Shown in pieces: positions 1 to 64,000 of a stretch of DNA of 64,000 bases; position 1 is the first letter of the stretch; each line of letters begins with the position of its first letter. Source of the DNA: Bacteroidales bacterium (lineage in GTDB: Bacteria > Bacteroidota > Bacteroidia > Bacteroidales > P3); NCBI GenBank assembly GCA_017480785.1, contig JAFURZ010000013.1, positions 1-64,000 on the forward strand, read 5' to 3'. Below the pieces are notes generated by a model. The model was given only the letters and a program-made list of their open reading frames with translations. It was not told the DNA's origin and did no database searches. Both the position numbers and the translations under genes were made by a program.

Positions 1-36
1 CGTTCATCCTGAGCCAGGATCAAACTCTTCATTGTA
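1..36 (-). rRNA. rrs: 16S ribosomal RNA, 5' end only (partial)
   Basis: Read on the minus strand, this is the near-universal start of bacterial 16S rRNA (AGAGTTTGATCCTGGCTCAG followed by GATGAACG), the site of the 27F primer. The rest of the gene lies beyond the left edge. The exact mature 5' end is inferred by analogy to lie a few bases before AGAGTTTG. Confidence 0.97.
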
Positions 37-299
37 AGAATTGCTTGCGGAAATTGAAAATTGAAAGTTGAAAATTGAAAATTCATAGCTTCCGCTTTCC
101 TCTTCCCTTTACCTTTTTTGACTCGTCTTCGTGTCCGTCGCTGCCCCTTTGGCAGCGAATCTTTCAATTTCCAATTTTCAATTTTCAATTGAACAGACAC
201 ACGCTATCTCTTCCTTCTCATCCGTTTCAAATCACTCGCGTTTTCCTTTGCCTCAGCTCGCTCGTCTTCGCTCGCGCTCCGTTTGGCGGAAAACGGGTG

Positions 300-330
300 C
301 AAAGATACAACCTTTTTCCAAACCGGCAAA
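300..330 (-). promoter_or_regulatory. rRNA operon promoter, Bacteroidetes type
   Basis: On the minus strand there is a -33 TTTG (327-330), a spacer of exactly 19 bases and a -7 TATCTTTG (300-307). This matches the Bacteroidetes consensus TTTG-N19-TANNTTTG. Transcription should start near 293 and run into the 16S gene. Confidence 0.9.
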
Positions 331-362
331 ATATTTTTTCAAAAAAAATCTAATTTTATATC

Positions 363-387
363 TATCACGGTGTAAATCACCGTGATA
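363..387. repeat. Perfect 10-bp-arm palindrome upstream of the rRNA promoter
   Basis: TATCACGGTG (363-372) and CACCGTGATA (378-387) are exact inverted copies around the loop TAAAT. The site lies about 33 bp upstream of the rRNA -33 element, where a regulator could bind. It could also be a terminator-like hairpin. Function unknown. Confidence 0.6.
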
Positions 388-641
388 AAAACAAAACTTT
401 TTTTCCTGGCACCCCCGGAAGGGCGGCGCATAAGGCCCCTCCGGCGTCCCAGAACGCCAAAAAACATCGGAAAACAAATCCCCAAATAGCAAAATCCACG
501 AATTTCTACGCAATAAGCTGAAACACAATATACAAACACAAAAAAAATAGGTATCCATGAACCGTCAGCCCCCGTGTTATGTCCGCAGAAGGGGAAAGCC
601 AGTGTCCGGAACACTCACTCTGCCTCACGCTCTTCCCCTGC

Positions 642-692
642 TGTTCTATTGCTGTTCAATTGACTTTTTCCAATAGAACAGCAATAGAACAA
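642..692. repeat. Long inverted repeat of GTTCT/AGAAC type
   Basis: Two arms of about 21 bases (642-661 and 672-692) pair with a single mismatch around a T-rich loop. The arms contain GAACAGC next to AGAAC, as do the hairpins at 46046-46087 and 46146-46171, so this may be a small dispersed intergenic repeat family. Confidence 0.55.
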
Positions 693-742
693 CTGTAAAA
701 CACTCGGAATCATACTGGCAGAAGGGTACTTCTATATAAAAC

Positions 743-774
743 GTGAGGGCCTGCGCACATGCGCAGACCCTCAC
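743..774 (-). terminator. Terminator of the giant BspA-like gene
   Basis: GTGAGGG-C-CTGCGC and GCGCAG-A-CCCTCAC pair around the loop ACAT with one mismatch. On the minus strand the stem is followed by a short T-rich tract (GTTTTATATAG). It lies 25 bp after the stop codon of the minus-strand gene. Confidence 0.7.
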
Positions 775-798
775 AGAAAGAGTGTATCGAAGTGGTGA

Positions 799-3700
799 CT
801 ACCGGGTCACGACGACACGTCGGGCCGGATAGTTGCCCACCTTCACCAGGTAGACGCCGGAGGTCACAGTGAATTCCGTAGCGTCGGAATCGGCCCTGTT
901 CAGACCAGCGATGCGTCGTCCGGCCACATCATAGACAGTCACGGGCATGCCTACGACACCTTCAACCACGATGCTGCCTTGGCGGCTGAAGACGATGAAG
1001 TCGCCGCGCTCGACATTAGAGATGCCCAACGAACCGTTGGTGGCAATGTTGGAGCGGACGATACTGGACGCCTTGGTGGGGTTGCAGGGAGTGGTGAGCA
1101 TGATGCCGACCTGATAATAGACTTCGCCTTCGGGGGCGGTCTCATCGGTGTAGGTGGTGTTGCCACCGGAGGGCATGATGTCGATTTCCTCGATGTTGGA
1201 GGCGTTGGTGCCGCGATAGATAACATAGGTGGTGTATTCGGCGCCTTCATACTCGGTCCAGACCAGGTTCCAGTTGGTACCGATACCCTGACTGATAGTG
1301 AGGTGCATGGTTTTATGAACGGCGCCGAAGTCTGACTCGTAGCCATAGACATCGACGGCGGTCATCTTGTATCGGTAGCTGCGGGTAGAGGGATGCGAGG
1401 CGGTATCGACCCACATGGAGAGCGAGTCGAACGGCACCGAGGCCACAACGGCGTAGACACCGGCGGTGTTGGCCTCACGGTAGATGTTGTACCTTTCGAC
1501 GACGATGTCTTTGCTCCACGTGAGGGTGTTGCGGCCGTTCTGGACGCTTACCATGCAGAGGCTTGGTATGACATCATCGGTAAAGACTGCGGCAATCAGG
1601 GTGTCCTGTGTGACGGCAACGGTGCGGGTGAGCGTGCGTTCGCCGTTGTCCCATTCGGCAAAATGGTAGCCATCGGCCGCATTGGCTTCGAGGTCAAGAA
1701 CTGTGCCGTAGGGATAGCTGCCAGTGCCGATGACAGTACCACATGTACTGTAATCACTGACGCCCTCAGCAGTACCCAGACGCACAACGGTGGTCACCGT
1801 ATGAGTGTCGATGGCAAAGATTGCATTCAGCGCAAGGTCTGCAGTGACCGTAATTGTTCTGACACTATCGGTGACACCGTCACTCCATTGCACGAAGTGA
1901 AAGTGGTCAGCCACCACCGAGGCCACAATCTGCACCTCGTCAAGGTACTCATACATGCCGCCACCCGTCACCGTGCCCAGCGAGTCATCGTTGCTGGTCA
2001 ATGTGAGAGTGTAGACATTTTTGGCATATAGGGCCGTGAAGGCGGTATCCTGAGTGAGGGTGACGGTGCGCGGGTTGTCGGTCACCCCGTCGCTCCACTG
2101 CGTGAAGTGGTATCCGTCGTTGGCCGCAGCCTCGATGGTCACATTGGTGAGGTAGTTGTAGCTGCCGGCACCGCTGACAAGGCCGTGCACGGAGTCGTCG
2201 ACCGACAGGCCGACGGTGTACTGATTGAAGTCGAACTGGGCTGTGAACAAAACATCTTCGGACACCACAACCAAACGCGGATTGTCGGTGACGCCGTCGC
2301 TCCACTGGGCGAAATGGTAGCCATAGGCCGGTGTGGCGGTGACGGTGACAGTGTCAAGGTAGAACACAGACGGGCTGCTCACCGCAACAGTGCCGCGGTC
2401 GGCATACTCGGCTTGTGCCGCAACGTTGTAACTGTTGCGCAAGAATTTGGCGGTGAACGAAGTGTCGCAGGTCAGCACAACCGTACGCGGGTTATTGGTG
2501 TCGTTGTCAGTCCACTGCGAGAAGTGGTAGCCGTAGGCCGGGATAGCGTCAATCACCACGGGCGTAAGATAGGCGTAACTGCCGGCACCCGCCACGCTGC
2601 CATGCTCGGCATTGTCGGAAACCAGGCTTACATTGTAGGTGTTGTTGCCGAATACAGCCACATAATGCCGGTTCATATCGGCCACCACGGTGCGGGGATT
2701 GCTTGTGTCGCCATCGTCCCATTGCAGGAAATGGAAGCCGTATTCCGGCACTGCAGTCAGCGTGACGGTGTCGAGATAGGGCACCGTGTCACTACCGTAG
2801 ACAGAGCCTCTGGCCACACTCGAGGTGTCGCCCAGACCATTCTGCGAGAGGGCGATATTGTCCACCGCAGCAGGGGGAACACCCTTCACCGAACCGTCGT
2901 TACGCCAGTAGAAGACCAGTTTGTATTGGCCGGGGACAGCCACATCGAAGCTGCCCGTGCGGGTCACCCAGTTGCTGCTGCCGTTGAGGCGGTAGGAGCC
3001 CGCATCGTTCTGGTCGAGGGCTATCCAGTTTGCACCGGGCACCGAATTGGAGCCCCACTGGGTGTTGAACGACTCGTCGTTGGGCACCAGAGCCACACGC
3101 AGGTAGTCATAGCTGCTCTCTCCGTTGCAACGCCAGTCGAAACTGTAGTTGTATTCGCCAGTAGCCAACTGCACCTGCGTGTAAGCATAGACTGTCGAAG
3201 CAGCACTCTCGTTGTAGTCGTTTGTCAGTCCGCCGTCGCCACTGACGTAGAGCATTCGGCTGCCGTAGTTGGCATCGCCGGTGCCGATGTACCATTGGTT
3301 GGTCTGATTGCCATTGTCCAGCGTCCACTCGGCATCGTCGGCCGCATTCTCGAAGCCGAAGAAGTAGCCGTTGCTTGCCTCCGTGGTGCCCACAATGCTG
3401 TAGGTGTTGATTTCGAACTGGGCGACAAGAAGGGTGTCCTGCAAGACATTGAAATAACGCATCGCGTCGGTCACTCCGTCGCTCCACTGCGTGAAGTGGT
3501 AGCCATATTGGGGAATGGCCGTGATAACCGTCTCGTAATTGTACGGGCGCTCAATAGTGATGGTGTCGTTATTTAGGTAGATAAAACCATCATCGTACAT
3601 AACTGTACCATAGGGCGTTACTGGGTCAACCATGGCGGTGACGTTGTAATTGTTACGTTCGAAATAGGCGTCAAAATACATATAGCTGCTGGCGATGACC

Positions 3701-6700
3701 GTGCGAATACTGTCGGCCGAGCCATTGTCGCCCCATGATGTGAAGTGGAAGCCATAGTTGGCATGGGCCACCAGAGTCAGCGTGTCGCCGGCCTGCACCG
3801 TGTCGGCGCCTTCCACATAGCCATACTCATCCGACGGCCATGTATTGCCATATACATAATAGGTGTCGATGGCGAAGACGGGCGTCAGCAGGGTGTCCTG
3901 CGTAAGGCTGATGGTGCGCGGGTTGTCGGTCACACCGTCAGTCCACCGGACAAAGTGGTAGTATTGATATGCTCCTGCCACTACCTGCGCTGGCGTGGTA
4001 CAGGTGGCATCAATCGTCACCCATGCACTACCGTACTCGTCATTGCCGAACCGGATTGCATAGGTGTTGGTCTCGACCATATTGGTCAAAGTGCTCCACG
4101 CCGGGGCACTCTGGTAGAGCGACAAGTAACCGCACGGCACCTGCACCTGAGCGTCGCTGCGAAGACGGTCGAAGGCGTACTCGTCGGCCACAGGCGGCAT
4201 GCCCTGCATCCTGAGGGTGTAGGTGTTGGTGGTAATTAGGTTGGTCGGCAGCGTCTGCACCCCTTCACCTACCACAATTGTATTCAAGTCGGGCATAGCA
4301 TTGTTGGCCAGGTTGGTACAGTTGGCGGCGTTGAAGTAGACGGTGTTACCGCGCAGGGCCAATTCGCCGATGGAGGTCACCGTCGACGGTATCGTGTAGG
4401 TGACACTCCAAACGCCTTCAAAGGCATGGTGGCCGATGCATTGCAGACCCTCGGGAAATACCACCGAGACGAGATCCTGTATGCCATAGAAGGCGTAAGG
4501 CTTGATGGCCGTCACCCCCTCAGGAATAACGAGGTTGGTCACCTTGTTGCCGCCAATGTACAGAGTGTGGGCGGTCGATCCCTCGTAGAATCCGATGTTG
4601 CACCAGTCGGCCAAAGTGCCGTTATAGTTGACTCGCACCAAACCATTGCAGTCGCCGAAAGCAAATTGTCCTATTGTGTCGAGGGTCGATGGCAGGGTGA
4701 CTGAGGTCATGGAGGTCAGTCCGTAGAAAGCATCCCGTCCAATGGAGGTCACCCCTTCGGGCACCACCAGGTTGATAACCTCCTGCCCACCGATATAGAG
4801 GTGGTGGGCAAGAGCCGTGGGATTCCAGTCCCACCAACCGAACTCGATGGCGCACCACTGCGCCACCGTGCCGTTGAAGTAGACGCGCGTAAGACCTGTA
4901 CAGCCGTCAAAGGAATACTCGACTCTGGTCAGCCCATTGGGTAGTGTCACCGTGGTCATGCCGGTCTGATTGGAGAACACAGCATTGGCAATCACGGTGA
5001 CAGGGTATTTACTTCCTTCGTACATCACGCTGTCGGGAATGACAACATCGCCTTGTAACGTACCATTCACCCCCATCAGGGTTAAGCCCCAACCGTTATA
5101 TGAGTACTGGAACACCACGTCGCCAACGGTGTCCCAAGTATATACCGGGATAAACACTGCATAATATGTGCGGTTGTCATTCGGCGTGACGGTGCGCACT
5201 GCATTCTGATAGCCGAGCTCCCAATCATCCCAACGCTCAAATTGATAGCCCTGTTTGGCGCGAGCCTCGATGGTGAGCGACTGCCCCGCCTCCACAGAGC
5301 CGCCACCGCTCACCCAGCCCTGCATCGTGTCGTAAACCACCACCTGCACTTGGTAGGTGTCAATGGCGAAGACGGGCGTCAGCAGGGTATCCTGCGTAAG
5401 GTTAATGGTGCGCGGATTGTCGGTCACGCCGTCAGTCCACTGGACGAAATGGTAGTATTGATATGCGCTGGCATATACCTGCGCCGACGTGCTGCAGGTA
5501 GCCTCGGTCTGTACCCATGCGCTGCCGTGCTCGGTGTTGCCAAACAGGATGCCATAGGTATTGGTCTCGACCAGATTGGTCAGGGTGCTCCACACTGGGG
5601 CGCTCTGGTAGAACGACAGGTAGCCACACTTGACCTGTACCTGTGCGCTGCTGGGCAGACGGTCGAAGGCGTACTCGTCGGCCACTGGCGGCATGCCTTG
5701 CATCTTGACCATTTGTGTATTATTGATAATCAAGTTGGTCGGCAAGGTCTGCACTTCTTCACCCACCACAAGGAAATTCAGGTCGGGCATGGCATTGTTG
5801 GCCAAGTTGGTGCAGTTGGCGGCATTGAAGTAGACGTTGCTGCCGCGCAGGGCCCACTCGCCGATGGAGGTCACCGTCGACGGTATCGTGTAGGTGATAC
5901 CCCAGCAACTTTCAAAGGCATAGCGGCCGATGCTCAGCAATCCTTCAGGGAACTCTACCGAGGTGAGGCCCTGCAAACCGTGGAAGGCATATGGCTTGAT
6001 GGCCGTCACCCCCTCAGGAATGACAAGGTTGGTCACCTTGCTTCCGCCGATGTACAGGTTCCGGGCATAGGCAAGGGGGTTCGATCCCTCGTAGAATCCG
6101 ATGTTGCACCAATCGGCCACCGTGCCGGTATAATTCACACGCAACAAACCGTTGCATCCCTCGAAGGCTGCCGTTCCAATCGTGTCGAGGGTGGAAGGTA
6201 GAGTGACACTGGTCATGGATGTCAGTCCGGCGAATGCACCCGCTCCGATGGAGGTCACCCCCTCGGGCACCACCAGATTGATAACCTCCTGCCCACCGAT
6301 ATAGAGGTGATGGGCATCAGCCGTGGGATTCCAATTCCACCCATCGAACTCGATGGCGCACCACTGCGCCACCGTGCCACTGAAGTAGACTCGCGTGAGG
6401 CCTGTGCAGCCGCCGAAGGCGGCATACCCCACATTTGTCAGTCCCTTGGGAAGCGTCACCGTTGTCATGCCGGTCTGACTGGAGAACACATACCCGGCAA
6501 TCTCGGTGACAGGATATATACTTCCTTCATACACCACGCTGTCGGGGATGGCCACAGCCCCTTGCAACGTGCCGTTCACGCCCACCAGGGTCAAGCCCTG
6601 GCCGTTGTGCGTGTACTGGAACACCACGTCGCCGACGGTGTCGAAGAATTCCAGCATGCTGAAAATGGCAGTATAGCTTTTGCTCTCCGCCACCACCACG

Positions 6701-9700
6701 CGGCGCACCGCCTGCTGCCAGCCCTCGTCGTTGTCGTTCCAGCGTACGAAGTGGTAGCCGTAAACCGGCACTGCCGTCAGCGTCAACGTGTCAAGATACT
6801 CCGCCATGCCGCCACCATAGACATGGCCCATGGTGGTGTCGGACGAGAAGACCTCGACGGTGTAGACATCTTTGACGAAAGAGGCCGTAAAGGAGGTATC
6901 CTGCGTCAGGACTATGGTGCGGGGGTTGTCGGTATTGCCGTCGTTCCACTGCGTGAAATGGTAGCCTGCAGCCGGGGTGGCCTGCAACACGTGGTTCGAG
7001 AGGTAGTTGTCGTCGGCGGCATTGTAGTCGGTCACCGTGTTCACCGTGTCGTCCGAGGCTACACTGATATTGAAGTGGTCATAGCCGAAATAGGCATAGA
7101 GCATCTGGTCGCCATCGGCCACCACAGCGCGGGGGTTAACGGTGTCGCCGTCGCTCCAGCGGATGAAATGGTAGCCAGGGCCTGCCACGGCGGTCAGCGT
7201 CACGCTGTCCATGAACACCACCGTGTCACTACCCAACACATAGCAGCTGCTGTCTTCACCGGCACTTTCAGGAGCCAACGGCCCGGCCGTAATCAAAATG
7301 TTATCCACAGCGGCAGCAGGAAGACCCTTCACCGAGCCGTCGTTGTACCAGTAGCACACCAGTTTGTAGACGCCGATTGTCGGCACCTCGAAGCTTCCCG
7401 TGCGCGTCACCCATGCACTGCTTCCATTCAGGCGGTTGCCGTCGTTGGTCTGGTCGAGGGCAATCCATCTCTCGTTTGGCACCCCGTTGTAGCCCCACTG
7501 GAAATCGAAAAGTTCGTCGTCGGGCACCAAAACCACACGCAGGTAGTCGCAGCAGCTCTCGCCGTTGCAACGCCAGTCGAATCTGTAGCTGTTCTCGCCA
7601 GCCGTCAGCTGCAGCTGTGTATAGGCATAGGCATTCGACGTGATATTTTCGTTGTAGTCGTTGGTCACGCCGCCGTCGGCACTGACAAAGAGGGCCTGGT
7701 TGCCCTCCAAGGTGCCGATGTGCCAGCGGTTGGTGGCACCGTTTTCGACAACCGTCCATTCTGCCGCCCCGTGCTGGAAGTCGAAGAGGCTAAACGAAGT
7801 CGGGATGGGCAAGGTTGAGTCCATCTGGGCATCGTAGACGATGCGGGGCGTACCCGTCACGGCAAAGTGACCCAACGCAAAGCGGGCCGAAATCACCGTG
7901 TCGCCCAACACCGTGATGGTGCGTGTGGCATTGCTGTCGCCGTCGCTCCAGCACACAAACTGGTAACCCTGGGCCGGCGTGGCGGTGATAGTGTAGTTGT
8001 TCTGATATATGCCGAGGAAGGTACCGGTACTGTCGCCTCCCACCGTGCCATAGGGCGTGCCGGGGTCCACCTGCACCGTGACCGAAAAACTCCTCGGATA
8101 GAAATACGCGTCGGCCCACCAGTTGTACGTGGCCGATATAGTACGGACGCTGTCTGTCGACCCGTCGCTCCACGACTGGAAATAATACCCGTAGCGGGGA
8201 CGCGCAGTGAGGGTGATGGTGCTCTCAGCATCCACCGAGTCACATCCCAGCACCTCGCCATACTCCGCATTGGGCCAGGGATTGGCGCAGATGTAGTATC
8301 TGTCGCGCTCGAAGACGGGCGTGAACATCGTGTCCTGCGTCAGATTGACGGTGCGCGTGGTGGAGGTGTTGCCGTCGCTCCAGCGCACGAAGTGCCAGTA
8401 CTGATAGCCAGCGGCGGTAATGACGGGCATCGACGTGCAGGTGGGCTCCTGTTGACACCACGCACTGCCATGCTCGGACTGGCTGAACTGTATCGTGTAG
8501 GGGAGCGTCTCCTGGAAGGTGTTGGTCAGCTCGTCCCATCCCGCGGCGGCCTGGTAAGTCGCCGAAGCGCCGCAAGGCACTTTTATAATCGCGCGCGAGC
8601 GCATGTTGTCGAAGGCATAGTTGGCCACCTGGGGCGGCACACTGCCCCGCATCGTGAGGGTGCTCAGGTTGTCGTCGTAGGGCAACAGAAAGCGTGGTAT
8701 ACGTTGCACCCCCTCGCCCATCACCATATTGTAGACATAGGGGATGGCCACGGCGCCCGACCACGTGTCGTTGCGCACCACGGTGCAGTTCACGGCATCG
8801 TAGTAGACGGGGCCGCCACCATAGAAGGCATATTCGCCCATGGTGGTCACGGTGGAGGGCACATTGTAGCTGACACTCCAGTCGCCATCCCAAAAGGCGA
8901 AGCGCCCCACGCTCAGCAACCCTTCGGGCAGCTCTACCTTGCTGACCCCGTTGAGGCCATAGAAAGCATACGGCTTGATTGCCGTCACCCCCGTGGGGAT
9001 GGTCATCGTGCCCTGCACACGGCTGCCGCCCACATACAGCTTATGGGCATACATGAGAGGGGAGGACCCGGTGTTGTCAAAACCAATACGGCACCAGGCG
9101 GCAAGCGATGTGCAGTAGACGCGGGCCAATCCTGAACAGCCGCTGAATGATTCCATTCCGACACTGTCGAGCGTGGAGGGGAAGGTCACCGTCTCCAGGC
9201 CCGAGCAGCCCACGAAAGCATAAGACTTAATCAGGGTCACCCCTTCGGGGATGACGGCATCGACCACCTCCTGCCCGCCGACATACAGGTGGTGGGCCAC
9301 CTGGAGCGGGTTGGCATCCGAGCTATGCCACTCAATGCCCACCCACTGGGCCAGAGTGCCGGCATAGTGCACCTGCGTAAGCGAGGAGCAGCCGCTGAAA
9401 GCCGCGCCGCCGACCACCGTCAACGAAGCCGGCAGAGTCACCGAAGTCAAGCCCGTACTACCGTTGAAGGCCCCCCAGCCCAACCGGGCCACAGTATAGG
9501 TGGTGCCCTCGTAGGTCACGCTCTCGGGAATGGTCAACGCGCCGCTGACGGTGTTGTAATTGCCCACCACAGCCTCGCCATTTTCAATAACATACGACAG
9601 CGTCTGCCCCGTAGGAGCCACTGCTTCAAAAGTCTGTGCCCATGCCCGCGGCATCAAAACCGACAGCATCAGCACCAATGCAAGAGATAATGGTTTTTTC

Positions 9701-9702
9701 AT
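799..9702 (-). CDS. Giant T9SS-exported BspA-type LRR and InlB-B-repeat surface protein
   Basis: This 2,967-residue protein begins with a signal peptide (MKKPLSLALVLMLS...) and ends in a T9SS type A-like sorting domain (VYDVAGRRIAG, then GVYLVKVG). It is probably exported through the outer membrane and attached to the surface. I see three BspA-type leucine-rich blocks with motifs such as IPEGVTAIKPYAFYG, about 17 divergent InlB-B-like repeats built on YHFxQWSDGVTDNPRT, and two jelly-roll/MAM-like modules sharing WRCNGES and AVDNI. A fibronectin-like region precedes the sorting domain. The second and third LRR blocks are near-copies at DNA level (about 4.0-5.2 kb and 5.4-6.7 kb). The start at 9702 was chosen because the signal peptide follows directly; ATG codons also lie at 9708 and 9723. 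Likely role: adhesion or binding of host or plant polymers, inferred from the domains only. Confidence 0.9.
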   Translation of the reverse strand: MKKPLSLALVLMLSVLMPRAWAQTFEAVAPTGQTLSYVIENGEAVVGNYNTVSGALTIPESVTYEGTTYTVARLGWGAFNGSTGLTSVTLPASLTVVGGAAFSGCSSLTQVHYAGTLAQWVGIEWHSSDANPLQVAHHLYVGGQEVVDAVIPEGVTLIKSYAFVGCSGLETVTFPSTLDSVGMESFSGCSGLARVYCTSLAAWCRIGFDNTGSSPLMYAHKLYVGGSRVQGTMTIPTGVTAIKPYAFYGLNGVSKVELPEGLLSVGRFAFWDGDWSVSYNVPSTVTTMGEYAFYGGGPVYYDAVNCTVVRNDTWSGAVAIPYVYNMVMGEGVQRIPRFLLPYDDNLSTLTMRGSVPPQVANYAFDNMRSRAIIKVPCGASATYQAAAGWDELTNTFQETLPYTIQFSQSEHGSAWCQQEPTCTSMPVITAAGYQYWHFVRWSDGNTSTTRTVNLTQDTMFTPVFERDRYYICANPWPNAEYGEVLGCDSVDAESTITLTARPRYGYYFQSWSDGSTDSVRTISATYNWWADAYFYPRSFSVTVQVDPGTPYGTVGGDSTGTFLGIYQNNYTITATPAQGYQFVCWSDGDSNATRTITVLGDTVISARFALGHFAVTGTPRIVYDAQMDSTLPIPTSFSLFDFQHGAAEWTVVENGATNRWHIGTLEGNQALFVSADGGVTNDYNENITSNAYAYTQLQLTAGENSYRFDWRCNGESCCDYLRVVLVPDDELFDFQWGYNGVPNERWIALDQTNDGNRLNGSSAWVTRTGSFEVPTIGVYKLVCYWYNDGSVKGLPAAAVDNILITAGPLAPESAGEDSSCYVLGSDTVVFMDSVTLTAVAGPGYHFIRWSDGDTVNPRAVVADGDQMLYAYFGYDHFNISVASDDTVNTVTDYNAADDNYLSNHVLQATPAAGYHFTQWNDGNTDNPRTIVLTQDTSFTASFVKDVYTVEVFSSDTTMGHVYGGGMAEYLDTLTLTAVPVYGYHFVRWNDNDEGWQQAVRRVVVAESKSYTAIFSMLEFFDTVGDVVFQYTHNGQGLTLVGVNGTLQGAVAIPDSVVYEGSIYPVTEIAGYVFSSQTGMTTVTLPKGLTNVGYAAFGGCTGLTRVYFSGTVAQWCAIEFDGWNWNPTADAHHLYIGGQEVINLVVPEGVTSIGAGAFAGLTSMTSVTLPSTLDTIGTAAFEGCNGLLRVNYTGTVADWCNIGFYEGSNPLAYARNLYIGGSKVTNLVIPEGVTAIKPYAFHGLQGLTSVEFPEGLLSIGRYAFESCWGITYTIPSTVTSIGEWALRGSNVYFNAANCTNLANNAMPDLNFLVVGEEVQTLPTNLIINNTQMVKMQGMPPVADEYAFDRLPSSAQVQVKCGYLSFYQSAPVWSTLTNLVETNTYGILFGNTEHGSAWVQTEATCSTSAQVYASAYQYYHFVQWTDGVTDNPRTINLTQDTLLTPVFAIDTYQVQVVVYDTMQGWVSGGGSVEAGQSLTIEARAKQGYQFERWDDWELGYQNAVRTVTPNDNRTYYAVFIPVYTWDTVGDVVFQYSYNGWGLTLMGVNGTLQGDVVIPDSVMYEGSKYPVTVIANAVFSNQTGMTTVTLPNGLTRVEYSFDGCTGLTRVYFNGTVAQWCAIEFGWWDWNPTALAHHLYIGGQEVINLVVPEGVTSIGRDAFYGLTSMTSVTLPSTLDTIGQFAFGDCNGLVRVNYNGTLADWCNIGFYEGSTAHTLYIGGNKVTNLVIPEGVTAIKPYAFYGIQDLVSVVFPEGLQCIGHHAFEGVWSVTYTIPSTVTSIGELALRGNTVYFNAANCTNLANNAMPDLNTIVVGEGVQTLPTNLITTNTYTLRMQGMPPVADEYAFDRLRSDAQVQVPCGYLSLYQSAPAWSTLTNMVETNTYAIRFGNDEYGSAWVTIDATCTTPAQVVAGAYQYYHFVRWTDGVTDNPRTISLTQDTLLTPVFAIDTYYVYGNTWPSDEYGYVEGADTVQAGDTLTLVAHANYGFHFTSWGDNGSADSIRTVIASSYMYFDAYFERNNYNVTAMVDPVTPYGTVMYDDGFIYLNNDTITIERPYNYETVITAIPQYGYHFTQWSDGVTDAMRYFNVLQDTLLVAQFEINTYSIVGTTEASNGYFFGFENAADDAEWTLDNGNQTNQWYIGTGDANYGSRMLYVSGDGGLTNDYNESAASTVYAYTQVQLATGEYNYSFDWRCNGESSYDYLRVALVPNDESFNTQWGSNSVPGANWIALDQNDAGSYRLNGSSNWVTRTGSFDVAVPGQYKLVFYWRNDGSVKGVPPAAVDNIALSQNGLGDTSSVARGSVYGSDTVPYLDTVTLTAVPEYGFHFLQWDDGDTSNPRTVVADMNRHYVAVFGNNTYNVSLVSDNAEHGSVAGAGSYAYLTPVVIDAIPAYGYHFSQWTDNDTNNPRTVVLTCDTSFTAKFLRNSYNVAAQAEYADRGTVAVSSPSVFYLDTVTVTATPAYGYHFAQWSDGVTDNPRLVVVSEDVLFTAQFDFNQYTVGLSVDDSVHGLVSGAGSYNYLTNVTIEAAANDGYHFTQWSDGVTDNPRTVTLTQDTAFTALYAKNVYTLTLTSNDDSLGTVTGGGMYEYLDEVQIVASVVADHFHFVQWSDGVTDSVRTITVTADLALNAIFAIDTHTVTTVVRLGTAEGVSDYSTCGTVIGTGSYPYGTVLDLEANAADGYHFAEWDNGERTLTRTVAVTQDTLIAAVFTDDVIPSLCMVSVQNGRNTLTWSKDIVVERYNIYREANTAGVYAVVASVPFDSLSMWVDTASHPSTRSYRYKMTAVDVYGYESDFGAVHKTMHLTISQGIGTNWNLVWTEYEGAEYTTYVIYRGTNASNIEEIDIMPSGGNTTYTDETAPEGEVYYQVGIMLTTPCNPTKASSIVRSNIATNGSLGISNVERGDFIVFSRQGSIVVEGVVGMPVTVYDVAGRRIAGLNRADSDATEFTVTSGVYLVKVGNYPARRVVVTR

Positions 9703-9774
9703 ATACATAACATTATTATCCAAACATATTGATAATCAACATATTCCCCCCCCACATGCAACTGATACAATTTG

Positions 9775-9804
9775 CAGATATACACATTTTTCCAAATTGA
9801 CAAA
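9775..9804 (-). promoter_or_regulatory. Probable promoter of the giant repeat protein
   Basis: On the minus strand TTTG (9801-9804) is followed after 18 bases by TATATCTG (9775-9782). This is one base off the TANNTTTG -7 consensus and one base short in spacing. It lies about 75 bp upstream of the chosen start. Confidence 0.45.
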
Positions 9805-9933
9805 TATTTTTTTCAAAACACACCATTTAATCCGGCTATAATAGCAGTAAATCAATAAGATATTTTTCCGCCATACCTCGCCCGACTATTCTCAGGGCCG
9901 GCACCCCGCATCCGCCCTTCCCGCCCCCCACTT

Positions 9934-10042
9934 CCTCCGCCATTTTTACGGTAGTATTACGCTAGTATTACGGTAGTATTACGCTTTAAAAGCGTAATAC
10001 TACCGTAATACTAGCGTAATACTACCGTAAAAATGGCGGAGG
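9934..10042. repeat. 109-bp perfect palindrome, copy 1
   Basis: Two 54-base arms mirror each other exactly around a single central A at 9988. From the outside in, each arm has CCTCCGCC, ATTTTT, three 11-bp units of ACGGTAGTATT type, then ACGCTTT. In this copy the middle unit reads ACGCTAGTATT, and the matching base is changed in the other arm too, so pairing is kept. Copies 2 and 3 lie at 36474-36582 and 57179-57287. No flanking target-site duplication is obvious. Confidence 0.95.
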
Positions 10043-10167
10043 TGACCGGAGGAAAAAACGCCGCAGGCGGCACGCCGGACAGGGGTATATATTTTTTTTA
10101 CTGCATCAATATAATATTTGGCGTGCATGTGCGTTATGGGGAGAAAAACAAATACAATACAGGAAAG

Positions 10168-10764
10168 ATGAAGAAGACCGGAATCATTATCGCAGTGGTG
10201 GCCGTGGTGGCCGTCATCGTGCTGTGGGGCATCAATGTGAACAACCGTCTGGTGACCGCCGACGAGAATGTGCAGAAAGCCTGGAGCCAGGTGGAGAACG
10301 TGTACAAGCGCCGCATGGACCTGGTGCCGCAGCTGGTGGCGACGGTGCAGGGCGCCGCCGACTATGAGCGGAGCGTGCTGACCGAGGTGACCAATGCGCG
10401 CGCCGGCGTGGAGCAGACGCAGGTGGACCCCTCGCAGCTGAGCGAGGAGCAAATCAAGGCCTATCAGCAGGCACAGGACCGTCTGAGCAAGGCGGTGGCC
10501 AACACCATCAAGGTGACGGTGGAGCGCTATCCCGAGCTGACGGCCACGCAGGGCTTCCGCGACCTGCAGACGCAACTGGAGGGCACGGAGAACCGCATCA
10601 CGGTGGAGCGCGGCAAGTTCAACGAGGCCGTGCAGGGCTACAACACCATGCTGCGCCGCTTCCCGAACAGCATCATCGCCGGCATGGCCGGATTTGAGAA
10701 GAAGGGCTATTTCTCGGCCCCCGAGGAGGCCTCGGAGCCGGTGAAGGTGGAGTTCAATTTCTGA
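10168..10764 (+). CDS. lemA: LemA family protein
   Basis: A 198-residue protein with one N-terminal membrane segment (GIIIAVVAVVAVIVLWGI) followed by a helical LemA domain. Typical stretches are VQKAWSQVENVYKRR, DLVPQLVATV and YNTMLRRFP. LemA proteins are membrane-anchored with a helical soluble part; their biochemical role is not settled. The ATG at 10168 is chosen because the membrane segment follows directly; a longer frame from 10033 would begin inside the palindrome. The TPM-domain gene follows 30 bp downstream, a common pairing that suggests joint function in envelope quality control. Confidence 0.93.
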   Translation: MKKTGIIIAVVAVVAVIVLWGINVNNRLVTADENVQKAWSQVENVYKRRMDLVPQLVATVQGAADYERSVLTEVTNARAGVEQTQVDPSQLSEEQIKAYQQAQDRLSKAVANTIKVTVERYPELTATQGFRDLQTQLEGTENRITVERGKFNEAVQGYNTMLRRFPNSIIAGMAGFEKKGYFSAPEEASEPVKVEFNF

Positions 10765-10794
10765 CAAGTAGTCAAGTAGACAGTAGTTAAGTAG

Positions 10795-11565
10795 ATGAGA
10801 CACATGCTTCGGTTGAAACACATCGCCCTGTTGTTGCTGCTGGCCTTGCCGCTGGCGGCTGACGCACAGTGGCTGCCCGAGCGGAGCGACCGGCTCGTCA
10901 ACGACTACTCACAGATACTCAGCGAGCAGCAGCGCGAGACGCTGGAGCGCCGTCTGGTTGCCTTCAACGATTCGACGTCGAACCAGATACTCGTCGTCAT
11001 CACCCCCACCCTCGGCGGCGACGACGAGGACGCTGTGGCCCAGCGCATCGGACAGACCTGGGGCGTGGGACAGGCGGAGTTCGACAACGGGGTGGTGATA
11101 CTCATCAAGAGCAAGACCGCCGAGGAGAACTGGGGCGCCGTGGCCATCGCCACGGGCTACGGCGTCGAGGGGGCGCTGCCCGACCACTTCTGCAAGCGCA
11201 TCATCGACGACTGCATGCTCGACCGGCTGGGCGAGGGCAACTACTACCTGGCCCTGACGGCGGCACTCGACGTGATGGAGCCGGTGCTGGCCGGCGAATA
11301 CAGCTATGCGCAGTACCGGCAGGACGAACGGCGCAAGGGGCTGATTGCGTTGGGGGTATTCGTGCTCTTCATCGCGGTGGTCATCGTCCTGGTGGCCATC
11401 CATGCCAAACGCCATCCGGAACAATGGCACAACGGCGGCACGGGAGGCTTCTTCTATGGCGGCGGTGGCAGCCGCGGCGGCTTCGGGGGCTTCTCCGGAG
11501 GCGGCGGCTTCGGAGGTTTCGGCGGCGGCAGCTTCGGCGGCGGTGGCGCCTCCGGTAGATTTTGA
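10795..11565 (+). CDS. TPM-domain (YgcG family) membrane protein with Gly-rich tail
   Basis: A 256-residue protein with a signal peptide ending near ADAQ, a TPM domain (LVNDYSQILSEQQRETLE, then NQILVVITPTLGG, and ATGYGVEGALPD), a membrane segment around residues 183-203 (LIALGVFVLFIAVVIVLVAI) and a C-terminal tail made almost wholly of Gly, Ser and Phe. TPM domains sit outside the cytoplasmic membrane; some have phosphatase activity or assist photosystem repair, but the role here is unknown. The gene lies just after lemA, separated by short AAGTAG repeats, and is probably cotranscribed. An in-frame ATG at 10804 is an alternative start. Confidence 0.88.
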   Translation: MRHMLRLKHIALLLLLALPLAADAQWLPERSDRLVNDYSQILSEQQRETLERRLVAFNDSTSNQILVVITPTLGGDDEDAVAQRIGQTWGVGQAEFDNGVVILIKSKTAEENWGAVAIATGYGVEGALPDHFCKRIIDDCMLDRLGEGNYYLALTAALDVMEPVLAGEYSYAQYRQDERRKGLIALGVFVLFIAVVIVLVAIHAKRHPEQWHNGGTGGFFYGGGGSRGGFGGFSGGGGFGGFGGGSFGGGGASGRF

Positions 11566-11622
11566 CAGTCAGGGTCCAAGGACTGAAACCGGAGAATTGG
11601 TAGTGCAAAAAAGCATATTTTT

Positions 11623-11653
11623 TTTGCCAATTCAGAAAAAGTTCGTATCTTTG
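11623..11653 (+). promoter_or_regulatory. Promoter of the 45-residue protein
   Basis: TTTG at 11623-11626, 19 bases, then TATCTTTG at 11646-11653: a perfect Bacteroidetes consensus. The leader to the ATG at 11729 would be about 70 bases. Confidence 0.9.
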
Positions 11654-11728
11654 CCGAGCATTTGCAGTTGGAAAAACTGCAATTACGCATTGACAATCAA
11701 AGAAATAAACAATAAACAACAATACACC

Positions 11729-11866
11729 ATGGGTATCAATGCTAACAAAAAGGTGAAGAGAAGAAAAGTCCGCATCAACGGCAACAAGAACTCCACGAAC
11801 AACTGGGGCATCACCGCTGCCGGTTGGAATGCTGTCCACAAGGCCATCATCAACGCCGAGGACTAA
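11729..11866 (+). CDS. Small basic protein, 45 residues, function unknown
   Basis: The protein starts MGINANKKVKRRKVRINGNK and ends AAGWNAVHKAIINAED. The first half is rich in Lys, Arg and Asn; the second half could form a short amphipathic helix. There is no signal peptide or membrane segment. A perfect promoter (11623-11653) lies upstream and a strong terminator (11894-11916) follows 27 bp after the stop, so this is an independent single-gene unit. That supports a real gene despite the size. The charge pattern would fit RNA or ribosome binding, but this is inference only. Confidence 0.8.
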   Translation: MGINANKKVKRRKVRINGNKNSTNNWGITAAGWNAVHKAIINAED

Positions 11867-11893
11867 TCGCTTCACGCCAGAATCAATGAGAAG

Positions 11894-11916
11894 AGCCCGT
11901 TCAATCGGGCTTTTTT
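11894..11916 (+). terminator. Rho-independent terminator
   Basis: AGCCCG and CGGGCT pair around TTCAAT and are followed by a run of T. It closes the small-protein unit only 5 bp before the NUDIX gene. Confidence 0.9.
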
Positions 11917-11921
11917 GATAT

Positions 11922-12401
11922 ATGAAACAGACCACCCTCTGCTATATCGACAACGGGGACAGCTACCTGATGCTGCACCGGGTGAAGAAGGCGAACGACG
12001 CCAGCCACGGCAAGTGGATAGGCGTCGGGGGCAAGTGCGAGGCCGACGAGAGCCCCGACGAGTGCATGCTGCGCGAAGTGCGGGAGGAGACCGGCCTCAG
12101 GGTCACCCGGTGGCGCTACCGTGGCATCGTCACCTTTATCTCGGACACGTGGCCCAACGAGTACATGCACCTCTTCACCGCCGACCGCTGGGACGGCGAG
12201 CCCGACATGGGTATCGACGACGAGGGCGAGTTGGCGTGGATTGCCAAGGCAAAGCTAATGGATTTGAATTTATGGGAAGGTGACCGTATCTTCCTGCGCC
12301 TGCTGATGGACGAGCAGCAGCCTTTCTTCTCGCTGAAGCTGGTCTACGAGCAGGACGAGATGACCGCAGCTAAACTCAACGGAGAGGCTCTATCTTTTTG
12401 A
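11922..12401 (+). CDS. NUDIX hydrolase (MutT/8-oxo-dGTPase-like)
   Basis: A 159-residue protein with a complete NUDIX box, GX5EX7REUXEEXGU, beginning at GGKCEADESPDE and ending REVREETGL (about residues 35-58). The family hydrolyses nucleoside diphosphates linked to another group, using Mg2+ held by the box glutamates. The size and the LCYIDNGDSYLMLHR start resemble the MutT/NUDT1 group that clears 8-oxo-dGTP, but the substrate cannot be fixed from sequence. The start codon follows a terminator by 5 bp with no clear promoter between, so expression may rely on read-through. Its last 26 bp overlap the end of the convergent kinase gene. Confidence 0.88.
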   Translation: MKQTTLCYIDNGDSYLMLHRVKKANDASHGKWIGVGGKCEADESPDECMLREVREETGLRVTRWRYRGIVTFISDTWPNEYMHLFTADRWDGEPDMGIDDEGELAWIAKAKLMDLNLWEGDRIFLRLLMDEQQPFFSLKLVYEQDEMTAAKLNGEALSF

Positions 12402-14119
12402 ACTGTCCCCAGACGGGGTGTGCGCGGTAGGCCTCGAGGGCTTCGGCGGGCACCTGTAGCACCGCCGAGGCCGGCATACCGAGGAATGTGGCATCCATCG
12501 CTTCTGGCGGCTGCGCCGCCAGAAGCCGTACCGTTGCCAGTTGCACACAATCCACAAAAGCATAGTTGCCGACACTCCGCACACACGGCCCTAGGTCGAT
12601 GGTGCGCAGCGAGCGGTCGTAGGCAAAGGCGTAGGTGCCCACCTCCAGCAGCGAGTCGGGGAATACGAGGTGACGGATGTTCGTCTCGTAGAAAGCGGCG
12701 TGGTCGAGCTTGCGGAGCGAAGGTGGGAAGACCACGCTGTCGAGCGACGAGTTGCGGGCGAAGACATCGCGGTCGACCGTCTGCAGGCCATCGGCGAAGA
12801 CTACGGTGTGCGTATATCCCGCCGCGTTGAACAGGTAGGGAGAGAGGCGTCGCACATTGGGGGCGATGTAGATGCGGGAGAGGCTGTAGTCGCGGTCGAA
12901 GAGGGCACGAATCGTCCCTACCTCTTCATACCGGCACGAGTCGGCCTTCCACACCACAGCGGCCAGGCGCGGGCAGTCGTTGAAGGCGCCGCCACCGATG
13001 CTGCGCAAGGTAGTGGGGACCACCAGGGTGTCGCACAGGGAGGCACACTCGGCGAAAGCCTCGTATCCAATGCGGCGCAGTCCCTCGGGCAGGCACAGCG
13101 CACCGAGGCTGTCCCGGCGGTAGAAGGCGTGGTCGTCGATTTCCACCACTCGGTAGGGCAGTCCCCGGTGACGCAAGGTGGCAGGGATGGCCATGTCGCC
13201 CCGCAGCGGCTCGCCGGGAGCGGGGCCCGTCAGGGCCACTTCGCGCTGCGGGAAGTGCTGCAGCACACGGTAGGCCACCGTCTGCCCACTGTCGAGCACG
13301 GCGCTGTAGCGACGTTCTGTAGGTATCATCGCCAGCACCGCCAGTGTCGCCACCACTGCCACGGCCACCAGCCACCACGGGAACCGCGGCCGCATCAGGC
13401 GGCGAAGGGCAGTCACCGACGACGGGCGACGGGCGGGGTCCGTGCGGGTCGCCCGGCGTACTGCACGACGGTAACAATGAGGGGAAAGCATCTGCACCAA
13501 GCGCCCCAACGCATAGATGTCGGCCCGGTGGTCTACCTTGGACCCATCCGTCTGCTCCGGGGCGGCAAAACCCGCGCTGCCGGCGTTCTGCTTGAAGGCG
13601 GCATACTGCGGACCGTCGCTCAAGCCGAAGTCTATCAGCTTCACACGGCCGTCAGTCGTGACCAGGATATTGGATGGCTTGAGGTCGTGGTGATAAACGC
13701 CATGGCGGTGGCAGTAGTCCACAGCGTCAAAGAGTTGTTCCAACACCCGGCGGGCCTCTTTGTTGCTCCCCACCCGGCCCTCTTCGCTGCCTAATGGGAC
13801 ACCCTCCACCCACTCCATCACAATGCAACGGCCCACCACGGCATCGTCTTCGAGGCTCTCCACTCGGACAATGTTAGGGTGGTCAAGGCTCACCCCGATG
13901 CTGTACTCCTTGTAGAGCCACCCTTTCGTAGAAAGGGTTGTCACGGAACTCCTCGCGCAGCCCTTTGAGTACGTACCACCGGCCGTAACGGCGGGCACGA
14001 TACAGCACATGGGTGGCACCGCGCCCCACTTCCTCATAAGATGAGAAGAAAGGCTCGGTGATGCCGGCACCGCCCGACACCAAGCCCGACGGGCCGTCGT
14101 TAATCACCCCAGCCATCAC
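12376..14119 (-). pseudogene. Receptor-like Ser/Thr kinase with BspA LRR domain, frameshifted
   Basis: One extra G in the GGG run near 13917 splits the gene; removing it gives a continuous 580-residue protein. The first part carries the glycine loop GRGATHV (about residues 32-38) and Lys52 in WYVLKGL. After the shift come LYKEYSIG, HHDLKPSN (143-150, with His instead of Arg in HRD), DFG (163-165) and APE (176-178). One membrane segment follows (PWWLVAVAVVATLAVLAMI, about 247-265), then a C-terminal domain of BspA-type LRRs such as IDDHAFYRRDSLGALCLPEG. The expected topology is a cytosolic kinase with a periplasmic sensor. The start is GTG at 14119 or ATG at 14116. The shift may be an assembly error, since both parts are well conserved. 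Its 3' end overlaps the NUDIX gene. Confidence 0.8.
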
Positions 14120-14188
14120 TAGATAGATAGTTGATTATATTCATATTACAACAATACCGCCTATCACATGGATAGGCTTTTCCGGATG

Positions 14189-14218
14189 CAAATATACGAA
14201 AAAATATCCACTGACAAG
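14189..14218 (-). promoter_or_regulatory. Probable promoter of the kinase gene
   Basis: On the minus strand TATATTTG (14189-14196) is a full match to TANNTTTG; CTTG at 14215-14218 is a weak -33 at an 18-base spacing. It lies 70 bp upstream of the start. Confidence 0.5.
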
Positions 14219-14230
14219 CCCATCACTTCC

Positions 14231-14246
14231 AAAGTGGACCAAAATG
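14231..14246 (+). promoter_or_regulatory. Candidate operator, copy 1
   Basis: AAAGTGGACCAAAATG differs by one base from the site at 14960-14975. Both begin 42-43 bp upstream of a -7 element (14274-14281 here). A third, looser copy (AAAATGGACCAAAACG) spans the start codon at 14290-14305. Confidence 0.4.
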
Positions 14247-14273
14247 AACAAAGCGTGTATCGACAAATCTTCG

Positions 14274-14281
14274 TATCTTTG
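14274..14281 (+). promoter_or_regulatory. -7 element of the 14292 gene
   Basis: TATCTTTG matches the -7 consensus, but no TTTG lies 19 bases upstream. The start site would be about 4 bases before the ATG at 14292, giving an almost leaderless mRNA. Confidence 0.45.
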
Positions 14282-14291
14282 CAGTCGCAAA

Positions 14292-14868
14292 ATGGACCAA
14301 AACGACACCATAGAAACCCTGCGGCGTCTCGTCTGCGAGGCGGCCGGTTGCCAAGGGCTCACGCCCGGCGACTTCTACACCATTATGGCCTTCGTCGAGA
14401 GCCGTACGCATGAATCCATCGGCCTCACCACCATCAAACGCCTGTGGCAGTACGGCGTGCTGCCACCCTCGATGTGCTGGCGCGGTCCATCGGCTACCGC
14501 CACTATGCCGATTTTCGCGAGCATTCTGCTCCCCGTCGAGCGACCTCGTCCTCGGACAGCACATCAAAGCCACCGAGCTCCTGCCAGGCGACCGGCTGAT
14601 GCTGCGCTGGAACCCAGGGCGCGAGATGACGGTGGAATACCTCGGCAACAGCACTTTCCGTGTGCTCAAAGTTGAGGGCATCAAGCTATCCGTCGGCGAT
14701 ACCTTCCAGGCCGCCTTCTTCGCCCTCGGCCATGCCGCCATGTTATCGAATGTCATTCACGACATGCGCGACCAACGTGGAGCGAATGTTGCCGAAAGCT
14801 ACCTCTCGTGGCCCCTCTACGAGATTGGCCAGCAAGGTGGACTGACTCTGGTGAAGAAGATGCAGTAA
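14292..14868 (+). pseudogene. Frameshifted gene with N-terminal KRLWQYG-type domain
   Basis: Three frames join into a 192-residue protein if one base is restored near 14458 (after KRLWQYG) and another near 14532 (after EHSAP). The N-terminus (METLRR-like helices, GLTPGDFYTIMAFVESRTH, then TTIKRLWQYG and TLDVLARSIGYRHYADF) is of a type I recognise in many Bacteroidales proteins, where it looks like a small helical, possibly DNA-binding module. The C-terminal half (ATELLPGDRLMLRWNPGRE and LKVEGIKLSVGDTF) looks like a beta-rich sensor or tail. Function unknown. The two missing bases restore the frame exactly, so this is either a very young pseudogene or an assembly artefact. Confidence 0.65.
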
Positions 14869-14959
14869 ATATTTCCCGACACAACGCTTTTTGACAACAT
14901 CATACAGCCATATCCTACCGCTAACTGACGGTATGACATATTAACATACAATACATTGC

Positions 14960-14988
14960 AAAGTGAACCAAAATGGTTTTGGCCAAAA
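14960..14988 (+). promoter_or_regulatory. Candidate operator, copy 2, with palindrome TTTTGGCCAAAA
   Basis: AAAGTGAACCAAAATG (14960-14975) repeats the site at 14231-14246. It runs into CCAAAATGGTTTTGG and the perfect 12-bp palindrome TTTTGGCCAAAA (14977-14988), which covers the -33 region of the next promoter. This placement suits a repressor or autoregulator. Confidence 0.45.
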
Positions 14989-15009
14989 TCTCTACAATTA
15001 CTACTTTTG
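14978..15009 (+). promoter_or_regulatory. Promoter of the AT-rich accessory pair
   Basis: TTTG (14978-14981) and TACTTTTG (15002-15009) are spaced by 20 bases. The start site would lie near 15016, which rules out the upstream ATG at 14963 and supports translation from 15038. Confidence 0.65.
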
Positions 15010-15037
15010 CATAATAAAACAATATGAGAACTTTACC

Positions 15038-15649
15038 ATGCATGACACTTTAACAGAAGCCATCAATAAATATCTTGCGAAGGGATTCGGGGCGATGAAT
15101 AAGAACGACTTCGAGGTATTTGTGTTCAACACATTAATGGCGAGACAAGAATATACGCGAAAAAGCGACTATGATTTCAGTTTGATGCTGAAAATTCCGG
15201 AGTCAAAAATCAAACGCCTACGCTACGAGGCAAAACTGAAATATGGCATTGACATGGATAATATGAAAGACAATATTTCGTCAGCCCTTGAACATTCTCA
15301 CATTGTGTCAGGAAAGGATCGTTGTATTGAGATATGCATTGATGACGAAGCCACACGAAAATACATCAGTGCAGAACTGAAGAAAGATTATCGTTTTGGT
15401 GACAGCTCATTCAACAACGATATCATCAGATTAACCATTGAAGATTACATCTTTCTGCTCCATATAATATATGGAGATGACGAGGTCAACAAGATAGAAA
15501 AAAACATCAAGAAAAAAGCCCAAAAAGGCGATACTTTTTCATTATCTGAAACCATTAAGGAGGCAATTGTAAATACCACAGTTTCCAATACTATAGATCT
15601 CGCCCTAAAAAACTTGCCATTACTTATACAGCAATTATTAAACCTTTAA
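15038..15649 (+). CDS. Unknown protein with HTH-like N-terminal half, first gene of AT-rich pair
   Basis: The start at 15038 (MHDTLTEAIN) is chosen because the promoter at 14978-15009 begins transcription downstream of the alternative ATG at 14963; the protein is then 203 residues. The N-terminal half (MNKNDFEVFVFNTLMARQE, then YDFSLMLKIPESKIKRLRYE) has the helix spacing of a helix-turn-helix: SLMLKIPESKIKRLR would be the binding unit. The C-terminal part is helical with a Lys-rich stretch (KIEKNIKKKAQKGD). No family recognised. The base composition is far more AT-rich than in the flanking genes, suggesting transfer. The next gene starts 12 bp downstream, so the two form an operon. Confidence 0.7.
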   Translation: MHDTLTEAINKYLAKGFGAMNKNDFEVFVFNTLMARQEYTRKSDYDFSLMLKIPESKIKRLRYEAKLKYGIDMDNMKDNISSALEHSHIVSGKDRCIEICIDDEATRKYISAELKKDYRFGDSSFNNDIIRLTIEDYIFLLHIIYGDDEVNKIEKNIKKKAQKGDTFSLSETIKEAIVNTTVSNTIDLALKNLPLLIQQLLNL

Positions 15650-15661
15650 TATCCCATTGTT

Positions 15662-17850
15662 ATGAAAAAAACTCTTATCATTTCATTATTAATGCTGCTC
15701 TGCTCGGGTATAATTGCCCAAGGGAAAAATGTAAAGCACAAAACAGACGACCATTTTCTTATTCCAGGATACGCACTGGAGTTGCAAGGCACCTATGATT
15801 ATAACTACTACGAGAATACCAGAGGTGAGTATGTCAAGCATGGTAACTTCAGCATAACAGGCACCAAATCACTTGAGATAAAAAGAAAGGGGAAACTAAC
15901 TGAAACATATAGTGCATCAGGGAAATTCACTGATGGTTGGCTCGACGGTTTATTGACTATTAAACGGAGCCTAAAGCACAGTAGTGGAGAATTCCAAGAA
16001 TGGACCCTAACGGCAAATTTCAAAAATGGATTGCCTCATGGTGAATGGAAAACCCTGTACAAGGATCCAGGGACAAACAACACTTATGCAATCTGTCACT
16101 TCAACGAAGGTGCCATGGTTGGCGAAGTGGATTTCAATTGGTGGAAAGGTAATAATGGCGACTTTACCAGTTCGCTAAAAAAATCAATGAAAGGTTTCAT
16201 TGACGAGCATGGGGATTATCACGGGAAATGGACTCTCGAAGAAACCGCACAATCTGCCGACCTGGAGTTCGAACATGGTGTATTATATCGTTACGTTCGC
16301 CGCAATAAAGATGGAGAGGTAATGAACTTGGAAAAACAAGATCCGGAACTAATACAAAAAGCCAAAGAATTAGCTGTAAAATATGCCAAGGGGGAAATCG
16401 ATAGTGCATACCTCGTTCAGCAAGGGTGTAAAATATCGAAAGAAGATAACTTGAAAGCAGAAGATGTACTCGATTTCATCGCCTACGGTAAAAAAGTATT
16501 TGCTCGTCAAATTATCGGAGGACAGAAAAACCTACCTGAGCCTGACCAGGAATACAAATACTTAGTCCCAAACTCTTATATCTATATCGAAGCACTGGCT
16601 GCAATACCTGATGATATTTTCATATTTCTAACCAATACCTGGAAGAAACAACTAGAAAGCCTCCGAGAAAAGGGGTCATTCATATACGATGACACGGAGA
16701 GAAATACTCTAACCGCAATCGGTATTGCCGTTTCGGGGCCATTACTCCGTATCAAGTACAAGGATGGAAAGCAATTGCTCGATTATCGACAAAGCTATAA
16801 CAGCTATATTGCCAACAACGGGAAGTTTCCCGATCAATACATTCCCGAAATAAAACTGATAGAGCCACTTGGTGAAATAAGACCAGGAGATTCATTTTTC
16901 AAAATAAAACAAAGGGGAAAATACTACGCAATAGGATACCAAAAGGACACCATGAATCTGTACATTGCTAAATTCATCCAAACGAGTTGGGATTATATCC
17001 TTGCCAAATACGCTTCAAAATATTATTCGGTGGAGTTAGATACGACCAAGATACAAACATCTAATTATCATTATTTATTGGGCGCTATAAAAAAAGCAAA
17101 TACATAGAAGGCTGCGATTCATTTACTATACACATAAATGAATATAATTATAATATTGAAATAAAAGATGTTAAAATAGTGCCAATAGTTTGGGATACCA
17201 TCGAACAGCAATCAAAACTTGTTGAAAGCCAAGAGTTAAAATTGAGCAAGTCCGACAAAGAGATTTTTGACCAATATAAGAAAAACAACGGCAATCTGGA
17301 GCTTAATCAAGACCCAGATATCTGCAAACAGAATATTGCCAATCGCATTCGTCTAATCGGCAATTATCTTGTATTTGCAGGAAACAAGCAACTAATTCAG
17401 CAGACCCTCAATCCAAAAATGGAAACACTCCTATCGCAAAAACCAGAATACTCCGAAATACTTAAGAATTACAGATCATTCTACGAAGGAATAAACTGGG
17501 CCATCCACGATAATTCGATTAACGAGGACAACATTCGATTATTCAATGTCCTATCGTCGTTTACAAAATACGACACTCTTATTAACCTGTATAATAGATT
17601 CTACGATATTCTTGCGGAAAACGAAGTTACAGCCAAGGATTTCAAGCACATCCGAAAAACACTCGTACAATACAGAAACACACTTTCACTTCCATCTTCC
17701 ATCAATGACATTAATCAGATGAAAAAAATGGTTGCCGATATGGAAAAAATGAAGTCCACACTACAGACCAATGACAAGAAAGCATTAGACAAAGAAGTCA
17801 AATCAGCCAAAGAATATAATGACAAACTACGGATTTTAATTGGGATATAA
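15662..17850 (+). pseudogene. Secreted MORN-like repeat protein, split by one frameshift
   Basis: Two frames (15662-17107 and a following one ending at 17850) join into a 729-residue protein if one base is restored at the GGG near 17087. The second frame is open upstream of its first ATG and continues YLLG as RYKKSKYIEG. The protein has a signal peptide (MKKTLIISLLMLLCSGIIAQ), MORN-like stretches (FKNGLPHGEWKTLY, HGDYHGKWTL) in the first third, then a long region without recognised domains. The C-terminus is helical and lysine-rich, with coiled-coil character (MKKMVADMEKMKSTLQ). Probably periplasmic or surface-exposed. It is cotranscribed with the HTH-like gene and followed by a strong terminator. 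The shift may be an assembly error. Confidence 0.65.
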
Positions 17851-17901
17851 CACCCACCTTACAAGTCGGCTTACCATAAACAATTAAATTGTTCTGCCCC
17901 T

Positions 17902-17940
17902 AGAGCCCAATAGACAAACCATTGGGCTCTTTTTCTTTTT
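17902..17940 (+). terminator. Strong rho-independent terminator
   Basis: AGAGCCCAAT (17902-17911) and ATTGGGCTCT (17921-17930) pair perfectly over 10 bp and are followed by TTTTCTTTTT. It closes the AT-rich accessory operon. Confidence 0.95.
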
Positions 17941-17968
17941 TCAACGGCAGCGGGAGGCGAAAAAAAGT

Positions 17969-17999
17969 TTTGCCAGTTTAAAAACATTTATTATCTTTG
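17969..17999 (+). promoter_or_regulatory. Promoter of the ATPase gene
   Basis: TTTG (17969-17972), 19 bases, TATCTTTG (17992-17999): a perfect Bacteroidetes consensus, about 48 bp before the ATG at 18047. Confidence 0.9.
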
Positions 18000-18046
18000 C
18001 AATAATTTAAACCAAGATAATTGCAACCGTAATAAAATATAAGACG

Positions 18047-19186
18047 ATGAGAACCAATAGCATTGGCAATCCTTTCATCATTTCAAGAAACATTCCAAAC
18101 GAATACTTCTGCGACCGAAAGGAGGAAACAGAACTCCTCGAGAAACACATTGGAAACGGAAGAAATGTGGTCCTGATTTCGCCTCGACGACTGGGAAAAA
18201 CGGAATTAATACACCATTTCTTTGCCCAAAAGCCTATCGCCGACAACTACCACACTTTCTTTGTCGACATCTATCCCGCCTCTTCTCTGCAAGAGATGTG
18301 TTACATCTTCGGCAAGTCCGTTTTCGAGCGATTGAAGTCGCGGAAAGAAAGACACTGGGAGTCTTTCTTCAGGACCATCAAGTCCCTCCGCGCCGGTTTC
18401 AAAATGGATTCTGTCACGGGAGAGCCATCCTTCGAACTTGGCATCGCATCCATCGAAAACCCCACCACAACACTGGAAGAGATTTTCTCCTATCTTGAAG
18501 AGGCGGATAGACCCTGCATAGTGGCCTTTGATGAATTCCAGCAGATTGCAGAATTCCAGGAGAAACGCATAGAGGCTACCCTGCGCGGATTAATACAGAA
18601 CTGCAGCAATACCTATTTCATATTCTGTGGCAGCAAACAGCATACCATCGAACAAATGTTCCACTCCAAAGCGCGTCCGTTCTACCAAAGTGCACAAATG
18701 ATGGATCTCAAACCATTGCCACTCGACGTTTACACCAACTTTGCACGCCATCTGTTCAACGACTACGGCAAACAGCTGGAGGCCGACGTGGTATCGACCA
18801 TCTATGACGAGTACGAAGGGACAACATGGTACATGCAGATGATACTGAACGAGATGTTTGCTCTCACCAGTGCAGGACAGACGGGCACCATCCAGATGCT
18901 GCAACAAGCCAAACACAACGTCATCAATATTCAGGAGGGCGGATATCTGACACAAATGAACATGCTTTCACCAAGACAAAAACTTGTGCTCCAGGCTATT
19001 GCCCGCGAGGAGGTGGTTAAGTCGGCCACCTCGGGAGCTTTTATCAAGAAATACTCCCTCGACTCGGCAAGTTCGGTGCAGTCGGCTCTCCGCGGATTGA
19101 AAGACAAAGAGATTGTATCAGATATCGGCCACGGGGTAAGAATCTACGACTATTTCTTTGCCTGGTGGCTGAAAAACAACTACTAA
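18047..19186 (+). CDS. P-loop ATPase of the archaeal/bacterial ATPase_2 type
   Basis: A 379-residue protein. The Walker A motif is SPRRLGKTEL (about residues 45-54) and Walker B is CIVAFDEFQQI (about 163-173); a sensor-like stretch FIFCGSKQHT follows. The C-terminal part (LSPRQKLVLQAIAREEVVKS and SSVQSALRGLKDKEIV) has winged-helix character, as in ATPase_2 proteins related to the STAND and Orc/Cdc6 groups. Such ATPases are abundant in Bacteroidales; some accompany a DUF234 nuclease-like partner, not seen here. The function is unknown beyond ATP binding. The helicase gene follows within 11 bp, which may mean a joint role in DNA handling. Confidence 0.85.
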   Translation: MRTNSIGNPFIISRNIPNEYFCDRKEETELLEKHIGNGRNVVLISPRRLGKTELIHHFFAQKPIADNYHTFFVDIYPASSLQEMCYIFGKSVFERLKSRKERHWESFFRTIKSLRAGFKMDSVTGEPSFELGIASIENPTTTLEEIFSYLEEADRPCIVAFDEFQQIAEFQEKRIEATLRGLIQNCSNTYFIFCGSKQHTIEQMFHSKARPFYQSAQMMDLKPLPLDVYTNFARHLFNDYGKQLEADVVSTIYDEYEGTTWYMQMILNEMFALTSAGQTGTIQMLQQAKHNVINIQEGGYLTQMNMLSPRQKLVLQAIAREEVVKSATSGAFIKKYSLDSASSVQSALRGLKDKEIVSDIGHGVRIYDYFFAWWLKNNY

Positions 19187-19197
19187 CCACAGCAGCC

Positions 19198-21879
19198 ATG
19201 CAACAGCGACAATTCGACCCGTGGCAGCGGGAGGCGATAGCCATCAGCGGCGGGCGGCACCTGGTGCTGGCACCGCCGGGGTGCGGCAAGACCGACATCC
19301 TGACCGAGCGGGTGGTGCACGCCCACGTGAACGGCATGGACTACGGCGACATGCTCTGCCTCACCTTCACCAACCGTGCCGCCAAGGGGATGGCGCAACG
19401 CATCGCCGACCGCACAGGCAACCCCGTGCCGGACGACCTCTTCGTGGGCAACATACACCGCTACTGCTCACAGATGCTTTTCAACCAGGGACTGGTGAAC
19501 CACAACAGCGCCATCATCGACGAGGGCGACGTGGAGAACATCATACAGGAGGAACTCTGCAAACGCCTGAAGATACAGAGCCGCACCACCGAGTTGATGC
19601 GCTACCAGCACGCCCTGTGGCAGCTCACCCTGGGCATGCGCGGCGACATCATCCTGCACGGCGACCTGCTGCATACCGGCGCCATGACCAAGCTGTGCGA
19701 TGTGCTGGGACTGCCTGCCGACGAGGAGAGCCTGGGCACCGTCTATGCCAACATCGAGCGCTATCTGGAGCGCTACAGCACCATCCACGAGTTGCCCGCC
19801 GCAAACACCATGCGGCTGGCCCGCGCCTACCAGCAATACAAGACCGACAACGACCTGCTCGACTACGACGACCTGCTGGTGCTGGCCTACCAGCATTTAG
19901 TGGGTAGTGGGCAGTGGGTAGTGGATAGCAGTCTGGGGCAAACGCTACCCACTACCCACTATCCACTACCCACTAAAAAATATTCCTGGATAGAGGTGGA
20001 CGAAGTGCAGGACCTCAACGCGCTGCAACTGGCATTGGTCGACCTTCTGGCCAAACCCGACGCCACCATCGTCTACCTGGGAGACGAGCAGCAGGCCATC
20101 TTCTCCTTCATCGGAGCCAAGCTGGAAACACTCGAGACCCTCAAGCAACGGTGCACGCTGCACCACATGCACACCAACTACCGTTCGCCGCGCTACCTGC
20201 TCGACCTGCAGAACGACTATGCCGTGTGCAACCTCGGCATACGCCGCGACATGCTGCCCACGACCGACGACACCACGGCGGCGCAGCCCTCGGACCTCTG
20301 CCTGCTCGATGTAGGCGACGCCACCCTCGAGGCCTACTATGCCGCCCGCTTTGCCAAGCGCTATGGGGAGATGACCCCCGACGGCAAGGTGGCCATTCTC
20401 GTCAGCACCAACCGCGAGGCCGACGATGTGGGCGACACCATGTCCGCCATGGGTATTCCACACTTTAAAATCAGCGGCACCGACCTCTTCTCGCTGCCCG
20501 CCATCAGACTGCTGCTGGCCCACCTCAGCGTGCTCACCGACGAGACCGTCTTCATTGCCTGGGCCCGCTTGCTTTGGGGCTTCAAGCTCACCCCCACCTA
20601 CACCGCCGCCCGTGCCCTGATGCGCGACATGCGGCGTGTGGCCATGCTGCCTTCCGACTTCCTGCTCTACCCCGACGGGGGCTCCTATCTGCAAGCATTC
20701 GTCCGCGCCTACAACAACGAGGAGCTCATCATCTTCGACACCGAGACCACCGGCCTCGACCCACGCACCGACGACATCATACAGATTGCCGCCATCCGCG
20801 TGAGGCAGGGGAAACCGGTGGGCAAGGCATTCAACATCATACTGGAGACCGACCGCGAGCTGCCGGCCACCGTCGGTGGCAAGCCGAACCCCATGCTGGA
20901 GGTGTACCGCACCAGCCGCCGGCATCCGCGGGCCGAAGGGCTGCGGATGTTCATGGACTACTGCCGCGGCAAAGTGCTCGTAGGCCACAACGTGGAGTAC
21001 GACTACCAGATACTGGACCACAACCTGCGCCGCGACTGCCCGGAGCTGCCGCTTGCCGAGCTCTGTCCCCGCCATCTCGACACGCTGAAGTACATACGGC
21101 TCGTCCGCCCGCGCCTGCGCAACTACAAGCTGGGGCACCTGCTTGACGTGTTGCACCTCGAGGGCACCAACAGCCATCAGGCGGACGACGACATCATGGC
21201 CACCCTCTCGCTGCTGACCTTCTGCCACACCTGCGCCCTGCCGCTCGTGGCGACCCAGCAGCATTTTCTGGACGAGCACGCAAAGCTGGCGGAGAAGTTC
21301 CGCCAATGCTATTCGGGCCTCTACCACCACGGCCTGCAGGCGGCCCATCAGCCGGCCACCGGCCCATCGCCCGCCCTCGTGGAGGAGTTGCAGTACGCCT
21401 ACGACCACCTGCTGGCCACCCACCTGACCGAGCCCGTCGAGAAGTGGCGTCATCTGTGCCATTACCTCGAGGCCGACCTCATACGGGCCGACCTCTACCC
21501 CACCCTGCGCACCCAGCTGGACCGCTATGTCACCGACCTCTGCACCCTCAAGGAGGCCGACCTCTGCAGCGGCTCGCTCGAGGAGCGCTACATCATCTCC
21601 ACCGTGCACAAGGCCAAGGGGCTGGAGTTCGACACCGTCATCGTGTACCGCGCCATCGACGGCAGCTACCCCGCCAGCCACAGCTGGACCGAACGGCAGA
21701 TACAGGAAGACGCCCGCCGCCTCTTTGTGGCCCTTTCACGCTCGCGCCGCCACCTCTGCGTCATCACCGACAGCTACTACGGCCGCACACCACACGTCCT
21801 CAGCCCGTTCCTCGACAAGGTGCGCTCCCATTTCACCCTCTACCACCGCACCCCCGACGGGAAGATACGCGAGGGCTGA
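19198..21879 (+). CDS. UvrD/Rep-type SF1 helicase with internal DEDDh 3'-5' exonuclease
   Basis: An 893-residue protein. Helicase motifs in order: Q-motif region, Walker A APPGCGKTD (Lys31), DYDDLL, motif II VDEVQD (about 267), motif III GDEQQAIFSFIGA, motif IV NYRSP, and late in the protein STVHKAKGLEFDTVIV (about 800) and FVALSRSRRHL. Between them, at about residues 510-680, sits a DnaQ-like exonuclease: FDTETTGLD, VGHNVEYDYQ and HQADDDIMA supply the DEDD residues. It probably unwinds and trims DNA during repair. Residues 233-260 are encoded by a palindromic insert (19896-19977) placed just before motif II. I chose ATG 19198 over 19165, which would overlap the ATPase gene. Confidence 0.88.
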   Translation: MQQRQFDPWQREAIAISGGRHLVLAPPGCGKTDILTERVVHAHVNGMDYGDMLCLTFTNRAAKGMAQRIADRTGNPVPDDLFVGNIHRYCSQMLFNQGLVNHNSAIIDEGDVENIIQEELCKRLKIQSRTTELMRYQHALWQLTLGMRGDIILHGDLLHTGAMTKLCDVLGLPADEESLGTVYANIERYLERYSTIHELPAANTMRLARAYQQYKTDNDLLDYDDLLVLAYQHLVGSGQWVVDSSLGQTLPTTHYPLPTKKYSWIEVDEVQDLNALQLALVDLLAKPDATIVYLGDEQQAIFSFIGAKLETLETLKQRCTLHHMHTNYRSPRYLLDLQNDYAVCNLGIRRDMLPTTDDTTAAQPSDLCLLDVGDATLEAYYAARFAKRYGEMTPDGKVAILVSTNREADDVGDTMSAMGIPHFKISGTDLFSLPAIRLLLAHLSVLTDETVFIAWARLLWGFKLTPTYTAARALMRDMRRVAMLPSDFLLYPDGGSYLQAFVRAYNNEELIIFDTETTGLDPRTDDIIQIAAIRVRQGKPVGKAFNIILETDRELPATVGGKPNPMLEVYRTSRRHPRAEGLRMFMDYCRGKVLVGHNVEYDYQILDHNLRRDCPELPLAELCPRHLDTLKYIRLVRPRLRNYKLGHLLDVLHLEGTNSHQADDDIMATLSLLTFCHTCALPLVATQQHFLDEHAKLAEKFRQCYSGLYHHGLQAAHQPATGPSPALVEELQYAYDHLLATHLTEPVEKWRHLCHYLEADLIRADLYPTLRTQLDRYVTDLCTLKEADLCSGSLEERYIISTVHKAKGLEFDTVIVYRAIDGSYPASHSWTERQIQEDARRLFVALSRSRRHLCVITDSYYGRTPHVLSPFLDKVRSHFTLYHRTPDGKIREG
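19896..19977 (+). repeat. Palindromic element inserted in the helicase reading frame
   Basis: Two 34-base arms (19896-19929, 19944-19977), rich in GTGGGTAGTGG and its complement, pair with three mismatches around a 14-base loop. The element is translated as about 27 residues (from GSGQWVVDSS to YPLPTKK), a length not expected between QHL and the conserved YSWIEVDEVQD of the helicase. Confidence 0.8.
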
Positions 21880-21936
21880 CGCACTTTTTTTCTCCCTCCG
21901 TTTTACTTTTACCCGACCGGAACGTATAATAAGCAA

Positions 21937-22470
21937 ATGAGCAATGCGACAGACATAGAATTGATGCAACAGGTCCGGCACGGGAGCGAGAGCGCGCTGA
22001 GAGAGGTCATCGAACGCCACCGCGAACGCCTCTTCCGGCTGGCCTGCCGCCTGCTGGGCGACCGCGACGACGCCAGCGACGCCGTGCAGGAGACCTTCAT
22101 CCGCCTCTGGCGGCATGCACGCCGCTACGACCCGCGCCAAAGCCTCGCCGCCTGGCTCTGCACCATCTGTGCCCGCCGCTGCTACGACGAGCTGCGCCGG
22201 CGCCAGCGTCACCGGAAGGCACTTGCCGAAATGCCCGTCGAGACCGCACAGCCCGACACCATGGGCACCGACGAGCTCCTCACGTTGCTGCACCAGGTGG
22301 TTACCACCCTGCCCCCCAAGCAGCAAGTGGTTTACCAGCTGCGCGAAATAGAATGCCTGTCGACCGACGAGGTGGCCCGCGCCACCCGCCTGAACGCCGA
22401 CCAGGTAAAAGCCAACCTACACGTGGCCCGCACCACGGTGCGCGAAAAACTGAAACACTATGGAATATAA
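21937..22470 (+). CDS. ECF-type RNA polymerase sigma factor (first sigma operon)
   Basis: A 177-residue protein with sigma region 2 (LRLACRLLGDRDDASDAVQETFIRLW type: GDRDDASDAVQETFIRLWR) binding the -10 region and core enzyme, and region 4 (TLPPKQQVVYQLREIECLS, then TDEVARATRLNADQVKANL) with its helix-turn-helix. There is no region 3 or region 1, as usual for ECF factors. It heads an operon with two membrane proteins; the next gene overlaps it by 11 bp, which suggests translational coupling and that its product controls this sigma factor. Confidence 0.93.
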   Translation: MSNATDIELMQQVRHGSESALREVIERHRERLFRLACRLLGDRDDASDAVQETFIRLWRHARRYDPRQSLAAWLCTICARRCYDELRRRQRHRKALAEMPVETAQPDTMGTDELLTLLHQVVTTLPPKQQVVYQLREIECLSTDEVARATRLNADQVKANLHVARTTVREKLKHYGI

Positions 22471-22774
22471 CGAACTGATAACACGGGTGCAGCAGGCACC
22501 GACCGAAGCGCCGTCGACCGACACCCTGCTCGGAGGCATGCGGAACACCCTGCGCCGACGCCGGCAGCAGCGGCAGACCCTCGTCTCGGCAGTGGCCGTA
22601 CTGGTCATCGGCGGAGCCGCAATACTTTCTCTCCCCGCATCGGAAAGGAGCACCGAGCCGACCCTTGCCGAACGCGTGAGCCGCTCGCTCGACACCCGCC
22701 CCAACGACATTCCGGCACCCCTGCTCGGATACCAGCATTCGACATTTAACCGTCAAATACTTACATTGATATGA
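22460..22774 (+). CDS. Small single-pass membrane protein, candidate anti-sigma factor
   Basis: A 104-residue protein: a charged cytoplasmic N-terminus of about 40 residues, then RRRRQQR, one membrane segment (LVSAVAVLVIGGAAILSL, about 41-58) and a short outer tail. The Arg run before the segment places the N-terminus inside. It starts within the sigma gene and ends in an ATGA overlap with the next gene. No zinc-binding anti-sigma motif is seen, so the anti-sigma role is inferred from position, topology and the matching gene in the second sigma operon (25404-25688). Confidence 0.75.
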   Translation: MEYNELITRVQQAPTEAPSTDTLLGGMRNTLRRRRQQRQTLVSAVAVLVIGGAAILSLPASERSTEPTLAERVSRSLDTRPNDIPAPLLGYQHSTFNRQILTLI

Positions 22775-23745
22775 AACGCAACCTCATCATTGTAGCGGCC
22801 GTGGCCGTTCTCTGGACCTCCTGTGGGTCGGAATACGTGGTCACCGACTCGGTGAGCCGCAACCTCGCCGGCACCCGCACCATCCTCAGCAAAGACACCA
22901 CCTCGCTGGAGAACACCCAGTGCAACGCGTGGGAGCACCAACCCCTCCCGGCACCGCAGGCCGTCGACTTCCGCGTCCTTACCGACACCATGCGCTATAT
23001 CTATTCCGTCCCGATGGAACGCGACGGATGGACCATTGCCGACGACAGCCTCACACGGCTGCTACGGCCGCAAGTCACTGTGAACAAAAGCTTCCGGTGG
23101 TTCACCACCCGCTACCGCTACACCGCCCGCTTCCCCAAGCTCGACAACCTGACGGTACCCGTCACCGAGTATCTCACCCCCGACCAGGCCCAACTCCTCT
23201 TCGGCCAAAACGAATGGCCCTCCGACTGGAACGGCGCCGACCTCTACGGCCTGCTCGACAAGCTGAACACCAAGTATGTGCGCTGGTGGAGCCACTGCTT
23301 CTTCGAGCGGCAGTATGAGCTGTACATGGCACGTGCCGACAGCGCACAGCGCACCCTGCTCGCCAACCGCCACGACACCCTCCTGGCACTGGTACTTGCC
23401 GACCTCGACGACGACACACAGGCAACACTCGCCTCCAAGGCGGAGCTTTTCCCCGAGCTCGACTTCGTCAGCGACTACAACAACTCGCTGGAAGTCCAGG
23501 CGGCCATGACGGAATGGATGGAATACTACAGCTTTGAAACCCACGTCCTCTGGAACGTCGAGCTGCCCGGCGGCCGCAGCATCGAGCACAAAGTCAGCGC
23601 CGACCGCCTGCTGTTGGACGACTACGTAATCGAGGAACACTCCGATGTGCCCAACTACTGGGCCTACGCCCTGACGCTGTTGCTGCTTGCCGGCGGCATC
23701 CTGTACACCTGCCTCCGAAGCCGCCGCACATCCCCCCTCCCGTAG
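22771..23745 (+). CDS. Lipoprotein with C-terminal membrane segment, sigma-operon member
   Basis: A 324-residue protein with a lipobox signal (LIIVAAVAVLWTSC, Cys near residue 18) and a second hydrophobic segment close to the end (YWAYALTLLLLAGGILYTCL), followed by a basic tail. The middle part is aromatic and acidic (RWFTTRYRYTARFPKLDNL, WPSDWNGADLYGLLDKLNTK) with no recognised domain. The two ends suggest both faces anchored to the inner membrane with a periplasmic sensor between. The ATGA overlap with the previous gene ties it to the sigma factor; a role as the signal input is an inference. Confidence 0.75.
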   Translation: MKRNLIIVAAVAVLWTSCGSEYVVTDSVSRNLAGTRTILSKDTTSLENTQCNAWEHQPLPAPQAVDFRVLTDTMRYIYSVPMERDGWTIADDSLTRLLRPQVTVNKSFRWFTTRYRYTARFPKLDNLTVPVTEYLTPDQAQLLFGQNEWPSDWNGADLYGLLDKLNTKYVRWWSHCFFERQYELYMARADSAQRTLLANRHDTLLALVLADLDDDTQATLASKAELFPELDFVSDYNNSLEVQAAMTEWMEYYSFETHVLWNVELPGGRSIEHKVSADRLLLDDYVIEEHSDVPNYWAYALTLLLLAGGILYTCLRSRRTSPLP

Positions 23746-23755
23746 TCCGAATGCA

Positions 23756-23789
23756 GAGGGAGATAGGTCGCGCACGACCTATCTCCCTC
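23756..23789. repeat. Perfect 15-bp-arm hairpin
   Basis: GAGGGAGATAGGTCG and its exact complement flank the loop CGCA, 10 bp after the end of the first sigma operon. No T-run follows, so it is an RNA-stabilising hairpin, a factor-dependent terminator or a dispersed palindrome rather than a standard terminator. Confidence 0.7.
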
Positions 23790-23805
23790 CCACCCCCTCC
23801 TCCCC

Positions 23806-23858
23806 TCCGTAACAACTCCGTAACAACTCCGTAACAACTCCGACACAACTCCGAGGAT
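23806..23858. repeat. 11-bp tandem repeat
   Basis: TCCGTAACAAC is repeated three times, then once as TCCGACACAAC, then partially. The 11-bp period equals that of the units in the 109-bp palindromes. Confidence 0.75.
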
Positions 23859-24056
23859 GGTCCGACAGCAGTCGGACCTAACTCGTTGATAACACGTTTT
23901 TAACCCGGACTTGAGACGACTCCGAGGCGGTTTTCGCTGGAAATCAACCACATCCGTTTTTCACCCTCTTCCGGCGGCATTCCGCGCCACAGTCCCTGCA
24001 TCAGGTGCCGCAAATGCTAAAAAAACTTAATTATATCGCGCACGACCTATTATTAT

Positions 24057-24101
24057 GCCCGCAGGGCGGGAGGGGTATTTGTTGCTCCCAGCCCTGCGGG
24101 C
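24057..24101 (-). terminator. GC-rich hairpin at the 3' end of the second sigma operon
   Basis: GCCCGCAGGGC (24057-24067) with GGGAG pairs with CTCCC, one bulged A, and GCCCTGCGGGC (91-101). It lies 40 bp beyond the stop of the minus-strand lipoprotein gene. There is no clear T-run, so terminator function is probable but not certain. Confidence 0.5.
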
Positions 24102-24140
24102 TGTAATCCGGAAATCCTGATAGGAATAAGGGGAAGAGGG

Positions 24141-24905
24141 TTATTTCACACGGAAATATATACTGGTGTCATTGTGTCGGCTTATGTAGACAAATGCATC
24201 CAATTCAATGTTATAGTCCATCACAAAAGTATTATTGCCGGGGATATTATACCATTCACAACGGCCTAATACGGAGTCGTAGGTGTAGGTGAAAGGTAAG
24301 CGGTCCGGATAATCAAAGTCATAAGGATTTGTCGAAGTAGGATATTCATGAACACATCGGTTTCCCGTGCTGTCGGTTTCAAACACCAATCTAGTGTCAG
24401 TATTAAATTCGTAGTAGGTACCCAGTACAGTAAAACTGTCCTCGTAATGCTCTATCCATTCCGTCCCCACCAGCGACGTGGGTATTACCGGGTCCTGGTC
24501 TGGTTCCAATGTGAGCGGGACGGCGGTGCCGGTGTAGGTGCCCGTCTGGCTGTCGAAGGTGATGGTTACCTGATAGTTTTCTTTCAGGCGCGCCGCCTCC
24601 CAGGCGAGCATCTCGACCTCGTTCTGGGTGGAGAAGGTGACGACGTCCTTGGTCGGCACGGCGGTGGCGCTGGAGCCGCTCTGTGCCACGGTCACACGGT
24701 GTCCCTCGCGCGCAAAGGTGTTGAGCTGGCGCAGCAGTTGGGTCATCCCCTCGTCACCGCTGACGGACACGGTGGTCTTGGCTCCGTCGACGGTGTAGTC
24801 GAGGGTGTAGCCGGTGGCCGGTGTAGTCGGCTGTTCTTTCTGGCAGGCTGCCACCATCAGGCCCAGCAGGGCCAGGCAAGCAAGGATAAGGTTTTTTGTT
24901 TTCAT
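24141..24905 (-). CDS. Lipoprotein, last gene of second sigma operon
   Basis: A 254-residue protein. The start at 24905 gives a proper lipoprotein signal (NLILACLALLGLMVAAC, Cys near residue 21); an upstream ATG at 24995 would put about 30 hydrophilic residues before it. After a Gln/Thr/Pro linker comes a beta-rich domain (YTLDYTVDGAKTTVSVSGDE), then a second one resembling small lipocalin-like lipoproteins (SLVGTEWIEHYEDSF, RLPFTYTYDSVLGRCEW). The C-terminal half has the pattern of many Bacteroidales lipoproteins that begin with L-x-G-T-x-W. Function unknown; the operon position suggests a periplasmic role in the sigma response. Confidence 0.8.
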   Translation of the reverse strand: MKTKNLILACLALLGLMVAACQKEQPTTPATGYTLDYTVDGAKTTVSVSGDEGMTQLLRQLNTFAREGHRVTVAQSGSSATAVPTKDVVTFSTQNEVEMLAWEAARLKENYQVTITFDSQTGTYTGTAVPLTLEPDQDPVIPTSLVGTEWIEHYEDSFTVLGTYYEFNTDTRLVFETDSTGNRCVHEYPTSTNPYDFDYPDRLPFTYTYDSVLGRCEWYNIPGNNTFVMDYNIELDAFVYISRHNDTSIYFRVK

Positions 24906-24918
24906 GGTGTATGTGTTT

Positions 24919-25407
24919 TTATTGGTTTTTGTATTTCTTGTATTTGTAGCTGAGGATTGTGTAGAACTGTTTCTCCTGGCGTATGTCGAAGACATAGAGC
25001 GATTTCCTGGGGTAGTAGACCATGAGGAAGTCGTTGTTGGTCAGCACAGTGTCGGGCGGTGCGCCCACGTGTCCCTTGGGGAAGAGGCTGGTGGTGGTCA
25101 TCCAGGTCTCGTCGGCGCTGCGTTGTTTCATGGCGATGGCCACGCTGTCCACCATCACGTGGAAGTCGCCGAGGAGGCGGTTCCAGGCGGTGCTGTCGGT
25201 GGCTTGGAGAATGGTGACGTCGACGGTGACGCTGTCGCCGAGGTCGTAGTCCTTGATGAAGGTGGCCTGGATGCCGTCGGTCTTATAGTATTGCCTGTAG
25301 ATGTCGCTGCATTGGCTGACAGGGAGCATCCGCGGGCGGTGGAACACCACTGCCAGCACTATGGCCACCAGCACTATGGCGATGGATATGATTTGGCTGC
25401 GTCTCAT
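24919..25407 (-). CDS. Membrane-anchored protein, second sigma operon
   Basis: A 162-residue protein: MRRSQ, one membrane segment (IISIAIVLVAIVLAVVF) and an outer domain of about 135 residues with beta character (GDSVTVDVTILQATDS, FLMVYYPRKSLYVFDI). The start at 25407 overlaps the stop of the previous gene by ATGA; longer frames upstream are Pro/Arg-rich and not believable. No recognised family. It lies 13 bp upstream of the lipoprotein gene. Confidence 0.75.
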   Translation of the reverse strand: MRRSQIISIAIVLVAIVLAVVFHRPRMLPVSQCSDIYRQYYKTDGIQATFIKDYDLGDSVTVDVTILQATDSTAWNRLLGDFHVMVDSVAIAMKQRSADETWMTTTSLFPKGHVGAPPDTVLTNNDFLMVYYPRKSLYVFDIRQEKQFYTILSYKYKKYKNQ

Positions 25408-25688
25408 TGGCAAAGCATGGTTTGTTCTATTGACTGGAGGGTGTCGGCGAGGCTGTACTGGCCGTTGGTGGGGTGCCGCGACACGCTGTTGCCGGCCCTG
25501 GAGGAGAAGGGGAAGAGCAGGAGGAACGTCAGGCAGGCCGCGGCGGCGTAGCGGCGCAGGTCGGCGCGGCGCTGGTGGCGGAGGCACCAGGCAGGCAGGT
25601 CGGCGCTGTCGTGCTGTGCCATGCGTCTCACGCGTCCTTCGGCGGCAAGGGCGTCAAGCATCTGTTCGAGGTCTGTTTCTTGTGTCAT
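25404..25688 (-). CDS. Small single-pass membrane protein, candidate anti-sigma factor
   Basis: A 94-residue protein: acidic N-terminus (MTQETDLEQMLDALAAEG), basic stretch (RHQRRADLRR), a membrane segment (YAAAACLTFLLLFPF, about 47-61) and a short outer tail. It begins 35 bp before the sigma gene ends, and ends in an ATGA overlap with the next gene. Size, topology and position mirror the gene at 22460-22774, although sequence similarity is slight. Anti-sigma role inferred. Confidence 0.72.
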   Translation of the reverse strand: MTQETDLEQMLDALAAEGRVRRMAQHDSADLPAWCLRHQRRADLRRYAAAACLTFLLLFPFSSRAGNSVSRHPTNGQYSLADTLQSIEQTMLCQ

Positions 25689-26190
25689 TGGATATATTGT
25701 TTGCGTTGTTTCTCATTTTCTCTATGATACGCCGTTGCATCTTGTAGACGCTGTCGGGTTTTATCTTCAGGCTCTCGGCAATCTCGCTGGTGTCGTAGCC
25801 GGCGAAGAGGAGCTTCAGGTAGTGCCGCTCGCGGTGTGAGAGGCCGTCGGTGAGCTCTTCCACCCTGTCGCGGGCGTCGTGTCCGCCGTCGTCCCGGAGG
25901 TCGTCCGTCACCTCGTCGAGGGGCACCCACTGGCGGCGGAGGCGACGGAAGTGGCGCGAGAGGCGGCTGCGGCAACGCGAGGCCACCCAGTAATACTCTT
26001 TCCACGGCGGCACATCGTCGGACAGGTCGGGCAGCCGTCGCCAGATGGCGATATAGCAGTCCTGCATCAGTTCGGTGCACCGGACCGTGTCGCCTTGCGA
26101 GTAGCGCCAGCAGAGGCGGCGTATCAGCCCTTGATGGCACTCGACAAGACGGGCAAAACGCCTCTCGAGTATGGTGTAGTCATCGTTCAT
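25654..26190 (-). CDS. Sigma-70 family (ECF-like) sigma factor, second operon
   Basis: A 178-residue protein with region 2 (LMQDCYIAIWRRLPDL preceded by LIRRLCWRYSQGD) and region 4 (LSHRERHYLKLLFAGYDTS, then EIAESLKIKPDSVYKMQRR). The C-terminal tail is hydrophilic. Region 2 is more divergent than in the sigma factor at 21937-22470, so the two are not recent copies. It heads a four-gene minus-strand operon with three membrane or lipoprotein genes. A hairpin at 26218-26252 lies in its probable leader. Confidence 0.88.
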   Translation of the reverse strand: MNDDYTILERRFARLVECHQGLIRRLCWRYSQGDTVRCTELMQDCYIAIWRRLPDLSDDVPPWKEYYWVASRCRSRLSRHFRRLRRQWVPLDEVTDDLRDDGGHDARDRVEELTDGLSHRERHYLKLLFAGYDTSEIAESLKIKPDSVYKMQRRIIEKMRNNANNISNDTRNRPRTDA

Positions 26191-26217
26191 CGGATGCCGT
26201 AGTCTCTATATATAATA

Positions 26218-26252
26218 ATCCCCCTAATGTCCGTTTTCGGGAATTGGGGGAT
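26218..26252 (-). promoter_or_regulatory. Hairpin in the leader of the second sigma operon
   Basis: ATCCCCC (26218-26224) pairs with GGGGGAT (26246-26252), and the inner bases AAT and TCCG pair further with small bulges. It is 28 bp upstream of the sigma start. It could act in the leader RNA or as an operator; no standard -7/-33 promoter is visible nearby. Confidence 0.4.
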
Positions 26253-26320
26253 GCTGTTTTAACTTTATTTAACTTTCGGAGGGGTTTCCGGTTTTCGCCA
26301 CGGGGGCGGGAAGGGAAAGG

Positions 26321-26782
26321 CTAGAAGGGGCGGTAGGCGTCGAGGCGCTGCTGGGCGAGGGACTCGTAGCGGGTGCCGGGGCGGCCGTAGTTGGCATAGG
26401 GATGGATGCTGATGCCTCCGCGGGGCACGAAGAGTCCCAAGACTTCAATATAACGGGGGTCCATCAGCCGGACGAGGTCGTCCAGTATCGTATTGACGCA
26501 GTCCTCGTGGAAGTCGCCATGGTTGCGGAACGAGAAGAGGTAGAGCTTCAGGCTTTTGCTCTCCACCATGCGGCGGTCGGGGATGTAGAGTATCTTTATC
26601 TCGGCGAAGTCGGGCTGGCCGGTGATGGGGCAGAGGGAGGTGAACTCCGGGCAGTTGAACTGCACCCAGTAATCGCGTTCGGGATGCTGGTTCTCGAAGG
26701 CCTCCAGCACTTCGGGGGCGTAGGTCTCCGGTATGGCGCTCTTGCGGCCCAAGGCCTGCAGGTTGTCTTGTTGTCTATCCAT
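26321..26782 (-). CDS. queF: NADPH-dependent preQ0 reductase QueF
   Basis: A 153-residue protein that reduces the nitrile of 7-cyano-7-deazaguanine (preQ0) to preQ1, the base inserted into tRNA on the way to queuosine. The signature [20 protein letters not shown] holds the QueF motif, and the nucleophile is the Cys in [13 protein letters not shown]. The length fits the short, single-domain QueF type. It starts 4 bp after queE and closes the queC-D-E-F cluster. Confidence 0.95.
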
Positions 26783-26786
26783 AAGG

Positions 26787-27371
26787 CTATTTGATATTAA
26801 TCATTTTATGTATCTGCAACGACAAGCGCCACTGCGGGTGCCTGCCGATGTAGTCCACCGTGGCGGCCGTAATGCGGGCGTTGCGCTGGGGGTCGCCACA
26901 GTCCATCGGCTGCAGGAAGCGGTGCGCGACAGCGATATCGGCATAGGTCGAAGGCTCCCGCTCACCATCATACACCACCTTCAGTTCGTCAGCCTTGGTC
27001 AACACAGGCATGGCTTGGGCGCCGAGGAAAGCGTCTTTGGGCGAGAGGGTCACCCAGTCGACGTTCGGCGGCAAGGGGTGGGTGCCGTTGGTCTCCACCA
27101 CCACCATCCGGCCTGCGGCATGCAGCGCCTCGACCAGCGAGGGGGTGAGCTGCAACGCCGGTTCGCCGCCGGTGACGACCACCAGTCGGGCGGGATGTCT
27201 GGCCACTGCGGCCACGATGGCTTCCTCGGGCATCTCCTCACCGTCCTCATGCACGGTGTCGCAGAAGGGGCAGTGCAGATTGCACCCGCTCAGGCGGATG
27301 AACACGGCGGCCTCGCCACTGTGGTATCCCTCGCCCTGCAACGAATAGAATATCTCGTTGACACGCATCAT
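26787..27371 (-). CDS. queE: 7-carboxy-7-deazaguanine synthase QueE (radical SAM)
   Basis: A 194-residue radical SAM enzyme that converts 6-carboxytetrahydropterin to 7-carboxy-7-deazaguanine. The iron-sulfur motif is CNLHCPFC (CX3CX2C), preceded by [19 protein letters not shown], which is typical of Que[12 protein letters not shown] binds SAM. The start is ATG 27371, overlapping the queD stop; ATG 27368 follows directly. A longer upstream frame lies inside queD and is discarded. Confidence 0.94.
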
Positions 27372-27703
27372 TCGTCCACCTCGTAGGTTGCAATGTTGCC
27401 CGTCGTCTCTTGCACATCGACACGATAGCAGTTGGGCACCTGTTGCTGGCACCAACGGGCGATGTTCTCGGCTGTGGGGTTGCACCCGATGACGTCGTTG
27501 ACCACCTGGTGGTCGAGACGGTCCACTATGCAACTCTTGATTCTGGAGAAGTCAACCACCATTCCGTTGCGGTCCAACTCCCGGGACTTGCAGTGAATGG
27601 TTATCTGCCAGTTGTGGCCGTGCAGTTGGGTGCACTTGCTCGGGTAGTCCAGTTCGAGCCTGTGTGCGCCGGACACTTCTATCTGTTTGGTTACGTAATA
27701 CAT
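27368..27703 (-). CDS. queD: 6-carboxytetrahydropterin synthase QueD
   Basis: A 111-residue enzyme that makes 6-carboxytetrahydropterin from dihydroneopterin triphosphate. The zinc ligands are in SGAHRLEL and LHGHNW, and the catalytic Cys is in KCTQLHGH. The end ([10 protein letters not shown]) matches the family. ATG 27703 starts MYYVTKQIEV, 28 bp after queC; longer frames upstream run through queC and are discarded. No GTP cyclohydrolase (folE) gene is present in the window. Confidence 0.95.
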   Translation of the reverse strand: MYYVTKQIEVSGAHRLELDYPSKCTQLHGHNWQITIHCKSRELDRNGMVVDFSRIKSCIVDRLDHQVVNDVIGCNPTAENIARWCQQQVPNCYRVDVQETTGNIATYEVDE

Positions 27704-27731
27704 ATTCTTTTTTAGGAGGTAAGACAAGGGT

Positions 27732-28391
27732 TCAACTCTCGTAGATGGTGGGGTCTGGGACACCGGCGAGGCGGAAGGCCTCGCGGCGCTCGGTGCAGGT
27801 GCCGCAGCGGCCGCAATGGCGCTCTCCACCGCGGTAGCAGGAATAGGTCTCGGCATAGTCTATGCCCAACGCTGCACCGCGCCGCACGATGTCGGCCTTG
27901 GTGAGGGCTGTATAGGGGGCACAGAGTTGGACGCCCTCATAGGTACCCTCACGCATGGCGGCACCCATGGCCTCGACAAAGGCGGGGCGGCAGTCGGGGT
28001 AGATGGCGTGGTCGCCCCCGTGGTTGGCGATGAGCACCCACTTGAGTCCACGGCTCTCGGCCAGACCACAAGCCACACTGAGCATGATGCCGTTGCGGAA
28101 CGGAACCACCGTGGAGCGCATGTTGTCATCGTCGTAGCTGCCGTCGGGGATAGCCTCGCCGCCACTGAGGAGTGACGACTGGAAATACTGCTTCATAAAA
28201 GCCAGGTCTATCACCAGATGTTCCACACCCAACTGTCGGCAATGGTGCCGCGCACAGGCAATCTCGCGCGCGGCATGGTTGCTGCCGTAGTCAAACGTCA
28301 CGGCGAGCGCGACACGGAGGCGTTCCTCATAGAGCAACGTGGTCGAGTCGAGCCCGCCGGAATAGATAATTACCGAATCTTTCTCTGTCAT
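27732..28391 (-). CDS. queC: 7-cyano-7-deazaguanine synthase QueC
   Basis: A 219-residue ATP-dependent enzyme that turns 7-carboxy-7-deazaguanine and ammonia into preQ0. The PP-loop is SGGLDSTTLL near the N-terminus; the zinc site is the C-terminal cluster CYRGGERHCGRCGTCTER. It is the first gene of the que cluster, preceded by a preQ1-I riboswitch whose tail ends 4 bases before the ATG, so translation is likely repressed by preQ1. Confidence 0.96.
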   Translation of the reverse strand: MTEKDSVIIYSGGLDSTTLLYEERLRVALAVTFDYGSNHAAREIACARHHCRQLGVEHLVIDLAFMKQYFQSSLLSGGEAIPDGSYDDDNMRSTVVPFRNGIMLSVACGLAESRGLKWVLIANHGGDHAIYPDCRPAFVEAMGAAMREGTYEGVQLCAPYTALTKADIVRRGAALGIDYAETYSCYRGGERHCGRCGTCTERREAFRLAGVPDPTIYES

Positions 28392-28395
28392 GTGT

Positions 28396-28429
28396 CTTGT
28401 TTTGTTAAAGGGGGTTCACAAGCACCCCT
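28396..28429 (-). promoter_or_regulatory. preQ1-I riboswitch controlling the que operon
   Basis: On the minus strand AGGGGU and ACCCCCU form P1 around GCUUGUGA, followed by the A-rich tail UUUAACAAAACAAG. The loop CUUGU can pair with ACAAG of the tail to form the pseudoknot. From memory, the tail UUAACAAAACAAG is the same as in the well-studied Thermoanaerobacter tengcongensis preQ1-I aptamer. The ACAAG end lies 4 bases upstream of the queC start, the layout of a translational switch. Confidence 0.9.
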
Positions 28430-28437
28430 GGCTTTTC

Positions 28438-29151
28438 TTACTTCAGGTAGTACTCCACCGTGGTCACCACGCGCACCTTCTTCACCTGCGGGGTGTTCTC
28501 GTCGAGGTCTTCCACCTCAAAGTAGCCCTGCGAGGCGGTGCGCATCTTGCCGATGCGGGAGTGGCTGTTCTTGGCGAACTCGTCGGCTGCCGTGCGGGCA
28601 TTCTCCAGACTTTCGGCAATCATGGCGGGCTTGATGTCGTTGAGACCGTTGTACTCAAAGCTGGCGTAGGTGTTGCTGATGATGTTCTGCTTGAGCAGTT
28701 CGGCATCTATCTTGTTCTGGATTTTGCTGACCTCCTCCATCTTCGAGGTGAAGACATTGATGGTCTGGCTGGCGTTGTAGCGGAAACGGATGTTGTTCGA
28801 GTAGTAGCTGTCGTAGCGGTCGTTGAAGTGGGCCGACGTGTACTTTATCTCGTCATCGGTGAAGCCCGCCTTCTTCAGTAAGTCAATGACGGCCTGCTGG
28901 TCGCGCTCCATGGTGGCACGCAGCGAGGTGAGCTCGTTGTCCTGCTCGCTGAAGTTGACGCGCAGCACCACTCGGTCGGCAGGCACTTCTTTCTCACAGA
29001 GACCTCGCACCCGCACCGTGTCGTCATACGATTTCAGGGTCTTCACGGTGCACACCATAAAGATTCCCAACACCAGGGCTGCCAACACTATGGCGCTGCC
29101 CTGAATCATGTTCTTTTTGAACGGAACATTTCTTCCTTTCATATCATTCAT
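28438..29151 (-). CDS. SIMPL-domain (DUF541) membrane-anchored protein
   Basis: A 237-residue protein with an N-terminal membrane anchor (IVLAALVLGIFMVCTV, about 20-35) and an outer SIMPL domain: VRVRGLCEKEVPADRVVLRV near the start, then ADEFAKNSHSRIGKMRTASQ and VRVVTTVEYYLK near the end. SIMPL proteins such as Brucella BP26 and mouse SIMPL form ring-like assemblies or act at the envelope; their biochemical role is not settled. It lies 13 bp after the preceding envelope gene and just before the que riboswitch. Confidence 0.88.
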   Translation of the reverse strand: MNDMKGRNVPFKKNMIQGSAIVLAALVLGIFMVCTVKTLKSYDDTVRVRGLCEKEVPADRVVLRVNFSEQDNELTSLRATMERDQQAVIDLLKKAGFTDDEIKYTSAHFNDRYDSYYSNNIRFRYNASQTINVFTSKMEEVSKIQNKIDAELLKQNIISNTYASFEYNGLNDIKPAMIAESLENARTAADEFAKNSHSRIGKMRTASQGYFEVEDLDENTPQVKKVRVVTTVEYYLK

Positions 29152-29163
29152 CTTTTAAGTTTT

Positions 29164-30264
29164 TTATAATTCATTCATCCATGCCACGCTTTCGCGGCGC
29201 ATGCCTACCGAAAGTCCAAACTGAAGGCCTATGGTGAGACCCTTGCCGTCCTGGTCCATATCGGTGTAGCTCACATACAACTTGCCCATGACCGAGGGGG
29301 TGAAGCGCCGAGCCTTCCCCTTCGCGCCGTCCTTGATGTAGTGCCAGTGGTGAAGATGGTAGTGTCCCATGACGCCGAAGGTGTAGCTGGTGCCGAAGTA
29401 CCAGTCCATCTCCGAGTCCATATTGGTGATTCCAATGGCGACATAGGGAGTGATGCTGAACAGCATCCTGTCGAAGAGGGTGTAGCCGTAACTGAGCAGG
29501 GTGACATCAGTGCGGGACATGACAGGAAGCACCAAGTTGCCAGAGAAGTCAATCACAGAATCACGCGCCATGCTGGCGGCACTCAGCACACTGAAATAGA
29601 GTCCGTGCCGTCCCCATCCGAGACCACCCATATAGCCGGTGGCCCCTATCGAGGGAGTGATTATCTTGCCCACGTCACCCGTACTGAACGTAGCGCCCCC
29701 CTCAATGCCGAGGGTCCACCAGTAAGAGAGTGGCGTGAATTCGGGATGGCTGCCCGGATTGGCATTGAGCCACTCGCGGTTCTTCACCCTGATGCGCTCC
29801 AACGCCAGGCTGTCGCGTCCCATCTCGGTCGCCGCCTGCACCACCTGTATCTCCCGGTCCAGGTGGTTCTTCGTTGTCGCAAGTAACGCCTCATACTGGA
29901 CTCGCTTGTTCAGCAGGATGGCCTCTTGCTGCATCTGCCGCCGGTACACCTCCACCAGGTCAAAGAGCACCTGATTGTAATTCAGCTCCGACTCATTGAC
30001 ATAGCCCTCGCCTATCCACGAGGATGTGGGATACATCATCGCCGTCGTGCGACAATAGAGGTACGTGTTCATGCCCTCGGTGGTGCCGCTGGTAGTGTAG
30101 GCTATGCCATAATCAAGATGGCTCTTCTCCCTCCCTGCGGCAGCGGTGATAGCAAATTCCTCCAGCCGCAGCGCCCCCCGCTTCCACGGTCGGCCACGTT
30201 CTTGCCCCAGCGCCGGCACAACGGCGCCGAGAAGCATCACGACTATCAGAATTCTCCGTTTCAT
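29164..30264 (-). CDS. Secreted or outer-membrane protein of unknown function
   Basis: A 366-residue protein with a signal peptide (MKRRILIVVMLLGAVVPALGQ). A middle region (LLNKRVQYEALLATTKNHLD and MGRDSLALERIRVKNREW) is probably coiled coil. The C-terminal half has alternating aromatic strands (WWTLGIEGGATFSTG, GHYHLHHWHYIKDGA, GLTIGLQFGLSVG) as in outer-membrane barrels of 8-10 strands. No family recognised. It starts 8 bp after hutU and is probably cotranscribed with it. Confidence 0.75.
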   Translation of the reverse strand: MKRRILIVVMLLGAVVPALGQERGRPWKRGALRLEEFAITAAAGREKSHLDYGIAYTTSGTTEGMNTYLYCRTTAMMYPTSSWIGEGYVNESELNYNQVLFDLVEVYRRQMQQEAILLNKRVQYEALLATTKNHLDREIQVVQAATEMGRDSLALERIRVKNREWLNANPGSHPEFTPLSYWWTLGIEGGATFSTGDVGKIITPSIGATGYMGGLGWGRHGLYFSVLSAASMARDSVIDFSGNLVLPVMSRTDVTLLSYGYTLFDRMLFSITPYVAIGITNMDSEMDWYFGTSYTFGVMGHYHLHHWHYIKDGAKGKARRFTPSVMGKLYVSYTDMDQDGKGLTIGLQFGLSVGMRRESVAWMNEL

Positions 30265-30272
30265 ACCTTTAC

Positions 30273-32273
30273 TCAGAACAGACCTTCCAGCACCTCGTCG
30301 TCCACGAGGTTGGGCATCGTCACCTTCAGCTCGGGGCAGATATCCATGGCACGCCGAATGGCAAACATGGCGCCCTCGTTGCGGGCCCAGCTGCGGCGGC
30401 TGATGCCGTTGTTCACATCCCAGTGGAGCATCATGCGCAGACGGCGGTCACACTCGGCGCTGCCGTCCAGCACCATGCCGAAGCCACCGTTCATCACCTC
30501 GCCCCAGCCTACGCCGCCGCCGTTGTGGATAGAGACCCACGTGGCGCCGCGGAAGCTGTCGCCGATGACGTTCTGCACTGCCATGTCGGCGCAGCGGTTC
30601 GAACCGTCGTAGATGTTGGAAGTCTCGCGGAAGGGGCTGTCGGTGCCGCTGACGTCGTGGTGGTCGCGGCCCAGCACGATGGGAGCGCTGATTTCACCCT
30701 TCTTGATGGCCTCGTTGAAGCGGGCGGCAATCTTCGTGCGACCCTCGCAGTCGGCATAGAGGATACGGGCCTGCGAGCCCACCACGAGGTGGTTCTCCTT
30801 GGCGCCGCGTATCCATTGTATGTTGTCGTGCATCTGCTGCTGTATCTCGGCGGGAGCCGTCGCGGCAATCTCGCCCAGCACCTCCATGGCGATGTGGTCG
30901 CTCTTGTCCAGGTCCTCGGGCTTGCCGCTGGTGCACACCCAACGGAAGGGGCCGAAGCCGTAGTCGAAGCACATGGGGCCCATGATGTCCTGCACATAGG
31001 AGGGGTAGCGGAAAGCCGTGTGGTCGGCATTCCAGATGTCGGCACCGGCGCGGCTGCTCTCCAACAGGAAGGCATTGCCATAGTCGAAGAAGTACATACC
31101 CTTGGCGGTGAGCTTGTTCACGGCAGCCACATGGCGGCGCAGGCTCTCCTGCACCCTCTCCTTGAACAGCTCCGGCTGCTCGGCCATCATCACCTTGGCA
31201 TCCTCGAACGACACACCCACGGGATAGTAGCCACCGGCCCAGGGGTTGTGCAGCGAGGTCTGGTCGCTGCCGAGATCCACCTTGATACCCTTTTCGGCGC
31301 AGTATTCCCAGAGGTCCACCACATTGCCCTGATAGGCGTAGCTGCGGGCCTCTTTCTTCTCGATAGACTTGTTGACAGCCGCGAAGAGCTCGTCGAGGTC
31401 CTCGTGCACCTCGTCCACCCAGCCCTGGGTGTAGCGCTTCTGCGTGGCGGCGGGGTTGATTTCGGCGGTGATGGAGACCACTCCGGCGATGTCGCCGGCC
31501 TTGGGCTGTGCACCGCTCATGCCGCCGAGGCCGGCGGTGATGAACAATTTGCCAGCCGTGCCGCCACCCAGCTTGCGGGCGGCATTGAGCACGGTGATGG
31601 TGGTGCCGTGCACGATACCCTGCGGGCCGATGTACATATAGCTGCCGGCGGTCATCTGGCCGTACTGCGTCACGCCGAGGGCGTTGTAGCGCTCCCAGTC
31701 GTCGGGCTTGCTGTAGTTGGGAATCATCATGCCGTTGGTGACCACCACGCGCGGAGCCTCCTTGTGGCTGGGGTAGAGTCCCATGGGGTGACCGCTGTAC
31801 ATGACGAGGGTCTGCTCGTCGGTCATCTCGCTCAGGTACTTCATCACCAGGCGGTACTGGGCCCAGTTCTGGAACACGGCACCGTTGCCGCCGTAGGTGA
31901 TAAGCTCGTGGGGATGCTGCGCCACGGCGGGGTCCAGGTTGTTCTGTATCATCAGCATGATGGCGGCAGCCTGACGGCAGCGGGCGGGATACTCGTCGAT
32001 GGGGCGGGCGTACATCTTGTACGTCGGACGCAGACGGTACATATAGATGCGGCCGTACTTCTGCAGCTCCTCGGCAAACTCCTTGGCCAGCATCTTGTGG
32101 TGCTTGGCGGGGAAGTAGCGCAGGGCGTTGCGGATGGCCAGCTTCTTCTCGGCCGGCGTCAGTATGTCCTTGCGCTTGGGCGCATGGTTCACCGTGGGGT
32201 CATAGGGTTGGGGTTCGGGCAGCGGGTCGGGGATACCGAGCCGCAATTCATTCTGGAATTCTTCGAGTGTCAT
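30273..32273 (-). CDS. hutU: Urocanate hydratase
   Basis: A 666-residue enzyme that converts urocanate to 4-imidazolone-5-propanoate, the second step of histidine degradation, with bound NAD. Recognisable stretches are ITYGGNGAVFQNWAQYRLVM, VLYSGHPMGLYPSH-like MYSGHPMGLYPSHKEAPR, FITAGLGGMSGAQPKA, ALLGRDHHDVSGTDSP-like LGRDHHDVSGTDSPFRET and NGGGVGWGEVMNGG. The length fits the longer urocanase type. No other hut gene is in the window. The N-terminus is odd: its first ~20 codons are repeated upstream at 34542-34599 with one extra base here that creates this ATG (see findings), so the native start may have been MKEYTLEEFQ. Confidence 0.93.
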   Translation of the reverse strand: MTLEEFQNELRLGIPDPLPEPQPYDPTVNHAPKRKDILTPAEKKLAIRNALRYFPAKHHKMLAKEFAEELQKYGRIYMYRLRPTYKMYARPIDEYPARCRQAAAIMLMIQNNLDPAVAQHPHELITYGGNGAVFQNWAQYRLVMKYLSEMTDEQTLVMYSGHPMGLYPSHKEAPRVVVTNGMMIPNYSKPDDWERYNALGVTQYGQMTAGSYMYIGPQGIVHGTTITVLNAARKLGGGTAGKLFITAGLGGMSGAQPKAGDIAGVVSITAEINPAATQKRYTQGWVDEVHEDLDELFAAVNKSIEKKEARSYAYQGNVVDLWEYCAEKGIKVDLGSDQTSLHNPWAGGYYPVGVSFEDAKVMMAEQPELFKERVQESLRRHVAAVNKLTAKGMYFFDYGNAFLLESSRAGADIWNADHTAFRYPSYVQDIMGPMCFDYGFGPFRWVCTSGKPEDLDKSDHIAMEVLGEIAATAPAEIQQQMHDNIQWIRGAKENHLVVGSQARILYADCEGRTKIAARFNEAIKKGEISAPIVLGRDHHDVSGTDSPFRETSNIYDGSNRCADMAVQNVIGDSFRGATWVSIHNGGGVGWGEVMNGGFGMVLDGSAECDRRLRMMLHWDVNNGISRRSWARNEGAMFAIRRAMDICPELKVTMPNLVDDEVLEGLF
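32225..32270. repeat. Direct repeat, hutU copy
   Basis: This 46-bp segment of the hutU 5' end matches 34542-34587 at 44 of 46 bases, exactly 2,317 bp away. After one inserted base the match goes on for seven more. The pair flanks the AT-rich three-gene cassette. Confidence 0.9.
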
Positions 32274-32343
32274 ATTCTATAATTTTGTTATTCAAATCAT
32301 TATATCTAAATTATAATATATTTCTGCCTCAATCACACTGGTG

Positions 32344-32351
32344 CAAAGATA
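32344..32351 (-). promoter_or_regulatory. -7 element upstream of hutU
   Basis: On the minus strand TATCTTTG matches the Bacteroidetes -7 consensus, 71 bp before the hutU ATG. No TTTG lies at the right distance, so the -33 side is weak. It would let hutU be expressed after the cassette insertion. Confidence 0.5.
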
Positions 32352-32418
32352 CACTTTTTTTTTGATAGAAGAGAGAAAGTCATAAAACATTGAGCAGGTC
32401 CCTTCAAACTACCCTCTG

Positions 32419-33456
32419 CTATTTATAATGACCTACCTCAAAAAAGACTTCAGTTCCTTGAGGTATTTCAAAACCAGAACGCCACTCAATATAATCGGTA
32501 GCACGTAATGTAATATTGGCGTTGTTTGGTATCACAGTTTCACTTCCAAGCGAGATTGCCTTTTTTAATGCGTAATTATATGAATCAAAATCTGGTATAC
32601 TATTTACGACAGTCAGTGAATCACACATTAAGTCATAAACAGAGATGTGCTTGACTGTCATTATTCCTGGATATATTGTACCTTCATCTGAATCAAGATT
32701 ATAGCGAGTATTGTTAAAGTAAATGTACATAGGGTTTTGTATTCCAATTCCATCATAATCATTTGCATCAATCCTGATTATTTTTCCGTCAACGAACCAG
32801 ATAATTCGAGATTTGGTCCATTCTACTGCATAGGTATGGTAATCATGGACATTATTTACTTGTACACTATCTAGAGATTCTTGAATATAATTGAATGGTG
32901 GTAAAAAGGAGTAGTGAATATTGGTGGTACTTACACTATCCATACCTCCAAAAACCTCCATTATGTCAATCTCATTGTAATACGGGTTTAGTCCAGAATT
33001 CTGTTGACCATGCAACCAAAAAGCAGGAAAAAAGCATCTACCCTGAGGAAGTTTCGTTCTCATTTCAAAATAGCCATAATGATAGCTATTTATACTCTTC
33101 ACTCGTCCTGCCGTATAAAAATGCATGTTCCTGTACTTGCAATCTTGACCATTAGGGTGTGGTAACGGGGTCGTCCTCTTTTCCAATTTTATGGCAAGGG
33201 ATTTCTCAAGAAAGAAAAGTGATGTCGTCAAGTAAACATTACTATTTAGAAATATATATTTTTCTTCATCTCCTTCCCCTGTCTCTGCATTATAATCACC
33301 AGGAACATAATTATCCAGAATATCCCATCTACTATTATTTATTGCACTAAAGTTATCGATAAACACAGGTTGCCAACTTCTATCTTTATCCGGAGTCTGT
33401 CCCCTTAAAGATATTGTTCCGCCAATAACAAAAAATAGAATAATAATTCTTTTCAT
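32419..33456 (-). CDS. Secreted glycoside hydrolase family 16-like enzyme
   Basis: A 345-residue protein. The signal peptide starts at ATG 33456 (MKRIIILFFVIGGTISLRGQ); the ATG at 33507 would overlap the upstream gene. The GH16 catalytic motif is NEIDIMEVFGG, where the first Glu is the nucleophile, the Asp assists, and the second Glu is the acid/base. Typical flanks are SYHYGYFEMRTKLPQG before it, and HTYAVEWTKSRIIWFVDGK after it. GH16 enzymes cut beta-1,3/1,4-glucans, agars or related polysaccharides; the substrate is not predictable here. It lies in an AT-rich cassette unlike its neighbours, suggesting acquisition by transfer. Confidence 0.88.
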   Translation of the reverse strand: MKRIIILFFVIGGTISLRGQTPDKDRSWQPVFIDNFSAINNSRWDILDNYVPGDYNAETGEGDEEKYIFLNSNVYLTTSLFFLEKSLAIKLEKRTTPLPHPNGQDCKYRNMHFYTAGRVKSINSYHYGYFEMRTKLPQGRCFFPAFWLHGQQNSGLNPYYNEIDIMEVFGGMDSVSTTNIHYSFLPPFNYIQESLDSVQVNNVHDYHTYAVEWTKSRIIWFVDGKIIRIDANDYDGIGIQNPMYIYFNNTRYNLDSDEGTIYPGIMTVKHISVYDLMCDSLTVVNSIPDFDSYNYALKKAISLGSETVIPNNANITLRATDYIEWRSGFEIPQGTEVFFEVGHYK

Positions 33457-33487
33457 TGTTTGAAACAATAAATTAGCATATTTCACA

Positions 33488-33928
33488 TCAATCAAAAATA
33501 TTTCCATTACTCGCCTCCATCACAATACTTTGATAAATACTATCTGGCACCACACTATTCACCTTGTGTGCAACCACCTCATAATATGGATGAGCATTTA
33601 ATGCTGTTACATCTTCTGCATATAAACATATGCTATCATCGTAAATCCGTCCACTAATCTCTCGGCCTCGTCTATAACAAAAATTTCCGTCAACCATCAC
33701 TTCCGTCAACAATATACCCCAACCAAATTTAATGTACACACAATTACTATCATCGGATTTTATCACATATGTATGTCGATTGGGATAGGTCACATGGCCA
33801 TAATAAGACCCCGAGAGATCATCTCCTACATATTCTCCTACCCATTTGTCTCGATAATCATTCTCGTGTTTCTCACACGAGCAGTACAAACAAATTGTTA
33901 ATATGATTAATATCCAACTCTTTTCCAT
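33488..33928 (-). CDS. Small lipoprotein of unknown function
   Basis: A 146-residue protein with a short signal and lipobox (WILIILTICLYCSC, Cys near residue 18). The rest is beta-like and rich in Tyr, Asp and His (DKWVGEYVGDDLSGSYYGHV). No recognised domain. It is AT-rich and lies between the GH16 and S74-like genes with 31 bp and 2 bp spacing, so it belongs to the same cassette. Confidence 0.75.
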   Translation of the reverse strand: MEKSWILIILTICLYCSCEKHENDYRDKWVGEYVGDDLSGSYYGHVTYPNRHTYVIKSDDSNCVYIKFGWGILLTEVMVDGNFCYRRGREISGRIYDDSICLYAEDVTALNAHPYYEVVAHKVNSVVPDSIYQSIVMEASNGNIFD

Positions 33929-33930
33929 TC

Positions 33931-34599
33931 CTATTTGTTCGCCATTCTTTCAATCTCTTTTTTTAAAGCATCGATTTCTTCCTGTTGTTCTTTCACACAT
34001 TCCACAAGAATTGCGATTACATCCATGTATGAAACCGCCAGAGATCCGTCATCCATCTTTTTTACCATTTCAGGATGGGCTTTCTCTAATTCTTGACCTA
34101 TAAATCCATACCTTAATCGAGTAGAGTCATCTTTGAAATAATATTGTCGACCTTGCATCGTTTGAATAATCGATAGAGGAGAGGAAATATTCAATATGCC
34201 TTGTTTATATTTGACATCTGACCCGAAATAGCCGCCCATTTTCGTCCACAGCCATCCTTGAGCACAAAAATAAGAAACATCTTCATTATTATAATTCAAA
34301 TGATAAGCACATGCATAGGGAGAAGTAACTATCGTTTTTAATGCTTTCTCCCATGCTCCAACCTGCGAATAAACCTCAAGACGCCCATCTGCATATACCT
34401 TGACTTGTGATATTGCGTCTTTCGTCATGGGAAGAAGCATTATTATACATAACATACACAACTTCAAAACACTTGTTCTCCTCGTTGAGGGAAGGGAAGT
34501 TGACAAAATATCTCCATTAGTATTATCTTTATTGGAATGTAGGTCGGGGATGCCGAGCCGCAATTCTTTCTGGAATTCTTCGAGTGTATATTCTTTCAT
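33931..34599 (-). CDS. S74-like C-terminal chaperone-domain protein with hutU-derived N-terminus
   Basis: A 222-residue protein. Residues 1-19 (MKEYTLEEFQKELRLGIPD) are nearly identical to the hutU N-terminus. A hydrophobic signal-like segment follows (VLKLCMLCIIMLLPM, about 44-58). The C-terminal half resembles the intramolecular chaperone (peptidase S74) domain of tail-fibre-like proteins: YGFIGQELEKAHPEMV, then SLAVSYMDVIAILVECVKEQ and a coiled-coil end. I infer a gene fusion: the cassette's own signal peptide now sits behind a displaced hutU start. A native start further in, at a GTG or an internal ATG (MLCIIML), may still be used. Confidence 0.78.
   Translation of the reverse strand: MKEYTLEEFQKELRLGIPDLHSNKDNTNGDILSTSLPSTRRTSVLKLCMLCIIMLLPMTKDAISQVKVYADGRLEVYSQVGAWEKALKTIVTSPYACAYHLNYNNEDVSYFCAQGWLWTKMGGYFGSDVKYKQGILNISSPLSIIQTMQGRQYYFKDDSTRLRYGFIGQELEKAHPEMVKKMDDGSLAVSYMDVIAILVECVKEQQEEIDALKKEIERMANK
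34542..34599. repeat. Direct repeat, upstream (displaced hutU 5' end)
   Basis: Bases 34542-34587 repeat 32225-32270 with two mismatches. Beyond 34587 the sequence gives the ATG at 34599 that probably was the ancestral hutU start. Confidence 0.88.
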
Positions 34600-34624
34600 G
34601 ATGTATTGTTGTTTTTTATTTTCT

Positions 34625-36352
34625 CTATTTGACAACCACCCGCTCGGTCTTGATGCCCAGGTTGGTGATGATGCGGACGGTGTAGAGGCCCGCCGGCAGC
34701 GGGCGGATGTCGATGGTGCGGCAGTCGTCGTTGCACCGGCGCGAGAAGACACACACACCGCTGACGTTGTAGACCTCCACCTGCGTGATGCCGTCGGCCT
34801 CCAGGTTCAGCTCGCCGTCGGTGGGGTTGGGATAGACCTCGAGCTGGGCTTCCACCTCCTGCTGTTCGATGCCGTTCGTGCGGGGCCGCACCTCCACATA
34901 CACGTCTGTCGTGTCGGTATGGCCACGTGCGTCGGCCACCGACACGCGGTAGTTGCGGCTCTCCGTGATGGTCGCCGTGCTGTACTGCTGGTAGGGGAAG
35001 TCGATATCCGTCTCGGGGTCCCAGTGGAAGGTGAAGGGCGGGTGCTGACCGATGGCCAATTCCACGCCCACCTGCTTGCAGGTGTCGTAGGCCACGATGG
35101 TGTCGCGCCGCAGGCGCACCACGTCGTCCTCGGCCAGGATGTAGCGTATCGTGTCGTAGGTCCTCAGTGCCGGGTAGCTGGTGCACAACGCCGTGCTGAG
35201 GTACAGCTCGATGAGCTTCGGCTCGCTCAGGTCGGCCGTCGCCGTGCCGCGGAAGGTGAGCGAATGGGCGCCCGTGTTGATGTTGAAGGAAGGATGCAGG
35301 GCGCTCAGCGAGACACCGCTGTCGGTGACCACCGTGTAGTCCTCGCCCACCACGGCATTGCCGCCGAACTGCACCGCCACCATTCCCTGGCTGTAGACGC
35401 TGCCCGCCAAGGTCAGCGGCAGCACCTTGGGGATGCTGCGCTCGATGGTGTCGGCATCGCGGTGCGACAGGTTCACCTCGGCCGACGGGCTGTTGAAGCT
35501 CTTCTTCTCCAGCAACACACCGCTGTCAAGAGTGCCATCACCCACATTGCAGATGGAAATGTGCATGTGATACTGCGTGCAGGGCACAAGGGTGGCATTG
35601 GCCGAGAGCTTCTGCGTGAAACCGTCGTACTGCACCCCCGTGCTGTAGTTGTTGACCACATAGAACTGCGAGAAACGGGAGGTGCACCCCGGCGTGCTAG
35701 AGGTGTCGCTGGGGTCATTGTCATGTCCGTTGTTCACCGTGTTGATACCCACCGTGATGCCATTGGGGTTGGCCGTACTCACCGAGTGGGGCACGATGGC
35801 GATGTTCTTGGTCACCGTGGCTCCCGTCGCAGGGTCGGGCCCCGTCACAAGGAAGGCAAAAATATCATTGTATGATGAGCACACCCACTCGGGATACTCT
35901 TCCGAGGCGAAACAATAGTTCAACGTAACATAGGGCGAGATGCTTACGAAGTCAAAATCAATTGTGGAGCATGTCGTCACCGACTGTCCCGAGGGCAAGT
36001 AGGTATTCAACTGCGTATCCTCATAAGCCCCCGACACAGTAGTGTAAGCGCCAGTCAAGTTGTTCGGACCCGGAGCCACGCTGATGTTGCCTGTGGTCAT
36101 CACCACCCCAGAGTCCATCTGCAGATGGAGGAAACCGTTGCTCTGGAAAGTGCCTATCATCGGCTTGCTGATGTTTCCCGTCTGGTTGCCGTACTTCACA
36201 TTGGTCACATACACTCCCTGCCCGATGAGGTTGTCCTGCACAAAAGTGGTTATGTTCTGCCCCACCGCCGAGCTCACACTGATATTTTGCGCCGCCGCAG
36301 CCCACGACACCACCAGTGTGCACACCAAAACAACACGTCTAAGTTTATACAT
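34625..36352 (-). CDS. Choice-of-anchor L protein with T9SS type A sorting domain
   Basis: A 575-residue protein with a signal peptide (VVLVCTLVVSWAAAAQ), a choice-of-anchor L domain (NITTFVQDNLIGQGVYVTNV, then FLHLQMDSGVVMTTGNISV and YCFASEEYPEWV) over about residues 22-300, a beta-sandwich linker and a T9SS type A sorting domain at the end (VYPNPTDGELNLEADG, VEVYNVSGVCV, LPAGLYTVRI). It is exported by T9SS and probably anchored at the surface; its binding target is unknown. The S74-like gene starts 25 bp downstream. In the ancestral order this gene probably sat directly upstream of hutU. Confidence 0.9.
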   Translation of the reverse strand: MYKLRRVVLVCTLVVSWAAAAQNISVSSAVGQNITTFVQDNLIGQGVYVTNVKYGNQTGNISKPMIGTFQSNGFLHLQMDSGVVMTTGNISVAPGPNNLTGAYTTVSGAYEDTQLNTYLPSGQSVTTCSTIDFDFVSISPYVTLNYCFASEEYPEWVCSSYNDIFAFLVTGPDPATGATVTKNIAIVPHSVSTANPNGITVGINTVNNGHDNDPSDTSSTPGCTSRFSQFYVVNNYSTGVQYDGFTQKLSANATLVPCTQYHMHISICNVGDGTLDSGVLLEKKSFNSPSAEVNLSHRDADTIERSIPKVLPLTLAGSVYSQGMVAVQFGGNAVVGEDYTVVTDSGVSLSALHPSFNINTGAHSLTFRGTATADLSEPKLIELYLSTALCTSYPALRTYDTIRYILAEDDVVRLRRDTIVAYDTCKQVGVELAIGQHPPFTFHWDPETDIDFPYQQYSTATITESRNYRVSVADARGHTDTTDVYVEVRPRTNGIEQQEVEAQLEVYPNPTDGELNLEADGITQVEVYNVSGVCVFSRRCNDDCRTIDIRPLPAGLYTVRIITNLGIKTERVVVK

Positions 36353-36415
36353 AACGCTATATTTATCAATATAATAAACAAACTTCCCTCACTTTTTCAC
36401 CCTCGCTACCGACTG

Positions 36416-36423
36416 CAAAGATA
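36416..36423 (-). promoter_or_regulatory. -7 element upstream of the choice-of-anchor L gene
   Basis: On the minus strand TATCTTTG matches the consensus, 64 bp before the start; no good TTTG lies 19 bases upstream. It sits between the gene and palindrome copy 2. Confidence 0.5.
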
Positions 36424-36473
36424 CAAAAAAATATCGAACCGCACGCATTCACCCCCAAATAAAATTCGCACAT

Positions 36474-36582
36474 CCTCCGCCATTTTTACGGTAGTATTAC
36501 GGTAGTATTACGGTAGTATTACGCTTTAAAAGCGTAATACTACCGTAATACTACCGTAATACTACCGTAAAAATGGCGGAGG
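36474..36582. repeat. 109-bp perfect palindrome, copy 2
   Basis: Identical over all 109 bases to copy 3. Arms of 54 bases flank a central A at 36528, each with CCTCCGCC, ATTTTT and three ACGGTAGTATT units. It lies between the end of the subtilase gene (36594) and the start of the next minus-strand gene, so it is transcribed as a long hairpin if the subtilase transcript reads through. Confidence 0.95.
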
Positions 36583-36593
36583 AAGTAGGGGGT

Positions 36594-38906
36594 CTAGAGG
36601 AGGAGTTGCACGCCGATTTCGAGGCGCGGCAGGAGGACCTGTCCGGCGGGGACAGGCTGCCCGATGCCGTTGAGGCGGTAGCGGGCGTAGAGGCCCAGCA
36701 GGTCGTAGGTGAGGCGGGTGGTGACGCCCCAGTTCCAGCGGTAGCCGTCCAGCATGTCGAGGCCGTAGACTTTCTGCATGCGCGACGAGGCGATGTCGCC
36801 CTCGTGGGAGCCGCGGAGCTTGTAGATGCTGTAGCCCCAGTTGCCATAGACGCCGAGGTCCCAGTGCAGGCCCTTGTGCATCATGCCGGCGGGAAGGAAG
36901 CGGACGCGCTGGAAGAGTTCGATGCCGAGCTCGCCGATGTTGACGCTGTGGCGGGAGACCTTCTTGTCGAGCCAGCGCACATCGTCGTCCATGGCGGCCA
37001 GGGAGTCGAGGTGGTTGGCCGCGCTGCCGAAGCGGAACGAGGTGTGGCCGTATTCCACGGCCAGCCCTATGCCGTAGGCCTTGGTGAAATGGTGCTGCCA
37101 ACGGGCGCCGATGCGCTTGGCGGGCGACCAGGGGTTGCACTGCATGGCCTCCTTGTCGAGGCCGAAGCTCAGGGGCAGGCCGAACATGAGGTAGACGTCC
37201 CACTCGGAGCGGCGCTCGCGGGCGATGTCCTGGCGCGGGGCACGGACGAGGGCGTCGTAGGTGCCGATGTGGAAGTCGCGCTCGGTGCTGCGGACCGCGG
37301 ACCACTCGGTCTTGTCGGCCACCTGGGTGGAGCGCTCGAAGCGGTAGTCGCCCATCTGGCCGCCGGAGTAGACGACGAGGTGGTTGCCGCCGCGGAAGTC
37401 GATGCTCACCGAGGTGTCGACATGGGCCAGGGAGCGCTTGCCGTAGGTGAGTATGCGGCCGTTGTCGTCGACGTCCTTGTAGAAGATGTGCACGTTGCTG
37501 TCGGGGTGGGTGAAGATGACGCTGACCGAGGTGGGGCCTTGGGGCTCAAAGCGGAACCGCGTCCCCGCGGCGGGGACTTCTTTTTTGTCTCCCACAAAGT
37601 AGCTGGCCTGGGGCACGCCGTAGCCGAAGGCGTAGTCGCAGTAGGGGTAGAGGTCACCCGATTGCTGCAGCAGGGAGAAGAGTTCCATGTTGGTCTTGCC
37701 CTTGGAGGCCTGCCAGGCACAGGCGGCGAAGCCGGCCACCAGGGGGCAGGAGAAGGAGGTGCCGTAGACCATGTCGTAGGCCTTGTTGTTCTTGGGCGAG
37801 GCGGCCCAGGCGTGGCCGAAGGCGCAGAGGTTGGGCTTCTGGCGCCCGTCGGCGCTGGGGCCGAAGGAGGCGAAGGAGATGTGCTCGTAGTCGGTGAGGG
37901 AGTGGGTGATGCCGCCGATGCAGAGCACGCTGTCGGCGTCGGAGGGGGTGATGATGTACTGCCACGAGCGGTCGTCGGCCTCGTTGCCGGCACTGTTCAC
38001 CACCAGCATGCCCTTGCGGGCAGCCAGGTTGGCGGCCCGGGCCACATAGCTCTTGCCGTCCATGTCTTTGGTGTAGTAGCGGTCCTTGCCGTAGCCGAGG
38101 CTGCTGGAGATGATGTTGGCTCCGTTCTTGTCGGCCCACTCCACAGCCTGCATCCACCACACCTCCTCCTGGAAGGGCTCGGGGCCCACTTCGGTGCGGG
38201 CCAGCAGGAACTCGGCGCCGGTGGCCAGTCCGAGGTCCTTGCCGTTCATGCGGCCGGCGATGCAGGAGAGGGTCATGGTTCCGTGCGAGTTCCAGCCGTA
38301 GACGTCCTCCTTGTGGTTGGGGAAGTTCCAGGTCTTGAGGATGCGCTTGCCCTCACGCAGGTGGCGGAAGGCCTCGTGGGTGTTCACCTTGGGGAAGCCC
38401 CCGTCGAAGACGGCGATGCGGATGCCCGTGCCATCGATGCCGGCCTGGCGGAAGAGGTGGCCCTGCATGCGGAGCAGCTGGTCGGTGAGGGTGGTGTCTT
38501 CGAGAGTGGAGAGAGCGTTTTCATCTTTCATCTTTCCACTTTCAACTTGAGCAGGCTGCATGTCGCCACCTATCAGCTGCACGCGGGTCACATAGGGCAG
38601 CGCCTCGATGGCGGCGGCCTGGGCCGGGGTGGCGACCACGCCGATGGCGTTCATCCAGCGGCTCTGTCCCACCTCCTCGGTGGCCAGGGCGTCGACACCC
38701 GCCACATAGGTCTCGTTGAGGGGGTAGTTGGTCTGGTCGTAGAGGTCGGCGCCGCACTGGGCATAGCGGTCCAGGGCCTTGGCATCGAAATAGGAGTAGG
38801 GGTCGAAGGTGGTGCCTGCCTTGTCGGCGAGGAAGACCCACCAGGTCTGTGCCGAGGCACCGGCTACAGCCATCAGGAAACTGAGAATTGCGATGGTCTT
38901 TTTCAT
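36594..38906 (-). CDS. S8 family subtilase with C-terminal barrel-like domain
   Basis: A 770-residue protein with a signal peptide (MKKTIAILSFLMAVAGASAQ). The catalytic triad is Asp168 in IAVFDGGF, His208 in NSHGTMTLS and Ser394 in GTSFSCPLVAG; the oxyanion Asn is in VNSAGNE. N-terminal residues 21-110 look like an inhibitor-type propeptide. The last ~250 residues have alternating aromatic strands (GIGLAVEYGHTSFRFG, LHWDLGVYGNWGYSIYKL, and a strand-like end EIGVQLLL), which suggests an outer-membrane barrel rather than a T9SS domain. Residues ~121-135 (VESGKMKDENALS) derive from a repeat-like purine-rich DNA stretch. A likely function is surface or outer-membrane proteolysis. Confidence 0.87.
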   Translation of the reverse strand: MKKTIAILSFLMAVAGASAQTWWVFLADKAGTTFDPYSYFDAKALDRYAQCGADLYDQTNYPLNETYVAGVDALATEEVGQSRWMNAIGVVATPAQAAAIEALPYVTRVQLIGGDMQPAQVESGKMKDENALSTLEDTTLTDQLLRMQGHLFRQAGIDGTGIRIAVFDGGFPKVNTHEAFRHLREGKRILKTWNFPNHKEDVYGWNSHGTMTLSCIAGRMNGKDLGLATGAEFLLARTEVGPEPFQEEVWWMQAVEWADKNGANIISSSLGYGKDRYYTKDMDGKSYVARAANLAARKGMLVVNSAGNEADDRSWQYIITPSDADSVLCIGGITHSLTDYEHISFASFGPSADGRQKPNLCAFGHAWAASPKNNKAYDMVYGTSFSCPLVAGFAACAWQASKGKTNMELFSLLQQSGDLYPYCDYAFGYGVPQASYFVGDKKEVPAAGTRFRFEPQGPTSVSVIFTHPDSNVHIFYKDVDDNGRILTYGKRSLAHVDTSVSIDFRGGNHLVVYSGGQMGDYRFERSTQVADKTEWSAVRSTERDFHIGTYDALVRAPRQDIARERRSEWDVYLMFGLPLSFGLDKEAMQCNPWSPAKRIGARWQHHFTKAYGIGLAVEYGHTSFRFGSAANHLDSLAAMDDDVRWLDKKVSRHSVNIGELGIELFQRVRFLPAGMMHKGLHWDLGVYGNWGYSIYKLRGSHEGDIASSRMQKVYGLDMLDGYRWNWGVTTRLTYDLLGLYARYRLNGIGQPVPAGQVLLPRLEIGVQLLL

Positions 38907-38914
38907 AATTATGA

Positions 38915-38970
38915 TTTCTGAATTCTAATTTCTAAGTTCTAATTTCTAAATTCTAATTTCTAAGTTCTAA
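38915..38970. repeat. 14-bp tandem repeat, four copies
   Basis: Units of TTTCTAAGTTCTAA and TTTCTAAATTCTAA type alternate over four exact 14-bp periods. The array fills most of the 69 bp between recO and the subtilase start, and so lies where the subtilase leader or promoter should be. Confidence 0.9.
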
Positions 38971-38975
38971 TAGCG

Positions 38976-39683
38976 TTATCTTAATATTGTGTGTAATATC
39001 TCGTGACTATGGATATTGCGGAAGCCGCTGAAGTGCAGCTGGCAGTAGGCGATGAGGGCGTCGAGGAGCGCACGCCGGTCGCTGGAGCTGTAGCCCCTCG
39101 GCTGTGCCTCCGGCTCTGAGAGGTACTCGTGGAGCATGGCCGAGAGGGCCGGTGGGAGGGTGGTCTCGGACGGGGTGGCCACAAAGCAGCCCTCCTGCAC
39201 GTCGAAGAGGGGCTCACGGGGGGAATGGTTGTCGAGGGGTTCTACCCCGAGGTGGTGCGTCAGGGCCAAGAGGAAGCGGAGGGGCAGGACCGCGGGCTGG
39301 GCCGCGGGGTCGGACAACAGGGAGCTGACCGACTCGACATAGTCGAAGAGGTCGGGCATGGGCTCCTCCTCGCGGAGGGCTTTGTAGAGCACCTCGGTCA
39401 TAAAGAAGCGCAAGGCGTTGCCGACGGCATCGGCAGGCGGCTCAGGCCGGCGGGGCGACAGTTCCTTGATGTAGTTGAGGTCGCGCTTGGGGCTGTCGTA
39501 GACCACCATGTCGACACACGAGAGGGGTTGCAGCAGGTTCTGCCGCACCCGTCCGCGCTGGCTGCGCACCCCTTTGACGAGATAAGAGCGCATGCCCAGC
39601 TGCCGCGTGAACACCTTGGCGACAACCGCAGCCTCGCCGTAAGGGGTGGTGTGGAGCACAAGTCCAGGCGTAGAGAGTATCAT
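38976..39683 (-). CDS. recO: DNA repair protein RecO
   Basis: A 235-residue protein that, with RecF and RecR, loads RecA on gapped DNA. The N-terminal OB fold is visible (TPGLVLHTTPYGEAAVVAKV, then SYLVKGVRSQRGRVRQNLLQ); the helical C-terminal part follows without an obvious zinc cluster. The start at 39683 overlaps the porZ stop by ATGA. The frame further upstream lies within porZ and is discarded. Confidence 0.9.
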   Translation of the reverse strand: MILSTPGLVLHTTPYGEAAVVAKVFTRQLGMRSYLVKGVRSQRGRVRQNLLQPLSCVDMVVYDSPKRDLNYIKELSPRRPEPPADAVGNALRFFMTEVLYKALREEEPMPDLFDYVESVSSLLSDPAAQPAVLPLRFLLALTHHLGVEPLDNHSPREPLFDVQEGCFVATPSETTLPPALSAMLHEYLSEPEAQPRGYSSSDRRALLDALIAYCQLHFSGFRNIHSHEILHTILR

Positions 39684-41995
39684 CTGACTACCAGTATCTT
39701 GGTCACACTTCGATTGCCACCCTCGCTGTCGGAGGCAAAGACATAATAGACTCCCGACGCCACGCGCTCGCCGCTGGCGGTGCGGCCATTCCACACGGCC
39801 TGCCCCCCGAGGGCACGGGTAGAGAAGACGGTGTGGCCCGAAGCATCGGTGACACGCACCAGGGCGTCGCGGGTGAAGCCCTTGATGGCGATGGGGCCGT
39901 CGTAGTCGGGCCGCACGGGGTTGGGGAAAGCGTAGATGTCGTCGAAGGGAAGGCTCTCGGCATAGGTAGCCGTGGAGCGGTAGACCTGCAGTCCCTGGTC
40001 GGTGCCTATGTACACCTCGCCCGTGCGGGGCTGTATGCCGAGGGCAATAATCTTGTTCGAGAAGAGGGGGCTGTTCTCGGCGGTGAAGTGCTCCAGCTGC
40101 TCAAGCCCATTGGCCGAGATGAGGTAGAGGCCGCCCGACGAGGTGCCGACCCACTTGCGGTTGGCGCCGTCGACGGCGATGGCGGTGATGCTCTCGTAGG
40201 CCATCAGGTACTCCGAGAAGTCGCCGTTAGTAATGGTGATATTGCTGCAGACTACGGGTGAGACCTCCCCCACCCCGCCGTTGGCGAAAGCCTGGTAGGC
40301 GTTGTAGATGACCTTGAGTCCCTTGTTGGTGCCCACCCAGAGGTTGCCGGAGCGGTCCTGCACAAGGGCGGTGACGTCGTCGGTGGAGAGTTTGCTGCCG
40401 TTGTTGGGGTTGACCCGTGCCATACGGTTCACGCCGTCGTGCACGTATATCATGTTCTCTCGGCCGCAGAACCACAGGTAGCCGGTGATGCTGTCCCACA
40501 CCAGCTTGTCGACCGACGGGAGGGCGGCCATCTGCGAGGTGGAGAAGCGGCTCCACGTGCCGTTGGAGGCCCGCTTGGCCAGGGCATAGTTGCTGTTGGA
40601 TACGAGGGTCCAGAGGTTGCCCCGATTGTCGAAGGCCAAAGCACCGGTGCGAAGGGTGCTGAAAGAGCCGATGTTGTAGGGAGTCAATGCGCCGCCGGTA
40701 TTGACCTCGTTGTAGAGGGTCTGCACCTGATTGTCGCGGATGGATATCACACCGCTGCCCCAGAGGGCGGCGACGGTCTCGTTGGTGTCGTTGGGGTTGA
40801 CGGCGGCATCGACCAGGTCGGACACCCCGACGAGGTTGCTGCGGTCGAGCGACGTCCATCGGCGTCCGACGGCAGTGAGGAGGTTGGGCGAGAGGTAGGC
40901 GTTGGCATAGACGGTCGTGTGGCCTCCCGGGCAGAGCATCATACGGTAGTTGAAGGGGACAAGGCGGTAGACATTGTCGGCCGAGAAGGGCCCGTCGGGC
41001 ATGAGGTAGGTGTTGCCGGAAGACCGCATACGGAACATGCCGCCCCACTCGTGCCCCACCCAGAGGGTGGCGCTGTCAGAGTAGACGGCGTCGAAGCAGG
41101 AGAGCGCCCCCCAATCGTAGCTGGTGAGGCTGTCAACACGTTGCAGGGTGCTGTCGTAGCGCACCACGCTCTCGCTGTGGCAGAGGGTCACGTAGCCCCC
41201 GCCGACATGCATCGACCGCACCTCGCCGCCGTTCCAGGCGACGGTACCGGTGCTGTCGAGGGCATAGAGGGTGGTCTGCCCGGGGTCGAAGGTGAAGCCT
41301 CCGGCCAATAGGCGGCCGGCATAGTAGTCGAGCATGGTGACGGTGATGCCGGCAAGGCGTCCGTCGGCCGTCCACCGGTCGCTGATGGTGGGATGCGGCT
41401 CGCTGACAGCCACCCGCTTCAGTCCCTCGGCCGTAGCGGCATAGAGGCTGTCGGCCGAGAAGGCCAGGTCGCTCACCACCGTATAGGTGCCTCCGTTGCC
41501 TATATAGCATGTCTCCTTGATTTCACGGCGGTCCAGGTCGACCACCACCACGCCGAAGCCCGTGGCCAGCCACGCCATGCGGTCGTGGAAGCGGATACGA
41601 TAGATGCTCTTGTCGCCCCCGATGCCACTGCGCTTGATGTCGGAGAGGTTGTACACTTCGTCGCCCTTCACCAGGTCGATATTGGAGTTATTGTAGGCCA
41701 CCACCAGGGTACGGGTGGCGGTGTCGAAGGCGATGGTGGCAATGCCGGCGTCACTGAGTCCTGTGGTCTTGTTCATGCGTTCCAGCGACCCTGACACGGT
41801 GTCGTAGCGGAACAGGCCGCCGCGGGCGGCAGCATAGACATAGCGCCCCGCAGGCTCTACATGCAGCACCATGGAATGGTCCAGACAGTCGCGCCACTGA
41901 CCCACCGCCGTCTGTGCAGCGGCAGAGTGGATGGCGCAAAGGGAAAAAAGGACAGCGAACAGGATGCGGACGTGGCTTCCACGGAGAGCTTTCAT
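39680..41995 (-). CDS. porZ: PorZ-like T9SS protein (two propellers plus sorting domain)
   Basis: A 771-residue protein with a signal peptide (ILFAVLFSLCAIHSAAAQ), a long series of propeller-type repeats (GLFRYDTVSGSLERMNKTTG, DRSGNLWVGTNKGLKVIYN, and GEVYIGTDQGLQVYR) and a T9SS sorting-domain-like end (AVWNGRTASGERVASGVYYV). This is the architecture of PorZ, which delivers anionic lipopolysaccharide to the PorU sortase-like enzyme of the type IX system. From memory porZ is often next to recO, as here. It starts at 41995, in an ATGA overlap with mreD. Confidence 0.85.
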   Translation of the reverse strand: MKALRGSHVRILFAVLFSLCAIHSAAAQTAVGQWRDCLDHSMVLHVEPAGRYVYAAARGGLFRYDTVSGSLERMNKTTGLSDAGIATIAFDTATRTLVVAYNNSNIDLVKGDEVYNLSDIKRSGIGGDKSIYRIRFHDRMAWLATGFGVVVVDLDRREIKETCYIGNGGTYTVVSDLAFSADSLYAATAEGLKRVAVSEPHPTISDRWTADGRLAGITVTMLDYYAGRLLAGGFTFDPGQTTLYALDSTGTVAWNGGEVRSMHVGGGYVTLCHSESVVRYDSTLQRVDSLTSYDWGALSCFDAVYSDSATLWVGHEWGGMFRMRSSGNTYLMPDGPFSADNVYRLVPFNYRMMLCPGGHTTVYANAYLSPNLLTAVGRRWTSLDRSNLVGVSDLVDAAVNPNDTNETVAALWGSGVISIRDNQVQTLYNEVNTGGALTPYNIGSFSTLRTGALAFDNRGNLWTLVSNSNYALAKRASNGTWSRFSTSQMAALPSVDKLVWDSITGYLWFCGRENMIYVHDGVNRMARVNPNNGSKLSTDDVTALVQDRSGNLWVGTNKGLKVIYNAYQAFANGGVGEVSPVVCSNITITNGDFSEYLMAYESITAIAVDGANRKWVGTSSGGLYLISANGLEQLEHFTAENSPLFSNKIIALGIQPRTGEVYIGTDQGLQVYRSTATYAESLPFDDIYAFPNPVRPDYDGPIAIKGFTRDALVRVTDASGHTVFSTRALGGQAVWNGRTASGERVASGVYYVFASDSEGGNRSVTKILVVR

Positions 41996-42513
41996 TTCTC
42001 GGTCTCCTTTCTCCTGACAAAGGCATATTGATAGAGCACCGCCAGCAGGGTGGTCACCACCGTGCTGCACACCGTGGCCAGCAGCACATCGCCCAGGCCG
42101 CGGAAGCTGAAGAGCTCCACCGAATAGAAGACCAGGTAGAAGGCCGCCGTCAGCAGCAGCAGGTAGCTGATGAAATACTGTGGCGTGACGCTAAAGATGC
42201 TCGGGGTCTCGATGACCACGTTCTCGCCACGCGTCAGGATGCGGTCGGCGAAGGTGATGCGCATCATCGCCACCAGCGTGCAGGCCAACGTATGGAATCC
42301 CAGGGCTCCGGCCATGATGTCGACCAGCAGACCCGTGCCGAAGGCCGTCAACAGCATGGGCACCCGCCCCATCGAGGTGGGCAGCATCAGGATGAACAGC
42401 AGGTAGAGCATCGGCATCACATAGCCGCCCAGATACACATTGTTCAGCACAAACAGCTGCAGCAGCATCAGCACCAGAAAGCGCACTATATTTCTCCAGA
42501 CAAGGTTGTTCAT
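41992..42513 (-). CDS. mreD: Rod shape-determining membrane protein MreD
   Basis: A 173-residue, five- to six-helix membrane protein (FLVLMLLQLFVLNNVYLGGY, then YLLFILMLP and TGLLVDIMAG, an MreD hallmark). It works with MreC and MreB to guide wall synthesis. The start at 42513 overlaps the TraB/GumN stop by ATGA; the frame further upstream lies inside the previous gene. It overlaps porZ by ATGA as well. Confidence 0.88.
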   Translation of the reverse strand: MNNLVWRNIVRFLVLMLLQLFVLNNVYLGGYVMPMLYLLFILMLPTSMGRVPMLLTAFGTGLLVDIMAGALGFHTLACTLVAMMRITFADRILTRGENVVIETPSIFSVTPQYFISYLLLLTAAFYLVFYSVELFSFRGLGDVLLATVCSTVVTTLLAVLYQYAFVRRKETEK

Positions 42514-43421
42514 TTCACTCCTTCCACTATATAACCTTTCGCCCTCAACAAGTCGAGCACGCCCTTTTCCCCAATCAGGTGACCGGCGCCGACGGCAAAG
42601 AGCGTCGGCTGGGCAGACATGATGTCGGGCATAACCTTCACCCAATTAGCATTGCGGCCGAAGATGAGTACCTCGCCATCCTCTTCACCACCCGAGCAGG
42701 GCGATTCGCTCTCCTCGTCAAGCATCTCCGTCAGCATGTCGAGGTCTTGCGAGAAATAGGCCGCCGTAACGAAGTCGGCCATCTCGACAACATCCTTGAA
42801 ATTGTCAACGATGCACATCAAGTCCTCCACCTGTTTCTCCAACGGGGCACTATAGAGCACATCCATCTGGAAATCCACCGTTTCAAATCCGCCCACGGAT
42901 TTGCCTTGTTTCTGAGCCACGGTCTGCACGTGGCTGTCGATGAGACTCATAGGGTTGAACGATGTATTCTCCTTCATGTAGACCAACAGCGAGAGCGTCG
43001 ATGAAAGGAAGGCGGGCGTCATCTTGTCCAGCTGTGCCGCCACCGATTCGTTGCTCAAGTCCATACCCATCACTTCACGCAACAGGGCGTTCAGCCGCTC
43101 CCTCTGCTCCGGGGTCAAAAGCGACGAAAGGGTCACCCCTTCGGGAAGCATCTGTGCCGCCTGCATCTTGGTTATGTTCTCAGGCTTGAAGGCGTCCTGC
43201 ATGTCCAGTTCGCCATACACCTGCTGCACCTCGTTCAGGGCCTTGTTCAACCCAGGGATGCTGTCGGCAAACGAGGCTGGCGCCAAATGGTAGGTTCCAA
43301 GCACATAGCTCGGGTTCTTCAGCCCGTTGCCCGAGATGCGGTAGAGCAGCTGCGACTGGGCTGCCGTGCCGCCCAGCAAAACGATGGCGAGTGTCAAAAA
43401 AAACCTTTTCATAATTCTCAT
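42510..43421 (-). CDS. TraB/GumN family protein
   Basis: A 303-residue protein with a signal peptide (MKRFFLTLAIVLLGGTAAQS). TraB/GumN signatures are YVLGTYHLAP near the start, YGELDMQDAF, and FAVGAGHLIGEKGVLDLL near the end. In some members the GxxH motifs bind metal and cleave peptides (Tiki-like). It lies between mreC and mreD, an unusual place, with 4-bp overlaps on both sides, so it is made together with the elongasome proteins. ATG 43421 overlaps the mreC stop; ATG 43412 would fit the signal peptide equally well. Confidence 0.88.
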   Translation of the reverse strand: MRIMKRFFLTLAIVLLGGTAAQSQLLYRISGNGLKNPSYVLGTYHLAPASFADSIPGLNKALNEVQQVYGELDMQDAFKPENITKMQAAQMLPEGVTLSSLLTPEQRERLNALLREVMGMDLSNESVAAQLDKMTPAFLSSTLSLLVYMKENTSFNPMSLIDSHVQTVAQKQGKSVGGFETVDFQMDVLYSAPLEKQVEDLMCIVDNFKDVVEMADFVTAAYFSQDLDMLTEMLDEESESPCSGGEEDGEVLIFGRNANWVKVMPDIMSAQPTLFAVGAGHLIGEKGVLDLLRAKGYIVEGVK

Positions 43422-44251
43422 TCTTCATTTTTCAATTTGCTCAGCAACGACTCCTGCTCCGCACGGAACATGTTGTCGACCACATAGACGTGGTCCAGCT
43501 TGTTGAAATCGGTGGCCAGCCGCACCCGCAGTTTGTACATGCCCATTCCCTTGATGGTGTCGGCCTCGACCACATAGCCCACCGGTATCCCTTCGGGGAA
43601 GTCGTTGGCCAGGCCCGAGGTGACAATGGTGTCACCCTCCACAAACTGGTGGGTCGTCGGCACGTCGAGCACCTGCGCATAGCGGAAGTCCTTGCCGTCC
43701 CACACCAGCGAGCCGCTGATGCCCGTACGCTTTACCTTCACACTGTTGCGGCTGTCGCTGTGCAACACCGGCATTACCGTGGCAAAGTTCTCCGTCGTGC
43801 CCACCACCACGCCCACGATGCCGTCGGGCGAGATGACCGCCATGTCGGAGCTCACACCGTGACGGCGGCCTTTGCCTATCATTATGTAGTTATTCTGTCC
43901 GCTCCACGAATTCTTGATGACCGCGGCCTCGGTGTAGTCGTAGCGCTGGCGGTAGACAGTGTCGTTCACGGTGAACATGCTGTCGGTATAGCTGATATAG
44001 CTCTCGGCCAGCCGTTCGCGCAGACGTGCGTTCTCGGCCGCCAGCCGGTCGTTCTCGGCCTTCAGGCCGAAGTAGCCACCCACACTGTGCACCCCCTGAT
44101 ACCATCCGCCCGCAATGCTGTTGGCCCACGACACGATGCGCGACTGCTGGTAGTAGCTCGTACGCACCATCATCACCACCGACGCCACCAGCAACAGCAC
44201 AAAGACCACCACATAGTCGTACTTCTTCAGTATGTCGAACAGCTTATTCAC
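43418..44251 (-). CDS. mreC: Rod shape-determining protein MreC
   Basis: A 277-residue inner-membrane protein: one membrane segment (VVVFVLLLVASVVMMV, about 14-29), a coiled coil (LAAENARLRERLAESY) and the periplasmic MreC beta domain (GVSSDMAVISPDGIVGVVVG, then VEGDTIVTSGLANDFPEGIP). It links MreB filaments to the wall synthases. MreB itself is not in the window. It overlaps the TraB/GumN gene by ATGA. Confidence 0.95.
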   Translation of the reverse strand: MNKLFDILKKYDYVVVFVLLLVASVVMMVRTSYYQQSRIVSWANSIAGGWYQGVHSVGGYFGLKAENDRLAAENARLRERLAESYISYTDSMFTVNDTVYRQRYDYTEAAVIKNSWSGQNNYIMIGKGRRHGVSSDMAVISPDGIVGVVVGTTENFATVMPVLHSDSRNSVKVKRTGISGSLVWDGKDFRYAQVLDVPTTHQFVEGDTIVTSGLANDFPEGIPVGYVVEADTIKGMGMYKLRVRLATDFNKLDHVYVVDNMFRAEQESLLSKLKNEE

Positions 44252-44305
44252 CCTTAAAACCTTTATAACCTATAAAACCTCTTAAACCTTTAAAACCTCT
44301 TAAAC
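44252..44305. repeat. AAACCT-type short tandem repeats, downstream of gmk
   Basis: Irregular units of TTTAAAACCTC and TTAAACC type fill the space between gmk and mreC and run into the 3' end of gmk: its last two codons and stop (GAGGTTTAA on the minus strand) are one repeat unit. A second cluster lies at 44888-44932, on the other side of gmk. Confidence 0.7.
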
Positions 44306-44890
44306 CTCCAAAAAACTCTCTATCACCCGGCGGGTCTCCTGCACGGCACGCTGCAGGTCGTCGTTCACAATGGTCACGTCGAAGAGGGGGGCTTCCTCCA
44401 GTTCCTTGGCGCTGCGGGCCAACCGTTTGCTTATCGACTCCTCGCTGTCGGTGCCGCGACTGCGCAGGCGCTGTTCCAGCACCTCCACGCTGGGCGGCAT
44501 CACAAAGATGCTCAACGCATCGGCCCCGAAGTAGCGCTTGATGTTGCGGCCGCCGTTCACATCCACGTCGAACACCGCCACACGTCCTTCGGCCCACAGC
44601 CGCTCCACCTCGCTCTTCAGTGTCCCGTAGCAGGTGCCCTCGTACACCTCCTCCCACTCCAGGAAGTCGCCCGCCGCCACGCGCGCCTTGAATTCGTCGG
44701 CACTCAGGTAGTAGTAGTCCTTGCCGTCCACCTCGCCCACCCGCGGGGCGCGCGAAGTGGCCGAGATACTGAAGGCCAAGTCGGCCGGATTGAACCGCTC
44801 CGTGGGGGCTCCGGCCATCAGCTCTTTGATGATGGTCGTCTTGCCGCATCCCGAGGGAGCCGAGAAAAGTATTGCCTTGCCCATAGTCAT
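44300..44890 (-). CDS. gmk: Guanylate kinase
   Basis: A 196-residue enzyme that phosphorylates GMP to GDP with ATP. The P-loop is SAPSGCGKTTI (about 10-20); the GMP site is visible in FSISATSRAPRVGEVDGKDY; then FLEWEEVYEGTCYGT follows. The start may be ATG 44890 or 44884. Clusters of AAACCT repeats flank the gene on both sides and supply its stop codon. Confidence 0.95.
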   Translation of the reverse strand: MTMGKAILFSAPSGCGKTTIIKELMAGAPTERFNPADLAFSISATSRAPRVGEVDGKDYYYLSADEFKARVAAGDFLEWEEVYEGTCYGTLKSEVERLWAEGRVAVFDVDVNGGRNIKRYFGADALSIFVMPPSVEVLEQRLRSRGTDSEESISKRLARSAKELEEAPLFDVTIVNDDLQRAVQETRRVIESFLEV

Positions 44891-44932
44891 AACCTTTAGA
44901 ACCTCTTAAACCTTTAAAACCTCTTTAACCTC
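44888..44932. repeat. AAACCT-type short tandem repeats, upstream of gmk
   Basis: AACCTTTAGAACCTC, TTAAACC and TTTAAAACCTC units fill the space between gmk and the preceding gene; similar to 44252-44305. Confidence 0.7.
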
Positions 44933-45868
44933 TCAGAACTTCTTGTCGAACACCTTGTAGAACTCCTGCACCGTGGCGGAGGCGTCGTCCCACTTCTGCT
45001 GTGCCGCCACCCCACGCACATACTCCATCGCCTCGTCGCGCGAGGCCATGGCGTTGAGGCTCATAATAAAGTCGTTGTAGGCCTTCATGTTGTTGTGGAA
45101 GAGCTCGCTCATAAAGCTGAACTTGTCGTTGATGTTGATTACCGTGCGCAGGTCATCCACCTTGCGCTCGAGGCTCGAGGTCTGGGGACGGTCGGCGACG
45201 AGCGACTCACCCAGCGTGCGCTGTGCCGGCTGACCCAGGTAGTCCAGCAGCGAAACCTGGCCGACAGAGTCGCCACTGGCAGCCTCACCCCCGTCCTCTC
45301 TCCGATTGGAGAGGGGTGTAGATACCTCTTGCTTCCCACTCCCCTCTCCAACCGGAGAGGGGTCGGGGGTGAGGCTGTCAATAATCACCTCGTCGAAGAG
45401 GAGGGCGTTGTCGTTCTGCTCCAGCTCCTCCATCGGCGGCATCGGCTCAGGAGTAGGCTCGGGGAGAGCCTCACCCCCGTCCCCTCTCCGATTGGAGAGG
45501 GGGGTGGAGACCTCTTGCTCCTTACTCCCCTCTCCAATCGGAGAGGGGTCGGGGGTGAGGCTGTCCTGCTCGGGCTGCATGGCTGCGATAGTCAGCACCT
45601 TGGCCATATCGTCAGCCTCTCCCCCGGCAGCCTCACCCTCACCCCCTATCCGATTGGAGAGGGGAGTAAACACCCCTTGCATTTCACTCCCTTCTCCAAC
45701 CGGAGAAGGGCCGGGGATGAGGCTGTTAGCCACCTCATAGAGGCTCCGCAGGTTCTCCAGCAGCAGGTCGATATCGATTCTGTGCGGCGACGCACTCTGC
45801 ACTACACGATTGGCCACGGCACACAGGCGCTGCATGCCCTCCGTCAACTCTTTCACATGGTTTTTCAT
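44933..45868 (-). CDS. Unknown conserved protein carrying three in-frame palindromic elements
   Basis: A 311-residue cytoplasmic protein. The N-terminus (MKNHVKELTEGMQRLCAVAN) and C-terminus (KVDDLRTVININDKFSFMSE, then NNMKAYNDFIMSLNAMASRD) look helical and conserved; I do not recognise the family but the C-terminal part has the look of a common Bacteroidales hypothetical. About 96 residues in the middle are three inserts of about 32 residues each (49-80, 103-134, 165-196) of the form SLTPDPSPIGEG, variable, then STPLSNRRGDGGEA, encoded by 92-bp palindromic elements. The remaining linker is acidic and Pro-rich, so the inserts probably sit in a disordered region. It lies upstream of gmk. Confidence 0.8.
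   Translation of the reverse strand: MKNHVKELTEGMQRLCAVANRVVQSASPHRIDIDLLLENLRSLYEVANSLIPGPSPVGEGSEMQGVFTPLSNRIGGEGEAAGGEADDMAKVLTIAAMQPEQDSLTPDPSPIGEGSKEQEVSTPLSNRRGDGGEALPEPTPEPMPPMEELEQNDNALLFDEVIIDSLTPDPSPVGEGSGKQEVSTPLSNRREDGGEAASGDSVGQVSLLDYLGQPAQRTLGESLVADRPQTSSLERKVDDLRTVININDKFSFMSELFHNNMKAYNDFIMSLNAMASRDEAMEYVRGVAAQQKWDDASATVQEFYKVFDKKF
45283..45374. repeat. 92-bp palindromic element, copy A
   Basis: CCTCACCCCCG at one end and CGGGGGTGAGG at the other, with inner hairpins built on CTCTCCGATTGGAGAG and CTCTCCAACCGGAGAG. It is translated in frame on the minus strand. Confidence 0.93.
45469..45560. repeat. 92-bp palindromic element, copy B
   Basis: Same ends and same inner hairpins as copy A, with about 10 differences mostly in the middle loop. 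It begins 186 bp from copy A, a multiple of three, and shares the same reading frame. Confidence 0.93.
45631..45722. repeat. 92-bp palindromic element, copy C
   Basis: The most diverged of the three: CCTCACCCTCACCCCC at one end and GGGGATGAGG at the other. The hairpin cores ATCCGATTGGA and TCCAACCGGA remain. It begins 162 bp from copy B, in the same reading frame. Confidence 0.9.
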
Positions 45869-46045
45869 ACCTGTATTTTATTATATTTCTTTGACAAACA
45901 AACCATTATCCTATCAAGCACAATAGGATTCCGAATGTAAAAATACAAAATAATAGTGTGCCTACCCCCATTCGCCCGGAAAAGTTTTCAAACACGTCCC
46001 GTTGAAAACGGGGTCAACGCTCTGTGTTCCACCAGTGTTACGTTG

Positions 46046-46087
46046 CTGTTCTTTTAGTTTTGTAAAAGAACAGTAAAAAAACAGCAA
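46046..46087. repeat. GTTCT/AGAAC-type hairpin with alternative pairing
   Basis: An 11-bp perfect stem (46046-46056 with 46063-46073), loop GTTTTG. The TTGCTGTT at its left edge can instead pair with AACAGCAA at 46080-46087. Related in sequence to the inverted repeat at 642-692. Confidence 0.55.
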
Positions 46088-46145
46088 GGGAACAGGAGGA
46101 CTTCGCACCGCCTTCTGGCAGTTCATTTTCAGACCTTTCGATGGT

Positions 46146-46171
46146 TGTTCTTCGGTCTTTCCCGAAGAACA
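46146..46171. repeat. GTTCT/AGAAC-type hairpin
   Basis: GTTCTTCGG and CCGAAGAAC pair around TCTTTC, followed by tandem AGCCGAAGAAC. The third member of the putative GTTCT/AGAAC family in the window. Confidence 0.5.
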
Positions 46172-46334
46172 GCCGAAGAACAGCCGAAGAGGAGTCTTTG
46201 AAATACCGGTTGCGTCCGCCATATGTTAAATAATGTTAAGCGTGAGCCAAACGGGGTGACTTCTCCGTCTGTATGACAACAAAAGAAGGCGGAAATGCAT
46301 CTATAAGACATCGAACAATAAAACATATTTATTT

Positions 46335-49300
46335 ATGAAGACGAAACACACATTACTCTTTGTCGTTGCCTTGTTGCCGCTGCTGGCACAGGGTCAGTAT
46401 CTTCAGAACTATACGGCCACGTCCGAACAGGGCGAGTGGCAGAGCATCGCCGCGACGGGCACCCTGCTGGCGTCGGTCACGGGCGACTACGGCAACCAGA
46501 CGCTGGCCTTGCCGTTCGATTTCCAGTTCGGCCAGTCGGACTATCCGCAGGGCACCACCATCACGGTGCGTGCCGACGGCTTTGTGGTGATGCGCGGTTC
46601 GAGCGGCAACCACAACGCCATCAACTACTGGAGCCAGTCGTCCTCCAGCATCATCAGCCCTTTCATGCTCTTCGACGGACAGATGCCAGCCGGCACGTCG
46701 GGCTGCTGGTGGCAGCTGACGGAGGATGACGACGGCAACCAGATGTTGGTCATCGAGTGGCAGCATGTACAGCACTATCCGGCATACCCCATTTCCTCGA
46801 CCGAGGCCTCGCAGGACAACTTCAACTACCAGCTGCGGTTGCATTCCAATGGCGACATCAGCGCCGTGTACGGTGCGATGCACAACGGGGTTACGACCGA
46901 CACGCTCTTCAACTTTATCCTTGTCGACGGGGCCACCACGTGGCAGAACGAGTATAGCCCCGGCTATTTTGCGACCGAAGTGGACCATGTGGCTTTGCGC
47001 GGCACGTGGGACTCGTTGATTGTATCCACGTTGCAACCCGCTTATCGTTCAGGCAACAACTGGGTGATCACTCCCAGTCTCAACCTAGCCGGTGTGCCCG
47101 ACAGCGGCACGGTAGTCACCTGGCACCGGCCCTTGCCGCCCTGCCCGCGGCCCACATCCATCGCCGTCACGGCCGTAGCTCATGACACGGCCCTCCTCAG
47201 TTGGGTTCCCAACGAGGTGGACGGCTCCTTCGTGCGCATACAATATGACACGGTCAATTTCACCCCAGGCGGCACGGGGCATAACCTGCAGCTCTACGGG
47301 GGCGACACGATGCACCTCACCGGCCTCGTGCCCAACCATCATTACTGGCTCTACATGCGCTCGGACTGCGGCGAGGACAGCAGCGAGTGGTTCGGCGTGC
47401 AGTTCACCACACCCTGCGCCCCGCTCTCGCACAGCGAGCTGCCGCTCAGCGAGGACTTCGAGTCACTGCCCCCCGACGGCTACACGTCGCTCTGGGGCGG
47501 ATGCAGCGGCACCACAGTGTATGTGAAGGATATGGCCGTCTTTGAGGGACGCCCCAACCAGGCCCTGCGAGGCGACAATAGTGGTTGGTTCCACCTGCCG
47601 CCGGTCGACAGCGTGCGCACCACCGTGCTGCGCTTCAAGGGCCATGGCCCCTTCAGCGGTTCCAGCCGTGTCACCCTGCAGGTGGGTGTCATGGACGACC
47701 CCTTCGACATCAACTCGCTGCAGGTGCTCCAGACTTTCACCGTCAACCAGAATGCATGGGAGGAGTACACCGTGCCCATGGCCACCTACACCGGCACGGG
47801 CAACACGGTGGCCCTGAAGTGGACGGCCTTCAATTGGTTCTTCCTCGACGACATCGTGCTCGAGGTCTACGACGGGTGCCTTCCGGTGGAGTCGGTGGAT
47901 GCCATCGAGATAGGCCAGCATTCGGCCCTCATAGGCTGGAGTAACTATGTGCCGACCGACAGCAACCGCGTGGTGTGGTACCCCGCAGGACAGGCGTGGC
48001 TGGCCGACAGCGTGACCACTGCAGCCGACAGCGTCCTGCTCACGGGCCTCGACGCCGCGACCGACTATGTGGTCGGCGTGCGTGCCCTCTGCAGCGACAG
48101 CAGTGCCAGCGAGCCGGTCACCACCACCTTCCGCACCCGCTGCGCTGTGCCGCTGCCCCTCTACGAGGACTTCGACGCCATCATGGCGCTACCCGACTGC
48201 TGGAATGCTACTTCGATAGCGACGGTTCCCTCCACGGGCAGTTACACGCCTGCCGTGCCCGAGCTGATAGGTCAGGGGGAGAACCACGTCGTGAAGTTCT
48301 CCTCGCAGTACAACAATTACTACAATTATGAGCGGGGCATCCTGCTGCTGCCTTTTGTCGACACTGTTGTCAACCGGCTGAGGCTCACCTTCGACTACCG
48401 CGTGGAGCGCTTCCCGCAGCTGATGAGCTTGATGGTGGGTGTCATCCCGGGCGACGACGACATCGAGCATTTCATCCCTGTGGCCACCATCGAGCCGACC
48501 GACACGCTGTGGCACACCTACACCGTAGAGACCGGTGCCGTGCCGATTGCCGAGGGGCGGCTGGTGCTAATGCAGCACAGCACGGCGAGCCACGAGTATG
48601 TGCAAGGCTACTGGCGCGACCTGGGCTACGTGGACAATGTGTTCCTCGAGGTGCTGCCCTCCTGCGACCGGCCAGCGGCCGTGTGGGTGACCCACATCAC
48701 CGCGACCACAGCCGAGGTGCACTGGCTTGAGAACAACGGACTGGGCACCTATGTCGTCAACTACAACGGCGCGGACCACCTTGTCAGCGGCGACAGCACC
48801 CTGCTGCTCACGGGGCTCACCCCGGCCAACTACTACACGGTAGGGGTCAGCCGCCTGTGCGAGGGCATGTACACCAACTACCGGACCGCCTCGTTCACCA
48901 CGGCCTGCCAGCCCATCGACCAACTGCCGTGGCACGAGGACTTCGAGATGTGGACGGTCGGCCAGATTGACTACTGCTGGCTGCGCTACCAAGACCCGCA
49001 CGAGGGGTCGGAGGTCAAGACCATCGGCTCCAACTACTACACCACCACCGACATGGGCAGCCGCATGCTGCAGATGGAGGCAGCCAACTACGCTTTCGAC
49101 GAGCAACCCTACGACGCGCTGGCCGTCCTGCCCGAGATAGGGGTGGGACTGGAAGGCATGGCCATCGGACTCCGCGTGGCCAGCCTCTTCAGCCAACCCG
49201 CCAACCTGCTCCTGGAGCTGGGCTTGATGGATGACGGCGGCGACAGCACCAGCTTCCATCCCATCGACACCATTCCCGTCGCCAGCACGTGGGAGTACTA

Positions 49301-51740
49301 TGAACACGCCTTCGCCCCGGCGGACAGCGGACGCCTGGCCTTGCGGCTGAAGGCCGTCAGCAGCGGTGGACGCCTGATGATTGACGATATGGGTATCTTC
49401 CCCGCCACGGGTTGCCTGCGGCCCTCGGCACTGACGGTCGACACCGTGACCCAGCATACGGCCCGCCTCGTCGTGAGCGACACCGCAGCCGTCGGGAGCT
49501 ACCGCTACTACTGGCGTCCCTACGCCTCGCATGCCGATGCCGTCGACTCGGTCGACGCCACGGGCGACACCATGACCCTCACCAACCTCACCCCCGGCAC
49601 ATACTATGTGGCCAGCGTCGCGGCACGCTGCACCGACAGCACGCTGTCGAACATTGTCTACACCGAGTTCTACACCGACTGCGACACCATCCTCCACGCC
49701 GACCTGCCGCATGTGGAGACCTTCAACAGCGGGTCGCTCAGCCACTGCTGGTCGTTGCTCCCCGCCGGTACTTATGCAATGCTTGACCCGACCTACCGCC
49801 ACGGGACGTCCGGCTACAGTCTCATCCTCGACAACAGCTACAATTCCTCGCCGACGTATGCGGTACTGCCCGTGGTGGATACGCTGGCGGGCCTCGACCT
49901 CACCTTCAAGGTCTATGCCTACACCACCTTCCACCAGCCGGGCATCACCGTCGGCGTGATGTCTGACCCGACCGATACCGCGACCTTCGTCGCCATCGAA
50001 TCCTTCGACGTCAGCACCGGATGGACCGAACATCAGGTGAGTCTGGGGCCCTACAGCACCCTGGGGCACCACATCGCCCTGCGGCCCGACCGCGGTGACA
50101 GCACGAGTTTCGTGACAATCTATGTCGACGACGTGACCCTCAGCGAGTCGCTCCCATGCGAGCGGCCCGACTCGGTCAGGGTCGACAGCATCGGCAGCAA
50201 CTCCGTCGTCCTGACCATTGCCGACGCCGCCGGCAACCGACACTACCTCATCACCGCCACCTCGCCGCAGCACACCACAACCCTTGTGGCCGACTTCGAC
50301 AGCAACGACAACGTCTATCAGGTGGTCTTGACCGGCTTGATGACCGCCACAGAATACACGGTCACCGTCTCCTCGATATGCTACAACGATGCCATCACCT
50401 TCCCTGTGAGCGTCCAGCTGGTCACCGCCTGCGCTCCCCTGCCGCTGCCGTGGCGCCAGGATTTCGAGGCCGAGAGAGTAAACAAGACGCCCCGCTGCTG
50501 GGAGGCCACACAAGGCGTGGGAATCATCACCGGCAGCTCGCTCAGCAGCACACAGGCATTACATACCCGAATCGACGACGGGGAGCAGTGGATGAACCTC
50601 GTCACCCCGGAGCTGGCCTTCGGCGACGACTCTGTACGCATCGTGTTCTACACCATAGCCCAACAGGGATATACCGACAGCAACCACCACTATAATTACC
50701 TCGACACCCGCCTGCAGCTCTACGCCTCGCTGGATGACAGCCTCATCCTGCTCTACGACGACAGCATCGCCTACAGCGACAACTGGCAGCTGGTGAACCT
50801 GCACGCCGCTCCCCTGCCCTACGGTGCCCGGTTGCTGTTCCGTCCGTGGCGCACCACCGGCTGCACCAGTTCCCCGGTGTTGAGCCTGGACGAGCTGAGC
50901 GTGCAGGCTCTGGCACCCGCACCGAATTGCGACAGCATTGCCGACCTCGCCGCCTCCGACATCGGATTCACCAGCGCCACCATCAGCTGGACGCCACAAG
51001 GCAGCGAGCAACACTGGGAACTCTACCTGCGTGGCGACGGCACCAACGTCACGACCATCGTTGACAGCAACAGCGTCACCTTCACCGACCTGGCACACAG
51101 CACCACCTTCATCTGTCTCGTGCGGGCTCTCTGCAACGACACGCTCACGGGGCCGTGGAGCGACACCCTGCGCTTCACCACTGCCGCCTGTGAGCCGGTA
51201 ACAGATATACAGGTGAGCGGCATCACGTCCACCACTGCCACTGTCAGATGGCAGCATGCCGAGGGGCAGAGCCGCTGGCTGCTGAACTACGGCCCCGCCG
51301 ACTTCCCGCAAGGCGAAGGGGTGATGGTGGAAGTCGACAGCGTGGCTTCCATCACCCTCGAAGGGCTGACGCCCGAAACGACGTACGACATCTACGTCCG
51401 CGCACTCTGCGACGAGGGGCACCAGTCGGGATGGAGCCTCCGCACCTCCTTCTCCACTGCCACCACCGGCATCACACTAGTCGCCGACAGTCCACGGCTC
51501 ACCGTCTACCCTAACCCCTGTGGGGAAACAGTAAACATCAAAGCAGATGACGAAAGGTTAATCAGCGCCGTCCTCACCGACATGCAAGGCCGCCGCCAAG
51601 AGGTGCGACTCATCCACAACGGCCCAGGCCTGTACTGGCTGGACTTGAAGGGCTTCCCGCAAGCCACCTATCTGCTCACCCTCACCACCGACAAAGGGGA
51701 ACAAAAAACGGTGCGATTGGTAAAAATAGATGACAATTAA
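46335..51740 (+). CDS. Large T9SS-exported FN3/jelly-roll adhesin-like protein
   Basis: A 1,801-residue protein with a signal peptide (MKTKHTLLFVVALLPLLAQG). After a unique N-terminal domain there are about seven fibronectin III-like domains, starting PCPRPTSIAVTAVAHDTALL and ending with CEPVTDIQVSGITSTTATVR. Between them alternate about five jelly-roll/MAM-like modules, each beginning like CAPLSHSELPLSEDFES. The end is a T9SS type A sorting domain (LTVYPNPCGETVNIKADDE). It is probably a surface protein binding glycans or host matrix. The gene is followed 32 bp later by another T9SS cargo gene with its own -7 element. Confidence 0.88.
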   Translation: MKTKHTLLFVVALLPLLAQGQYLQNYTATSEQGEWQSIAATGTLLASVTGDYGNQTLALPFDFQFGQSDYPQGTTITVRADGFVVMRGSSGNHNAINYWSQSSSSIISPFMLFDGQMPAGTSGCWWQLTEDDDGNQMLVIEWQHVQHYPAYPISSTEASQDNFNYQLRLHSNGDISAVYGAMHNGVTTDTLFNFILVDGATTWQNEYSPGYFATEVDHVALRGTWDSLIVSTLQPAYRSGNNWVITPSLNLAGVPDSGTVVTWHRPLPPCPRPTSIAVTAVAHDTALLSWVPNEVDGSFVRIQYDTVNFTPGGTGHNLQLYGGDTMHLTGLVPNHHYWLYMRSDCGEDSSEWFGVQFTTPCAPLSHSELPLSEDFESLPPDGYTSLWGGCSGTTVYVKDMAVFEGRPNQALRGDNSGWFHLPPVDSVRTTVLRFKGHGPFSGSSRVTLQVGVMDDPFDINSLQVLQTFTVNQNAWEEYTVPMATYTGTGNTVALKWTAFNWFFLDDIVLEVYDGCLPVESVDAIEIGQHSALIGWSNYVPTDSNRVVWYPAGQAWLADSVTTAADSVLLTGLDAATDYVVGVRALCSDSSASEPVTTTFRTRCAVPLPLYEDFDAIMALPDCWNATSIATVPSTGSYTPAVPELIGQGENHVVKFSSQYNNYYNYERGILLLPFVDTVVNRLRLTFDYRVERFPQLMSLMVGVIPGDDDIEHFIPVATIEPTDTLWHTYTVETGAVPIAEGRLVLMQHSTASHEYVQGYWRDLGYVDNVFLEVLPSCDRPAAVWVTHITATTAEVHWLENNGLGTYVVNYNGADHLVSGDSTLLLTGLTPANYYTVGVSRLCEGMYTNYRTASFTTACQPIDQLPWHEDFEMWTVGQIDYCWLRYQDPHEGSEVKTIGSNYYTTTDMGSRMLQMEAANYAFDEQPYDALAVLPEIGVGLEGMAIGLRVASLFSQPANLLLELGLMDDGGDSTSFHPIDTIPVASTWEYYEHAFAPADSGRLALRLKAVSSGGRLMIDDMGIFPATGCLRPSALTVDTVTQHTARLVVSDTAAVGSYRYYWRPYASHADAVDSVDATGDTMTLTNLTPGTYYVASVAARCTDSTLSNIVYTEFYTDCDTILHADLPHVETFNSGSLSHCWSLLPAGTYAMLDPTYRHGTSGYSLILDNSYNSSPTYAVLPVVDTLAGLDLTFKVYAYTTFHQPGITVGVMSDPTDTATFVAIESFDVSTGWTEHQVSLGPYSTLGHHIALRPDRGDSTSFVTIYVDDVTLSESLPCERPDSVRVDSIGSNSVVLTIADAAGNRHYLITATSPQHTTTLVADFDSNDNVYQVVLTGLMTATEYTVTVSSICYNDAITFPVSVQLVTACAPLPLPWRQDFEAERVNKTPRCWEATQGVGIITGSSLSSTQALHTRIDDGEQWMNLVTPELAFGDDSVRIVFYTIAQQGYTDSNHHYNYLDTRLQLYASLDDSLILLYDDSIAYSDNWQLVNLHAAPLPYGARLLFRPWRTTGCTSSPVLSLDELSVQALAPAPNCDSIADLAASDIGFTSATISWTPQGSEQHWELYLRGDGTNVTTIVDSNSVTFTDLAHSTTFICLVRALCNDTLTGPWSDTLRFTTAACEPVTDIQVSGITSTTATVRWQHAEGQSRWLLNYGPADFPQGEGVMVEVDSVASITLEGLTPETTYDIYVRALCDEGHQSGWSLRTSFSTATTGITLVADSPRLTVYPNPCGETVNIKADDERLISAVLTDMQGRRQEVRLIHNGPGLYWLDLKGFPQATYLLTLTTDKGEQKTVRLVKIDDN

Positions 51741-51752
51741 TTAAAAAAAATG

Positions 51753-51760
51753 TATATTTG
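51753..51760 (+). promoter_or_regulatory. -7 element of the T9SS type B cargo gene
   Basis: TATATTTG matches TANNTTTG; no TTTG lies 19 bases upstream. The start site would be about 6 bases before the ATG at 51773, so the mRNA would be almost leaderless. Confidence 0.45.
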
Positions 51761-51772
51761 CATCAGTAAACG

Positions 51773-54679
51773 ATGCGTATGAAATGCGGTAAAGCACTAT
51801 CAATCATAGCACTGACACTCTGTCTGACGCTCGGCCTGCCCGGCCGGGCTCAGACAGTATATATGCAAAACCACGACACCGTCTTCGTTTACAACTGCCG
51901 ACAGCATTCGGGAAACATATACACCCCCACGATTCTCGAAGATACCAACGACTGCTGGGTCATCATCTATGGTAACGGGGAGCCCATCAGCATTTCTTTC
52001 CAGAACATCAACACAACGACGCAGACTACCAACGACTGCTGGGTTGAACTGGCTGGGCAGGATACTACCATCACCTACCATTCCTACGAACTAACCCACA
52101 TCCCTCTTAGCCTTCAAGGCGACTCGCTCGTCATCCATTTTCACTGGGAGCCCTACATATTCGTACAATTCAACATCTTTTGGTATTGCTCACCTGTAAA
52201 CCTCTGCTCTAATGCCCCAAGCGTACAGGTAAACAACATCACCACTACTACCGCTGACGTGCAATGGAGCGGGTCTTACCACATGGCGATTATCGACTGT
52301 GGACCCTTTCACCTGGTCACCAGCGACCCCATCGTACACCTCACGGGGTTGCAGCCTGGAACGCAGCACCGTGTAGGCGTCCGCCTGCTGGCCGACAGCA
52401 ACTATTCCTGTTGTGCCACCACGGTCGACTTCGTCACCGACGTGAGTCCCTGCATCGGTGAACCCGACATGCAGGACCTCGACAGTTACTACTGCAAATG
52501 CTATTTCGGCTCATTTAGCAATCCCTACCTGACTTTAGGGAAAGTCGACCATGGCCCCCAGTCGGAACAGAGTCGCCACACCATCCACACAGACCCCACC
52601 GAGACCGACCCCCATACGGGAGGCCTGTTGCACACCGTCTGCCCCGGCACCTCGTGCTCCGTGCGACTGGGCAACTGGAAGAACGGTGGCCAAGCGGAAT
52701 CCATCTCATACAAACTCCATGTCGACACGCTCATCTACTCGCTCCTGATACTGCGCTATGCCGTGGTGCTGCAGAACCCCAACCACTCCCCTTCGCAACA
52801 ACCCCGCTTCCGGCTGGAGATACTCGACACCGACCTGTCGGTTATCGACTCCACCTGCGGCACGGCCGATTTCGTAGCCAACGCATCACTGGGCTGGAAC
52901 ACCAACTCCTCCAATGGCATCATCTGGAAAGACTGGACCACTGTTGGCTTCGACCTCTCGCCCTATCACGACCAGACCATTATCCTCCGCTTCACCACCT
53001 TCGACTGCGGCCAGCTGGCCCACTATGGCTACGCCTACTACAATGCAGAGTGCATCCCGCGCAGCGTGGCCTCGGAAAGCTGCGGTCCCGTCGACTCAAA
53101 CTCCGTCACCGCTCCCGACGGATTCCTCTATAGCTGGTACACCACCTCCCTAGACAGCGTAATCTCCTCCCAACAAAACTACACCTTCCTCTCCACCGAC
53201 GCCTACGTCTACTGTCGCCTCACCTCGACCGAGAACCACCAGTGCTACGTCACCATGAGTGCCTATACCGGCAACCGCTGGCCCCATGCCGTGGCCGATA
53301 CCATCAGCGCCGTCAACACCTGCCAGGGATACACCGTCACCTTCGTCGACCGCAGCACCGTGGTCAACAGTCTGGGCCATACCACCGGAGAACGCAGCGA
53401 AAGCCGACGCTGGTATTTCGACGACGGCGACAGCTCCACCCTCATCTCGCCACAACACACTTTTCTCGACACCGGACTGCACCAGGTCACCCTCGTGTCA
53501 GGCCTGGCCCATGACCTCTGCACCGACACGACAGTCTTCACCGTCTATGCCCCCGAAAGAGTCTTCTATTCAGAGAAGCCTCCCGTCACGGCATGCGACT
53601 CGCTCCTCTTCACCGATGGCCGCTGGTACTCCCGAGACACCACCCTATACAACCGCCGCCACGTGGGCACCTGCGACAGCATCGACATCTTCCACCTCAG
53701 CATTCATCCCTCTTTCCTCACCGAACAGCCGGCCGACACCTTCTGCCACTTCGACACCTACACCTGGCGCGGACAGACCGTCGGGCAAATCGGCACCGAA
53801 AGCACCCTGGTCCTGCCCCTCGCCGACTCTCTCCTCTCCGTTCACAACTGCGACTCCGTCTACACAATCACCCTGGTGCAGCTGGGACGCCCCTCGCTTG
53901 GCATCACCTGGCAGAGCGACTGCCTGCACAAGGCCTATCACCTCACGGCCCACAGTTCCCTGCCCTACATCTATTGGGAGTCCGACCCCGACGACAGTCT
54001 GCTTGACGGGCACCGGTCAGACACCAGCATCTACGTCATACCCTACAACACCAGCCGCTACTACCTCACCACCGACTACCGCCCCACCCCTCTCTGTCCC
54101 ACACGAGACACCATCACCCTGCAACCCGTCACCTTCCCTGAAGCGCGTCTGTTTGTGCAGCCCGAGACCGTCAACGCCGACCATCCTGTCCTGGTGGCCA
54201 GCGACCTGAGCCGCGAGACCAGCGGCCGCTCCTGGCAGATGCTCTACTACCCCGACGGCACCGACACCCTCTTCCTCCCCGACACCACCGGCACCATCCG
54301 CCACACCCTCGGCAATCTCAGCCTCGACAGCCTGCAAGTGATACTCAGCGTCAGCAACAGCATCTGCTACGACACCGCACGCCGCGTTGTACCCGTAATC
54401 GGCACGTTGTTCTGGGCGCCCAACGTCTTCACCCCCGGCGAAGACTTCAACAACAGATTCCTCATCGTCGGACACGGCCTCTTGCAGGCCGAACTGAGCA
54501 TCTACAACCGCGAGGGGTTGCTTGTCTACCGCACCACAGACCTCGACGCCGGCTGGGACGGCACCCACGAGGGGCGTCCCTGCCCACAGGCCGCCTACGT
54601 CTGGCACCTCCGCTACCGTTCCGCCACCTATCCCGACACCTGGCAGTCCTCAACAGGCACCGTCACCCTGCTGCGATAA
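51773..54679 (+). CDS. PKD-domain protein with T9SS type B (CHU_C) sorting domain
   Basis: A 968-residue protein with a signal peptide (IIALTLCLTLGLPGRAQ), a fibronectin-like domain (APSVQVNNITTTTADVQWSG), a jelly-roll-like region, a PKD domain (WYFDDGDSSTLISPQHTFLD, about 540-600) and a gliding-motility-type C-terminal domain (FWAPNVFTPGEDFNNRFLIV, then LSIYNREGLLVYRTTDLDAG and WDGTHEGRPCPQAAYVWHLR). The last is the T9SS type B (CHU_C) sorting domain. The protein is therefore probably exported and attached to the surface. Its role is unknown. In-frame ATG 51779 is an alternative start. Confidence 0.88.
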   Translation: MRMKCGKALSIIALTLCLTLGLPGRAQTVYMQNHDTVFVYNCRQHSGNIYTPTILEDTNDCWVIIYGNGEPISISFQNINTTTQTTNDCWVELAGQDTTITYHSYELTHIPLSLQGDSLVIHFHWEPYIFVQFNIFWYCSPVNLCSNAPSVQVNNITTTTADVQWSGSYHMAIIDCGPFHLVTSDPIVHLTGLQPGTQHRVGVRLLADSNYSCCATTVDFVTDVSPCIGEPDMQDLDSYYCKCYFGSFSNPYLTLGKVDHGPQSEQSRHTIHTDPTETDPHTGGLLHTVCPGTSCSVRLGNWKNGGQAESISYKLHVDTLIYSLLILRYAVVLQNPNHSPSQQPRFRLEILDTDLSVIDSTCGTADFVANASLGWNTNSSNGIIWKDWTTVGFDLSPYHDQTIILRFTTFDCGQLAHYGYAYYNAECIPRSVASESCGPVDSNSVTAPDGFLYSWYTTSLDSVISSQQNYTFLSTDAYVYCRLTSTENHQCYVTMSAYTGNRWPHAVADTISAVNTCQGYTVTFVDRSTVVNSLGHTTGERSESRRWYFDDGDSSTLISPQHTFLDTGLHQVTLVSGLAHDLCTDTTVFTVYAPERVFYSEKPPVTACDSLLFTDGRWYSRDTTLYNRRHVGTCDSIDIFHLSIHPSFLTEQPADTFCHFDTYTWRGQTVGQIGTESTLVLPLADSLLSVHNCDSVYTITLVQLGRPSLGITWQSDCLHKAYHLTAHSSLPYIYWESDPDDSLLDGHRSDTSIYVIPYNTSRYYLTTDYRPTPLCPTRDTITLQPVTFPEARLFVQPETVNADHPVLVASDLSRETSGRSWQMLYYPDGTDTLFLPDTTGTIRHTLGNLSLDSLQVILSVSNSICYDTARRVVPVIGTLFWAPNVFTPGEDFNNRFLIVGHGLLQAELSIYNREGLLVYRTTDLDAGWDGTHEGRPCPQAAYVWHLRYRSATYPDTWQSSTGTVTLLR

Positions 54680-54761
54680 CCGCGGAGTGTTAAAAAAACA
54701 AAAACACAATTATTTGGCACGGGGTGCAATAATTTTTTATTCCCATATACTAAATTTTTAG

Positions 54762-54769
54762 TAATTTTG
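54762..54769 (+). promoter_or_regulatory. -7 element upstream of the DUF1573 gene
   Basis: TAATTTTG matches the -7 consensus, 79 bp before the ATG. The -33 side is unclear. Confidence 0.5.
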
Positions 54770-54847
54770 CACGCGACTGCCAGAAAGCCCTGGCACGAAA
54801 GAACAAACATAAAACACTGAAATATAAACATTAAAAATAGAACAACT

Positions 54848-55384
54848 ATGAAGAAGTATGCTTTGATTTGCCTCTTTGCCTCCATGGCATTCATGGCCAA
54901 TGCCCAGACCAATGTCCCCGCTGCAGGGGAGAACACACCCGAACACGGCGCCAAGATACGCTTTGAAGAGATGGAACACCAGTACGGCACCATCCAGAAA
55001 GGCGGCAACGGCGACTGCGAGTTCACCTTCTGGAACGACGGCGACGAGCCGCTTATCCTCCAGACCGTCAAGGCCTCGTGCGGCTGCACCACCCCCAAGT
55101 ACACCCAGAAGCCCGTCATGCCCGGCCAGAAGGGCACCATCGGCGTGCACTACAACACCAACAACGTGGGTGGCTTCTCGAAGACCGTCACTGTCACCAG
55201 CAACGCCATCAACAACTCGCGCGTGGTGCTGCGCATCAAAGGCACCGTGAAGCAGGACGCCACACCCGCCCAACCCGAGGCCACGCCCAAAGCCGAGCCT
55301 AAGGCTGAGCCCAAAGTCGTCAAGCCCGTCGTGAAGGAGCAACCCGTCCCCGCCAAGCAGGAGAAAATGGAAATAGCCCGCTAA
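54848..55384 (+). CDS. DUF1573-domain exported protein
   Basis: A 178-residue protein with a signal peptide (MKKYALICLFASMAFMANAQ). The DUF1573 domain (about 35-130) carries FTFWNDGDEPLILQTVKASC, then GCTTPKYTQKPVMPGQKGTI and VTSNAINNSRVVLRIKGTV. The two adjacent Cys (SCGCT) are conserved in the family. The C-terminal tail is Pro/Lys/Glu-rich and disordered. DUF1573 proteins are common and abundant in Bacteroidetes; their function is unknown. Confidence 0.9.
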   Translation: MKKYALICLFASMAFMANAQTNVPAAGENTPEHGAKIRFEEMEHQYGTIQKGGNGDCEFTFWNDGDEPLILQTVKASCGCTTPKYTQKPVMPGQKGTIGVHYNTNNVGGFSKTVTVTSNAINNSRVVLRIKGTVKQDATPAQPEATPKAEPKAEPKVVKPVVKEQPVPAKQEKMEIAR

Positions 55385-55419
55385 CCACCACACCAACCAC
55401 CTAAAACCACTCACAGAAA

Positions 55420-56637
55420 ATGCCTAAAATCAGCAATAAAGGACTTGACTTGCCGCAGAGTGCCATCCGCAAGCTCGTCCCCTTCGCCGACGCCGCCAAG
55501 GAACGTGGCGTGCACGTCTATCACCTCAACATCGGTCAACCCGACATTGAGACCCCCAAGGGTGCCCTCGCCGCACTGGCCGACAAAGCCCGTGAGTTGC
55601 CCGACAGCAAAGGCGTGCTGGAGTACAGCCACTCGGCCGGCATCCCCACCTACCGCCGCGCCCTCTGCAACTACTACCATCGCCACGGCATCGACGTCAC
55701 GCCGAACCAGATTATCGTCACCACCGGTGGCAGCGAGGCCCTCCAGATGGCCTTCACCGTATGCCTCAACCCGGGCGACGAAATCATCATCCCCGAACCC
55801 TACTACACCAACTACAACACCTTCGCCAAGCTCTGCGACGCCAAAATCGTCACCATCCCCAGCGACATCAAGACCGGCTTTGCCCTGCCCCCCATCGAGG
55901 ACTTCGAGAAGGTCATCACCCCCCGCACCAAAGCCATTATGATTTGCAACCCCAACAACCCCACGGGTTACCTCTACACCCATGAGGAGCTGCTGAAGGT
56001 GGCCGGCCTGGTCAAAAAGTACGACCTCTACCTCTTTGCCGACGAGGTCTACCGCGAGTTCTGCTACGACGGCGAGAAGCACTTCAGCGTCATGCAGCTC
56101 GAGGGCTTGGAGCGCAACACCATCCTCTTCGACTCGGTCTCGAAGCGCTACAGCGCCTGCGGCGCCCGCGTGGGATGTATGGTGACCCGCAACAGCGAAG
56201 TCTACGCCATCGCCATGCGTCTGGCACAGGCCCGCCTCTCGCCCCCCTCGTTCGGACAGATATTCGCCGAAGCCGCCGTCAACACCCCGCAGGAGTACTT
56301 CGACAAGGTGCAGGCCGAATACGTCGCCCGCCGCAACGTCGTCGTCGAGGGCGTGAACAGGATTCCCGGCTGCTTCTGCCCCATGCCCAAAGGCGCCTTC
56401 TACACCGTCATCGACCTCCCCATCGACGACAGCGACCACTTCTGCCAGTGGCTGCTGACCGATTTCCAGTACGAAGGAGCCACCGTCATGCTGGCCCCCG
56501 CCACCGGCTTCTACAGCGACCCCGAGAAAGGACGCCATCAGGCACGCATCACCTACTGCATCTGCATCGAAGACCTCAAGAAAGCCATGCGCTGCCTCGA
56601 AGAGGCCCTCAAAGTCTATCCCGGACGCACTAGATGA
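55420..56637 (+). CDS. PLP-dependent aminotransferase, class I
   Basis: A 405-residue enzyme of the fold-type I aspartate aminotransferase family. Visible motifs: NIGQPDIETP at the substrate site, TTGGSEALQMAF in the cofactor loop, NPNNPTG, FADEVYREF with the Asp that contacts the pyridine ring, and the PLP lysine in FDSVSKRYS. Activity on aspartate or an aromatic amino acid is possible; the substrate is not predictable. It overlaps the next gene by ATGA. Confidence 0.93.
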   Translation: MPKISNKGLDLPQSAIRKLVPFADAAKERGVHVYHLNIGQPDIETPKGALAALADKARELPDSKGVLEYSHSAGIPTYRRALCNYYHRHGIDVTPNQIIVTTGGSEALQMAFTVCLNPGDEIIIPEPYYTNYNTFAKLCDAKIVTIPSDIKTGFALPPIEDFEKVITPRTKAIMICNPNNPTGYLYTHEELLKVAGLVKKYDLYLFADEVYREFCYDGEKHFSVMQLEGLERNTILFDSVSKRYSACGARVGCMVTRNSEVYAIAMRLAQARLSPPSFGQIFAEAAVNTPQEYFDKVQAEYVARRNVVVEGVNRIPGCFCPMPKGAFYTVIDLPIDDSDHFCQWLLTDFQYEGATVMLAPATGFYSDPEKGRHQARITYCICIEDLKKAMRCLEEALKVYPGRTR

Positions 56638-57086
56638 GCCGCGAAGAACAACGCCAACAAGTGATATGCTCCTGCATCCAACAGCAGGAGCATATTGCTT
56701 ACGTGGCCAAGCAGGAGATGGACTCGGCCCAGCAACAAAGCAACGACTACGGTGCCAACGTGGACCGCTATGACTCCTACCGCACCAAGATGCTCCGCTC
56801 GCGCGACATGTACGCCCGCCAGCTGGCCACCGCCCAGGCGGGCATCCGCGTACTGCAGGACCTGCTGCGGCTCCCACCCTTCGACACCGTCGAACACGGC
56901 GCCTGCGTCGTCACCGACCGCCAGCGCTTCTTCCTCTCCATCGGCGCCGGCAAATTCATGGTCGGAAACCAAGTCTACTTCGCCATCAGCGCCCAGACAC
57001 CCATCTACGCTGCCCTCAAGGGGCTCCACGTCGGCGACAGCCTCGTCTTCAACGGGCAGCCACAGACCGTCAGGGAGATTTTCTGA
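56634..57086 (+). CDS. GreA/GreB-like C-terminal domain protein
   Basis: A 150-residue protein: helical N-terminal coiled coil (QQQEHIAYVAKQEMDSAQQQ and MYARQLATAQAGIRVLQDLL) followed by a GreA/B-type FKBP-like domain (GACVVTDRQRFFLSIGAGKF, then SAQTPIYAALKGLHVGDSLV). Related Bacteroidetes proteins are sometimes misnamed. A role in transcript cleavage by RNA polymerase is inferred, but the acidic tip residues that stimulate cleavage were not established. It overlaps the aminotransferase gene by ATGA and lies upstream of palindrome copy 3. Confidence 0.75.
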   Translation: MSREEQRQQVICSCIQQQEHIAYVAKQEMDSAQQQSNDYGANVDRYDSYRTKMLRSRDMYARQLATAQAGIRVLQDLLRLPPFDTVEHGACVVTDRQRFFLSIGAGKFMVGNQVYFAISAQTPIYAALKGLHVGDSLVFNGQPQTVREIF

Positions 57087-57178
57087 CCCAGGCACCTCCT
57101 TTCTATCGTTTCAACCCTTTTTTGGCCTCCAATATAAGGCCATTTTCGGCATATTTGCCTGACGTTTTCCCTGGGTTT

Positions 57179-57287
57179 CCTCCGCCATTTTTACGGTAGT
57201 ATTACGGTAGTATTACGGTAGTATTACGCTTTAAAAGCGTAATACTACCGTAATACTACCGTAATACTACCGTAAAAATGGCGGAGG
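57179..57287. repeat. 109-bp perfect palindrome, copy 3
   Basis: Identical over all 109 bases to copy 2. It lies between two convergent genes (ends at 57086 and 57320), 93 and 33 bp from their stops, so it could terminate both. Central A at 57233. Confidence 0.95.
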
Positions 57288-57319
57288 ATGTGGGGGGACC
57301 GGGGACGGGTGTCCGGGGG

Positions 57320-58708
57320 CTAGTCGAGCACGTGGTAGGGCTGGGGGGGGAGGCGGAAGTAGTGCGGGTCGAGGGTGGAGTAGCGCCACAGTCGGTTCCA
57401 CGGGACGGCCAAGTAGGCGTCGGTTCTCTGATAGTCAGGGTTGGACGGGTCGCAGGGCAGCTCGTCGAGATAGAGGGTGGCGGTGCTGTCAGGACTTTGC
57501 ATCGAGCTGAGCATGAGAGTCTCGAAAGCAGTGGCCCAGGAATGTACCCTGAAGTGGGAATCGACCGTCGGAGATTCGGCGACGAGCTTGCGGTGGCCTT
57601 CCCGGCGTCCCCGTTCGACAATGGTTTGCAACTCATTGAGCCGCTGGCGGTAATGCTTCGAGCTGTCGACTATCTTGCCATAGGCAAGCAGGAGGAGTGC
57701 TGCGAAGACCAGAAGCGTCAACTGCGGACGGCGGCCACGGTACTCGCAGACGAAAGGCACGCCGGCGAAGAAGATTAACGGAAGCCAGGCCCGCTCGACA
57801 CAGATGTGCGAGGTATCGGCATGGTAGACCACGGCGGTGAGCAGGAAGAAGCCCACGTTGAACGCCAGCCCCCAGCCCACACGCAGCCACTGGCGGCGAC
57901 GGATGTGCCAAACGAGGACCACGACATAGAGCGCCAAGGGATAAAGGTAGAAGTCGGCAACACTCTCAAAGAGATGGCGGACCACCTGAAGCTCGGACGG
58001 GTGAGTGAGGCGGTACAGCACGTCGGCGACAGAAGGCATATAGCCGGCATCATGGCCCGAGGGGAGTTGCGCTTTGACGATGACGGCTGCCACCAGCGTC
58101 ACCGTCATCACTATCGCCTGCAGAGACACTATGCGTCCCGTACGGGAGGCTATGGTGTCGACCACATGATAGCCCAAGAGGAAGAGGACGAAGAACATGC
58201 CGACAGGATGCATAAAGACACAGGCCAGCGTGCACAGCACGATGCCAGCGGCGTGGAGCGGGGTGTTGCGGCGGTGGCGCAGCAGGGCCAGCAGCAACGT
58301 GGCATAAACCATCAACGAGAAGGTCTCCGAGATGCCGTGGAAGAAGGTGTGGCGGATGCAGAGCATGGGGAACAACAGCAAGAGTGCCAACGGGATATCC
58401 TTCACGCAATAGGTCAGCAAGAGGAATGCCAGATAAGCCATCAGCGGAGCCGCCATCGAATAGAGCACAACGAGCACAGGGAGTGGCAGACCGAGCTTGA
58501 TGCCCGCAAGGGGTAGCAGCTGGGTGACGGCCATCGTATAGCGGTGGTCGTAGATGACGAAGGTGCCACGCTGGATGAGTTCGAAGAGTTGGGCCGCCGA
58601 GTCGACGAGGAGGACGCGCTCACGGGCCAGTACAACACTCAACGCCAGGAGGATGAGAAATCCAAGATGGCCGATAAGGCGTGCCAATGCAGGGGTGGAT
58701 AGTTTCAT
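57320..58708 (-). CDS. Polytopic membrane protein, end of glycosyltransferase operon
   Basis: A 462-residue protein with about 10 membrane segments (LIGHLGFLILLALSVVLA, then VLVVLYSMAAPLMAYLAFLL, and FFVLFLLGYHVVDTIA) and a soluble C-terminal tail. The loop after the first segment holds ERVLLVDSAAQLFELIQ, near the place where PMT/ArnT-type glycosyltransferases have their catalytic Asp, so a lipid-linked sugar transferase or a related function is possible. ATG 58708 is 13 bp after the previous gene; ATG 58750 would overlap it. Confidence 0.72.
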   Translation of the reverse strand: MKLSTPALARLIGHLGFLILLALSVVLARERVLLVDSAAQLFELIQRGTFVIYDHRYTMAVTQLLPLAGIKLGLPLPVLVVLYSMAAPLMAYLAFLLLTYCVKDIPLALLLLFPMLCIRHTFFHGISETFSLMVYATLLLALLRHRRNTPLHAAGIVLCTLACVFMHPVGMFFVLFLLGYHVVDTIASRTGRIVSLQAIVMTVTLVAAVIVKAQLPSGHDAGYMPSVADVLYRLTHPSELQVVRHLFESVADFYLYPLALYVVVLVWHIRRRQWLRVGWGLAFNVGFFLLTAVVYHADTSHICVERAWLPLIFFAGVPFVCEYRGRRPQLTLLVFAALLLLAYGKIVDSSKHYRQRLNELQTIVERGRREGHRKLVAESPTVDSHFRVHSWATAFETLMLSSMQSPDSTATLYLDELPCDPSNPDYQRTDAYLAVPWNRLWRYSTLDPHYFRLPPQPYHVLD

Positions 58709-58721
58709 AGGGACGAATGGG

Positions 58722-60071
58722 TTATCTGTTGCCCTGCCGCGCGGCTTCATAGTCGGGCTCCGCAAGGAGTGAGGGGAAGCGGTCGGAGGGATGGGAACGG
58801 AAGAAAGAATCAAAATAGGCGGCGCGGGTCATGGAGTCCCAGTGGATGGAGCCATGGATGTAGCGCACGTTGTGGAATGCCGAGAGGGCTGCCGCGGCGG
58901 TCAGGAGGAGCAGCAGCACCCACCGCAGAAAGGCCTTGCGGCTGGCAACCCACTCAATCCACGCCGCGAGAGGAATGGCGAGGAGGGCATAGCTCTCGAT
59001 GAGGGCTCGCAGGCCGCAGCTGCCGCCATACCACCAGCACCACCAGGAGAAGACGATATAAAGATTGAGGCCCAGGAAGACAACGATAGGCCAGAAGTGG
59101 TCACGGTGGTGCTGCCAGAGGGGCATCAAGCCCAGAAGGGCAAAGAGCATCACGGGGGTATAGACAAGCCACCCTTTGCGGAAACCGAAGAGCCCCTGTA
59201 TCAGCTTGGGGTCACCAAAGAAGAAGCGCTCGTCGGAGCCATAGGAGTAGAAGAGGAAGTGGCCCGTGTTGTAGTGCCAGTAAGCCATCTGCGGCAACCA
59301 TACGAGACAAGCCGCCACCGCCACCAGCAGTAACCTCGGCCAAGCCCGCATCAGGTTGCGCAAGGCACCGGCGTGCTGTATGCCGTAGAGGAGGAAGTAG
59401 ACCACCACCAGGGCGTTGGTGGGGCGGATGAGGCTGATGAGTCCCAGCGTGAGTCCCACGGCGACAGAACGGCCTATCGTCGGCTTTTCATGCCAGCGCT
59501 CGGTGAGCAAGGCGAAGAGGGCGAAGAGGCAGAAGCTGAAGGCGTGCGACATTGGGGCTTCATAGACGCTGTACCAATAGAGGTTGGTACAGAGGGCGAC
59601 GATGACCAGCGTGAACATCGTAATCCACTCGGGGAAATGGCGCAGCAGGAGCCGTCGGAGCAGCAGCAGGCCCAGTACGCAGTAAACAAGGCCCGCCAGC
59701 ATCAGCGCGAAGGCGTAGGGCACGGAAAAGCCGTCGGCGGGGTAGCCGAGAAGCGGGGCCGCCACGTGAGCCACCAGGAAGAAGGGGCAATACATGATGC
59801 TGAGCCCCATGGAGGTCTTGATGACCTTGCTGCCGTCGGAGAGGGTCTCAGGCCAGTAGGTGCCGACATGCTCGCCGTCGGTGAACGAGAGGGTGAGGTC
59901 ATGTTCAATGAAGGCCGCCGGCAGGTAGCTATAATAGGACACCACATCCCAGGCGATGACCCTCCCGGGGTCGGTGTATCGGTGGGTGTTGAACATGCGC
60001 AGCAACATGAAGGCTGCTATCAGGATGACGGCCAGACAACTCAGGCTGAGGGGGCGGCGTATGGTTTTCAT
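58722..60071 (-). CDS. GT39/PMT-like membrane glycosyltransferase
   Basis: A 449-residue protein with about 10-12 membrane segments. The first loop (RVIAWDVVSYYSYLPAAFIE) has the acidic residue expected of PMT/ArnT-type GT-C enzymes that use lipid-linked sugars. FGFRKGWLVYTPVMLFALLG and WWCWWYGGSCGLRALI are further characteristic stretches. The start at 60071 overlaps the GT2 gene by ATGA. Part of the envelope glycan operon. Confidence 0.8.
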   Translation of the reverse strand: MKTIRRPLSLSCLAVILIAAFMLLRMFNTHRYTDPGRVIAWDVVSYYSYLPAAFIEHDLTLSFTDGEHVGTYWPETLSDGSKVIKTSMGLSIMYCPFFLVAHVAAPLLGYPADGFSVPYAFALMLAGLVYCVLGLLLLRRLLLRHFPEWITMFTLVIVALCTNLYWYSVYEAPMSHAFSFCLFALFALLTERWHEKPTIGRSVAVGLTLGLISLIRPTNALVVVYFLLYGIQHAGALRNLMRAWPRLLLVAVAACLVWLPQMAYWHYNTGHFLFYSYGSDERFFFGDPKLIQGLFGFRKGWLVYTPVMLFALLGLMPLWQHHRDHFWPIVVFLGLNLYIVFSWWCWWYGGSCGLRALIESYALLAIPLAAWIEWVASRKAFLRWVLLLLLTAAAALSAFHNVRYIHGSIHWDSMTRAAYFDSFFRSHPSDRFPSLLAEPDYEAARQGNR

Positions 60072-61015
60072 CGCTTGTCGAAGGGATTGGGGGCCGATAT
60101 GTCATATTGTGCCGCGGCAAGGAGCATCTGGAAGCCGAGGATGAAGGTGAGCACGGCCACCATGATGGTTCCGGTAGGCGACGGGCTGCTGATGCTGGCG
60201 TAGTGAATCCACTCGCACAGACCGAAGACGAGTCCGAACAGGAACGAGGGGAGTCCGACAAGAAGATAGAGCGAGCAGATGTTGAAGTCGTAGACAAAAT
60301 AGCTCAGGTGGAGCCTCCTCAACCATGCGGCCGCAAGGCGTGGCGGGAAGGAGAAGAGGGTGTGTCCGATGCTGAGGTTGCTGTGCTCGTCGGCATAGAT
60401 GGCAGGCATGGTCACCTCGGCGATGCGGGCTCCGGCATAGTGCATCTCAATGAGCATGGAGCTCTCGAAGAAGTAGCGGTCGGCCACCCGACCGAGGTCC
60501 ATCCGCCGCAGGATGTCGGTTCGGATGGCGAAAAAGCCGTTGACGGGGTCGCTGACATTCCAGTAGCCACTGGCAGCCTTGACCATGAAGCCCACCCCCA
60601 TGTTGCCTATGCGGCGGATGGTAGGCATGCGACGGAGCTCGCGACGGTCAAACAGGCGATTGCCTTTGGCAAAGTCGCCCTCCTGCAACGCCTCCACCAG
60701 CGGGGCGATGTAGGTGCCATCCATCTGGCCGTCGCCGTCAAGCTTCACCACCATGTCGACACCCATCTCCATGGCCTTGCGGAAGGCGGTCTTCATGGCG
60801 CCTCCCACGCCTTGATTGCGGTCGTGGTGCAGGGCTGTGATGCGGCCGCTGGCCGAGGCCAACCTGTCGACAAGGGCGGGCGTGCCGTCGGGCGAGCAGT
60901 CGTCGACCAAGAGAATGGCATCGACAAAGTCGGGAATACCGTCCAATACCTGCTCGAGGTGTTGTTCCACCTTGTAGCAGGGAATGGCGACGGCTATTTT
61001 CTGTTGGTTGTACAT
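60068..61015 (-). CDS. Glycosyltransferase family 2 (dolichol-phosphate mannosyltransferase type)
   Basis: A 315-residue protein. The GT-A domain is at the N-terminus: VAIPCYKVEQHLEQVLDGIP, the nucleotide-binding ILLVDDCSPDGT, VKLDGDGQMDGTY (the metal-binding region), and FFAIRTDILRRMDLGRVADR. The C-terminal part has two membrane segments (FNICSLYLLVGLPSFLFGLV and GTIMVAVLTFILGFQMLLA). Such enzymes charge a polyprenyl-phosphate with a sugar, which the neighbouring GT-C proteins can then transfer. The start 61015 is 4 bp after the previous gene. Confidence 0.9.
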   Translation of the reverse strand: MYNQQKIAVAIPCYKVEQHLEQVLDGIPDFVDAILLVDDCSPDGTPALVDRLASASGRITALHHDRNQGVGGAMKTAFRKAMEMGVDMVVKLDGDGQMDGTYIAPLVEALQEGDFAKGNRLFDRRELRRMPTIRRIGNMGVGFMVKAASGYWNVSDPVNGFFAIRTDILRRMDLGRVADRYFFESSMLIEMHYAGARIAEVTMPAIYADEHSNLSIGHTLFSFPPRLAAAWLRRLHLSYFVYDFNICSLYLLVGLPSFLFGLVFGLCEWIHYASISSPSPTGTIMVAVLTFILGFQMLLAAAQYDISAPNPFDKR

Positions 61016-61019
61016 ATCT

Positions 61020-62579
61020 TTAGTTTTCTTCGGGGACAAGGGTGAATAGCGAGAGGGTGCCATTGTCGGCTTCACGGTGGAAGCGTCGGAGCACGTCGGG
61101 GTGGAGGGGCAACTGCTCGTCGTAGACGGCGTTCTCCATGACGATATAGTCGAACGGGAAGGACAGGGCAGCCGAGACAACGTTCTCGTCGTATCCCATT
61201 ACGGTGTATCCCTTCCGCTGCATCTGGATGAAGGGGCCGTTCTGCGGGTAGGCCAAAAAGGCCAGGATGCGGGCGTCGCGCGGGACACCGAGGCTGTTGA
61301 GCCAGCGGTCGGAGCCACGGAAACGTTGCGCACAGATGTATGCGCGGTCGCCCTCCCAGCAACGGTCGGCCACCTTATGCTTGGCCTCTTTATACATCAC
61401 GCCACCCAACAATACAAGCAGCACCGCTGCCACCAATACAGGCAGGTGTCCCTTGACGGCAGGCAGGGCTCGCAACGCCAGTATGAAAGTGAAAAGCACC
61501 GGCAGGAAGAAGCTGTCGAGGAAATAATAGTCATGGTTCTGATACTGCCGGAACATAGCTACAAAGAAACACACCTCTCCCAACCACCAGATGCCGGCCA
61601 GCCAACCCAACGACAGCCGGTTGCTCCGCCTGCGCCTGATGCTGAGCAAGACCACCGCAGCCACACAGGCAACGGCGACAATCCAGTGTTGCAGACGCGA
61701 AAAATACTCGAAGCGCCAGTGCCAATGTATCTCGTCGAAGACCGTCTGCACATCCTCCCAACTGCGCGGAGGCATCAGCAGGTTGAGGAACAGCGAGCCA
61801 TTGTCGGCCCGCAAATGGGCATTCCAACCCATATAGCCCAGTATTGCCACCGCTGCCACTAGCGGAGCCTGCCACCGGTGACGCAATCCGCTCTCATGCC
61901 GTAGGATACGCAGCAGTTCGAATGCGCACACCGCCACCAGCGGCACCACGAAGGAGGTGCGTACCAGCGCAGACAAAGCCAAGAGGGCTACCGACAGGTT
62001 CCACTGCCCCACCCTGCCTTCTTGAAAATAGCGCACATAGGCCCATAGTCCCACCAATGCCAACGCCAGCGCGGGGGCCGAAGGCAGATAGTTGTTGAAA
62101 TAGAATACGTACAGCGGCGAGGTCATGGCCACCAGCGTCACCAGAAGGGCCTTGATGAAGTCGTCCGTCAGTCGCCTTGCCATCAGGTAGAGAAAACACA
62201 GCCCTATCAGACTGACCAGCAACGTGAACCCTCGGAACACCCAGGGGGCATCGGTGCCCAAAACTGCCATGAGCAATGCCACAACATATTCGTGTATGGG
62301 GAAATCCACCGCCGTAACGGTGTTCTCAGAATCCACCTCCCACCACCCAGGGAACTGCTTGTTGTAGAGGAGCGTCTCTGGGTGGAAGAAATCGTATCCA
62401 TTATTCTGGAAACCGACCACTATTGAGTACCTGTCGGCCTGTGCCCACGCATGGGTAAACGCCGGGAACTGGTTCACCTGGCGTAACCCGAGCAACATGC
62501 CGACCACCACAATGGCAATGGCAGCAAGCATGCTGCCATTGTCACAACGGTGTTCTCTTTTAGTAGCCGAAGATTTCAT
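61020..62579 (-). CDS. PMT/ArnT-like membrane glycosyltransferase
   Basis: A 519-residue protein with about 11 membrane segments (MLAAIAIVVVGMLLGL near the N-terminus). The first outer loop (QFPAFTHAWAQADRYSIVVG) has the acidic residue placed as in GT-C sugar transferases; ENTVTAVDFPIHEYVVALLM follows. The C-terminal soluble part (RGSDRWLNSLGVPRDARILA) resembles that of other bacterial GT39 proteins. The start is uncertain: ATG 62579 overlaps the upstream M16 gene by 20 bp, while ATG 62531 does not. It leads the GT2/GT-C operon. Confidence 0.82.
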   Translation of the reverse strand: MKSSATKREHRCDNGSMLAAIAIVVVGMLLGLRQVNQFPAFTHAWAQADRYSIVVGFQNNGYDFFHPETLLYNKQFPGWWEVDSENTVTAVDFPIHEYVVALLMAVLGTDAPWVFRGFTLLVSLIGLCFLYLMARRLTDDFIKALLVTLVAMTSPLYVFYFNNYLPSAPALALALVGLWAYVRYFQEGRVGQWNLSVALLALSALVRTSFVVPLVAVCAFELLRILRHESGLRHRWQAPLVAAVAILGYMGWNAHLRADNGSLFLNLLMPPRSWEDVQTVFDEIHWHWRFEYFSRLQHWIVAVACVAAVVLLSIRRRRSNRLSLGWLAGIWWLGEVCFFVAMFRQYQNHDYYFLDSFFLPVLFTFILALRALPAVKGHLPVLVAAVLLVLLGGVMYKEAKHKVADRCWEGDRAYICAQRFRGSDRWLNSLGVPRDARILAFLAYPQNGPFIQMQRKGYTVMGYDENVVSAALSFPFDYIVMENAVYDEQLPLHPDVLRRFHREADNGTLSLFTLVPEEN

Positions 62580-64000
62580 CCAACGTGAGTTTCTTCACCT
62601 TGCCGTACTTGCTCAGGGCGTTGAAATCCATCTCGCTCTCCTTGCCGAGGATGAGGTAGGCTTTCTTCTGGCCTTTGATGTGCTTCTGCTGGAAGGCGAC
62701 GAGGTCCTGCATGGTCATCTTCTGATAGGCCTTGAAGTTCTGTTTGCGCAGAGGCTCTTTCCAGCCCATCTTTTCGCAGTTGAGGTAGGCACTGATGATG
62801 CCCAGCTTGGTGGTGCGTGCGGTGCGGCTGCCGGCCAGCAGGGCGTCCTTGGCCAGGCGGAAGTTGGCGTCGGCCTGCGGCATGTCGTCGAAGAGTTCCT
62901 CATAGGCGTCGAGGGCGTCGAGGAGCTTGTCGTTCTGGGTGATGACGTTGGCGCTGTTGTAGAAGTAGCCGTCCTTGTCGCTGCCGTAGGTGTAGCGGCT
63001 GCTAGCGCTGTAGGCGAGGCTGCGTTTCTCACGCATCTCTTGGAAGACGATGGCGTTCATCGAGCCGCCGAAGTACTCGTTGAAGAGGTTCATGCCGGGC
63101 ACCTGGGCAGTGTTGAAGTGCTCGCCACGGAAGTACTCGGTGACATAGGTGTTCTTGGCGTCGTAGTTGACGAAGAGCACTTGGTTGTCGTTCACAGCCT
63201 GCGGCTGGTGCACCTTGTTAGCGGGCACATCCTTGGTAGGCTTCACGGTGTGGATTTTGTTCACTACAGCGGTGGCCTCCTTGAGCGAGAGCGGGCCATA
63301 GTAGATTACGCGGTGCTTATAGTTGAAGAGGTCGTGCAGGGCGTCGGTCAGCTGCTTGGCGGTGTAGCTGCGCAGCTGGGCGTCGCTCTCGGTGGTCTCC
63401 TTGATGTAGTCTTCACCATAGATGCCGTAGCGGTTCAGGGCACTGAAAGCGGCGCGCTGGTTGGTCTTGTTGTCGGTGCGACTCTTGATGAGGCGATCCA
63501 CACGCATCTTCAATGCTTCGTCGTTAGGCTGGCACGTGCCCATGATTTCCTCGACGAGGGCCATGGCTTTCTCCATGTTCTCCGCCAGGCCGCTGATGTT
63601 GAGGTTGATGACCTCGCCACCGACACTGATGCTCCATGAGCAAGCAAGTTTGTAGAATTCTTCTTGCAACTGCTCGGCGGTGTGGCGGTCGGTGTTGAGG
63701 TAATCCACAATGGTGACGGCCATGTCGATGGTCTTGTCGGCCCAGGCGCCGAACTCGAAGCGATACTGCAGGTTGAAGGTACCGTTCTCCACGTTCTTCA
63801 CATACAGCACCTCGCTGCCATTGGCAGTCTTGCCCTTCTGCAGGTCTTTCTTGAAGTTGACGAACTGCGGCTGGATGGGCTTGGCCTTGGCGGCATCGGC
63901 CTTGATGCTAGCCAGGAAGGGGCTCTCCGTGTCGCGGCTCACATAAATGGGGGTGATGGCAGGTTTGGTCACCTTGGTGACGGGGTCGGGGGTGTCCTGG
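62560..64000 (-). CDS. M16 family peptidase, C-terminal part (5' end outside the window)
   Basis: The frame is open to the right edge. The visible ~480 residues are the second half of an M16 (insulinase/processing peptidase) protein: YRFEFGAWADKTIDMAVTIV, then AFSALNRYGIYGEDYIKETT and MNLFNEYFGGSMNAIVFQEM-REKRSLAYSAS. This half usually lacks the zinc site; the HXXEH motif should lie in the missing N-terminal part. The enzyme probably degrades peptides in the periplasm. The glycosyltransferase operon overlaps its end. Confidence 0.88.
   Translation of the reverse strand, partial: QDTPDPVTKVTKPAITPIYVSRDTESPFLASIKADAAKAKPIQPQFVNFKKDLQKGKTANGSEVLYVKNVENGTFNLQYRFEFGAWADKTIDMAVTIVDYLNTDRHTAEQLQEEFYKLACSWSISVGGEVINLNISGLAENMEKAMALVEEIMGTCQPNDEALKMRVDRLIKSRTDNKTNQRAAFSALNRYGIYGEDYIKETTESDAQLRSYTAKQLTDALHDLFNYKHRVIYYGPLSLKEATAVVNKIHTVKPTKDVPANKVHQPQAVNDNQVLFVNYDAKNTYVTEYFRGEHFNTAQVPGMNLFNEYFGGSMNAIVFQEMREKRSLAYSASSRYTYGSDKDGYFYNSANVITQNDKLLDALDAYEELFDDMPQADANFRLAKDALLAGSRTARTTKLGIISAYLNCEKMGWKEPLRKQNFKAYQKMTMQDLVAFQQKHIKGQKKAYLILGKESEMDFNALSKYGKVKKLTLDEIFGY

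What the first reader, a model, noticed from the sequence alone, without database searches (positions are those of the whole stretch)
9934..57287. Three intergenic copies of a 109-bp perfect palindrome with internal 11-bp units
Copies at 9934-10042, 36474-36582 and 57179-57287 have equal length, exact 54-base arms and the same architecture: CCTCCGCC ends, then three ACGGTAGTATT units, then ACGCTTT-A-AAAGCGT. Copies 2 and 3 are identical base for base though 20.7 kb apart. No coding capacity is seen and no target-site duplication, so an autonomous transposon or ordinary terminator does not explain it. Possibilities: a non-autonomous mobile palindrome (MITE or REP/BIME-like), a conserved structural or protein-binding element, or a bidirectional terminator.
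Basis: seen in the sequence. Interest (0 to 1): 0.78.

Follow-up and report, generated by a model that had tools for sequence, protein, structure and literature searches.

The report
Palindromic 11-bp arrays near promoters
A gut Bacteroidales genome carries dozens of near-identical 109-base DNA palindromes built from 11-base units, mostly outside promoters of core genes, and relatives show the same 11-base format with different letters.

Summary
They belong to a family with 45 centres in this 2.25-Mb genome. In 40 aligned copies the inner arms barely vary, and the main differences are symmetric (T-A/A-T at pair 14, G-C/C-G at pairs 18 and 29). A second, composite class shares arms and ends (24 places). 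The exact unit was not found in other species, but the format recurs in the genus: arrays, some palindromic, of other 11-mers. In 744 kb of seven genus genomes lag 11 gives 44 stretches, lag 10 three, lag 12 four (lag 7: 32); other families 0 in 260 kb. Element gaps: 22 divergent, 20 tandem, 2 convergent. On 42 of 57 start-facing sides a -7-type box lies between element and gene. In G135, 26 of 42 divergent gaps hold an array. RAYT and Rho readings were tested and not supported. Best reading: an amplified palindromic member of a class of helically phased elements upstream of promoters. A role in promoter topology or insulation is inference; a host-neutral mobile palindrome is a serious rival.

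The parts
9934..10042 (.). 109-bp palindrome copy 1 (symmetric C variant in the second unit), between divergent genes (2974-aa ORF on -, lemA on +)
9889..9933 (-). outward G-rich flank of copy 1 on the left (read on the minus strand: AAGTGGGGGGCGGGAAGGGCGG...)
   Evidence: extent taken from the family average
10043..10087 (+). outward flank of copy 1 on the right (TGACCGGAGGAAAA...)
   Evidence: extent taken from the family average
36474..36582 (.). 109-bp palindrome copy 2, between tandem minus-strand genes: 11 bp after the stop of 36594-38906 and 121 bp upstream of the start of 34625-36352
36416..36423 (-). -7-type box TATCTTTG between copy 2 and the gene 34625-36352 (-)
   Evidence: meaning of the motif recalled
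36583..36600 (+). outward G-rich flank of copy 2 (AAGTAGGGGGTCTAGAGG), running into the end of the neighbouring ORF
57179..57287 (.). 109-bp palindrome copy 3, identical to copy 2, between convergent genes (stop of + ORF at 57086, stop of - ORF at 57320); one of 2 convergent cases among 44 element gaps
57288..57318 (+). outward G-rich flank of copy 3 (ATGTGGGGGGACCGGGGACGGGTGTCCGGGG)
23791..23865 (.). related element with other units: one-sided 11-bp array (CTCCGTAACAA) 45 bp after a called gene end
   Evidence: a CTCCG-type palindromic relative in G137
642..691 (.). related short imperfect palindrome of other 11-mers (TGTTCTATTGC / TGTTCAATTGA)

Best explanation
The palindrome is the currently amplified member of a class of intergenic DNA elements of this genus whose shared trait is an 11-bp period, not a sequence. 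SHOWN: each copy has two arrays of 11-mers running outward from a central dyad, followed on average by a G-rich, 11-bp-phased tail; sampled copies lie between genes, mostly outside promoter-type boxes, and are over-represented in divergent gaps. INFERRED from shared symmetric and asymmetric variants and from mosaics of arms and ends: elements multiply by copying and recombine (transposition or gene conversion, enzyme unknown). INFERRED mechanism: it works as DNA. Repeats set one turn of underwound helix apart put GC-rich patches on one face, and the dyad can extrude as a cruciform. Upstream of transcribing genes, where negative supercoils gather, it would absorb or pin supercoils, or seat nucleoid proteins, and so isolate neighbouring promoters.
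For: 45 centres, reversed control 0. Inner pairs 11-54 of 40 copies: six pairs vary, with both-sided changes T-A17/A-T17 (6 mismatches) at pair 14, G-C21/C-G15 (4) at 29, G-C37/C-G2 (1) at 18; no G-T pair in the inner arm. Unrelated 11-mer families inside single genomes (own; G135) speak against one sequence-specific binder. Lag-11 stretches 44 in 744 kb of the genus against 3 (lag 10), 4 (lag 12), 0 (lag 13); 0 in 260 kb of 20 other-family genomes; 0 in 110 kb of the sister genus. Element gaps 22/20/2 against background bp 2840/8658/1397 in gaps of at least 100 bp, chi-square p 4e-5; G135 gaps of at least 100 bp with an array: divergent 26/42, tandem 27/88, convergent 6/24, p 0.001 and 0.005. 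TAnnTTTG in 42 of 57 start-facing sides; shuffles 4.7 (maximum 11), reverse complement 3, reversal 11. Flank G clusters of period about 11-11.5, 0 of 5000 shuffles as strong. Of 30 start-facing genes scanned (of 64), 27 have a Pfam match, largely unrelated core functions such as TIM, PFK, EF-G, BipA, TsaD, LemA.
Against: No expression, topology or binding data; the mechanism is inference. Patchy in samples: no lag-11 stretch in 65 kb of G020 or in 40 kb of G116, 40 kb of G143, 20 kb of G110 and 20 kb of G095, so it is unlikely to be essential. Position sharing between species is not above what the divergent-gap preference gives (15 of 95 against 14 of 119 divergent controls, p 0.43). High identity plus an empty orthologous gap also fit a recent selfish burst. 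Other repeat periods are common too: lag 7 gives 32, lag 8 nine, lag 9 eleven stretches beside 44 at lag 11. The own background of divergent gaps is small (8) and taken near elements. 15 of 57 start-facing sides show no box, lemA beside copy 1 among them.
Confidence: 0.45

Rival explanations
1. Host-neutral non-autonomous mobile palindrome (MITE-like): moved by an unidentified enzyme, preferring or tolerated mainly in upstream intergenic DNA.
For: 45 near-identical copies limited to this lineage; one asymmetric centre variant shared by 14 of 40 copies in both orientations; an orthologous gap without the roughly 190-bp element; avoidance of genes and promoter boxes, as selection would leave it.
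Against: No transposase-bearing version seen: one search lists 100 of 197 arm matches; the 11 listed arms that are not part of a full palindrome were all fetched and lie in short composite or degenerate elements; 97 matches were not listed. High-copy G018 and G028 have 0 Y1 matches. One-sided arrays of variable unit number and unrelated units and mosaics of arms and ends do not look like one transposon.
Confidence: 0.3
2. Slippage product: a mutational process that adds 11-nt repeats in intergenic DNA, with arms kept matched by template switching; no function.
For: Unit-number differences between the arms of single copies (L158, L160, L161); intergenic limitation follows from frameshifts; other periods, lag 7 above all, occur too.
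Against: Neighbouring lags should rise as well: lags 9, 10, 12, 13 give 2, 1, 2, 0 against 74 at lag 11 in G135. It does not predict enrichment in divergent over convergent gaps.
Confidence: 0.1
3. Operator array: a regulator with 11-bp protomer spacing (PhoB/OmpR-like, recalled) binds the tandem units.
For: 11-bp direct repeats upstream of promoter boxes; three of the four clearly polymorphic positions (4, 26, 37) share one phase of the unit.
Against: Several unrelated 11-mer families in one genome; flanking genes are not one regulon (30 of 64 genes).
Confidence: 0.08
4. Bidirectional terminator, intrinsic or Rho-dependent (inward strand C-rich with 11-nt spacing).
For: 19 of 24 element-to-stop distances are 4-92 bp; stable hairpin; inward strand C-rich outside the arms.
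Against: Half the gaps are divergent and 2 of 44 convergent; no T-run follows; arrays in G135 tandem gaps are C-rich on the sense strand in 20 and G-rich in 13 of 33, p 0.30.
Confidence: 0.05
5. REP/BIME family moved by a RAYT transposase.
For: Palindromic, intergenic, dispersed; units contain GTAG; the own genome has 3 Y1_Tnp matches.
Against: High-copy G018 and G028 (81 and 97% complete) have 0 Y1_Tnp matches; size, placement and changing unit sequence differ.
Confidence: 0.02

Closest known systems
REP / BIME and CGTC-tagged palindromes
   Same: dispersed intergenic palindromic repeats, tens to hundreds of copies, genome-specific families
   Different: REPs are 20-40 bp, tagged GTAG or CGTC, mainly between tandem and convergent genes (PMC3733652, abstract start and passages); here 109 bp of 11-mers, enriched in divergent gaps, no Y1 transposase needed
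PINSR of Prevotella intermedia
   Same: lineage-specific intergenic repeat of Bacteroidales, 177 and 184 copies in two strains (PMC4755523, abstract and passages)
   Different: 188 bp; nothing in the passages seen describes a palindrome or 11-mers
MITEs
   Same: short, non-coding, terminal inverted repeats, high copy
   Different: no target duplication seen in the one usable empty gap and no partner transposase found
Helically phased A-tracts / curved DNA, 10-11 bp periodicity
   Same: period of one helix turn; a nucleoid role has been proposed (PMC3940949, abstract)
   Different: whole 11-mers of varied sequence repeat, as discrete arrays and palindromes
PhoB-type direct-repeat operators (recalled)
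   Same: 11-bp spaced direct repeats upstream of promoters
   Different: unit sequence is not conserved even within a genome

Membership tests
REP/BIME with RAYT | Y1 (RAYT-type) transposase in genomes that carry the repeats | tested here: not met
   73 of 119 genus genomes match PF01797 (own 3, G089 1, G118 1, G022 1), but high-copy G018 and G028 are listed with 0; G124 does not appear among the matching genomes (119 of 120 were searched, not all non-matching ones are listed)
REP/BIME with RAYT | location mainly tandem/convergent | tested here: not met
   22 divergent, 20 tandem, 2 convergent
REP/BIME with RAYT | 20-40 bp hairpin with GTAG foot outside the stem | tested here: not met
   109 bp; GTAG lies inside the paired units
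MITE | terminal inverted repeats | tested here: met
   the whole element is one inverted repeat
MITE | target-site duplication | tested here: inconclusive
   no shared flanking duplication apparent by eye; one empty orthologous gap, too diverged to define the junction
MITE | related transposase element with the same ends | tested here: inconclusive
   11 listed lone arms are all in short elements, 97 of 197 matches not listed; the genome was not scanned for transposases other than Y1
Intrinsic terminator | T-run after the hairpin | tested here: not met
   G-rich outward flank without a T-run; T about 0.14 in the first 20 bp
Intrinsic terminator | placed at gene ends, frequent between convergent genes | tested here: not met
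   2 of 44 gaps convergent; in tandem gaps it does lie near the stop
Rho (rut) terminator | C-rich sense strand for incoming transcript | tested here: not met
   20 of 33 tandem arrays in G135, p 0.30; for palindromes true by symmetry
Known structured RNA | match to an Rfam family | tested here: not met
   no match in the window at gathering thresholds
Helically phased upstream DNA | period near one helix turn, upstream of promoters | tested here: met
   (promoters by motif only)
Helically phased upstream DNA | measured curvature or promoter effect | not testable with these tools
   needs gels, footprints or reporters

The most novel reading that the evidence does not exclude
A class of promoter-upstream DNA elements defined by a format (11-bp period, outward polarity, G-rich tail, optional perfect dyad) and not by sequence: each lineage keeps inventing, shuffling and homogenising its own 11-mers while format and divergent-gap placement persist, because the element acts through helix phasing and cruciform or plectoneme formation as a topological buffer between promoters.
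Probability: 0.3. Interest if true: 0.88.

Novelty: new variant of a known kind. Interest (0 to 1): 0.72.

Why it matters
Bacterial intergenic repeats are usually defined by sequence. Here period and symmetry recur while the letters turn over, at the place where the twin-domain model (recalled) puts negative supercoils. That makes a testable case for selection on DNA topology, or reveals a new kind of self-spreading palindrome. It also gives a natural system to ask how cells keep long perfect arms matched.

Tried and rejected
RAYT/REP. Rho rut orientation: 13 of 16 tandem arrays looked C-rich on the sense strand when I counted by eye, but 20 of 33 in the larger G135 sample (p 0.30). Rfam. Phage or plasmid origin: no match; IMG/VR 0 for the own 25-mer, 13 hits for a relative's pattern, not examined. 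Conserved insertion positions: 14 of 67 loci, and 15 of 95 upstream genes against 19 of 549 controls, looked strong; with controls limited to genes with at least 150 bp upstream the contrast is 17 of 242 (p 0.02), and against divergent controls 14 of 119 (p 0.43), so I dropped the claim. One search misplaced copy 3 (identical sequence found at copy 2); corrected. One search missed palindromes because those loci were not turned; one search repeated it and stopped with an error after 23 of 30 loci. A draft statement that all arms are joined at a centre was wrong: searches showed the composite class. Literature: searches listed no paper on 11-bp palindromic arrays in Bacteroidales; this covers only the open library with those terms, judged from titles and abstract starts. 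Gene calls are a simple ORF plus GC3 script, so gap types and distances are approximate.
Full report
Observation. The three copies are exact as described: 109 bp, 54 complementary pairs, one central base, copies 2 and 3 identical. As single-stranded DNA copy 2 folds into one hairpin (-63.7 kcal/mol, z -21).

Family. The own genome (G000, 2.25 Mb, 19 contigs, 92% complete) gave 40 scored copies (73 first-look candidates, 40 scored). A centre pattern (up to 2 mismatches) finds 45 places on each strand and 0 for the reversed control. I fetched flanks of the 40 (window), of four more centres and one partial place, L159, and later of a fifth (L439). Thirteen of 40 copies are perfect over all 54 pairs and 21 of 40 over the inner 44. 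In the inner 44 pairs six vary: pair 14 (T-A 17, A-T 17, mismatch 6), 29 (G-C 21, C-G 15, mismatch 4), 18 (G-C 37, C-G 2, mismatch 1), 51 (C-G 26, mismatch 14), and one copy each at 13 and 54; no G-T pair occurs there. The 14 mismatches at pair 51 are one asymmetric centre variant seen in both orientations, which points to copying of whole elements. The outer ten pairs are often asymmetric (CCTCTACC, CCTCTGGG).

Extent. Averaging 80 outward half-elements shows G clusters near positions 60-64, 71-75, 82-86 and at 95, beyond the 54-nt arm. Their period is about 11-11.5; none of 5000 position shuffles reaches the power. Within positions 1-44 the clearly variable positions are 4, 26, 37 (one phase of the unit) and 41. 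Two outer end types occur; 20 of 40 copies have one of each, 7 two of type A, 4 two of type B, 9 an unclassified end.

Composite class. Arm matches outnumber the palindromes (99 and 98 per strand with 2 mismatches; 100 listed). The 11 listed arms that are not in a full palindrome were fetched. They lie in short elements of another layout: the arm ATTTTTACGGTAGTATTACGGT, a slot of about 20 nt, AAAAAGCGTAATACTACCGTAAAAC, a second slot, then GAAAACCCWGAGGATG (two of the 11 loci, L430 and L432, only partly fit). The slots hold 11-mer material of several other families (TTCAACTACAGTTCGACTTG, GTTCTTTTACTGTTCTTTTA, TTCTTCGGCTGTTCTTCGG). The core occurs at 24 places with up to 1 mismatch, reversed control 0; ten were read. 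L159, which I first took for a partial palindrome, is among the 24. These elements share arms and ends with the 109-mers, and the CCTCTGGG ends of some 109-mers resemble their far end. I read this as modular shuffling by recombination (inference).

Relatives. The own sequence gave no match in phages or plasmids, none in 84,980 species at 25 exact bases (the own record may be left out there) and none in IMG/VR. Three of 60 relatives gave diverged hits of 70-79% identity; two of these are palindromes of other 11-mers: TTCTACGGTAC in G022, TTTAACGGTTG in G018. With these as queries, 15 and 22 of 120 genus genomes matched, own included. Of 34 loci fetched from G022, G089, G018, G124, G118 and G028, 26 show a palindrome over the threshold, 71-124 bp long (4 of 6, 8 of 8, 5 of 5, 5 of 6, 1 of 6, 3 of 3). 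G018, G118, G124 and G089 use variants of one CGGTTGTT unit, G022 and G028 others. One pattern family occurs in 13 of 120 genus genomes, own included, and in 2 of 295 order genomes, one of them own.

Format without sequence. A lag scan of 744 kb from seven genus genomes finds 44 stretches at lag 11, against 3 at lag 10, 4 at 12, 0 at 13; lag 7 gives 32, lag 8 nine, lag 9 eleven. In 260 kb from 20 other-family genomes lag 11 gives 0, and 0 in 110 kb of the sister genus. Eight further genus genomes gave 12 stretches in 255 kb, none in four of them. A few of these stretches (parts of G137, G001, G028, and one contig each of G135, G098 and G010) were chosen because of earlier hits or a marker gene; G010 holds masked bases. 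G135 has 74 in 600 kb, with 2, 1, 2 and 0 at lags 9, 10, 12 and 13 and 24 at lag 7. Unit sequences are unrelated even inside one genome (G135: GATGCCTAGAT, GTCATCAGGGA, TTGGTATAGAG and others; own: the palindrome, CTCCGTAACAA at window 23791, TGTTCTATTGC at 642, TTCTTCGGTTG at five places). A single sequence-specific binder is therefore unlikely.

Placement. None of the 40 own copies lies inside a called gene. Element gaps: 22 divergent, 20 tandem, 2 convergent (44 gaps, one of them L159; one copy without a left gene and one not fetched then are left out), against background gaps of at least 100 bp of 8, 41 and 4 (2840, 8658, 1397 bp); chi-square by bp p 4e-5. In the 600-kb sample of G135, arrays occupy 26 of 42 divergent, 27 of 88 tandem and 6 of 24 convergent gaps of at least 100 bp (divergent against tandem p 0.001, against convergent p 0.005); 3 of 74 arrays lay inside called genes and 3 could not be placed. 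Of 64 element-to-start distances 49 are 73-250 bp; of 24 element-to-stop distances 19 are 4-92 bp. On 42 of 57 start-facing sides with at least 54 bp a TAnnTTTG box (the -7 motif of Bacteroidota, recalled) lies between element and start; shuffles give 4.7 on average (maximum 11), reverse complement 3, plain reversal 11. In the window this holds for copy 2 (36416-36423); near copy 1 a box sits at the edge of the left ORF and none before lemA; none at copy 3. Thirty of the 64 start-facing genes were scanned, 27 with a Pfam match, largely unrelated core functions.

Orthologous gaps. Of the own gaps whose flanks matched G135, I read seven: six hold unrelated 11-mer arrays in G135 (L029, L042, L053, L161b; L028, where G135 also has an extra ORF; L159, matched on one side and itself composite) and one (L161a) lacks about 190 bp including the G-rich flank. 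At L045, G135 and G137 have another neighbour gene and no array, G098 a short palindrome. In G137, L019 holds a diverged, imperfect relative with mixed units, L040 a CTCCG-type palindrome. Several one-sided matches were not read. Sharing of places is explained by the preference for divergent gaps.

Mechanism. Shown: family, symmetry, period, placement, lineage-specific units, composites. Inferred: it acts as DNA, since promoter boxes lie outside it on most start-facing sides and half the gaps are divergent, where neither gene would transcribe it. Exactly 11 bp (not 10.5) fits underwound DNA or a protein step of 11 bp; A-form RNA has a similar pitch but needs transcription through the element. 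Divergent gaps gather negative supercoils (twin-domain model, recalled), which favours cruciforms. I rate a topological or insulating DNA element first and a host-neutral mobile palindrome second. No experiment or expression data were available.

Noticed in passing
L428-L438 (G000, 24 places): Composite elements of the same genome: shared arms and ends with two slots filled by 11-mers of other families; inverted parts are in interleaved (X Y X' Y') order, not nested.
   Followed up: partly
window 45262-45726: Three diverged tandem units of 162-186 bp with long inverted repeats (CACCCCCGTCCCCTCTCC...GGAGAGGGG), seemingly inside an open reading frame.
   Followed up: no
window 19896-19977: Hairpin of 7-bp repeats (TAGTGGG); lag-7 stretches are common in the genus (32 in 744 kb).
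   Followed up: partly
window 799-9723: Minus-strand ORF of 2974 aa with many internal repeats next to copy 1.
   Followed up: no
L045:2680-2880: Several other short hairpins (CCCCACACTTCCGTGTGGGG, CGTCTCGAAGAGACG) clustered upstream of a palindrome copy.
   Followed up: no
window 38901-38970 and 44238-44337: AT-rich 14-bp and 9-bp tandem repeats.
   Followed up: no
L422:1805-2023: In G122 a one-sided array of about 19 units of an 11-mer (CACTCCCCTTT type), and a separate 11-mer palindrome at 13660-13776.
   Followed up: partly
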